Of a DNA stretch of 64,000 nt, positions 1 to 64,000 are shown piece after piece. The DNA comes from Xestospongia bergquistia. Taxonomy: Eukaryota > Porifera > Demospongiae > Haplosclerida > Petrosiidae. The stretch covers positions 1,798,001 to 1,862,000 of the forward strand of contig OZ014416.1 of assembly GCA_963965975.1 (NCBI GenBank), in the 5' to 3' direction. Under the pieces are notes generated by a model. That model was given only the letters and a program-made list of their open reading frames with translations, searched no databases and was not told the DNA's origin. How positions within the stretch are numbered: position 1 is the stretch's first letter; every line of letters starts with the position of its first letter. Position numbers and translations under genes: made by a program.

Positions 1-324
1 ATTCTAGAAACTTCAACTAGTTCTTTTCAATTAAAGTGGTTGGTATTACAAGCACTCATGAGAGTTTGTAATGGTATGTATATTATAAATAATTTAGATA
101 TTGTATTCAATATATGTACAATATAACTGTAGTTTGTAATGGTATGTATATTATAAATAATTTAGATATTGTATTCAATATATGTACAATATAACTGTAG
201 TTTGTAATGGTATGTATATTATAAATAATTTAGATATTGTGTACAATATAACTGTACATTACATGCCCTAATTAAAGGGGTTTCCTGATAGGCAATTAGT
301 AGTCTCTCTCTCTCTCTTTTCAAG
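1..324 (+). other. Partial intron of the ARFGEF gene with tandem repeat
   Basis: No coding sequence is visible here. The stretch ends in a short CT tract and an AG acceptor directly before the first visible ARFGEF exon at 325, so it is read as intron. Positions 63-256 hold three tandem copies, the third shorter, of a 68-bp AT-rich unit that begins AGTTTGTAATGG at 63, 131 and 199. Confidence 0.75.
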
Positions 325-11439
<11,115 letters not shown>

Positions 11440-12174
11440 GACTATTTTGCCATCATTTTTATAATTGCTTGGTATCTGTTTTGTATTGTTTTTGCTGTTA
11501 AGAAGCGGAAATGCTTAATAATTAAGCATTGCTATGACAATTTATTCCAGCTGGTATTAACTTTAATTATATAATTTTAATTTACAATGTAGCAAATTTT
11601 TGTGTAATAGATTATTTATTATAATATATTATTGTTATTTATGACGCTGTCGAGTCCATAAACACTTATTATTCACAGCTTCCATAACGTTATTCAGTAT
11701 CTAGTTAACAATATTCATAGTAACGTGGGGGTGACAGCTGTCAATGTAAGCTATATGACTGAATATAGTTATCAATTATACATAAATTTTATATGGCATT
11801 GTAGTAAGGTCACTACGACTCCCTGCTACCTAGCTATATTTCTGCATAAGTGGTGACACTGCATGCAGCCAGAGGCAGTATTCATTATTGCTGACCTTGT
11901 TGGCTGTTTAGTGGATCCATTGCGTAATAGGAGGAAATTACTGTTCTTCTAGTCAGTGTCTGTCAACTAGCCACTACTTTAGGAGTCAATTGTAACTAGA
12001 GGCTAAAGACTGTAAGTTTTTTAATGAATTAATTAATAGATGAATGGATGAAGGAAGAGATTGATGGACAGATATTGATTAATTGTCTCTACTCTTTCAG
12101 AAAACACTTTCTCAGAAGTATTTCTTTAGAAGTCAATTCACATAACTATTATAATTATAATCTATTACTTCACA
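11440..12174. other. Spacer between ARFGEF and IgR1
   Basis: 735 bp without a supported gene. It must hold the 3' end of ARFGEF and the promoter of IgR1, both genes pointing right. A near-palindrome made of AATGCTTAAT and its complement lies at about 11509-11529. No clear TATA box is visible. Confidence 0.6.
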
Positions 12175-15100
12175 ATGGCATCGTCAACTGGTTATCTACT
12201 ATTAATGTCTGCATTATTCCTTCAATGTCTTATCTCGCATTCTGTGAAGATAAAAGTTGTTGTCCGAGTACAACCCTTCCTTAATAGAATTCATCTTCAT
12301 TGTCAGGATAACAATGGCGAAGACTTAACTACTTCTGTTCAGTTTTATCGGACAAAGATGATTAATGCTCAGATTGTGACAAAGTTATTTACTAATTACA
12401 CACCAGATGGTGCTGTGGCAAAATTTAATGTTGCTCCGGAATTGGAGGGCGAGTTTAGTTGTGCAAGTAATAATAGTATGTCCAGTAACAATATTACATT
12501 AGTAGGTGAGTCTCTCTATCTCTCTCTATTTGGGCTTTTAAATTCCTCCATTCTTCCTATTACCACCTAACATTCTATTCATGACAGCCACAATTACCAC
12601 AATGACAAACACTATATGTACTTCAATTATTAATACATTGTACATCTACTGGCCAATGACAGACTAACTACCACTACTACAGTCACATAATAAAGGTTCT
12701 TATTAATATTAATAGGCTGTGATATATAGAGTTATGATAAAATGAACAATTTCTCATAGCTTTCCATATATGTCAATAATGTGTTTGTGATGTGTTGTGT
12801 CTAGTTCCCTTTGTGATGTTGTCAGTCGAACTCATTACATCAACTACAGCTGATGTTTACACATTCTCATGAACTGTGTCATATAGTATTGAAAGTATAG
12901 TACTAAAGTATACTTTATTGTATCTGAGATAATAAGGACGTGTATGTTGGTGTGATCGACTGAAACATATTGAAGTCTTCTTTGTAGATTTAAAGATGGA
13001 ACTTAGTTTTTTTTCTTAAATCAAAATTGAATAGACATCGAAGTAGTTATACTAAACTGAGCTAAATCATTTGGAAAATGCTAATCCCTCAAGTATAAAC
13101 TGACATTATTAACTGTACATAATTATACTTATTAATCTAGCTAACTGTCAACATGTAATCTTATTATGCTCATTTTTCTCGTCATGGTTACCATATTTCC
13201 ACAATTATCACTTGCATATTGCTGATCTCTCTTTGCTATACTAACCTTTCATGGACACTCTTTCACTTTAATTAAATAAATTCTACTTTATTGATCAGAA
13301 GTGTCGAGTGTGTGGTAACAACTATGTTTGGTAACATAATTACACACCTGTAGTATGACAATATGTACTGTCACAATGGGTGATTTTATTACATAAAAAT
13401 GAGCATATGCATGCTGTGACAATGACCAGAGGTGATATATATGTGTGTGTGTATGTGTCAAAGTGGGATGGACTATTGTAGTCTAACACTAGTTACACAT
13501 TTAATGTAACTAAATAAACTTGTTGTGCAAACTGTAATTGTTAGTCTCCTTTTGAGAGTGAGCTGAGTTTGCAATAGATTGTTCTAGAACTGCGATAGCT
13601 GCATATCTAATGTCCTATAGCAGACATTTTGCATACGTTATCCTACACCTGCTGATGTAAGCCTGCAATATTGTTATAACCTGTTTTAGTGGACATTAAA
13701 CTTAAGTTATAAAACAGACCAGCTGCTATAGTTTATAGTTAATTAGCTCTTATTCAAGTTGACTTCAAAGATCTTACAGTATACATATCTTAAGTTATTT
13801 GATATTCAATTTAATGTTTTCATTGTTAATTTTATGGTTTTGATTAGAAACCTATTTTTATAAAATAAATACTGAATGTAGTAGGACATTAATTTAATTA
13901 GATGTTGGTATTATTCTCTTTCTATTACAATGTCCATTGTATTTGTTATTAGTGGTTTGTCTTTGTCAACAAAACACATATGGTAGTACCTCAACTCAAC
14001 TGTAAATGTAGTGGTCTATACATGTATATAGATAGTGAACTATACATGTACACAGTTGCCAGCTGTACATGTATATAGGTAGTGAACTATACATGTACAC
14101 AGTAGCAAACTGTACATGTATATAGGTAGTGAACTATACATGTACACAGTAGCAAACTGTACATGTATATAGGTAGTGAACTATACATGTACACAGTAGC
14201 CAACTGTACATGTGTATAGGTAGTGAACTATACATGTACACAGTAGCAAACTGTACATGTATATAGGTAGTGAACTGTACATGTACACAGTAGCCTGCCA
14301 ACTGTACATGTATATAGGTAGTGAACTGTACATGTACACAGTTGCCAGCTGTACGTGTATATAGGCACAGCCTATTTTACTAAATTTCTATCAATTACTG
14401 AGTACAAAATGCACATGTACATTATTCATACAAACATGTTTATGAAACAGGTTTCACAAGCCAGTTTTCGTCATTGTCAATACTTGCAACATTCTATTTT
14501 ATTGTCTTTTCTTTTCCTCATCCCTATACAGCCTACCCTTACCTTGATTCATCTTTCACACTTCCACAAGAGTACAAAGTCCAAGTTGGTCACACCTCTT
14601 CTCCGTTACCCTGTGGTTTTGTACCAGGTGGACTAGCTAACCTGTACTATGAAGTAGAATGGTGGCGTGGTATTGTTAGACTAGACTTGAGTGGATCAAA
14701 ATATGAAATGGTGTCTAATTATTCCCTTCTCGTACATAATGCTACAATGAGAGATAATAGTGGAGGATATTATTGTCATATAAGAGTATTTAATGTGGAG
14801 GAGAATAAATGGTACAGTAATTCATCTCCTGATATCAAGTTGAATGTTTATGGTAAGAAGGAATAGATGGATGGATGGATGGATGGATGGATGGTTAGGT
14901 AGATGGATTGATGGATGGATAGATGGTTAGGTAGATGGATTGATGGATGAATAGATGGTTAGGTAGATGGATTGATGGATGAATAGATGGTTAGATAGAT
15001 GGATTGATAGATTGATAATTAATTTATAAAATGATATCAAACATTATTATTATTTTTATGGTATCATTTGGTGTGTATAAGTTACCATTGTCATTCTAAG

Positions 15101-15210
15101 CCAATCCTTGAGTTTATTTTCCTATTGTATTGTTGTATGTGGGAAATGTGTGATATTAATATGATGAATATCCTTATTATTTTAAGGTCACCTTTTATTA
15201 AATTTGATAT

Positions 15211-15263
<53 letters not shown>

Positions 15264-18200
15264 ATTCTTTCTTTCCAGGTGGCCTGTCATTAACATCTTC
15301 ATTTCAACATTTAGCACTCAAAGCTGATACATCACCATCATTCACTTGTATAGCTCAGGGTCTACCACAACCTCAAATCAAATGGTTATTAAACAATTCT
15401 CCACCTAACAGCAGCACTCAGTACACAATACAAGAGCAGGTCAGTTTAGCCATAACGTCATTACATCAACAGGTACAAGTTTAGAGTTTAGTCTGTTTAT
15501 TACCCTGATAAGTCTAGTCAAGTAACCTGATAACTCTATTCTAGTAACCTGATAACTCTGCCCCAATACTCTGATAAGTCTAGTCTAGTAACCTTATAAC
15601 TCTATTCTAATATTTGGATAAGTCTAGTCTAGTAACCTGATAACTCTATTCTAATATTCTGATAATTCTAGTCTAGTAACCTGATAACTCTATTCTAGTA
15701 ACCTGATAACTCTACCCTAATACTCTGATAAGTCTAGTCTAGTAACCTGATAACTCTATTCTAATACTCTGATAAGTCTAGTCTAGTAACCTGATAACTC
15801 TACCCTAATACTCTGATAAGTCTAGCCTGGTAATCTGATAACTCTATTCTAATACCCTGATAAGTCTAGTCTAGTAACCTGATAACTCTATTCTAATACC
15901 TTGATAAGCCTATCCTAGCACCCTGATAAGTCTAGTCTAGTACTCTGATTAGTCTATTCTAATAACTTGATAACTCTATTCTAATACCTTGATAAGTCTA
16001 GCCTGGTATCCTGATTACTCTAACCTGGAATCCTGATTACTTTAGCCTGGTATCCAATAGCTCTAGGATAACTGTGATTAATTACACTTATCTGAATATA
16101 TTTCTAATTGAGACATTATAACAAGTGATTATTACATAAATAACTGTTTTAAGTATCATTAAACAAGTTGGGTCAGTCACCTGAGTTGAGTCATATCAAA
16201 AGGTCACCCACATTACTACGAATACTACTGCCTACTGAACGAAATGTTAAACTACTTACTGATGATGTGATAGCGTGATGTAGTACTATTGTAGTTCACC
16301 TTGTTTTGATATCGGTTCACTTCCTTGTAGAGTAAGTATGTATTAATTGAGTATAGAAGCACATAAAAGGTTGTATCACTGAGATGTTTTTATTGAAAAC
16401 ACTGACTTTTAAATAATTCACCAAAAGCATCAAAACTAAAGATTGAAAAGTCAAATTTCCCAATGCTAAACTGTCTTTTGGGAAGAAGTACAATGCTGCA
16501 CAAAAAGGATATTTTGATTGTTGTTGAAATCAAAAGGTCAGAGGTCACTACTGACTAACCGTAAAAGATCTAAGTCCACACTCTATTAAGTTGTTATTAA
16601 AAGGTTGAGGTCACTCTACTGATTAGCATATATTCATTTTTTAATGTCATTGTCCACACGTACACATAGTACCAGTTAAATAAACAACCGGTCAAGTTAT
16701 TGATGCTAAAATCATACAGCTGTTATTTTTGATTAGTTAGAAAAACGTGTACAACTTTAGATCATTTACTTTTTGTGTGTCATGAACATAAACAAATGGT
16801 TAATCTGACAAGATAAACCTCATTAGTTATCATTATTGCAACCAATATCTACTGTGTATGATGATGTCTTCAATATGATATCCTGGTTCTAATTTCAAAT
16901 ATTCTTTTTCATTCTTCTCTAGGTTTCTTCATCACTCTCTGCTGTCACAGTCACCAGCACCTTCACTCTCACTAACATCAAACCAGAATCTACTGGTCGT
17001 GTGGAGTGTGTAGCATATACATCAACTGAGAATGATATCCAAGTTGATATCAAAGGAGCTACCATCGTTATATTAGGTAATATCATCCATCTATCTATCA
17101 CATCCATCTATTCATCCATTCCTCCATCATCCATTATTAGTTCATCCATCCATCCATTTAGTTATCTATCTATCTATTCATCCATTTCTCCATCTATCCA
17201 TCCATTTCCCTTAATCCCTTATTTGTTCATCCATCCATCCATCCATCTATCTATCTATCCGTTCTTCCATCTATTCATCCTTTCATATTTCTATATAGTA
17301 ATAGTTGTTATTTTCTATTGTCTCTCTCATACACCCACACACACAAACACACTAGATCATAATTTCATACCACAATTTACACCTACTGAAGATGGTGGCT
17401 TAACATTATCTGTTCAATTTCCAAATAAATTACCTGATATCTTTTTAATTCACATACAGTCAGTACAACCAAATAAAATTACTATAACTTAATCATAATA
17501 TTAATACAACTACCATACTTATTATTCATTAACTAGCAGCTGCTTTAGTTAATATATTCCCTCTCTCTTGCAGATATGTCAGTACTGTAGATCCACAACA
17601 CACATACAAAACAAATCTTACTGACTATACCTTCATTCACACTATGGCTGTCATAGATTATCGTATCCCTGATAACAAACTGCCAGCCTTTGTCTCTTTC
17701 AGAGCTCAGGTAGCTCTTGAAGTATTTGGAGTAATGGGTGACTATTCTGAATTATCAGCACAAACAGGTAAATATGTTTGTCTGTCTGTCTTTGTCTGTT
17801 TGTCCATTTGTCTGTCCTTTTACTGTTACTCCATTTTATTGTTTATCTGTCCATTTGTCTGTTGTCTGTCTGTCCATTTGTCTGTCCTTTTACTGTCTGT
17901 CCATTTGTTAATCTATCTGTCCATTTGTCTGTCATTTTTTTGTTTATCTATCCATTTGTCTGTTGTCTGTCTGTCCATTTATTTATCTATCTGTCCATTT
18001 GTCTGTCATTTTTTTGTTTATCTATCCATTTGTCTGTTGCCTGTCTGTCCATTTATTTATCTATCTGTCCATTTTTCTGTCCTTTTATTGTTTGTTCATT
18101 GCTCTAGAATTACAAACTATCCCACCAATGAACACAGTCACCACACCCACAATCACATTGGATACTCAAATCACGCCTTGTACATGTGACTCTGTTATGA

Positions 18201-18927
18201 GTTATGTTGTAATTGCCTTCTTAGGGGGAGTGGTCATCATCTTTATTTTGATTATACTAATACTTGTCTTATTCCTCTGTCTAAGAAATCGTAGAGAGTC
18301 TCTCTATAATACAGAGAGACCATTACAAGCTACAAGATTTAATAACCACAATGAGAAAATACAGCTTCATGACTATGGTGAGTATATTAATAATAAATAT
18401 CTATTTAAATCTAGATAGTTAAACTATTTTTTAAAAGTAATTTTAATATTATTAATATTAAGGTAGTGTTGAATTATTGCAATTAAAAGAATAGAAGTTT
18501 TGCTCAATTTAATTTTCCATTCTAAGAAATTTAAAATCATATAACTTTGTAAAAAAGATTGATGTTTTAAGCTACAAAAGCATTGATAAACCACACCCCT
18601 CCATATTCCAATCCATTTTGTCTTTTCCCATTTAGCCAGCCAAGATGAATTGTCAATCAGAAAAGAGAACAGCAACTCCAGCCGATCTACTGTCTCTCCC
18701 TCCAGTGATAGTCACACTTATATATCACCATCAGGTAATAGATATAGCAATGTCCCAATAGCCACATCTATTACATGTATTTTGTCATGTACAGGCTCTA
18801 GTCGTGGGCATAGTATTGATACTCGGGGAGTTAGTACCCCTAGTCGTCCTTCATCACAAGAGAGTTATTCACTAACTGAAGGACACTCAACAACAGGTTA
18901 GTTGTGTTAATATTATTAGTACGACTG

Positions 18928-18987
<60 letters not shown>

Positions 18988-19101
18988 GCCTCTCCACCTC
19001 CTCATAATGTCTATGAAAGCACTAACAGACCCATTTCCTATAAAGACAGAAAACAAGGTTCATCTATTATTATCATTGTTTGTCATTTCAGTCCATCTCT
19101 C

Positions 19102-19146
<45 letters not shown>

Positions 19147-20074
19147 TGTAGCCTCTCCACCTCCCTATGAAAACACTAACAAGCCTACTTCCCACAAAGG
19201 AAGAACACAAGGTTCATCTACATCACTCCTTGAACCTACTAAAGAGGAAGAGTCAACAATAGTTACATCTTATAATCAAAACACACCAGGTATTGCTACT
19301 GCTTTCATTAATAAAGAAAGCAAGTAATATTGTTATAGACATAAAATAGTTTTTGGCATTAAAACCAGTTCTTTACATTAATACTGAATTTGTTCTGTTT
19401 ACATGTACTCTAGTTATATTGCATGGATATAGTAATTATAGTGATGATGGTATAATGAATTTATCCCTAAAATTTGAATATTATTTCGTGTTTTATCAAT
19501 TTTCTTATTTCTAGTTGCTATTCCTAAAACTATGCCAGATGTTTCTACGTCAGCTGGATCATCTCAAACCACACCCAAAACTATGAAAACTCCATTAACA
19601 GATGATGAGTCAGAAGCCAAACAAAATCAGGCCACACCCCTTTCTCCATCTCATTCAGATCCTAGCACATTAGCTTGTCCTGAGAAGCCATCACATCCTC
19701 TTCAAGGCAAAGGAGGTCTTAGTTCTAGTATGGCCATTTCTCCCTCCATGACATCAACCCAAGAAACAAAAGTATCACCATCACTTAAAAAACAAGAACA
19801 ATTCTTACAAGGCAAAGAAGGTCATAGCACTAGTATGACCATTTCTCCTTCCACAACACCAAGCCAAGAAACTAAGGGATCACCATCACTTACAAACCAG
19901 GAACGGTTCTCACAAAGCATAAGTGTTCAGACTAGTCTGACATTTCGACAGTATACTGGCAAGGTCCCTCTTCCTGAACCAGAACCTCCTGCACCACAAA
20001 AAACTGAAAAAGATGAAGAAATCGAAAAAATGCTTGAGGAATATGAAATGGTTCAGGTGCCATCATCACCTTAA
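12175..20074 (+). CDS. IgR1: large Ig-like/FN3 type I membrane receptor, 12 exons
   Basis: Exons: 12175-12505, 14532-14852, 15279-15439, 16923-17076, 17356-17458, 17574-17767, 18108-18377, 18636-18734, 18795-18896, 18989-19057, 19152-19289, 19515-20074; they sum to 833 codons. Exon 1 gives a signal peptide (ATG with hydrophobic LLLMSALFLQ) and an N-domain whose PELEGEFSC matches the PECEGLFTC of the cluster genes. Exon 2 (residues ~111-217) is a V-like domain starting AYP with C, W and DNSGGYYC. Exons 3-4 form a canonical I-set-like domain. Exons 5-6 (~323-421) look FN3-like. Exon 7 holds the membrane span (~453-479) followed by LRNRR. The remaining ~320 residues are a Ser/Thr/Pro-rich tail with Tyr sites such as PYENT. 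Exons 10 and 11 are a tandem duplication, and exon 12 repeats a ~37-residue unit twice. The exon 5 end and exon 10 donor (GTTCAT) are weak calls. The ligand is unknown; a surface recognition or adhesion role is inferred. Confidence 0.85.
12506..14016 (+). other. First intron of IgR1, 5' part
   Basis: About 1.5 kb of AT-rich intron sequence. No conserved ORF, RNA gene or transposon end is recognised. Confidence 0.6.
14017..14365. repeat. 47-bp palindromic minisatellite in IgR1 intron 1
   Basis: About seven copies of a 47-bp unit. Each carries two ACATGTA-type palindromes (ATACATGTACAC and TGTACATGTATATAG) joined by GTAGTGAACT and AGTAGCAAAC variants. Confidence 0.93.
15483..16060. repeat. 22/44-bp minisatellite in IgR1 intron 3
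   Basis: About 13 copies of a 44-bp higher-order unit built from two related ~22-mers, such as AGTAACCTGATAACTCTATT and AATACTCTGATAAGTCTAGT. It decays toward the right end. Confidence 0.93.
16061..16922 (+). other. IgR1 intron 3, unique part
   Basis: About 860 bp of AT-rich intron between the minisatellite and the exon at 16923. Nothing recognisable beyond low-complexity runs. Confidence 0.6.
17085..17290 (+). repeat. (TCCA/TCTA)n tetranucleotide repeat
   Basis: Imperfect TCCATCCATCTATCTA-type repeats fill the start of the intron after the exon ending 17076. They are open in one frame but intronic, because exon 5 resumes the FN3-like domain at 17356. Confidence 0.85.
17785..18095 (+). repeat. 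TCTGTCCATTTG-type repeat in IgR1 intron 6
   Basis: Roughly 300 bp of imperfect units based on CTGTCCATTTGTCTGT, open in all three forward frames and giving Cys/Leu/Ser-rich false ORFs. Confidence 0.9.
18931..18984 (+). repeat. (CT)n before IgR1 exon 10
   Basis: A near-pure CT tract that ends in CTCTGTAG directly before the exon at 18989. Confidence 0.95.
19107..19146 (+). repeat. (CT)n before IgR1 exon 11
   Basis: A second CT tract that ends in CTCTTGTAG before the duplicated exon at 19152. The CT tract and the exon appear to have been copied together. Confidence 0.93.
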
Positions 20075-20878
20075 TTACATCATCACATGCAATGCACAAG
20101 CTATGTTGCTGTAAAACACATGTTGCTAATAATAGATACATACGTCACCCATGTTACTATTAATAGATACACATGCTTAACATCTTCACACTTGCACAGC
20201 CTCCATTTATTCCTATAAGCCATAATACACTAAATGAAACAAACAATTTTTTAAAGCATTTTGTATTTTTTAATTATATATATCATGCATTATTTTTTTA
20301 TTATGTCCAGTACATTATGCATTATTGTCTCCACATATATCATTAACTATATATGTAGTATTCAGTTCATATTATGTATCAAAATATATTTATATTATTT
20401 GTCACAGCAAATTGTAAATTTTATATTTATAATGTCTTCTGATGATTTTGTACATTGCGACCAAATGTCTTTAAAATATTACAAAAATTTCTAAATTTGA
20501 AAACCTTAACGCATTAAATTCTGCAAAAAGGATTCACAAGGGAAAGGAACATATATATGGGCTAAGTAGGATATGATTCTCTCTCTCTCTCTCTCTCAAT
20601 CCCATTAGACCTCATACACCACACAGATTCTATTGTCTCAATTTATAGTACATAACAGTAGTATATATAATTATAGTAGTGAGTTATTGTTTACCACATA
20701 AAGAAATTGTCAGGTTATACATTTTTTACAAGAAAAACTTTCAACATAACTACAATATGATATTGTCACTGAATACAAACAAAAAACTACATCTCATAAA
20801 AGAACTGTTTGTTGTTTCAATTTCCAACATTTAGTTGTTGTAGTTAAATTGGTTTACAATTTTTACTTTTTTTGATAG

Positions 20879-21011
20879 CAAAACCAAGTCCTCAATGCCT
20901 TGTTACAAAAAGAGGCTATGAGGAGTATTCCACAGCTCCTAACCAGCTGTTAATAGACTATCATTCCTTCTATCAATTTAACAAACCATTCATGTATTCA
21001 TCCCATTCATA

Positions 21012-21012
<1 letters not shown>
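20879..21012 (+). other. Candidate terminal exon encoding a Tyr-rich 43-residue tail
   Basis: A pyrimidine-rich tract and GATAG acceptor precede a phase-1 ORF (134 nt to TAA) with RGYEEYSTAPNQLLIDYHSF. The phase fits the tail exons of IgR1, so it could be an alternative last exon of that gene. A copy at 28176 is near-identical but has lost one base near its end and runs into a (TA)n tract. It may also be a relic; no upstream partner is certain. Confidence 0.3.
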
Positions 21013-21050
<38 letters not shown>

Positions 21051-22320
21051 TAGATGGACAGATAACCAGCTGGTCTCAATTCAATTACATTACCAAAAAT
21101 GAGATGTTGTTGTAGGTAGTTGTGCCATTATTACATCACATGAGAGTATATGACATAATAACTTCCTTTTTTATAAGTTACCTTTTTTATAGAAGGGTAA
21201 TTCCCAAAGTCTGATGATATAAACTGTTTAATTGTACAACTGTTGTGGTATTTGTGAGAATTGAATATCACAGGAATTTCTTCTTATCACAGCTGGCATT
21301 AGAAAATATTCAATATAATATTTCACACCATTAAATCCAAGTTAGATAATTTAATATCTAGTCTATTACTTTAATTAGTTTTCTGAAGTACAACTATGAA
21401 GGAAATAGCCACCATTCTAAAAGGAAATTGATACAACTACACATATAATATACAATATGTTTATATTAAGCATTTGAAAGAACTCACTTGGTGATGAAAT
21501 TAAAGAAGCCAAGTTATGATCTAATTGTGGAGACTATATTAAATTTTTATTATGGATGGATAGCTGATGAATGGATGGATGGATGGATGGATGAATGGAT
21601 GGATATTATAGGTGATTAGATCAACAGTTTATAAATGACGGAGGGAAGATACCTGAATGGAAGTAGTCCCATTTCAACAGCTGTATTAGGATATGTATAT
21701 AGAACTTATAATATAAAGTATACTTAATAAAAACTATCAATACACATTACTAGTTAATGTAGTATATATCAAAAACCTCTTATAAAAGATGTTCCAAATT
21801 CAAGATACTTGTCCTACAGTCTTGTATACATTGACAAATTATTTAATCTCTATTATATTGAGGACACTTTGCATCAAGTCAATTAATTAAGTATTTATTA
21901 AAGTAACAAAGGGTTAGCAATGGTTGCTATGAATACTTTTAACTAATTTCATAGTTAGAGATTTCTATTAAGTATGACACACCCAACAATTAATCAAAAT
22001 TTCAAAAACAATCATGTAAGCATGTAGATTTAAAAATTGTGTATCTAAAGACAGAAAATGCAATACTTGAAGATACATTAAAATCATATACATAAGACCT
22101 TAATTCCTAAACTGCATTATATTAACTTCACATTGAAATATGACTTTTTCTGCCAAGACTCTAGTTCACTTTGTAACAAAAACTGGTGCTAGAAGAGAAT
22201 CAGTGTGGTGTAATTTGTTGTTAGCTTGAAGTTTAGAGCATCAAAAGATGGGCGAAACTTACTAGTAATTAGTAATTAGAGTATGTGGGTGTGTAGAATG
22301 TAGATAGCTCTTTGGCCAAA

Positions 22321-22331
22321 ATATTATAAAA
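22321..22331 (+). promoter_or_regulatory. TATA-like element upstream of IgR2
   Basis: ATATTATAAAA lies about 65 bp before the IgR2 ATG. The corresponding place in IgR3 (~30950) has lost about a dozen bases that include this element, while flanking sequence is conserved. Confidence 0.45.
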
Positions 22332-22390
22332 AGAACTAGGTAATAATTTTGGAGTCAGTTGTCTATATAGCACTATAGATCATTGGTCTA

Positions 22391-24627
22391 ATGGAATCTA
22401 AGTATCTGGTCATCCTTCTTGTGGTTCTTTTCTTCTATGTAGTGGCTGCTCAGCAATACTACACAATTGTGGTTGATAGACCTTGGAATAACAATTCGTT
22501 TACTTTAACCTGTAGAGACAACTCGAATAATGACTTCAATAACGCAGTGTGGTTCTTTAATGGCTCAGCTTACGACAGCAACTCGCCTTGTTTTGCCAAG
22601 ACCAACGCTACTAAAAGCGGAGCAACACTAGTTTTCATATTGGTATCAGAATGCGAAGGCTACATCCAGTGTGGAAACAGTAATGAGCTTTCAAGAAGTT
22701 ATGAGACCAACGGTGATTTTTTTTTAGTAATGTTAACTGTTTAGTATCCTAATTCAAAACAATTGTGAAAAACTTTTTCTCAACTTTTACAGCTTATCCA
22801 GAACGTACTTCTGACTACAATGGTACTCAGCAATCATTAAGAGTTGCTGCTGGTACATCCATTACTCTCCCTTGTCATGTAAGAGTGTCTGCTCTTAATG
22901 GGTACATAGTGAACTGGAGAACCTTAAATCCTCTGACTAGTGATATTGGTGTAAGAACTGAACCACATAATCCAGACTATTCTTTGACATTGACAAACTT
23001 GAAAGTATCAGAACATTCATGTAAGAAAATGATAATTATTAGGATGTAATGATTTATTGTTTGTTTCTTTTAGTAATTTACACATGTCGAGTAAGATCAC
23101 AAACTCTAGTTAGTGGTCCTACTAGTATTGATGGTCAAAAGACAAGACTTTATGTTATAGAATACAGTGAGTGTAAATAGATAGATGGACAGATAAGATC
23201 AGTAATTTATTTATTATTTATTTGTTATTCATTCAATTATAGCTCCTCCATCAATTTTACAAGTCTCTGCTCAAACTGGAACTAATGAAGTAATAGAGTT
23301 TACCTCCACAGCTACTGGAAGTAATTTAAACTTCACTTGGTTTTTGAACAATGAACAACTGAGACCAAGTGATGAACGAGTTGATGAATTATCTGGAACT
23401 ACTGGAGTTTTGGGTCTTCGAACACAGAAGTTAAACTTTAATGGACAAAGCAAGACATTAAAACTAGTCATCACTAATAAAGATGTTAATAATAGTGATC
23501 AGAGTGATTCTTATGAAGGATGGTTATTTCAAGTAAATAACACAAGTAAGGTTTGGTACATAAACCAGACAAAACCTCTACAACTGTAATAGTGTAATAT
23601 ATAGCTTCATTTTATATATGTCTATATATAATATATATAGCCATATAAATACATACATAATACACATTACATACATACATAATTATATATATAGTATACA
23701 TATACTCATACATACATATATATGTATTCTAACTATCTCCTACAAGTATAACAACTGACCATATTACAAGCTTCTAACATTGTATTTAATAGTTACTCCA
23801 CATGTTATAACAAATTTAACAAAAGATGTTGTTATGTCAGCATCTTTAAAACTGTTTTTATATTACCTATTGTTATAAAGAATACATTATTTTTAATAAA
23901 TTTTAATATTTATCCTATTTTGTTATTAGTCATTACATCCACTGAAGGACAATCTCAAACGATGACAGTTATTATACTTTCAATTGTCGTCTTTTTACTC
24001 ATTATTATTTGCTTAGTCCTTCTTGTCGTAACTCCTGTCACTGTTTACAAATATAAAAAAAACAAAAGAAAAGTCCCAAACATTCAAGTTGATAATGTCA
24101 ATGAAACTACCGACACCGGACTCTGTGTACATGTAGGAGACTCACATGATGTAGTTATAAAAAAGTCAGCTCTAACTAACTTAGATAAATTTAATAGGGC
24201 TATTATAGAGGTACTTATTGAAATTGGTAAACATGAAGAAACTGTCCAGAGCATCCAACAACGCATTCAAAAACTTATCCATCAGCTTTCAGCTCCTGTA
24301 AGACCCCCACCACCAATTCGAGCTGTTCACTCTAATAATGCAATTCCAGCTTTTGCTGATTGTCGTAGTTATCCAGTAAATATTTGTGATCTTCCTGAAT
24401 CACCAAGACCAGCTGCAAAGACAAAGAGTATCGTTTATTATAATGTGCTACAACCTATAGCAAAATTAGAGATCATACAAGATCTTAAATCTCGAGCTAA
24501 TCCGATATATGATACTACAGGAAATGAATCCAATGAACTGTTGACAACACTATTACAGTCTGAACTTCCGGAAACATATGGTAAATTTATGGAACTTTTA
24601 GAATTAAAAACTAACAATGCTTTGTAA
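22391..24627 (+). CDS. IgR2: five-exon Ig-like membrane receptor, MESKY-class N-domain, tail class A
   Basis: Exons: 22391-22712, 22793-23020, 23074-23166, 23243-23545, 23930-24627 (547 codons; a second in-frame acceptor at 23948 would give 541). Exon 1: signal peptide (LVILLVVLFFYVVAAQ) and four-Cys N-domain (LTC, SPC, SECEGYIQC). Exons 2-3: V-like domain with AYP start, LPCHV, VNW and, after the intron, IYTC. Exon 4: Ig-like domain with FTWFLN and YEGWLFQV but no cysteine. Exon 5: membrane span (VVFLLIIICLVLLVV), basic stop-transfer KYKKNKRK, a helical segment near TNLDKFNRAI, a PPPP run and the C-terminal box SELPETYGKFMELLE. It also has VYYNVL, which fits an ITIM by pattern. The N-terminal half is almost identical to IgR3, the tail to IgR4 and IgR6. 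Function is inferred: cell-surface recognition. Confidence 0.88.
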
Positions 24628-25880
24628 CCTTATATAACAAATATATAAGGACAATTTTATCTATAATTATAGTACATTTCTTTTTAGTATTTTGCTTAAT
24701 TACTACTCTGCATTTTTGTTATTGTTTTTTTTAAATAATAAGCTACAGGGTGATGTGTTATCTATTATGACTTTATTAAGAAATCTGTGTGTTGTATCAA
24801 ACTATGACATGATCAAGATTATCACCCTACTTCATTTGTTTCCATAGTAAGTCCACTGATATTCAAGTTACATATTGACTAATTGTTACAATGTAACGAC
24901 ACACCCAAAATTTAAATCCAATTCTATAAGTATGCTTCTTTTTTCTAATACATATCAACTCTCAGGAGAAGCACCCATCAATGTAATTTCTTTCTTAGAA
25001 CTATTTATTTCTGTCATCATATATTCCAATAGTTGATAAACAACAAATGAATAGATGGATAGAAAATGTCATAAAGGTCCACTATACCAGACGTGTCCAT
25101 AGAAACAAACATTAATATAGTAGTCTATCATTGAACCTGTAGTTGGATTCTAATGAATACCTCCCCTGTGAGCATCATTCAGTGTTCTTTAGTAAATAGA
25201 TATTCAAAAATAGACTAACATGATATTAATAAATATAAACCAACACTTTAGTCATAATATTATATATTCTTGTCTTTCAAATTTGATACACATAGGTTTG
25301 TATTAAGGAATGTTGTATTTTTTATTATAGTCACAAAATATGTTCTCATAAAATAACATGTAGGAGATTTTCCATGTCAATAGTTCACTTTAATAACCAT
25401 ATTTTCAGTTAATATAAAAGGATTATTTAATACTTCATTAGCTTGAAGGCTTCTTCAAATATAATAATAACTCATGAGTATAATACATTATGAAGGAAGT
25501 AATATTGTTTCTTTATTGTGCCATTTCTTGACAGTTTATGTTCCAATATACCCACACAATTAGTAATGTCATTTCAGTCACAGGCCATTGCTCCGTTAGC
25601 TTGAAGGTACATTGGTTGACACAAGATAATAACTTATGAGTATAATACATTATAAAGGAAGTAACATTGTTTGTTTATTGTGCCATAACTTGATACATTA
25701 GAAATTCCAATATACCCACACAACTGGTGATAGTCACGGACCATTACTTCATTAGCTTGAGGGGACATTGACCACACATCATCAGATGTTAATTCATTAA
25801 TATAATACATTATAAAGAAATAAACATTTTTTCTTTAGTAGGTCACAGTTGCTTTGTCTTACATTAATAATTAATGCTAA
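24628..25880. other. 3' flank of IgR2 with inverted copy at 37130-38350
   Basis: No gene. The stretch is near-identical, in reverse, to the flank of IgR4. Its right part (~25440-25800) carries two to three reversed units of a ~170-bp repeat described separately. Confidence 0.75.
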
Positions 25881-26762
25881 AATAAAGACAACTATCTCTT
25901 ACCTGCAGTGTCCACTATAGTGTTTTAGCTAGCATTGTGTAATTGAGATCATATGAAGAAGGGAAGGTATGCCTAACTACTGTACTATGTTTTCTGCTAA
26001 GACCATTTGACCATATAAGGAATAATAGTATGAAGTCTTTGAACAACCAACAAGGTTTTAAGACATCAGACTTATAAAGTACAATTAAACTTTGCTTAAA
26101 TATAACTTGTTCATTTTCTACAATGCTGGAGACCACACCTACACACAAATTCTGCTTTCTGGCTACTTAGTACTATTATGTGATTACTGTATAATTATTA
26201 TTAGATTACAAGCTATTCAACAACTTCCATATATGGTAAAAATAGTAAAGACTTACAAGGAACTAAATGAAGTTTGACACTATTTCTCTTCCTATAAGTG
26301 GTCTTAGTATAAAATACAACATGATATAACTAGAAATATTGTTACTCAAAAGATATGGGTAAGAAAAAGGTACAACCAAATGTAAGATCAGCATATTTTA
26401 ATACTGATTCCTTCCTATTCTCTAAACTCTAAAGATTAAAGTACATGACCTGAGGTTTGGATTGGTTCCAGTGGGTAATGTTCAAAGGTCAGACTGTCGT
26501 ATAGTCTCTAGATTTCTGTAATGATAACTATACTCTATCCGAGTTTAGAAGAGCCACCCAGACATGTGAATGTAGATTTTAAGGGAGTAATCTATTAAAC
26601 AATAGTCATAAATATTGACTATTTGATTAATGGAATATCTATTATCATAATTTAGTTATAAGATCACTTACTTGTTGTGATAGTCTTGTTTACTTGAAAT
26701 AACCATCCTTCATGATAATCACTCTGTTCATTATTATTAACATCTTTATCACTGATGACTAA
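25880..26762 (-). repeat. Inverted copy of IgR3 exon 4 end and intron 4 (pairs with ~32086-32970)
   Basis: Reverse-complement similarity to IgR3 runs from the intron into the last ~100 bp of exon 4 (26655-26762, complement of codons for TNKDVNNN and EGWLFQV). It stops abruptly at about 26762, where a forward-strand tail fragment begins. Confidence 0.85.
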
Positions 26763-27225
26763 TAAAGATAAGTTTAATGCAGCTGTTATGACCGTACTCC
26801 TACAAATTTCATAACTGTAAGATACTAGCAATAGCATCAAGCAACATATTATAATGCTTTTATCCCATTTCCTATCATCTCCCTACCAAACTCCACGCCA
26901 TCCAAAAGGCTCTCGAATTCAAACAGATGGAGGAAGTACAGAAATTGTTATGACTGATAATTGTTATAACTCAAATGAACAACATATTTATGATGAACCT
27001 ACTAACCCACTAACAAAAAATGTAGATAATGATGATCGTTATGTAACACAATACCTTATGGCCAAACTGGATTACGTACCTGAAGTTAAATGTCTTAGTA
27101 ATCCATCTTATGATACTTCTACAAATGAGCCCAATGAGTTAACAAGTCTTTTAAAAGCTAAACTTCCCAATACTTACAATAAATTTAAAGAACTTACAGA
27201 CTACCTAGGCAACTGTAGCAACTAA
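26655..27225. pseudogene. Mosaic IgR pseudogene: reversed exon 4 piece joined to a forward class B tail
   Basis: 26655-26762 is minus-strand exon 4; 26763-27225 is plus-strand tail similar to IgR3 from GATAAGTTTAATG onward. The tail has an early in-frame stop (TTTCATAA where IgR3 has TTTCACGA) and frame damage, then a long open stretch with SNPSYDTST and KAKLPNTYNKFKEL. It has no exons 1-3 and no membrane exon next to it. The junction looks like the scar of an inversion or inverted duplication. Confidence 0.85.
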
Positions 27226-27283
27226 CCTTTATTTAAAGAGAATATTTTTTGCAAATTTTTAATTAAAAATTTAATGTTGTTTA

Positions 27284-27516
27284 CACCATAAAAATTGATT
27301 GGTTGAATTAAATAATACATGGTTATACAGGTTGCATATGTAAACATAATACTATTTTGATAACTAATGTACTTTGATATTGATGGTTTGTAGCTACATA
27401 AACAGTAGTACATTAATAATGGAAACAGTATTATAATTACTTTTTCGACAAAAATAAGTTTACAATTGCAACCTGTATAACCAATGATGGTTAAATCAAC
27501 CATCATTTTTACAGTG
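27284..27516. mobile_element. 233-bp MITE with long terminal inverted repeats and TA target duplication
   Basis: Ends CACCATAAAAA and TTTTTACAGTG are imperfect inverted repeats; the similarity goes about 60 bp inward and includes GGTTATACAGGTTGCA and its complement. TA flanks both ends. The homologous place in the IgR3 3' flank (~36255-36285) lacks the insert. TA duplication and CAC-type ends suggest a Tc1/mariner-driven element; there is no transposase. Confidence 0.8.
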
Positions 27517-27861
27517 TAATTCTATATCTATTACCATTTTTAATTGTTAATTTTGTTGTTTTTTATAACAAAAAATATAAAAGTTTTTAACTAAGATCAA
27601 CTAAAATGATGGGCCAATTGACTACGAGATTATAATCTTAAGCTGTTCCCATGACAACACAATGTTATATTCACATAGAAAATTTGTAAATTTTATATTT
27701 ATAATGTCTACTGATGATTTTGTACATTGCGACCAAATGTCTTTAAAATATTACCAAAATTTCTAAATTTGAAAACCTCAACGCATTAAATTCTGCGAAA
27801 AGAAAAATGTAGAGATTCACAAGTGAAAGGAACATATATATGGACCAAGTAGGATATGACT

Positions 27862-27923
<62 letters not shown>

Positions 27924-28307
27924 AATCCCATTAGACCTCATACACTACACAAGGTGCTAACAGTAGTATATATAATTATAGTAGTGAGTTATTGTTTACC
28001 ACATAAAGAAATTGCCAATTTTTTACAAGAAAAACTTTCAACATAACTACAATATGATATCGTCACTGAATACAAACAAAATACTACATCTCATAAAAGA
28101 ACTGTTTGTTGTTTCAATGTCCAACATTTAGTTGTTGTAGTTAAATTGGTTTACAATTTTTACTTTTTTTGATAGCAAAACCAAGTCCTCAATGCCTTGT
28201 TACAAAAAGAGGCTATGAGGAGTATTCCACAGCTCCTAACCAGCTGTTAATAGACTATCATTCCTTCTATCAATTTAACAAACCATTCATGTATTCATCC
28301 ATTCATA

Positions 28308-28344
<37 letters not shown>

Positions 28345-29340
28345 TAGATGGACAGATAACCAGCTGGTGTCAATTCAATTATAGTGAGGTGTTGTAGCTA
28401 ATTGTGCCATTATTACATCACATGAGAGTTATGACATAATAACTTCCTTTTTGCCTTCTTTATAGAAGGGTAATTCCCAAAGTTTGATGATATAAACTGT
28501 TTAATTGTACAACTGTTGTGGTATTTGTGAGAATTGAATATCACAGGAATTTCTTCTTATCACAGCTGGCATTAGAAAATATTCAATATAATATTTCACA
28601 CCATTAAATCCAAGTTAGAAAATTTAATATCTAGTCTATTACTTTAATTAGTTTTCTGAGGTACAACTATGAAGGAAGTAGCCACCATTCTAAAAGGAAA
28701 TTGATACAACTACACATATAATATACAATATGTTTATATTAAGCATTTGAAAGAACTCACTTGGTGATGAAATTAAGGAAGCCAAGTTATGATCTAATTG
28801 TGGAGATTATATTAAATTTTTATTATGGATGGATAGCTGATGGATGAATGGATGGATGGATGGATTAATGGATGGATATTATAGGTGATTAGATCAACAG
28901 TTTATAAATGACGGAGGGAAGATACCTGAATGGAAGTAGTCCCATTTCAACAGCTGTATTAGGATATGTATATAGAACTTATAATATAAAGTACACTTAA
29001 TAAAAACTATCAATACACATTACTAGTTAATGTAGTATATATCAAAAACCTCTTATAAAAGATGTTCCAAATTCAAGGTATTTGTCCTACAGTCTTGCAT
29101 ATATTGATGAATTATTTAATCTCTATTATATTGAGGACACTGTGTATCAAGTCAATTAATTAAGCATTTATTAAAGTAACAAGGGATTTATTCCCTACAA
29201 CAGTTAACATCAATAATTAATTAATTAATTAATTAATTAAGTGTTTATTAAAATAGTGAGATGATTTCAGAGTTATTCCCTACAACAATTAACATTAATG
29301 AATTATATAAATTAAATGCTTATTTAAGTAGAGAGATGAT

Positions 29341-29738
29341 GCCCTACAACAATTAACATTAATGAATTATATAAATTAAATGCTTATTTAAGTAGAGAGA
29401 TGATGCCCTACAACAATTAACATTAATGAATTATATAAATTAAATGCTTATTTAAGTAGAGAGATGATGCCCTACAACAATTAACATTAATGAATTATAT
29501 AAATTAAATGCTTATTTAAGTAGAGAGATGATGCCCTACAACAATTAACATTAATGAATTATATAAATTAAATGCTTATTTAAGTAGAGAGATGATGCCC
29601 TACAACAATTAACATTAATGAATTATATAAATTAAATGCTTATTTAAGTAGAGAGATGATGCCCTACAACAATTAACATTAATGAATTATATAAATTAAA
29701 TGCTTATTTAAGTAGAGAGATGATGCCCTACAACAAAT
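29341..29738. repeat. 64-bp minisatellite, near-perfect copies
   Basis: Six full copies starting at 29341, 29405, 29469, 29533, 29597 and 29661, plus a partial one at 29725. Each begins GCCCTACAACAATTAACATT and shows virtually no divergence. Two degenerate units precede them from about 29185. Confidence 0.97.
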
Positions 29739-29779
29739 TTTAAATTGCTATGTCAACTAACATGTACATATATCAGTTA

Positions 29780-29782
<3 letters not shown>

Positions 29783-29876
<94 letters not shown>
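29783..29876. repeat. (TG)47 microsatellite
   Basis: About 47 uninterrupted TG units, just right of the 64-bp minisatellite. Confidence 0.98.
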
Positions 29877-29878
<2 letters not shown>

Positions 29879-30555
29879 ATGACAGTTACATGTTACAGTT
29901 ATTAATATATACATGTAGATTAGAATTAAATTCATATAATTATAAAGTGTTGTATGTTACAGTCCTACATGTCAGATTCACTTTTAAAATCAATCATTTA
30001 TAAAGTCCGTTCACAATATTTAATCTTTGTTATCAACTCCATAAACAATTCCATTGTTCATGTTCACTGGTAGTGAAGATCTTGAGTTGATCTCTTCCAG
30101 TTTCAAAGTTATGGTAGCTATGTTATACTGATAAGCATATGAACTTCATAGATTTGTGTATAAACAAAGATGAAGTCATTTGATTGGTTTGTAAGAGTCA
30201 AAGCAACTTTATGGATATGTTTGTAGATAACATTTGTGTAACCTCCGCTATCATCACATACAGTATTGATAAGCTGGCATAGAGAAGTGTAGAGTTTATA
30301 TTGTTTTGAGTCTTATTGCTGTATGTATGAAAACAAGTCCTGCACTTTTGAAAATTCAACATTTTGTGGGCATTTTGAACCCATCACTTACAGAATGTGT
30401 AGATATTTTTAATAGTCTGAAAATGAGCAAAAAATGTGAGATATTTAACTAAATGCTTGTTCAGGAATAAGAGTAACATTTTAATTACTGTGTGGGGGGC
30501 TGAGGTCCAAGTTTATATACAGCTGTCAGCTGCATGGGATGTCTGAACAATGGTC
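29877..30555. other. Insert sequence unique to the right segmental copy
   Basis: About 680 bp with no recognisable gene. It is part of the ~1.37 kb missing from the left copy at ~21912-21925, so it was either inserted here or deleted there. Confidence 0.6.
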
Positions 30556-31014
30556 GCAGAATGTGCTACGAATACTTTTAACTATATTCATAGTTAGAGA
30601 TTAAGTATGACACACTCAACGTTAATTAAAATTTCAAAAACACTTAAAAACAATCATGTAGGAATATAGATTTTAAAGTGTTGTGTTTAGAGACAGAAAA
30701 TGCAATACTTGAAGATACATTAAAATCATATACATAAGACTTTAATTCCTAAGTTGCATTATATTAACTTCACATTGAAATATGACTTTTTCTGCCAAGA
30801 CTCTAGCTCACTTTGTAACAAAACTGGTGCTAGAAGAGAATCAGTGTGGTGTGATTTGTTGTTAGCTTGAAGTTTAGAGCATCAAAGGATGGGCGAAACT
30901 TACTAGTAATTAGTAATTAGAGTGTGTGGGTGTGTAGATAGCTCTTTGGCTAAAAAGAACTAGGTAATAATTTTGGAGTCAGTTGTCTATATAGCACTAT
31001 AGATCATTGGTCTA

Positions 31015-34000
31015 ATGGAATCGAAGTATCTGGTCATCCTTCTTGTGGTTCTTTTTTTCTATGTAGTGGCTGCTCAGCAATACTACATGATTGCGGTTGA
31101 TAGAGTTTTGAATAGCAATTCGTTTACTTTAACCTGTAGAGACAACTCGAATCACGACCTCAACAACGCAGAGTGGTTCTTTAATGGCTCAGCTTATGAC
31201 AGCAACTCGCCTTGTTTTGCCAAGACCAACGCTACTAAAAGCGGAGCAACGCTAGCTTTCGTGTTGGTGTCAGAATGCGAAGGCTACATCCAGTGTGGAA
31301 ACAGCAATGAGCTTTCAAGAAGTTATGAGACCAACGGTGAGTTTTAGTAATGTTAACTGTATTTAGTTTTTAATGTCCTAATTCAAAACGATTGTGAAAA
31401 CCTTTTTCTCATCTTTTACAGCTTATCCAGAACGTACTTCTGACTACAGTGCTACTCAGCAATCGTTAAGAGTTGCTGCTGGTACATCTATTACTCTCCC
31501 TTGTCATGTAAGAGTATCTGCTCTTGATGGGTACATAGTGAACTGGAGAACCCAAAATCCTTCGACTGGAAGTATTGGTGATAGAACTGAACCACATAAT
31601 CCAGACTATTCTTTGACACTGACAAACTTGAAAGTATCAGAACATTCATGTAAGAAAATGATATTATAATGTAATGATTTTATTGTTTGTATGTTTTAGT
31701 AATTTACACATGTCGAGTGAGATCACAAACTCTAGTTAGTGGTCTTATTAGTATTGATGGCGAAGTGACTCGTCTTTATGTTATAGAATACAGTGAGTAT
31801 AAATAGATGGATGAACAGATAAGATCAGTAATTTATTTATTATTTATTTGTTATTCATTCAATTATAGCTCCTCCATCAATTTTACAAGTCTCTGCTCAA
31901 ACTAGAACTAATGAAATAATAGACTTCACCTCCACAGCTACTGGAAGTGATTTAAACTTCACTTGGTTTTTGAACAATGAACAACTGAGACCTAGTGATG
32001 AACGAGTTGAGAGATTATCTTCATCTGGAACTACTGGAGTATTAAGTCTTCGAACACAGAAGTTAATCTTTAATGGACAAAGCAAGAGATTAAAACTAGT
32101 CATCACTAATAAAGATGTTAATAATAATGATCAGAATGATTCTCATGAAGGATGGTTATTCCAAGTAAACAAGACTATCACAACAAGTAAGTGATCTTAT
32201 AACCAAAATATGATAATAAATAGATGCTCCATTAATCAAATAGTCAATATTTATGACTATTGTTTAATAGACTACTCCCTTAAAATCTACATACGATTTG
32301 TCAATGAGCATAATTGTATATGTATAGTTAGTTATTATTACAGAAGTCCAATGGGACAGTCCAACCTTTGGACATTACCCACATTACCCAGTGGGACTAA
32401 TCCAAACCTCATGTCATGTAATCTTTAGAGTTTAGAGAATAGGAAGGAATCAGTATTAAAATATGCTGATCTCAGTCCGACTGTGCCACTGGGTTTCTGT
32501 ATATTATACATATGGTTGTACCTGTTTCTTTCCCATACCTTTTGAGTAACAATATTTCTAGTTATATCATGTTGTATTTTATACTAAGACCACTTATATG
32601 AAGAGAAATAGTGTCAAACTTTATTTAGTTCCTTGTAAGTCCTTTACTATTTTTACCATATATGGAAGTTGTTGAATGGCTTGTAATCTAATAATGATTA
32701 TACAGTAATCACATAATAGTACTAAGTAGCCAGAAAGCAGAATTTGTTTGTAGGTGTGGTCTCCAGCATTTTAGAAAATGAACAAGTTATATTTAAGCTA
32801 CGTTTAATTGTACTTTATAAGTCTGATGTCTTGTTGGTTGTTCAAAGACTTCATACTATTATTCCTTATATGGTCAAATGAACTTAGCAGAAAACATAGT
32901 ACAGTAGTTAGACACACCTTCCCTTTTTATGTGGTTTCAATTATACTAAAACATATATAAGACACTGCAGGTAAAGTGTAGTTATCTTTACTTTTAAAGT
33001 CTCATTAAATATTAATCCAAGACAATGCAAGCATCACAGTATAGAGGATATTGTTAAAATTTAAAATAGCATTGATGAATAGTCTTGCAGAACAAGTTCC
33101 TTCCTATGGAAAAACTCAAAAGAATAAGTATCTTCATATGGGAAAACTATAATTAGGTCTAGATTTATTATAAAGATGTCTGGAGTGAATGGAGTTACAA
33201 ACTCCATTTACGTCAAGACATGTTTCGATATTAATAATCAAACAGGGAAAAATTTGTCTTGAAAATAAACAAATTGTTCTCTTGTGATGTGTAAGGTAAA
33301 AAATTACCCTAACATCTACTACCAATATTTAGCAACTATAGTAATAATTATAATAGTTACAATTAGTGATGCCACGATATATTGATATATCGATATATTG
33401 TGATATAACACGATTGCAATACAATTGTAAAATGCTTTGTTATGTCGCGACAGAAAATTAATAATAATTATGGGCATGCCCCTTTGTAATTCCACGTGCT
33501 TGAACATGGTGTGAAAATAATGTCGCTTTAATGGAACCAACTTGTCCCTAAGCAGAAGTACAAAAGATAATATAAACCAGGCTCCAGTAAGGACGCAAAA
33601 AGCTTGACACAGTTAACTCTTGGTGGGACAATTGCGCAAGTGGCACCGTTTACTCGAGACAGCGTGAAACATCAACAACTTGTTGACGCTACTGCTGTCT
33701 TTATTTGTCAAAGCCTACAGCCCATAAATGTTGTTGATCAGCCAAGCTTTAGGAATTTGCTAAAGATTGCCGAACCTCAATTCCAGCTACCACATCGAAC
33801 ATATTTTACAGACAAGGTTATCCCTGGAAAATACCGTGATGTTCGTGCTGTTGTTGAGAAACAGCTAGCAGCAGTAGAGAAGTGCACAATGACTACAGAT
33901 CTTTGGACATCACAACACCAACAGCGTGCTTACATATCCTTGACTGTGCACTTTGTCAACAATGAGTTCAAATTACAATCAAGATGTTTACAAACACTTG

Positions 34001-36220
34001 AAATACTACAGGATCATAATGCCAGCTCCCTAAAGGAAGTGCTTAGTTCCATGTTTGAGGCCTGGAATATTTCAGAAAAAGTATGTGGGGCAACCACTGA
34101 CAATGGTACCAACATTGTGAATGCATTTGGATTGCTAGGACTTGAACACTTTCCATGTGTTGCACACACTCTGCAACTATCAATTAAAAGAGGACTAGAT
34201 GTGACAGCAGTGCAGAGAGTCCTAGGTAGATGTTGAAAGCACTTGTAGAGCACTTCCGAAAATCAACCAAAGAAGCATATAAACTATGTGATAAGCAAGA
34301 GATGCTTAAGTTGCCCAAACACAAACTAGTACAGGAGTACACAACAAGATGGGGAAGTACACTTGGCATGTTGGAAAGACTTATGGAACAGCAAGCTGCT
34401 ATTGCAGCTGTGCTAATGGAAGGTAAAGTGAGGCACTTGATGCCAGACAGTAGTGAATGGACATTGATCGAGCAATTTGTTGATATACTAAAGCCTTTCC
34501 AGCATGCCACTGAGGCCATGTCAGGTGTGAAATACCCAACTGTGAGCACAGTTAAACCATTACTTTACAAACGTTTAGAAAAATCTCTAAAAGTCACTGA
34601 TAGTGATTCTAAAACTGTGAAAGATGTGAAGATGGCAATCAAGTGTGATTTGCAGGAAAGGTATCAAATGCAGCTCTACAAAAAATCTTGAATATTGCGA
34701 CATTCCTTGACCCACGTTATAAAGATCTTCCTTTTCTTGAATCTGGAAGTAAACAGAGAATGTTAGAGGACATCAAAGATGAGCTTCTATTACTAGATGA
34801 TGCACACACTTGTGAGTCCACTGAACAAGAGGAATCAATGAGTAATGCACCACCAGCAAAGAAACACAAGGGTCCAGTCTCCAAGCTTCTTGGAGAGTTA
34901 TTTGAAAATGAACAACCCAGCTGCCATTCAGATAAAGTCTCAAATGAGATAGAAATATACAAGGCTGTAAAGCCAGCTGAACTGGACTCAGACCCCCTAG
35001 CATGGTGGAATACACAGACGTCAGTTTATCCTCTCATGAGCCAACTTGTGAAAAAGGTCTTCTGTTTTGTTGCAACTAGTGTGGCTTCAGAGCGTCTATT
35101 TAGCTCTGCTGGAAACGTGATCACAGAACAATGTAATCGTCTTACCTCTGAACATGCTGATCAATTAATTTTTCTTTTTGAGAATAATTCTTAGAAACTG
35201 ACATCACTTATAATATAGTTACTTTCATTATGCATTCCAATGTGCTTGAAGAAAAAGTATGAGCAAAAATAAATTTAATATTTTGAATGATGCTAAATTG
35301 TAAATACATTATATATCGTGATAATCGTGAGATAAGGTATTATGACATGTGACATAAAAATTCATATATTGTGGCATCACTAGTTACAATTTGGTTAATA
35401 AAAGAGCCATACTTAGCAGATAATTGTACATTAACATACAAGAGAACAAATATAAAACAAACATTATTAAATACATATATCATTTTATTATTTTATTCTT
35501 TTCTTAGTTGTTTCAGTTAGTGCTACACCACTGGTTAGCTCTCCACCTTCTGGCACATCTCTCTTGCCTGAAATGTCAGATGCCATATTTGTATGTCTTA
35601 TAGTTGTCATTGTTTTTGTTGTTTTCTGTTGTTGTGGTCTTCTTGTTGCTCTTATCTTGTCACATACTCTATGCAAACAAGACCCTAAGGAACGTAATAG
35701 AGTCCATGAGCCTACTTGTACACAGCAAAATGAAGGTTTTGGATTAACAGAGTCAGAGCGGAAAAATCTAGATAAGTTTAATGTAGCTGTTATGACTGTA
35801 CTCCTACAAATTTCACGACTTGAAGATACTAGTGATAATGTCAAGGAACATATTAAGACGCTTATACCCCATTTCTTATCATCTCCCTCCCAAACTCCAC
35901 ACCATCCAGAAGGCTCTCGAATTCGAACAGATGGAGGAAGTACAGAAATTGTTGTGTCTGATAATCGTTATAAATCAAATGAACAACATATTTATGATGA
36001 ACCAACTAACCCACTAACAAAAAATGTAGATAATGACGATCGTTATGTAACACAATATCCTGTGGCCAAACTGGATTATGTACCTGAAGTTAAATGTCAT
36101 AGTAATCCATCTTATGAAACTTCTACATGTGATCCCAATGAGTTAACAAGTCTTTTAAAAGCTAAACTTCCCGATACTTACAATATATTTAAAGAACTTA
36201 CAGACTACTTAAGCAACTAA
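31015..36220 (+). CDS. IgR3: Ig-like membrane receptor, MESKY-class N-domain, tail class B, hAT element in intron 4
   Basis: Exons: 31015-31336, 31422-31649, 31700-31792, 31869-32186, 35508-36220 (557 codons). Exons 1-4 are almost identical to IgR2: signal peptide, four-Cys N-domain, split V-like domain (LPCHV, VNW, IYTC) and Cys-less third domain (FTWFLN, EGWLFQV). Exon 5 differs completely: extracellular stalk SPPSGTSLLPEMSD, membrane span with VFCCCGLLVALIL, then ESERKNLDKFNVAVMTVLL, a possible helix. It ends with NPSYETST and KAKLPDTYNIFKEL. IYDEPTNP resembles an SH2 (Crk/Nck) target by pattern. Intron 4 is 3.3 kb because a broken hAT transposon lies in it on the same strand. The promoter lacks the TATA-like element of IgR2. 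Function is inferred as surface recognition. Confidence 0.87.
32187..33355 (+). other. IgR3 intron 4, left of the hAT element
   Basis: No gene. Most of it (to about 32970) has a reversed copy at 25880-26655. Confidence 0.75.
33364..35382 (+). mobile_element. hAT-family DNA transposon, non-autonomous by decay
   Basis: The 2019-bp element starts TAGTGATGCCACGATATAT and ends with the complement of TAGTGATGCCACAATATAT. It is flanked by a perfect 8-bp target duplication GTTACAAT (33356-33363 and 35383-35390). Eight-bp duplications and TAGTGATGCC-type ends with an hAT transposase identify the superfamily. Only ~240 bp precede the first transposase ORF and no BED zinc finger is seen there, so the 5' coding part may be deleted. 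Confidence 0.95.
33604..35194 (+). pseudogene. Broken hAT transposase (ZBED-like), two frameshifts
   Basis: Three consecutive ORFs in different frames (33604-34236, 34230-34691, 34688-35194) together resemble one transposase. Landmarks in order: TTDLWTSQHQQRAYISLTVH, CGATTDNGTN, HFPCVAHTLQLS and the C-terminal dimerisation segment VASERLFSSAGNVIT. Breaks lie near 34233 and near the A-run at 34680. Family knowledge: transposases of this type cut and paste elements with short inverted ends. This copy cannot make a full protein. Confidence 0.92.
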
Positions 36221-36890
36221 CCTTTATTTAAAGAGAATATTTTCAAATGTTCAATTAAAAATTTAATGTTATTTAAATCTATATCTATTACCTTTTTAAT
36301 TATTAAGTTTGTTGTTTTTTGTAACAAAAAAATAAAAAAAAAATTTAACTAAGATCAACTGAAATGATAGGCCAATTGACTACAAGATTATAATCTTATG
36401 CTGTTCCCATGACAACACTATGTTATATTCACATAGTACTTAAATATGCTCTTGAGTATGTCTACTATAAAATAGCTAATTGTGGTCATAGGGAGGAGAC
36501 TTCCTTCTTTGAATTACATAATATTTACTATTTGCAATGTTTATGTGCAAATATATGTACGTGCAACTAACCTTTAGTAAAACAACCAAAGTACATACCC
36601 TCTATATCTACAATGTATCATTGACATAATATGTATTACTGTGAATATGGAAAATTCCCCCTTTTTTGTTTTTTTTTTGAGAATTATGAGCATAATTTAC
36701 AACAGCAAATTGTTGTTTGTGGTGAAAGTATTTTGTAGTTACAAAGAAACCACAAAAATCAATTGACAATTAGTAATTTACAGAATTATAGTACTTAAAT
36801 GTGCTCTTGAGTATGTTTACTATGGATAGTTAATTTGTGGTCATAGGAAGAATTATATGATATTTATAATTTGTAATGTTTAGTGTGCAA

Positions 36891-36922
<32 letters not shown>

Positions 36923-38352
36923 CTATCTCTGCTAAAACACCCAAAGGTATATATATATATACCTTACAGTAACAATTGATAGTTTCTTGAATTACAGTAG
37001 AGTTAGTGATCAATTTATCTGTAGAGTAACAATGGCTGCAAATGAATAACATCACCAGTTGTATGGGTAAGAATTGCTGACGTGATCTACTAAAAAAACA
37101 ATGTTAATTTCTTCATAATGTATTATGTTCATGAGTTAATATCTTCCTCTCTCTGATGGTATGTCAATGTGCCTTCAAGCTAATGGAGTAATGGTCCGTG
37201 ACTGAAATGATATCACCAGTTGTGTGGGTATATTGGAATTTCTAATGTATCAAGTTATGACACAATAAACAAACAATGTTACTTCCTTTATAATGTATTC
37301 TACTCATGAGTTATTATCTTGTGTCAACCAATGTACCTTCAAGCTAACGGAGCAATGGCCTGTGACTGAAATGACATTACTAATTGTGTGGGTATATTGG
37401 AACATAAACTGTCAAGAAATGGCACAATAAAGAAACAATATTACTTCCTTCATAATGTATTATACTCATGAGTTATTATTATATTTGAACAAGCCTTCAA
37501 GCTAATGAAGTATTAAATAATCCTTTTATATTAACTGAAAATATGGTTATTAAAGTGAACTATTGACATGGAAAATCTCCTACATGTTATTTTATGAGAA
37601 CATATTTTGTGACCATAATAAAAAATACAACATTCCTTAATACAAACCTATGTGTATCAAATTTGAAAGACAAGAATATATAATATTATGACTAAAGTGT
37701 TGGTTTATATTTATTAATATCATGTTAGTGTATTTTTGAATACCTGTTTACTAAAGAAACACTGAATGATGCTCACAGGGGAGATATTCACTAGAATCCA
37801 AATGCAAGTTCACTGGTAGACTACTATATTAATGTTTGTTTCCATGGACACATGTGGTATAGTGGACCTTTCTGACATATCCATCCATCAATCCATCCAT
37901 CCATTCATCAGTTGTTTATCAACTATTGGAATGTATGATGACAGAAATAAATTGTTTTAAGAAAGAAATTACATTGATGGGTTATTCTCCTGAGAGTTGA
38001 TATGTATTAGAAAAAAGAAGCATGCTTATAGAATTGAATTTAAATTTTGGGTGTGTCATTACAATGTAACAATTGGATATCAGTGAATTACTATGGAAGT
38101 AGGGTACTAATCTTGATTATGTCATAGTTTGATACGACACACACACTCCTTAGTGTCATTAGTCAGTTTCTCTTCTATAATATCTTTGACTAATAAGTCT
38201 GTCATAATAAATAATACTTCAGCCTATAAATTATTATTTTAAAAACTTTAGCAAAAATAAAAATGAAATATAGAGTAGTAATTAAGCAAAATACTAAAAA
38301 GAAATGTACTATAATTATAGATAAAAATGTCCTTATATATTTGTTATATAAG
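36221..38352. other. Spacer between the convergent genes IgR3 and IgR4
   Basis: No gene. About 36430-36620 and 36785-36960 are two copies of one ~350-bp unit. 37130-38350 is the reverse of the IgR2 3' flank. (TG)n lies at ~36894-36919. The ~170-bp repeat occurs at 37130-37500. Confidence 0.7.
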
Positions 38353-40959
38353 TTACAAAGCATTGTTAGTTTTTAATTCTAAAAGTTCCATAAATTTACC
38401 ATATGTTTCCGGAAGTTCAGACTGTAATAGTGTTGTCAACAGTTCATTGGATTCATCTCTTGTAGTATCATGTATTGGATTAGCTTGACATTCTAGACCT
38501 TGTGTGATCTCTAATTTTGCTATAGGTTGTGGCACATTATAACAAATGATACTCTTTGATCTTGCAGCTGGTTTTGGTGATCCAGTAAGATCACAAATTT
38601 TTACTGGATAACTACGACAATCAGCAAAAGCTGGAATTGCATCATCAGAGTGAACAGCTCGAGTTGGTGGTGGGGGTCTTGCAGGAGCTGAAAGCTGATG
38701 GATAAGTTTTTGAATGCGTTGTTGGATATTCTGGTCAGTTTCTTCCTGTTTACTGATTTGAACAAGTACGTCTATAATAGCCATATTAAATTTATCTAAG
38801 TTAGTTAGAGCTGACTTTTTAATAACCACATCATGTGAGTCTCCTACATGTACAGAGAGTCCATTGTTAGTAGTTTCATTGACATTATCAACTTGAATGT
38901 TTGGGACTTCTCTTTTGTTTTTTTTATATTTGTAAACAGTGACAGTAGTTACGACAAGAAGGACTAAGCAAATAATAATGAGTAAAAAGACGACAATTGA
39001 AAGTACAATAACTGTTATCATTTGAGGTCGTCCTTCAGTTGATATGATTCCAGATGATATAAGTAATAATAAAATAGAATAAATATTAAACTTTACTAAT
39101 AATAATGTATTCTTTATAACAATAGGTAATATAAAAACAGTTTTAAAGATGCTGATATAACAACATATTTTGTTAAATTTGTTATAACATGTGGAGTAAC
39201 TATTAAATACTATGTTAGAAGCTTTGTAATATAATATGGTCAGTTGTTATAGTACTTGTAGGAGATAGTTAGAATACATATATGCATGTATGAGTATATG
39301 TATATTATATGTATAAGTATGTACGTATGTAATATGTACGTATTTATATGTATAATATTATATATACATGTATATGTTAAAAGTTTTGAAATATGATCAG
39401 TTGTTTGTAGTACTTGTAGTAGATAGTACAATGTAATATCAATTGACTGATTTCTAATGTAGTGTGTTGTCAGTTAAAGTTATTTAATACATAGACAGTA
39501 TACTTATATTATGATAACTGCTAATAGATAGATATATACATATATAATATTACAGTATTAATATATTACTTTAACAAACTAAATAATAGCTTACATTATT
39601 GTATTTGTATTAATTATAATTTGTTACTTTGTAATAATATAACATACCAACTAATAATCATAGTAAGTAATTGATATGATTCTGAAATAATCCATCCATG
39701 TTAGATACAAATTAGTTGTTATATCAAAATTAAATTTTAACAACTATTTTATTTATATTTATGTATTATGATATATATGTATATATAGTTTATGTACCAA
39801 ATCTTACTAGTCTTGTTTACTTGAAACAACCATCCTTCATGAGAATCACTCTGATCATTATTATTAACATCTTTATTAGCGATGACTAGTTTCAATCTCT
39901 TGCTTTGTCCATTAAAGTTTAACTTCTGTGTTCGAAGACTTAATACTCCAGTAGTTCCAGATGAAGATAATTCATCAACTTGTTCATCATTTGGTCTCAG
40001 TTGTTCATTGTTCAAAAACCAAGTGAAGTTTAAATCACTTCCAGTAGCTGTGGAGGTAAACTCTATTACTTCATTAGTTCTAGTTTGAGCAGAGACTTGT
40101 AAAATTGATGGAGGAGCTATAATTGAATGAATAACAAATAAATAATAAATAAATTATTGATCTTATCTGTCCATCTATCTATTTATACTCACTGTATTCT
40201 ATAACATAAAGTCTTGTCTTTTGACCATCAATACTAGTAGGACCACTAACTAGAGTTTGTGATCTCACTCGACATGTGTAAATTACTAAAACAAACAAAC
40301 AATAAAATTCTTACATTATAATATCATTTTCTTACATGAATGTTCTGATACTTTCAAGTTTGTCAATGTCAAAGAATAGTCTGGATTATGTGGTTCAGGT
40401 ACCTCACCTAAATCATCAGTTAAAAGATTTAAAGCTCTCCATTTCACTATGTACCCATCAAGAGCAGATACTCTTACATGACAAGGGAGAGTAATGGATG
40501 TACCAGCAGCAACTCTTAATGATTGCTGAGTACCATTGTAGTCAGAAGTACGTTCTGGATAAGCTGTAAAAAGATATGTAATTATCTTGGAGTATATACT
40601 GACAGGAAGAGAGACATACCATAAAGTTTTATAGGTTTTGATAAAACCACACCATTACCATAGCTACCACCACATGTAAACAGTCCTTCACATTCAGGAG
40701 AAATAGTGAAGTTAAGTTTGTTTGTGGCAACACTCACTGAAGAATTGAAACATTCATCACTTGTATTTAAGATACCATTACGATAAAACACAGCATTAGA
40801 TATTGAATTTCCAAATTCATCCATACATTGTAGAGTGAGTTGGTTAATATCTCTATTAGTTTGGGTCAGTGAGTATGGAGGTGTTTGACACTCAATGGAG
40901 GACACCTTTAGTAACAATAATAAAGCCAACACAATCAAAGAAGAGTAATGATACTGCAT
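38353..40959 (-). CDS. IgR4: Ig-like membrane receptor, SSIECQ-class N-domain, tail class A
   Basis: Minus-strand exons in order: 40620-40959, 40336-40563, 40193-40285, 39808-40116, 38353-39032 (549 codons). Exon 1: signal peptide ([14 protein letters not shown]) and N-domain with [16 protein letters not shown] and N-glycosylation sites NTS and NSS; it is a different class from IgR2/3. Exons 2-4 match IgR2 closely ([28 protein letters not shown]). The tail is near-identical to IgR2: membrane span, TNLDKFNMAI, PPPP and SELPETYGKFMELLE. The exon 5 acceptor TAG used in IgR2 is not present; the best in-frame one is ACTGAAG before 39032. With IgR6 it forms a large inverted repeat. Surface recognition is inferred. 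Confidence 0.87.
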
Positions 40960-42919
40960 GGCAGATCTCAGGAGTTTTTAACTTCAATATACTAGTTCCT
41001 GGATATATTAAGCACCTTGCAATTATAGCAAGAGTTCAAGAATGACAGGTCTTTAGACAGCAGGCAATCTCTCTCTGTCTCTCTTTTTTTGTAGTATTTT
41101 ATAGGATGAGATTACAAGTCAGGGAAATTTAAAGCATATTCATGAGATGACATTAGTAATGGTCTGTGGCTTCAGTAGTTGTGTGTTCCTGATGTGTTAA
41201 CTATGACATACTAAAAAAACATTGTTAAGATTTTCTTTGTATATTAATAAGTTAATAATATCTTCCTCTCTCTGATAATATGTACTGGAGTGGTCACTGT
41301 GGTCAATTGAGGGGAGGGGGGGAGTCGATAAGTCTGTCAAGTAAATGGATTAATGGGGTGAAATGACAAATGACATCACTAGTTGTGTGAGTAGGAATTT
41401 TTAATGTGTTAAACTATGACAAATTAAAGAAACAATGTTAATTTCTTTATAATTAATGAATTAACACCTGATGATGTGTTCTGAGGTGGTCAATGTACCT
41501 TCAAGCTAATGGAGTAATGGTCTGTGACTAAAATGACATCACCAGTTGTTTGGGTAGGAATTGTTAATGTGTTAAACTATGATCTATTAAGAAAACAATG
41601 TTAATTTCTTCATAATGTATTATATTAATGAATTAATATCTGATGATGTGTTCTGAGGTGGTCAATGTGCCTTCAAGCTAATGGAATAATGGTCTGTGAC
41701 TGAAATGATATCACCAGTTGTGTGGGTATATTGGAATTTATAATATGTCAAACTATGATACAATAAAGAAACAATGTTATTTTTGTTAAAAATGTATTTT
41801 ACTCATGAGTTAATATCTTTAGTCAACCAATGTGCCTTTTAGCTAATGGAGCAATGGTCTGTGACTGAAATAATATCAATAGTTGTCTGGGTATAATCAG
41901 TACCCTCCTCTCTGATAATTATCCTACACAGGTGGACCAAGCGTAGAATAATCTCAAAGTATTCCTTAGCAATTTTATTATTACCCATCATACATTCCAA
42001 CAGATAAATATTGTTATAATAATATAATATACTATTAATATATTAATATATTATAACTTATGTATTTTTCAATGATTGTATAATTATATATACAATGACA
42101 TTTTTGAGTGACCACGACATACACATTCCTATATACATTTTGTGATAATTCAAGGGTCTTGTTCAGGAGCTGTATCATTTGGTTTAGTAAATTAAAATCT
42201 TAACCAAGATGACATAGGTGGTGAGTTGTTGTATATATTTGATTTATGGAATGTATGAACAAATACAAACAATAAGCAGCTGTTTCATAATGGATGGATG
42301 GGTGAATGAATAGATGGATAGATGGATGAATAGACAGGTGGATAAACTAAATCATTCCTAAGAGGTGATGTAATATCCTATAAAAATCCTTTCATAAAAT
42401 CATCATATGATGTACATCATAAGATCATTGATCATTGACAATGTCACTCACTACCTTTTAGTAAAACAGAAACCTACAAATTACTACTTCATTATATGAC
42501 AATACAGTGTATGTCCATATATGGGCATAGGATATATTAAGATAAAACTTAATGATATTCATGACTAGTTTATGTACATATATGTACATGTAGTCTGTTT
42601 TGATGTATGGGAATGAAAGTTTGGGAAAGACCCAATATATCACAATGCATGTTAATGTATCCATGGTAACACTTTCTTCAAACCAGTTGATATAATAACA
42701 ATACTATGTTCTTGTCTTTATATTTTTGACACACACACACACACACACACTCACACACACACACACACACACACATACACACACACACACACATGCACAC
42801 ACACACACACACATATACAAATAATGTGAAGTTAAAGGTAACTCTTATACATTCTCTCACGACATTGTAATACATGGTCTCCCATTGTCAGATAAATATT
42901 CCTACAGAATGATATTTAT
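40960..42919. repeat. Duplicated 5' flank of IgR4 (pairs with 45181-46905)
   Basis: Same-orientation copy of the IgR5 5' flank, with no gene. 41140-41900 holds four to five ~170-bp repeat units; 42729-42813 is (CA)n; ~42280-42345 is GATG-rich microsatellite. Confidence 0.85.
41000..41011 (-). promoter_or_regulatory. Conserved TATA-like core promoter of IgR4
   Basis: On the minus strand TTAATATATCCA lies ~41-52 bp before the ATG, followed by a segment conserved with IgR5, IgR6 and IgR7 (CTAGTATATTGAAGTTAA type). Conservation up to the ATG implies a very short 5' leader. Confidence 0.5.
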
Positions 42920-43106
42920 TCTCTGTTGCTGTGGTCTTCTTGTTGCTCTTGTCTTGTCACGTACTCTATGCAAACCTGAGCCTAAGGAAAGTAATGAACC
43001 TACTGCCGTAGAACAAAATCAAGATATCATGTTTACAGAATCAGAGCAAAAAAATCTGCAGGACTTTAATATAGCTCTATATACTTTCACAAGTTTCACG
43101 ACATAG
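42920..43106 (+). pseudogene. Orphan membrane/tail exon fragment, class B
   Basis: Forward-strand sequence reads ILCCCGLLVALVLSRTLCKP and TESEQKNLQDFNIALYT, matching IgR3 exon 5 across the membrane span and first tail helix, then breaks off at a stop. No splice acceptor or upstream Ig exons lie beside it. It sits between two minus-strand genes. It is read as debris of a lost class B gene. Confidence 0.8.
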
Positions 43107-43360
43107 TGATACATGGACACATGTGGTATAGTGGACCTTTATGACGTTTTCTATCCATCAATCCATCTGTTGTTTACCAACTATTGTAATGTATGATGAC
43201 AGAAATAAATTGTTTTAAAAAGAATTTACATTTTAAAAAATAAAAAACAAAGTTACTAATAAAATCAGAAGACTAAATACTACAAACAAATGAATACTAA
43301 CTAACTGGAACTACACTATAAATAAACAAAGAAGGCTAGAACATAGCTTTATTTCTTTTC

Positions 43361-45180
43361 CTAGTGTTCATTTGATATACTCTTGTATGTTTTTGGAAAG
43401 TTGTCTTTCAAGAATATTTCAAATACAGGATCAGGAGCTTCTATGTTCGGACAATCTGGTTCATCTACTGGCCCTCTATTACAACATAAACATGCAATGT
43501 TTATATTATGACCATGGTGGTCATACATAGATTGTTGTAAATCTCTAATAGACTCTCTTCGCCTGTCGGCAGGTTGCCCCTGAATTGCTGAATCTACAAC
43601 AGCTCTACTTCTTTTGTCTTTGTTTGCATTACAACACATTATTATAAGAACAATAGTTAAAATACAGCATAGTATGAAAAGTGTAGCCGCAATTATCGCA
43701 AAGACAGTAACTTCATGTTGGAATAATTTGAATTCTGAAAAAAAAGAAAAAATTACATTTATCTAATAAATAGACATAATCACATTGAACACAATAAAAT
43801 ACACACTAAATAGATTAGTAGCCACTTAGGTAATAATACATTGTAATAATAATATTAATAGTTATTAGATGTTATCATAACTGGAGAAGCCCTTTTGTCG
43901 TGACATGTTTTGTCATAACACAATAAACATTATATTTACAGTTGACAACATTACCATAGTAACAAATATTATACATTAAATATACTACCTTTACACATTT
44001 TACTAGAATCAGCATTGTTTACTAACAGCCATCCTTCATAAGAAGCAGTCTGATAGTTTCCATGGATATCTTTGTTAGTGGCAACAACTTTTAATCTCTT
44101 GCTTTGACTGCTAAAGTTCATATTCTGTGATTGGAGACCCAAAAATCCAGTTCTTCCTTCAGGAGATTGACGCAAATACATGTTCTCTACTTGTTCATCA
44201 CTTAAATACAGCTGTTGATTGTCCAAAAACCAAGTGAAGTTTAAATCACTTCCATTAGCTAAAGAGATGAGTTCTATTAATCCATCAGTTCCAGTTTGAG
44301 CAGAAACTTGTATGATTAACGGAGGAACTATAAAAGAATGTCCCAGTTTTAATTAGATCCTTTATCAGACCATCCATCCATCCACCTATCCATTCATCCA
44401 TTTATGCTCACTGTATTCTATAACATAAAGTCTTGTCTTTTGACCATCAATTTTATAGGGACCATTATAAAAGATTTGAGACTGCACTTGACAAGTATAA
44501 ATTACTATAAAAAGGATGATATAATACTTTGAATAAAAGTAGAGATACTTACAAGAATCCATTGAGTCACTTAAATTTGTCAATGTCAAGGAATAGTCTG
44601 AATTATGGGACTCAGATTGTACACCATATGTATTTTTAACAGGATCTTCTATTTTCCATTTCACTGTGTACCCATGAAGAGCAGATATTTGTACATGACA
44701 AGGGAGAGTAACAGATGTACCAGCAGCAACTCTTAATGATTGCTGAGTACCATTGTAGTCAGAAGTATGTTCTGGATAAGCTGTAAAAAGATATGTAATT
44801 ATCTTAGAGGATATACTGACAGGAAGAGAGACATACTCACAATAAATTGGTATAGGTTTTGATAAAACCACACCATTACCATAGCTACCACCACATGTAA
44901 ACAGTCCTTCACATTCAGGAGATATAGTGAACCTAAGTTTGTTTGTGGCAACACTCACTGAAGAATTGAAACATTCATCACTTGTATTTAAGATACCATT
45001 ACGATAAAACACAGCATTAGATACTGGATTTCCATGTACATCAGAGCATTGTAGAGTGAGTTGGTTAACATCTCTATTAGTTTTGGTCAGTGAGTATGGA
45101 GGTGCTTGACATTCAATGATGGACATCTTTAACAACAACAATAAAGCAAATACAATCAAAGAAGAGTAATGACACTGCAT
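43361..45180 (-). CDS. IgR5: Ig-like membrane receptor, SSIECQ-like N-domain, short tail class C variant
   Basis: Minus-strand exons: 44841-45180, 44553-44780, 44412-44504, 43989-44327 (or to 44004), 43361-43734 (~457 codons). The start is set at 45180 because MQCHYSS matches the starts of IgR4 and IgR7; an upstream in-frame ATG exists at 45207. N-domain: [16 protein letters not shown]. The V-like domain is the KIEDP type ([19 protein letters not shown]) also found in IgR8. The third domain is Cys-less (FTWFLDNQQL, YEGWLL) and has an insertion near MYLRQSPEGRTG. Exon 5: membrane span (IIAATLFILCCILTIVLII), a short tail with CLCC and the terminal NFPKTYKSI, a divergent form of the LPETY box. 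Exon 1 ends in T where all paralogues have G, changing the junction residue from Ala to Ser. Confidence 0.82.
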
Positions 45181-45219
45181 GGCAAATCTTAGGAGTTTTA
45201 ACTTCAATACACTAGCTCC

Positions 45220-45231
45220 TGGATATATTAA
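45220..45231 (-). promoter_or_regulatory. Conserved TATA-like core promoter of IgR5
   Basis: Minus-strand TTAATATATCCA at the same distance from the ATG as in IgR4 and IgR7, within conserved flanks. Confidence 0.5.
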
Positions 45232-47166
45232 GCACCTTGCAATTATAGCAAAATTTCAGGAATGACAGATCTTTAGACAGCAGGCTGTCTCTCTTTCTTT
45301 GTAGTAATATTATTTTTATAGGATGAGATTACAAGTCAAGGAAATATGAAGTATATTCATGAGATAACATTAATAGTGGTCTGTGGGTTCGTGGGTAAGA
45401 ATTCCTGATGTGTTAAAGTATGACATACTAAAGAAACAAAGTTAATTTCTTTATAATGTATTATATTAATAAGTTAATATCTTCCTCTCTCTGATAATAT
45501 ATACTAGAGTGGTTGCTGTGGTCAATGTAAGGGAGAGGGGAGTCAATAAGTCTGTCAAGTTTATGGATTAATGATCTTGAGTGGAATGACATCACTAGTT
45601 GTGTGAGTAGGAATTGTTAATGTTTTAAACTATGACCTATTAAAGAAACAATGTTATAGTTAATGAATTAACATCTGATGATGTGTTCTGAGGTGGTCAA
45701 TGTGCCTTCAAGCTAATGGAGCAATAGCCTGTGACTGAAATAATATCACTAGTTGTCTGGGTATAATCAGTACCCTCCTTTCTGATAATTATCCTACACA
45801 GGTGGACTAAGCGTAGAATAATCTCAAAGTATTCCTTAGCAATTTTATTATTACCAATCATACATTCCAACAGGTAAATATTGTTATAATAATATAATAT
45901 ACTATTACTATATTATAACTTATATATTTTTCACTGATTATATAATTATATATACAATGACATTTTTGAGTGACCATGAAAAGACACACACCATAAGTTT
46001 AAGTAAAAGCTTTAGTGTTAATCTAACTTTTAGAGAGCTCAGCAAACCTTCAATTTTAGTACCCTCCATTTGATATATATTATTGTAATGTGTCGCTATC
46101 TTCAATGAGTCTTGAGACAATGAGAAAAATATCAAAAACTAACTTTGGTTCCTATATTCATTTTGTGATAATTTAAGGGTCTTGTACAGGAGCTTAGTTT
46201 AGTAAATTAAAATCTTAACCAAAATAATAATGATATAGGTGGTGAGTTATTGTATATATTTGATTTATGGAATGTATGAACAACAATAAGCAGCTGTTTC
46301 ATAATGGATGGATGAGTGAATGAATGGATGGATAGATGGATGAATAGACAGGTGGATAAACTAAATCATTCCTAAGAGGTGATGTAATATCCTACAAAAA
46401 TCCTTTCATAAAATCATCATATGATGTACATCATATGATCATTTAGTCATAGATAATTCTGTGAATGTCATAACAGTTGACAACATCACTCACTCACTAC
46501 CTTTTAGTAAAACAGAAACCTACAAATTACTATGTCATATTATGACAATACAGTGTATGTCCATATATGGGCATAGGATATATTAAGATAAAACTTAATG
46601 ATATTCATGAATAGTTTATGTACATATATGTACATGTAGTCTGTTTTGATGTATGGGAGTGAAAGTTTGGGAAAGACCCATTATATCACAATGCATGTTA
46701 ATGTATCCATGGTAACACTTTCTACAAACCAGTTGATATAATAACAATACTATGTTCTTGTTTTTATAATATTGACGCACACACACACATACACACACGC
46801 ACAAACACACACGCACACACATAAATGCAAATATTGTGAAGTTAAAGGTAACTCTTATACATTCTCTCACGACATTGTAATACATGGTCTCCCATTGTCA
46901 GACAAATATTCCCACATAATTATAATATTTATTATGTGGTAAATTTTTGTTATTGATTACAGCTGTATGTATATAATTATTTGATTATGAATGCATTGTT
47001 TTAATAATAACATCTCATGAATATATCTTAAATTTTCATGACTTGTAATCTCATCCTATGAAATCACTTAAAACAACAAAGAGAGAGAGAGATTGTTTGC
47101 TGTCTATAGACCTGTGATTCCTGAACTCATACTGAAGTCTTTCCATAATTGTATGAGACCTAATAG

Positions 47167-47180
47167 TTAATTCTATATCC
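47167..47180 (+). promoter_or_regulatory. TATA-like core promoter of IgR6
   Basis: TTAATTCTATATCC lies ~45 bp before the ATG, followed by GTATATTGAAGCTAAAAACT as in IgR4, IgR5 and IgR7. Confidence 0.45.
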
Positions 47181-47221
47181 AGAAGCTGGTATATTGAAGC
47201 TAAAAACTCCTGCGATTTGCC

Positions 47222-49823
47222 ATGAAGTGTCATTACTCTTCTTTGATTGTGTTTGGTTTACTGCTGTTACTAAAGGTGTCCTCCATTGAGTGTCAAACAC
47301 CTCCATACTCACTGACCATAACTAATAGAGATATTAACCAACTCACTCTACAATGTACAGATGATTTTGGAAATTCAATATCTAATGCTGCGTTTTATCG
47401 TAATGGAATCTTAAGTACAAGTGATGAATGTTTCAATTCTTCAGTGAGTGTTGCCACAAACAAACTTAGGATGACTATATCTCCTGAATGTGAAGGACTG
47501 TTTACATGTGGTGGTAGCTATGGTAATGGTGTGGTTTTATCAAAACCTATAAAACTTTATGGTATGTCTCTCTTCCTCTCAGTATATACTCCAAGATAAT
47601 TACATATCTTTTTACAGCTTATCCAGAACATACTTCTGACTACAATACTACAGAGCAATTATTAAGAGCTGCTGCTGGTAGATCCATTACTCTCCCTTGT
47701 CATGTAAGAGTATCTGCTCTTGATGGGTACACAGTGAAATGGAGAGCTTTAAATCTTCTAACTGGTGAGATTGATGATAGACCTGAACCACATAATCCAG
47801 ATTATTCTTTGACATTGACAAACTTGAAAGTATCAGAAGATTCATGTAAGGATTAAGGAAATGATATTATAATGTAAGGATTTTATTGTTTGTATGTTTA
47901 GCAATTTACACATGTGGAGTGAGATCACAAACTCTAGTTAGTGGTCCTATTAGTATTGATGGTCAAAAGACAAGACTTTATGTTACAGAATACAGTGAGT
48001 ATAAATAGATGGATGGATAGATAAAATCAGTAATTTATTTATTATTTATTTGTTATTCATTCAATTATAGCTCCTCCATCAATTTTACAAGTCTCTGCTC
48101 AAACTAGAACTGATGAAGTAATAGAGTTTACCTCCACAGCTACTGGAAGTGATTTAAACTTCACTTGGTTTTTGAACAATGAACAACTGACACCAAATGA
48201 TGAACAAGTTGATGAATTATCTGAAACTACTGGAGTTTTGAGTCTTCGAACACAAAAGTTAAACTTTAATGGACAAAGCAAGAGATTAAAACTAGTCATC
48301 ACTAATAAAGATGTTAATGATAGTGATCAGAATGACTCTCATGAAGGATGGTTATTTCAAGTAAATAACACAAGTAAGATTTGGCACACAAACCATATAC
48401 ATATATACCTAAACTATATACATATAACATATATACATATAAATAAAATAATTGTTAAAATTTAATTTCTAATTTGTATCTTACATGGATGGATTATTAC
48501 GGAATCTATTATTAATATCAATTATTTACTATGATGATTAGTTGGTATGTTATATTATTACAAAGTAACAAATTATAATTAATACAAATACAATAATGTC
48601 AGCTATTAATTAGTTTGTTAAAGTAATATATTAATACTGTAATATTATATATGTATATATCTATCTATTAGCAGTTATCATAATATAAGTATACTGTCTA
48701 TGTATTAAATAACTTTAACTGACAACACACCACATTAGAAATCAGTCAATTGATATTACATTGTACTATCTACTACAAGTACTACAAACAACTGATCATA
48801 TTACAAAGCTTTTAACATATACATATATATATAATATTATATATATAAATATGTACATAGTACATATTACATAAGTACATACTTATTCATACACATATAC
48901 TCATACATATATACTTCTCCTACAAGTACTACAACAACTGACCATATTACAAAGCTTTTAATATAGTATTGTATAGTTACTCCACATGTTATAACAAATT
49001 TAACAAAATATGTTGTTATGTCAGCATCTTTAAAACTATTTTTATATTACCTATTGTTATAAAGAATAAATTATTTTTAATAATATTTAATATTTATTCT
49101 ATTTTATTATTTGTTACATCATCTGTCATTACATCCACTGAAGGACAACCTCAAACGATAGCAGTTATTATACTTTCAATTGTCGTCTGTTTACTCATTA
49201 TTATTTGCTTAGTCCTTCTTGTCGTAACTATTGTCACTGTACACAAATGTAAAAAAAACAAAAAAGAAGTCCCAAACATTCAAGTTGATAATGGCAATGA
49301 CACTACTGACAATGGACTCTCTGTACATGTAGGAGACTCACATGATGTGGTTATTAAAAAGTCAGCTCTAACTAACTTAGATAAATTTAATATGGCTATT
49401 ATGGATGTACTTATTGAAATTGGTAAACATGAAGAAACTGACTGGAACATCCAACAACGCATTCAAAAACTTATCCATCAGCTTTCAGCTCCTGCAAGAC
49501 CCCCACCACCAACTCGAGCTGTTCACTTCGATGGTGCAATTCGAGCTGTTTGTGATTCTCGTAGTCATCCAGTAAATATTCGTGATCTTACCGAATCACC
49601 AAGACCAGCTGCAAGGACAAAGAGCATCGTTTATTATAATGTACCACAACTTGTGGCAAAAGTGGAGATCACACAAGGTCTAGAATCTCAAGCTAATCCA
49701 ATACATGATACTACAGGAGATGAATCCAATGAACTGTTGACAACACTATTACAGTCTGAACTTCCAGAAACATATGGTAAATTTATGGAACTTTTAGAAT
49801 TAAAAACTAACAATGCTTTGTAA
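47222..49823 (+). CDS. IgR6: Ig-like membrane receptor, SSIECQ-class N-domain, tail class A
   Basis: Exons: 47222-47561, 47618-47845, 47902-47994, 48071-48373, 49144-49823 (547 codons). Signal peptide and N-domain ([16 protein letters not shown]) match IgR4. The V-like domain has AYPEHTSDYN, LPCHV, VKW and IYTC, with its own changes (NTTEQLLRAAAGRS). The third domain is Cys-less (FTWFLNNEQLTPNDE, HEGWLFQV). The tail is class A: membrane span, TNLDKFNMAI, PPPP and SELPETYGKFMELLE. As in IgR4, the TAG acceptor seen in IgR2 is missing; ACTGAAG before 49144 is the shared in-frame acceptor. Intron 4 is the reverse counterpart of IgR4 intron 4, so the two genes are arms of one inverted duplication. 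Confidence 0.87.
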
Positions 49824-50261
49824 CCTTATATAACAAATATATAAGGACTTTTTCTATATTGTAGTACATTTCTTTTAGTATTTTGCTTAATTACTACTCT
49901 GCATTCTTGCTTTCATTTGCTATTATTTATTTAAATAATAAATTAGAGGCTGAAGTGTTATCTATTATGACAGATTTATTAGTCAAAGATATTATAGAAG
50001 AGAAACTGAGTAATGATACTAAGGAGTGTGTATATTGTGTCAAACTATGACATTATGAAGATTTGAATTCAACTCTCTTTATAATGTATTACATTCAGAG
50101 GTTATAGTGTCCTCAGCGGAATAAGTTATCAATGTATGAATCTTAAATTCTTTGTTAAAATAATTCATTGCTGCCATTGCACATTCCAATAGTTGATAAC
50201 AGCAAACAAACAGATGATTAAACAGAAGATTAATATATTGACTTATCAGATGAAGCCATGT

Positions 50262-50291
50262 GACTACATGTACATATATGTACATGTAGTC
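50262..50291. repeat. Perfect 30-bp palindrome
   Basis: Half-site GACTACATGTACATA is followed immediately by its exact complement. Shorter relatives occur at ~42584-42600 and ~46617-46640 in the flanks of IgR4 and IgR5. Confidence 0.9.
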
Positions 50292-50952
50292 TGTGTAGTA
50301 TATGGGAGAGATCTAATACATCACAAATTATACGTGTCCATGGAAACAAACATTAATATAGTAATCTACCATTGAATCTGTTAGTCGGATAATTTTTATA
50401 AAGACTAATTAGTTAATTAATTATTAATTAATTACTATTATCAGTTATTAATTAATGGCCAGTAGTGAGTGTACCTGTTCTTTGGTACATGAGTACTTAA
50501 AAATAGACTAACATAATTTTAATAAATTAATATAAGGCAATACTTTTATCATAATAATAATATTATATATTATTGTCTTTTAAATTTGATAGACATGGTA
50601 AAAATGTGATGTTTATTGTAAAAATGTCATATTTTTACTCATGAGATTTAGAACATAAGACTGACCCTCTATGATCACTAAATATTACAGAATTATAATA
50701 TTTATAGTCTCAATAATATGTTTCCATAAATGTAAATTATTTTCATTGACATGCAACGGAATTTATTTAAATAGCAATCTTTTAATTATAAAAGTATACT
50801 TTATAACTCATCTCATGAATACATTTTCTATTTCCCTAAAGTGTAAACTCATCATATGAATTCATTTAGCACTACAAAGAGAAAGACAGAGAGAGACTGG
50901 TTGTTGTCTATAGATCTGTGATTACTCAACTTTTGCTATAATTGTGTGGCAC

Positions 50953-50964
50953 TTAATATATCCA
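50953..50964 (+). promoter_or_regulatory. Conserved TATA-like core promoter of IgR7
   Basis: TTAATATATCCA, 52 bp before the ATG, followed by CTAGTGTATTGAAGTTAAGA; the same block precedes IgR4 and IgR5 although the rest of this gene is divergent. Confidence 0.5.
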
Positions 50965-51004
50965 ACAGCTAGTGTATTGAAGTTAAGAACTCCTGAGATT
51001 TGCC

Positions 51005-53250
51005 ATGCAGTGTCATTACTCGTTTTTGATTGTATTTGCTTTACTGTTGTTACTAAAAGTGTCCTCAATTGAGTGTCAAACACCTCCATACTCACTAACC
51101 AAAACTGAAAGAGATGTTAACCAACTCACTCTACAATGTATGGGTACACTTGGAAGTATAGTGTCTAATGCTGTGTTTTATCGTAATGGAGTCTTAAATA
51201 CAAGTGATGAATGTTTCAATTCTTCAGTGAGTATTGCCACAAACAAACTTAGGTTCACTATATCTCCCAAATGTGATGGACATTATATGTGTGGTGCTAG
51301 GAATGGCAGTGGTGTTGTTTTATCAAAACCTATTACAATTTATGGTGAGTTTGTAAGTATCTATTATTCATCCATCCATCAATCTAATTTATACATCCAT
51401 TTTTGTCTATTGATCTATCCATTCAGCTTATCCAGTTAAGATAGGATCAGATCGAAACATAACTGGAGAAGTGGGCAAAAGCATTACTTTACCATGTGGC
51501 TTTGTTCACTCACCAATCAATTCATATACCACCAAATGGTTCAAAATACTAGGCAGTATGAGAGATGAGATTGCAACCTATGATGGTGAAATCCATGATC
51601 ATATTATCAACAATTTACAACTAATGGATGAGGCTTTTTATAGATGTCAAATACGTCCTAAATTTCCTTCTAGTGTATTTGATCCTTCAAATGGACCATA
51701 TCTTAATTTGACTGTCAATGAAACTTATAGTAAGTAAATTTGAAACTTAAATATATAATGATACTATTCCTTATAAGCAAATATCCTGAACAATGTCTAG
51801 ACACTCTGTATGAACAATATCATGTACAAGAGGACACAAACACACACACATACAAATACATTTGAGTTCTTTTAACTCCCTAGGATCTCCCATTATTACT
51901 ACTGGTCTGATCATTGTTAACAATTCTGATGGTTCCAGTGAACTAAGAGTAAATACTATAGGCACTAATTTACAATATCAATGGTCAATTAATAACACAG
52001 TTGTTAATGGTACCACTCAGAGAGTTGTTAAAAACGATGAGAGACATTTGAAGTTAAATGGAAGATGGAATGGAACATTGAAAGTGGAGTATTTGGTGTG
52101 GAATAATGATTACAGTGGTATCCGTCATGAGGGAAAACAAGAATTTGTTGTTAGTCCTTATTATATTGGTAAGATATCAACTGATAACTATCTGTACCTG
52201 GAAGTATGTTTCAGTATTTGTTTTATTTATATATTTTTTTGTTTATTTATTTTTAGAATGTTCTATGAAATTACTGGACTTGGAGTCACCTCAAGGAATA
52301 GCTATAATCACTATGGTGACAGTTTTGATAGTATCATTTGGTTTCAATGTTATCTTCTGTATTTTTCTTGCAAAAAAAACTTGTTGCAAAAGGAAACAAG
52401 AAGAATCTACTAATGGAGGTGATCTATCTATACCACAGGAACATCATCCATCCCTCACAACCCAACTCTCCACAATGTCTAACAGCAAAATGGTTCAATG
52501 TATTAATCTCCTACGGCAAGTTTCTGGAGAGATGAGCATTACTCTGTCAACTCCTTCAGAAAAAATGCAAGTGAAACACTCCACATCTCAAAGTTCTTCC
52601 ACTTCTTCTGAGGCCAAGCATGCAAATCCTATGGCTAATATATTAGTAGAAGTTGCTAAAACAATCTCTGAGTTTGAGCACACTGACATAGAACTTCTCA
52701 ATGGTGTTGTTATTGTATTGCAGAGTGTTACTCGTTTAGCACAACTGCGACAATGCCACACAGCACTTCGAAATATGGCAATTCAAATAATGGAACAGAT
52801 TGAACGCATAAAGTACAATGTACCTACTGCAACATTAATGAAACATTCATTATCTGATCCTGCTGTTGTTAATAAAAGACCACAACCATCTGATACTGGG
52901 TACCAAGGCTTAGAGGAACAATCCAGTTCAAAAGACCAAAGTGAAGTTTATGTGGCAGATAGTGGTGTCAATGGTCAGTAGTGTATTGTGGATGGATGGA
53001 TGAGGGAAGGAGGCTAAGATGGATGGAATAACTGTAGATAAATTATAGTGTAACAGATACATCATTTGATTTATTACATTTTGTAGATCAACTACCATTA
53101 CGTGCAATCAATTCTAAAATTCAAATGGATGACCATGAGCCTCAAGAAGAAGAAGAAGAAAGAGAACTTACAGATGAAGAGAAAGATGATCTAATGAAAC
53201 TTTTAAATGCTATGTCTAGTCAATTAGAGCCATTTTTAAAGATGGATTAA
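51005..53250 (+). CDS. IgR7: divergent Ig-like membrane receptor with unsplit V domain, tail class D
   Basis: Exons: 51005-51344, 51427-51729, 51884-52168, 52257-52973, 53087-53250 (602 codons). Exon 1 is SSIECQ class (LQC, DEC, SPKCDGHYMC). Exon 2 alone encodes a whole V-like domain (AYPVKIG, LPCGF, TKWF, AFYRC), as in IgR1, where the other genes need two exons. Exon 3 is a Cys-less Ig-like domain (LQYQWSINN). Exon 4: membrane span (ITMVTVLIVSFGFNVIFCIF), KKTCCKRK and a long tail with Ser-rich, predicted-helical segments (NILVEVAKTISEFEH) and TGYQGL, an ITIM/ITSM-like pattern. Exon 5 gives an acidic run (QEEEEERELTDEEKDD) and the end SSQLEPFLKMD. It has no LPETY box. The first exon is typical of the cluster, the rest is not, which suggests it acquired a cluster exon 1 or is an older branch. 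Confidence 0.86.
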
Positions 53251-53400
53251 TATACCTTGTGCTGATACGGAGTATATAATTATTATTAATAGATTGCAGT
53301 AGTTTAGAAGAGCTATTAATATATAATATACTTGTATTGTCATCGGGTGACATTACCATGTGATTATGTAGTCATAATATATAAATTTGAGGAATACTAC

Positions 53401-53680
53401 AATACTATTAATATACTAATACTACAATACTACTAATATACTAATACTACAATACTATTAATATACTAATACTACAATACTACTAATATACTAATACTAC
53501 AATACTATTAATATACTAATACTACAATACTATTAATATACTAATACTACAATACTACTAATATACTAATACTACAATACTATTAATATACTAATACTAC
53601 AATACTATTAATATACTAATACTACAATTCTACTAATATACTAATACTATAACATTACTAATATACTAATACTACATTCT
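53401..53680. repeat. 25-bp minisatellite, first array
   Basis: About 11 copies of 25-bp units of the form AATACTATTAATATACTAAT with C/T alternation at one place. Confidence 0.95.
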
Positions 53681-53838
53681 AGTCATTATTTCCCTACTAC
53701 AAACATCTGTCAACATATAATGACACAGTGTATCTCCATATGTGTATATAAAATAATGAAGAATGTCCCATTACTGTATATTATATAATTGAAGGAATAT
53801 TCTTTGATATTTATAACTAGTTTATCCTTTAATTTTAG

Positions 53839-54480
53839 ATGCTATGTCTAGTCAACTAAAACCATTTTTATAGACGGATTAATATACCTTGTGCTGATAA
53901 TGGTGTATATAATTATTATTAATAGATTGCAGTAGTTTAGAAGAGCTATTAATATACAATATACTTGTATTGTCATCAGGTGACATTACCATGTGAGTCA
54001 TAATATATAAATTTGAGAAATACATATACTACAATATTACTAATATATTAATACAGCAATACTAATATACCAATACTATAATACTATTAATATACTAATA
54101 CTACAATACTACTAATTTACTAATACTACAAGTCTACAATACTACTAATATACTAATACTACAATATTACTAAATACAATACTACTAATATACTAAAACT
54201 ACAATACTACTAATATACTAATACTACAATACTACTAATATACTAATACTACAATACTATTAATATACTAATACTACAATACTACTAATATACTAATACT
54301 ACAATACTATTAATATACCAATACTACAATATTACTAATATACTAATACTACAATACTATTAATATACTAATACTATAATATTACTAATATACTAATACT
54401 ATATTCTACTCATTATTTCCCTACCACAAACAGCTGTCAACATGTAATGACACAGTGTATCTCCATATGTGTATATAAAA
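53839..54480 (+). repeat. Partial duplication of the IgR7 3' end, with pseudo-exon and second minisatellite array
   Basis: 53839-53882 copies the last codons of IgR7 (reads AMSSQLKPFL then stop, with a shortened end). The following flank and minisatellite (54020-54410) parallel 53245-53690. There is no upstream exon, so this is debris of a tandem duplication. Confidence 0.85.
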
Positions 54481-55450
54481 TAAAAATAATAATAACATAA
54501 TGGGAAAGTCCCATTACTGTATATTATATAAATGAAGGATTACTTATTGATATTTATAACTAGTTTATCCTCCAGTTTGGCACTTTCAGGAGCTACCTCA
54601 ATTACTCACAAGACAGTGCATGTCTCAACATAGTAGTGGATGAACTCTGGGAAGACAGGATTTATTTTGATATTAAAGACTTCAACCTTCAATCATGAGC
54701 CCACCCTCAAATAGTAACTACCAGCCTACAACTTGTTATTGATAAAACACAAGAACATCAAAAGAGCATACCAACAACATGTCCAAAATAGAGCATGCTT
54801 CATTCTATTACTTACTTTTTTGAAGAATCTAATCCAGCTGTACCTACATGTTTATCAAGTGGGTCATGTGGTTTACATGTGTGTGTATATATATATATAT
54901 ACTATGTGTTGTTATAGTCTAAAAGTTTGGGAAAATCCACTTTATCACAAATTATTTGTATCCATGGAAACAGACATTATAAGCATAGTAATGTGAAGTG
55001 GAACATTTTACTGTTTATTTCATTGACTGGTAATGGCTTTTTTGGTGGTATTAATAATTATACTGACAAGTATTTAAATTAATGTGACTTGATATAAAGC
55101 AACATTTTAAATAATAATTATGTTATTGTCTTAAAGTTTGATGCAAACGTGAAGTCAACAATAAAGAAATTATTCATTTTCTAATGAGAATTAGACTGCA
55201 CGGCCTCCCATGATCATAAAGGATATTTCTTATAGAAAATATGTAATGAATCTTTCTATCAACTGTATGCACTAACATTCATAATAGTGTTGTTTGTTGG
55301 ATTTGTCTCATGAATATCTTTATATCAATAATTTCTATCCCATTCAAGAAAAGAAAGACACTCCCTTTTCTGTAATACTTCTGTCTGCTTGATTCCTGAA
55401 ATCATTTGCTACAATTGTGTGGGCAGATAAAGTTAGTTATAGGATTTACT
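54481..55450. other. Spacer before IgR8
   Basis: No gene recognised. It contains a short (TA)n near 54887. The CTTAATATATCC promoter block of IgR4-7 is not evident upstream of IgR8. Confidence 0.6.
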
Positions 55451-57389
55451 ATGAAGCAGTGTTGGCATATCTCTTTAATTGTGTTTGCTTTATTGTTGTT
55501 ACTAAAAGTGTCCTCCATTGAGTGTCAAACACCTCCATACTCACTAACCATAACTAATAGAGATATTAACCAACTCACTCTACAATGTATGGATGATTTT
55601 GGAAATCCAATATCTAATGCTGTGTTTTATCGTAATGGTATCTTAAATACAAGTGACGAATGTTTCAATTCTTCAGTGAGTGTTCCCACAAGCAAACTTA
55701 GGATGACTATATCTCCTGAATGTGAAGGACTGTTTACATGTGGTGGTAGCTATGGCAATGGTGTGATTTTATCAAAACCCATAACAATTTATGGTGAGTA
55801 TGTCTCTCTTCCCTTTCCTATCAGTTTATACTCCAAGATAATTACGTATCTTTTTACAGCTTATCCAGAACGTACGTCTGACTACAATGCTACTCAGCAA
55901 TCATTAAGAGTTGTAGCTGGTACATCTATTACTCTCCCTTGTCATGTACAAATATCTGCTCTTCATGGGTACACAGTGAAATGGAAAATAGAAGATCCTA
56001 TTAAAAATACACATGGTGAACATTCTGAGCCTCATAATTCAGACTATTCTTTGACATTGACAAATTTAAGTGACTTAATGGATTCTTGTAAGTATCACTA
56101 CTTTTATTCAAAGTATTATATCATCCTTTTTATAGTAATTTATACTTGTCAAGTGCAGTCTCAAATCTTTTATAATGGTCCCTATAAAATTAATGGTCAG
56201 AAGACAAAACTTTATGTTATAGAATATAGTAAGTTTAAATAGATAGATGGATGGTCTGATGGGGGATCTGATTATGACTATGACATTCATTTATAGTTTC
56301 TCCGTCAATCTTACAAATGTCTGTTCAAACTGGAACTGATGGATTAATAGACTTTAATTTAACAGCCACAGGAAGTAATTCTAATTTTAAATTCACTTGG
56401 TTTCTGAATGATAAACAATTGAAACTTGATAATGACTTAGTAGTACGTCTTGATAAATTTTCACATTTTGATATGCATACTGGATTTTTGAGTCTTGAGT
56501 TACAGAAATTGAATTTTAATGATCATATCAAGAAATTGAAAGTGGTTGCCACTAACAAAGATATTTATAATAACAATCAAAGTGATATTTATGAAGGATG
56601 GTTATTTCAAGTGAACAATACTATAGTATTAACACCAGGATCATCAAATATTACTGGTAATCATGGTATGTTAGATTACCCATCCATCTATCCATCCATT
56701 CATCTATCTGTCTATCCATCCATCCAAATATATGGCTGGCATTCATCCATCTATCCATCCATCCAGCCATCCAAATATTCATCTATCCATTCCACACATA
56801 CATTTATCTAAGTGACACATCATATTTAGTACAAATTTGTAATTAAAATATTTTACTAGCCTTTCCTTATCTATATTTAGTTAGTATATCTTGTTTTAAT
56901 ATTTATAATTAAGAATCTTAAATTTACTATTGAGAGAATGTATTGTCATATTATTTTTCTTCTTTAGATTGTGCTCTGTTCAAAGATGTCTTTGTTGTGG
57001 TGATAATAATTACAGCTGTTGTATTGTTCCTACTTTGCTGTGTCCTAACTCTTATCATTATATTCATATGCTTTAAACGATATAAGGCTAAAACAAGTTT
57101 GATGAATATACAAACATTTGCAACTGAAATGATTCGTTTCTATGCCAATCTTAATTGTCAAGAAAGGTGTGATCCAGCTGTTAAAAGGGAGATCAATAAA
57201 CTTATGAAACAGTTTCTAGATATGCAAATAGATACATTAAGTAGTCATAATCCTGTTGTAGCAGACAGCCGTCCATGTGATCAAACAACTGATGACACAA
57301 TTATATCTCATCCTGTACTAATGATTTTTTTGAGAGATAATCTTCCAGAAACATATAAAGGACTTCAAACTATCTCTGGGGACCAGTAA
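55451..57389 (+). CDS. IgR8: Ig-like membrane receptor, KIEDP-type V domain, tail class C
   Basis: Exons: 55451-55793, 55860-56087, 56136-56228, 56297-56656, 56968-57389 (481 codons). The start at 55451 ([18 protein letters not shown]) is preferred over an upstream in-frame ATG at 55406 because it puts the hydrophobic stretch near the N-terminus as in paralogues. N-domain SSIECQ class ([16 protein letters not shown]). V-like domain of KIEDP type, closest to IgR5. The third domain is Cys-less, of a type shared only with IgR9 ([18 protein letters not shown], then TPGSSN). Exon 5: DCALFKDV, membrane span with [15 protein letters not shown], a probable helix ([19 protein letters not shown]) and the end [15 protein letters not shown]4 to the 3' flank is nearly identical to IgR9. 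Confidence 0.87.
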
Positions 57390-58127
57390 TTGGCTGACAT
57401 TGAGTCTTTCATCTTTTAGTTTTATTGATTATATTAATTTTAGTGTTGTAGGATAACATATTATTTGGTAATATGATTTTGTTTATAGTGAATTGTTGCT
57501 GGTGCCAGCTGACTATGTTTTAATGATTTTATTTAAATATGACATGCCCTGATTTTAAATAATTGTTGTAATTAATCTCATAATTTAAATGGCAGAGTCC
57601 TTACCAGGGGTATATTTAATCAACATGTAGTCAAGTTTTAAATAATTAAAAGTTACTTTGTGTTCATATAATTTATGTTGTACTAGTTGATACAGTAACT
57701 ATTATTATTATTGTTGTTAATATTTTAGATTTTTATCAGTTCATTGTTGTTTATTAAAATTGTCTTATATTAACACAATTAACAGACAATTTAGCTAGAG
57801 GTATGTTTAAATAACATATATAGACTTTTAATAAAATCTTTAACTTTTGTTTATGCTATTTCAATACTACAATGATTTTATTAAATTAATCTCTACGGAA
57901 TAGTATAGTGATTAAAAGGTTTTTCCCTGTTAATGCAGTGACTGTATGAATCCATTTAATTAGGAATAAGATCATTGATTTACAATTAAAGAGAGAGGGA
58001 GAGAAATATTACCTTAAATAGTATCTCTGTGATGATGTCACTGTTACTGTCTATACCCTGACTGAGTGGGGGATATTAAATTCCATTTGGAAACTGAAAG
58101 TTCTATCAGTGTGTACAAGAATTTATC

Positions 58128-58240
58128 ATGCAGTGTCATTGAGTTGTTTTGATTGTGTATGTGGATGGGTCTGATTTTGAAGTTTGTTGTAATGGTATAA
58201 CAACCTTGGTTCACTATGTCTCGTAAAAGTGATAAGTTAC
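58128..58240 (+). pseudogene. Relic of an IgR exon 1
   Basis: ATGCAGTGTCATT followed by TTTTGATTGTGTATG matches the signal-peptide start of IgR7/IgR9. Downstream, TGTAATGG and TTCACTATGTCTC match pieces of the N-domain coding sequence, with deletions and no reading frame. Confidence 0.6.
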
Positions 58241-59297
58241 ACTCTTCACTTAAAAAGTATTGTGTCTTTTCACCAAAGGTCTTGGTTACCATAGTTTCAT
58301 CAATATGATGTAAGCCTGGTTAGTTCAGTTGAAACAATATCTGCTCATGGCTTCAATTAATTCTACAATATACTACAAAGATTACTTTTTGTCTTCTAGT
58401 TGGCTTACACGTATTGAAATAGATTAATTTGGGTTTGTGGTAACACAGTATTGGGTTTCCATCATATTGATGAACCTATGGTAACAAAGACCTCAGTTTA
58501 AATGACAATGCTTTTTAAAGTGTTCCAATGATGTAGAATTTCAATGTTATTAATTCTTTATCGATTACAATGATATCAATTGATATTATTAAAACAACTT
58601 TACATGTATAGTACAAGCTATAATAACAATAGACACACATGACCTATCATGAGAAGTACTACTATCAAAGGGTAAATCACCATTAAAACAATATATATGT
58701 TATAACAATCAAGGAAGTAGGTGTAAAGGACAAACCACAACATAGCATTCTATGATCTTGTGGCTACACTTCCTCAATTAAAGAGCTTCTTACCAAATAC
58801 ATTTGCTTTGTTACAACAGATGGTGTACACAGAAGAATGTTTTTATTGTATGTATTTATATGTAGTTAGAATCAAAGTTACAAATAGATTTTATTTTTTA
58901 ATCTAAACATTTTATTTGATTCATTCTTTTATTATAGATGAACTGTTAATACACCAATAAATGAGTGTTTGGAGTTTAGTGGATCTTATAACATTCACAC
59001 AACAAAGGAAAACATTTCCTGGAGGTACACTGTCCATTATGAAGGCAGTGCATAGAGTACTAGTAATAGAATGCTGTACTTGAGAATTTAATAAAATCTT
59101 AAACATCAGAGTGAATTGATTTTCACATTAAAGTTATGATGTCCGTTACCGACACTCGAGACACTTTCTATTACAAAATTATTAGATTATTAGATCTAAT
59201 AGGAAGTAAACGCAGTACTAAGCACTCCCTTCTTATACATTCATCCCATAAGAATCATAAGAATGCAAAGGTATTTACCAAAAAAGATGGCTACGCG

Positions 59298-59309
59298 TAT
59301 ATATAAAAG
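59298..59309 (+). promoter_or_regulatory. TATA box of IgR9
   Basis: GTATATATAAAA lies ~50 bp before the ATG at 59357, the position used by TATA-like elements of the other cluster genes, but with a different, more canonical sequence. Confidence 0.6.
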
Positions 59310-59356
59310 CAAGCAAATCTAGTGTTAGTCGAAGTGTTGAGCTCCTGTGATATATC

Positions 59357-61487
59357 ATGCAGTGTCCTTTGATTGTGTATGCTTTATTGTTGTTTCTAAA
59401 AGTATCCTCCATCGAGTGTCAAACATCTCTTTACTTTCTGACCACAACTAATAGAATGTCAAATAATACACTTACTCTTCAATGCAAAGATGAATCTGGA
59501 AATCCAGTATCTAATGCTGTGTTTTATCGTAATGGAGTCTTAAATACAAGTGATGAATGTTTCAATTCTTCAGTTAGTGTTGCCACAAACAAACTTCGGT
59601 TCACTATATCTCCTGAATGTGAAGGACATTATATGTGTGGTACTAGGAGTGGTAATGGTGTTGTTTTATCAAAACCTATACCCATTTTTGGTGAGTTTGT
59701 AAGTAACCTTCCTAGTCCAAGAAATATATATAACATTACTTTATTTTTTACAGCTTATCCAGAACGTAATTCTGACTACAATGCTACTAAACAATCATTA
59801 AGAGTTGTAGCTGGTACATCTATTACTCTCCCTTGTCATGTAAGAGTATCTGCTCTTGATGGGTACATAGTAGACTGGAGAACAATAAATTCACGTCATC
59901 AAAGGGGTAAAAGAATTGAGCCCTATAATTCAGACTATTCTTTGACGTTGACAAATTTGGATGCATCAAAAAACTCATGTAAGTAATAGAATTGATAATA
60001 GCATTGCACTTATTATTTTTAGTAACTTATATATGTCGTGTACGATCTAAAAAGTTTGTATCTGGTTCGTTTAAGATTATTGGTCAAGTAACACGTCTTT
60101 TTGTTTTGGAATACAGTAAGCCATGGATTGATAAATGGAGGATAATTAGAAGGATGAGTGGATGGTTGATTGTATGGATGGATGAATGGGTAATTCATTA
60201 ATAATGTACTTGTTAATTTTATAGTTCCTCCGTCAATTTTACAAATGTCTGTTCAAACTGGAACTGATGGATTAATAGACTTTAATTTAACAGCTACAGG
60301 AAGTAATTCTAATTTTAAATTCACTTGGTTTTTGAATGATAAACAATTGAAACTTGATAATGAGTTAGTAGTACGTCTTGATAAATTTTCACATTTTGAT
60401 ATGCATACTGGTTTTTTGAGTCTTGAGTTACAGAAATTGAATTTTAATGATCATATCAAGAAATTGAAAGTGGTTGCCACTAACAAAGATATTTATAATA
60501 ACAATCAAAGTGATTTTTATGAAGGATGGTTATTTCAAGTGAACAACACCATAGTATTAACACCAGGATCATCAAATACTACTGGTAATCATGGTAGGTT
60601 AGATTACCCATCCATCTATCAATCCATTCATCCATCTATCCATCCATCCATCCATCCAAATAATGGCTGGCATTCATCCATCTATCCATTCATCCAAATA
60701 ATGGCTGGCATTCATCCATCTATCCATCCATCCAAATAATGGCTGGCATTCATCCATCTATCCATTCATCCAAATAATGGCTGGCATTCATCCATCTATC
60801 CATCCATCCAAATAATGGCTGGCATTCATCCATCTATCCATCCATCCTTCCATCCATTCATCCATCCATATATTAATCTATCCATTCCACACATACATTT
60901 ATCTAAGTGACACATCATATTTAGTACAAATTTGTAATTAAAATATTTTACTAGCCTTTCCTTATCTGTGTTTAGTTAGTATATTTTGTTTTAATATTTA
61001 TAATTAAGAATATTAAATTTACTATTGAAAGAATGTATTGTCATATTATTTTTCTTCCTTAGATTGTGCTCTGCTCAAAGATGTCTTTGTTGTAGTGATA
61101 ATAATTATAGCTGTTGTATTGTTCCTACTTTGCTGTGTCCAAACTCTTATCATTATATTCATATGCTTTAAACGATACAAGGCTAAAACAAGTTTGATGA
61201 ATATACAAACATTTGCAACTGAAATGATTCGTTTCTATGCCAATCTTAATTGTCAAGAAAGCTGTGATCCAGCTGTTAAAAGGGAGATCAATAAACTTAT
61301 GAAACAGTTTCTAGATATGCAAATAGATACATTAAGTAGTCATAATCCTGTTGACGATATTGACGGCTGTTCACACAATCAAATAACCAATGACACAATT
61401 ACATCTCATCCTGTTTTTGTGAATTTTTTGAGAGATAATCTTCCAGAAACATATAAAGGACTTCAAACTATCTCTGGGGACCAGTAA
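59357..61487 (+). CDS. IgR9: Ig-like membrane receptor, standard V domain, tail class C
   Basis: Exons: 59357-59690, 59754-59978, 60023-60115, 60225-60584, 61063-61487 (478 codons). Exon 1: short signal peptide (MQCPLIVYALLLFLKVSS) and an N-domain with LQC, DEC, SPECEGHYMC. V-like domain: AYPERNSDYN, LPCHV, VDWRT, IC in YICRV after the intron; it belongs with the IgR2/3/4/6 type, not with its neighbour IgR8. The third domain, membrane span and tail are almost identical to IgR8 ([39 protein letters not shown]); the tails differ between the helix and the C-terminal box. This is the clearest case of mixed ancestry within one gene. Surface recognition is inferred. Confidence 0.88.
60600..60870 (+). 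repeat. TCCATCCA repeat with 60-62-bp higher-order units in IgR9 intron 4
   Basis: AATAATGGCTGGCATTCATC recurs five times in a TCCA/TCTA background. IgR8 has the same intron with fewer units (56680-56795), so the array has expanded here. Confidence 0.9.
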
Positions 61488-62880
61488 TTGGCTGACATTG
61501 AGTCTTTCATCTTTTAGTTTTATTGATTATATTAATTTTAGTGTTGAAGGATAATTTTATTTTAAATAAATTTTATTGTTGCTAGTGCCAACTGGTTGTT
61601 TTTACCTATTTTAGTGTTTGTATTAAATAAAGGATCCTTTGTATTTAATCTCCTAATTTAAATGGCAAAGTCTTTGCTAGGGTATATTAAATTAAAATGT
61701 GGGCAAGTTTTTAATAATTAAAAGTTACTTTGTGGTGTAAAATTTTATGTTGTACTCCTTGATAAAATAAGACAAGCTCTCTATCTTTGTATGATCCTTC
61801 ATAGTGGCAACTTTACTTTTACTCTATTATGAGTGGACTGTTGTCATAGCAACATTGAGATGAAGCCGTGTGTATGATAAGTTACATAGATAGTTGATCA
61901 TGAGTAAATTTGTTAGTTGACAAAACCACTGACTACTTCCAGCATCACACACCCTACATTCAAATCTGATTATGTCATTACTCCTTTGTCCCTTCAAGAG
62001 TACAACTGTGTATATTTTTAATGTGATTCTATTTGGCTGCATAGTTAAAGTATCTACTATTTCATAGTATGTAAGTGTTGCTGTAAACAGTCTTCAGTTA
62101 ATCATATATCTCCTGAATATATGAAGGGCATTATATGTCTGATGCTAGAAGTGGTCAGTGGCTATGTCAACTTGAAGGAGTAATGCCATAATCAGATTTT
62201 AATATAAGATGTGTCAAATCATAACATGACACGTGTTACTTCTTTATATATAATTCATGAACTAGCAGCATTTTTCTCTTATAAGAAATGTTCCACAAAA
62301 GCCTGGTCTCAAGAGAATGGTTTGTCAATGCGTCACCACATGATTTAACTGGAATAAAGCAGTCACAAATATTTATAAGTTTCCTAGTATAATTAACTCA
62401 GTTAATTGTTATTAGTTATATATACTATATGTGGTAGGTCACCGCAGCCCTACTAGAAGTTACTATATAAGGAAGTGATAAGTAGCGTTGGGAATTTCCC
62501 AGAATTTATTTTTCTACTAGTACATGATGCACAGATATGATGACATTAGATAGAGGTATTAAGGATTACCAATGATCCACAATGCATATCTTACAAAGAA
62601 TGTAATGGATATTTCATTCTATATCAGGTGGCTAGAATGAAGTTAAAGTTGAGCCTTCCCTTCTTTAAAACACAATGTTAGTGTAATGTGTACAATTAAT
62701 ATAATTATTGTATAACTATTGTATTTGGTAATATGATTTGTTTGTATTTATTGTTGTTATGTTCCTTGTTAATACCATTTGTTAATTTTGTTAGTTAAAA
62801 TATATTTAGAATAGATATAGTATACTGTTTGTTTAAAATTTAGGTATTTGTGTATACTGTAACATCTCAAAACAATATCA
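61488..62880. other. 3' flank of the cluster
   Basis: No intact gene. The first ~80 bp match the IgR8 flank. It contains one decayed IgR exon 1 (62071-62158). Confidence 0.6.
62071..62158 (+). pseudogene. Relic of an IgR exon 1, C-terminal half of the N-domain
   Basis: TATATCTCCTGAAT, GGCATTATATGTCTG and GCTAGAAGTGGT match the IgR7/IgR9 coding sequence for ISPECEGHYMCGARSG, with indels. No start, splice site or downstream exons. Confidence 0.65.
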
Positions 62881-63180
62881 ACAATCGATCAATCCAAAAT
62901 CAAATCAATCAATTCAACATTGAAGTGATTGAATCAATATAGAACCGATCAATCCAAAATCAAATCAATCAATTCAACATTGAAGTGATTGAATCAATAT
63001 AAAACTGATCCATCCAACATCAAATCAATCAATTCAATATTGAAGTGATTGAATCAATATAGAACTGATCCATCCAACATCAAATCAATCAATTCAATAT
63101 TGAAGTGATTGAATCAATATAGAACTGATCCATCCAACATCAAATCAATCAATTCAATATTGAAGCGATTGCTTTGATAT
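62880..63180. repeat. 60-bp minisatellite made of ATTGA/TCAAT words
   Basis: Five copies with an exact 60-bp period. Each contains CAAATCAATCAATTCAA and TGAAGTGATTGAATCAATAT, which are partly complementary, so each unit can fold on itself. Confidence 0.95.
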
Positions 63181-64000
63181 TGAATCCATCACTTCAATAT
63201 TGAATTGACCGGGTCAATATTTTATCGAGATATTATAACATGCATCAATGCCTCAACATTTTTGAAACAAATGGCACACCATAAATAGCTGATTATAACA
63301 ATCATTTTATTTATTTCATCTCCTAAATGATGACAAAGCCATTACATTCAAACTAAGGGTATATTTAAAATAACATTATATTGATAGTTAATACAAATTA
63401 TATATTGTGAAATTGTAATAACCTATTGTTGATATAGCAATACAAAGTCTATTGTTTGTATAATCCATCAGAACAGTAACTGTATTTGTACTCTATCATA
63501 TGAATGAGAATAATTTGATAAATAGATAGTTAGGTTTGTGGTATGTAGGTGTACTTGTGTATACTGTAATGATAGGAAACGTCAGTCTGACTGACTAAGT
63601 TAGTTAATATAGTGAGTATATGAAGGAAAGAAGGAAGGATGGATGGATGAATGGATGGATGGATGGATGGATGGGTGAATGGACATATAGATGAATGGAT
63701 GGATGGATGAATGCATTGATACCATGTATTAATGGATGGACTTATTAGACATTACCTAGTCACTTTAATTATGCTATTAATATATTCAATTAGCACTTCC
63801 ACTATCTATTGTATTATAATATAAATGTAGAGCTCATCTCTTTACAGTTACCGTTATAAAATTAGCAAGCTATATTATCCAAAATTAAATTATTACCATA
63901 AGAGGACATATGAATGAGTGTATTAAGTCAAACATCACAATATGCCATTAATAAATGGTTCCAGATGTGAAGCATACAAACACAATTATTACAATACAAG
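63181..64000. other. Gene-free right end of the window
   Basis: AT-rich DNA with an ATGG microsatellite at ~63635-63712. I see no ORF, receptor relic or transposon end. Confidence 0.6.

Follow-up and report, generated by a model that had tools for sequence, protein, structure and literature searches.

Vertebrate paired receptors (KIR, LILR, NITR) are tandemly encoded members of the immunoglobulin superfamily (IgSF) in which similar ectodomains sit on different tails, accompanied by broken copies and gene conversion. Surface-receptor clusters of this sort serve animals in distinguishing self from non-self, or friend from foe. Among sponges, the Ig-domain receptor tyrosine kinase of Geodia cydonium is polymorphic, and the aggregation factors are Calx-beta proteins and not Ig receptors. 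Published descriptions of the Hydractinia allorecognition complex include clustered single-pass IgSF genes, a V-like variable domain and pseudogenes, together with evidence of loci donating sequence to one another (PMC3276163, PMC11067881). The Geodia cydonium protein is described as a receptor tyrosine kinase with Ig-like domains (PMC12018476), and sponge aggregation factor genes are presented as a candidate for non-self recognition (PMC5450542).

The cluster analyzed here was taken from a stretch of 64,000 nucleotides of the sponge Xestospongia bergquistia (hereafter the window). With the Hydractinia Alr/ARC genes, to which we liken it by build and from published descriptions alone, it has in common type I IgSF genes gathered within a single interval, a V-type domain (here variable among paralogues), broken copies and inter-paralogue exchange; unlike in Alr, its immunoregulatory tail motifs are not above shuffled counts, and it is further set apart by four tail groups that hhalign leaves unjoined. 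Tandem IgSF receptors, similar ectodomains with different tails, broken copies and exchange are likewise shared with KIR, LILR and NITR, from which the cluster differs in having neither an ITIM/ITAM excess nor, in the span sequences examined, a charged residue in the hydrophobic core of the membrane spans. The Geodia receptor resembles it in carrying an Ig-like ectodomain on a membrane protein, whereas a kinase domain was unmatched in the eight of 12 intact models that our whole-protein Pfam scan took in. Unlike the aggregation factors, the same eight models gave no Calx-beta match, and the Calx-beta clusters of the genome sit on other contigs (C8, C12, C13, C4 and C15); linkage to an aggregation-factor-like locus was not found, the Calx-beta match on the cluster's own contig (C6) being sub-threshold and 1 Mb off.

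Cluster layout and receptor domains

Nine related Ig-like membrane receptor genes had been claimed for the window in an earlier note, and all nine are borne out (g1, g2, g4, g5, g7, g8, g9, g10, g11): each yielded an open model with an ATG start, a terminal stop and zero internal stops. The features of the locus are as follows.

12175..20074, + strand: g1, 12 exons, at the cluster edge; 11 of 11 introns GT-AG
22391..24627, + strand: g2 receptor, tail T2; Pfam Ig_3 match, E 7.2e-8
22391-22712: g2 exon, leader and N-domain
22793-23020 and 23074-23166: g2 exons, V domain
23243-23545: g2 exon, third domain
23930-24627: g2 exon, membrane span and tail T2
26672..27214: broken copy, a third-domain piece on the - strand beside a T5 tail piece on the + strand, 93% and 91% identical to g4
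31015..36220, + strand: g4 receptor, g2-like ectodomain, tail T5, last intron of 3.3 kb
33571..35194, + strand: hAT-type transposase pieces within the last intron of g4
38353..40959, - strand: g5 receptor, tail T2, last acceptor uncertain
42916..43102, + strand: broken T5 tail piece, 73%, E 9e-29
43361..45180, - strand: g7 receptor, short tail T7
47222..49823, + strand: g8 receptor, tail T2, last acceptor uncertain
51005..52981, + strand: g9 receptor, g5-type N-domain, V as a single uninterrupted exon, a different third domain, tail T8
55451..57389, + strand: g10 receptor, tail T9
58199..58233, + strand: possible N-exon relic, very short, E 4e-4
59357..61487, + strand: g11 receptor, tail T9
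62071..62155, + strand: broken N-exon piece, 78%, E 3e-12

The 50 kb originally assigned to the cluster (12175..61487) do hold the nine genes, but the cluster continues past 61487, with four further units directly right of the window, and comprises 13 units in ~71 kb; 12 are intact, and one of the four to the right has an in-frame stop. All 31 introns of the eight core models (g2, g4, g5, g7-g11) fall in phase 1, with GT-AG ends in 29; for g5 and g8, two of the eight, the model uses a placeholder as last acceptor. When the differences observed between g5 and g8 were placed at random, frames remained open in 8 of 2000 simulations, and four other pairs gave 0, 1, 0 and 0 of 2000. The at least five broken copies reported earlier correspond to five residual DNA matches to the family, but these lie at only four places and the shortest spans 35 bases. 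Within the last intron of g4, the transposase piece at 34649-35194 matches Dimer_Tnp_hAT (E 4.3e-18).

From its hydrophobic leader the core receptor runs through the N-domain (D1), an Ig domain of V type (D2) and a third domain (D3) to a single membrane span, followed by a tail. Signal peptides, judged here by the hydropathy of N-termini alone, had been ascribed to all nine genes; seven of the nine window proteins (7 of 12 intact proteins) exceed the cut-off, and the other two fall short. The N-domain had been described as unusual and unmatched, a description that does not hold: a D1 profile of nine members matches Fc receptor-like 5 (E 3.6e-11) and titin (7e-6), with weaker matches to JAM-1 and Fc receptors at 0.005-0.03, which rules out the novel fold we had entertained, and D1 of four of the nine members matches Pfam Ig_2 (best 8.9e-5); g5 taken by itself gives no such match. 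The D1 Trp is present in g2 and g4, and a single-sequence query of PDB with the g5 ectodomain found no Ig relative below E 0.39. Since the N-domain is Ig-like, each core receptor carries three Ig-like domains. D2 is an Ig domain by Pfam and profile matches, in agreement with the V-like domain first proposed, and its profile also matches adhesion proteins, among them contactin, Dscam and CAR; D3 keeps its Trp, lacks the canonical Ig cysteines and gives weak I-set matches. An Ig model scores above the curated cut-off in seven of the eight different proteins scanned with Pfam, g9 falling under it.

The tails offer little for the signalling type once ascribed to them. Over 12 tails, raw counts stand at 4 observed versus 3.0 shuffled for ITIM, 0 versus 0.1 for ITAM and 15 versus 12.3 for YxxPhi, and ITIM/ITAM signalling was dropped as a candidate with these near-shuffled counts. 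By the same raw counts NPxY (2 versus 0.3) and PxxP (20 versus 10.7) both exceed the shuffled tails. The C-termini of T2, T5, T7 and T9 look alike by eye (PxTYxxΦ), and at this C-terminus hhalign joins T7 and T9 alone (P 91%). One N type occurs on tail classes left unjoined by hhalign, for example T2, T8 and T9, and the tails of g2 (T2) and g4 (T5), 29% identical, are nevertheless homologous.

Module histories and variation among paralogues

Our main new result is that the receptors are mosaic, their N, V and third-domain exons having conflicting histories. Between g2 and g4 identity is 91% in N, 89% in V and 87% in D3 versus 29% in the tail, while g2 and g5 agree in V (92%), D3 (90%) and tail (83%) and reach 36% in N; g9 and g5 in turn are 77% identical in N, 28% in V and 26% in the third domain, and g9 and g14 differ by a dS of 0.008 in V, 0.39 in N and 0.64 in the tail. 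With each of the three ectodomain alignments (N, V, D3), the AU test rejects the trees of the other two modules (p <=0.003); the SH test of V against D3 narrowly gives no rejection (p 0.053 and 0.054). The tail tree is not rejected by the D3 alignment (p 0.31), but its own value is doubtful, as not all tail classes can be aligned: several are unalignable. Identity breaks were mapped in three pairs: between g2 and g4 identity drops at 23543, two bases short of the D3 exon end, and the g9/g14 break falls inside an exon. These comparisons show that neighbors have exchanged domain-sized pieces, whether through gene conversion or through unequal crossing over, and that some of the breaks sit at exon borders; they likewise show one ectodomain type carrying strongly different tails.

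Among seven genes, amino acid change peaks in the part of V that follows its core Trp (pN 0.363 versus 0.124 elsewhere). pS is raised in this variable stretch too, and its pN minus pS ranks 13th to 67th of 109 placements; dN/dS of the V loop among paralogues is 0.82 to 1.06, and the bootstrap of pN minus pS includes zero. Group dN/dS ranges from 0.16 to 1.00, mostly 0.3 to 1, with no significant excess of nonsynonymous change among the paralogue groups. Single pairs above 1 include V of g5/g8 (1.88) and D3 of g2/g8 (1.51), and V of g9/g14 reaches 3.6 (CI 1.12-6.03) on seven changes, as one among many comparisons. From these estimates, positive selection among the paralogues is not established.

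Genomic distribution and competing readings

Genome searches assign the receptor family to a single locus. Of the matches, 39 of 40, 18 of 20, 23 of 29 and 38 of 39 fell on the contig of the cluster; elsewhere we found broken family pieces, on two further contigs, and generic Ig matches that were weak. The remaining six of 29 matches of the g15 query lie on contigs C5 and C10 (E 8e-5 to 6e-3), where the stretches examined are tandem two-Ig exons. A genome-wide family was also considered and rejected: five of eight V-set loci (L002, L003, L004, L006, L007) are Ig-type frames of other proteins, L006 also with an EGF-like frame, and the other three show no Ig-type frame in the plus-strand listing. 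The same genome holds several more tandem Ig clusters, on C2, C3, C5, C7, C10 and C12, so an Ig cluster alone is no sign of allorecognition.

On balance, we consider it somewhat probable that the locus encodes a tandem, single-locus family whose type I membrane receptors serve variable recognition at the cell surface. The best reading, by analogy, would be a set of germline-diversified recognition receptors of Hydractinia Alr-like build, with allorecognition as one candidate function. Of the comparable recognition system proposed earlier, the architecture stands, with single-locus Ig receptors and broken copies, and a locally variable V domain and paralogue exchange fit it; the tail motifs, which are near shuffled counts, and the selection estimates give it no solid support. 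An allorecognition complex in the strict sense, with one or more genes deciding fusion or rejection by variable same-to-same binding as do Hydractinia Alr1/Alr2, is rather unlikely: the single locus agrees with it, as does the published Hydractinia build of clustered single-pass IgSF genes, V-like variable domain, linked donors and pseudogenes (PMC3276163, PMC11067881), yet the tail motifs and the selection estimates speak against it and the other Ig clusters of the genome are rival candidates. An ordinary lineage-specific adhesion family, under relaxed constraint and recurrent gene conversion and without recognition polymorphism, is a possible though not a likely explanation; with so many tandem Ig genes in the genome, a duplicated adhesion family under drift could look similar, and both the usual range of group dN/dS and the contactin, Dscam and CAR matches of the V profile fit it, but the peak of change within V and the conflict between module histories go beyond what one would readily expect of relaxed drift.

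Innate immune or symbiont-recognition receptors of the paired type, in which similar ectodomains bear tails with different outputs and are diversified against microbes, we regard as unlikely. The similar ectodomains of g2 and g4 on strongly different tails, the single N type on unjoined tail classes and the Fc-receptor-type matches of the D1 profile all point this way; the picture is weakened by the homology of the diverged g2 and g4 tails, and with no ITAM, near-chance ITIMs and no charge in the span cores examined, pairing of the vertebrate kind is absent. Quite improbable, in our view, is that an early-branching animal has here a histocompatibility complex whose neighboring genes trade whole modules, so that binding (N, V) and signal (six tail classes, on spans without ITAM/ITIM logic) reassort separately, a reading made less probable in that the clearest tail change, g2 versus g4, lies between homologous classes.

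In the preferred reading, that of germline-diversified recognition receptors, D2, whose sequence varies behind its core Trp, would meet a variable partner, be it a microbe, a linked ligand or a second cell bearing the same receptor; the different tails would route recognition into different outputs, and reshuffling with homogenization could keep yielding new combinations between individuals. Should haplotypes prove highly polymorphic, the 71-kb interval would be a defined target for self/non-self tests, the literature found describing no such locus for the animal, and module-level swapping of ectodomains and tails would represent a germline route to new receptors. As the tail classes are without a clear signalling motif, they could furthermore reveal new downstream partners.

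The outlying member

At the cluster edge, g1 is a distant, longer relative whose N-domain is 26% identical to that of g5, and a search for a close copy elsewhere found none. Its V domain was assigned by alignment to the family and not by an above-cut-off Pfam match. The protein runs from the N domain through the V-like domain, an I-set domain (Pfam E 4e-10) and more extracellular sequence to the membrane span and a tail of 349 residues.

Extent of the cluster and distribution of the family

In the 146.46-Mb genome (21 contigs), the window (C6:1798001-1862000, where C6 is contig OZ014416.1) has 28-35% G+C across 4-kb blocks, and the left neighbour of the receptor cluster is an ARFGEF-type gene with Sec7-like_HDS matches at 5504-5800. 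To the right, the cluster extends past the nine genes of the window (g1, a distant longer relative, and the eight core receptors g2, g4, g5 and g7-g11): a scan of 80 kb of left and 120 kb of right flank with one profile per module, namely N (first domain, D1), V (V-type Ig domain, D2), D3 (third domain) and tail, found four more units.

Receptor units in the right flank (window coordinates)
66059-68848: g12
69548 to about 73.8 kb: g13, with an in-frame stop in the V exon and its last exons outside the model
74132-76808: g14
78701-83588: g15

Apart from a weak N-like match (17.8 bits) on the minus strand of the left flank, at -11746 to -11522 and outside the cluster, no further module exceeded the cut-off in these flanks. 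Broken family pieces in the window comprise five DNA matches at four places, and tandem repeats of 25-, 64- and 20-base units stand between receptor genes at 53298-54550, 29211-29800 and 62827-63221, respectively.

The family is clustered at this single locus. In whole-genome searches with g5, g9, g15 and a composite of g10 with the g4 tail, where all match counts are lower bounds, the C6 cluster accounted for 39 of at least 40, 18 of at least 20, 23 of at least 29 and 38 of at least 39 matches, respectively. Among the matches listed, those off C6 are a piece of the T5 tail class on C3, a stop-containing N-plus-V fragment on C2 and, for g15, six distant Ig-type matches located on C5 and C10, which are tandem two-Ig exons in the parts read. 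For g1, at least 30 matches comprise 12 to g1 itself, two to the N exons of g2 and g4 and 16 weak Ig matches elsewhere, with no close copy among those listed. Within C2:5738001-5748000, two tandem genes at about 4147-6778 of that stretch adjoin a broken family member; the first gene shows a single V-like Ig domain, followed by a membrane span and a tail that contains NPIYDEV.

Ig domains are also abundant and clustered elsewhere, in runs on C2, C3, C5, C7, C10 and C12 (150 scored of 1531 Ig_2 candidates), and the C6 receptor cluster is therefore one of several. Evenly spaced tandem Ig matches with equal or near-equal scores occur at C10:4705033-4721055, C5:2.65-2.75 Mb and C2:6.396-6.413 Mb, parts of those on C5 and C10 reading as two-Ig exons. 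Calx-beta domains, the domain type of sponge aggregation factors, form clusters on contigs other than that of the receptors (C8:354890-373870, C12:6.82-6.85 Mb and C13:1.06-1.10 Mb). Searches of open-licence papers, made without these proteins' names or sequences, turned up no account of such a locus apart from the Hydractinia complex.

Receptor architecture and open frames

Exon models built from sequence for the eight core receptors and g1 reveal a receptor architecture with open frames. In the core plan, exon 1 encodes the leader and N-domain, an intron divides the V domain just ahead of its last Y-x-C in seven of eight genes (V is uninterrupted in g9), and D3 occupies one exon, as do the membrane span and tail together. 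All 31 introns of the core models are in phase 1 and 29 are GT-AG; in g5 and g8 a placeholder stands for the last acceptor, and use of in-frame AG sites lying upstream of it would place an additional hydrophobic stretch ahead of the membrane span. When the differences observed within each of five pairs were placed at random along the coding sequence, the frame stayed open in 8, 0, 1, 0 and 0 of 2000 simulations and, because such placement so rarely left it open, the core frames look to be maintained by selection. In g10 (55400-56242) and g7 (44386-45255) neither of the two introns between N and the end of V interrupts the reading frame, so that forms retaining them would be translatable. Pieces of a hAT-type transposase (33571-35194; hAT dimerisation domain, E 4.3e-18) lie within the last intron of g4, a gene that is otherwise intact.

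Against PDB sequences, a nine-member D1 profile best matches Fc receptor-like protein 5 (E 3.6e-11), followed by titin (E 7e-6) and, more weakly, JAM-1 and Fc receptors; Pfam Ig_2 matches D1 in four of nine members (best 8.9e-5). The core-Trp position of D1 is Trp in g2 and g4 and Phe in the other seven window sequences, and every one of the nine except g1 has two additional cysteines. D2 matches Ig_3 and V-set in whole-protein Pfam scans, most scanned proteins exceeding at least one cut-off and g9 staying below. D3 is likely, though not proven, to be an Ig domain, since it retains the core Trp without either canonical cysteine, has a weak I-set match in three of seven members scanned and reaches at best E 0.64 against the PDB.

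Modules have been exchanged between genes

Identity between gene pairs by module (percent)
g2/g4: N 91, V 89, D3 87, tail 29
g2/g5: N 36, V 92, D3 90, tail 83
g5/g9: N 77, V 28, D3 26, tail 14
g7/g10: N 85, V 88, D3 51, tail 36
g10/g11: N 75, V 62, D3 97, tail 88

Per-module trees of 11 genes conflict: other trees are worse for the N alignment by 319-376 log units, the V alignment loses 446 under the N tree and 37 under the D3 tree, and the D3 alignment loses 525 under the N tree and 42 under the V tree (AU p ≤0.003 throughout). V against D3 gives p 0.053-0.054 by SH, and the tail tree is not rejected by the D3 alignment (p 0.31).

Identity was mapped along the DNA for three pairs. That of g2/g4 drops at 23543, two bases ahead of the D3 exon end, to about 36-63% beyond, and that of g10/g11, at first about 70%, reaches 96-100% around the D3 exon start. 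In g9/g14 (60-column blocks), identity is 91-100% from a point within the N exon to the end of V, 91-98% across D3 and 50-91% over the tail; as high identity begins inside the N exon, the break in this pair falls within an exon rather than at its border. The uneven dS of the pair (N 0.39, V 0.008, D3 0.05, tail 0.64) is what a recent conversion of one part would be expected to leave.

Similar ectodomains bear strongly different tails, one N type (73-92% identical) being found on tail classes T2, T7, T8 and T9. Tail T2 occurs in g2, g5 and g8, T7 in g7, T8 in g9 and T9 in g10 and g11. We infer that the receptors may recognise a variable partner at the cell surface. Among six classes compared with hhalign, T2 and T5 (g4) are homologous (P 98.6%, 36% identity) and T7 and T9 have a common 18-residue C-terminus (P 91%); the remaining pairs were not joined (P 0.05 to 16%), leaving four groups, T2/T5, T7/T9, T8 and T15. 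The g2-versus-g4 tail change is therefore one between diverged but related classes. By eye, the endings of T2/T5 nevertheless resemble those of T7/T9. Over 12 tails, ITIM motifs number 4 versus 3.0 in shuffled sequence, ITAM 0 versus 0.1 and YxxPhi 15 versus 12.3. A tail profile had no convincing relative among solved structures, its best match (E 1.4e-4), an engineered cytochrome trimer, being judged not credible.

Substitution patterns and the V-domain loop

Group dN/dS values, for two groups per module, are 0.58/0.33 in N, 0.75/0.58 in V, 0.49/0.16 in D3 and 1.00/0.67 in the tail, with intervals lying wholly below 1 in both N groups and one of the D3 groups and including 1 in all others. 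In seven genes, a 19-codon stretch of V after the core Trp has a pN of 0.363 versus 0.124 elsewhere and a dN/dS of 1.06 versus 0.52; pS is raised there as well (0.348 versus 0.220), and zero lies within the bootstrap range of pN minus pS. Among 109 placements, this stretch comes 67th, 14th and 13th in the three gene sets. Positive selection on this loop is not proven, and the pattern fits old divergence retained in the loop while its flanks were homogenised.
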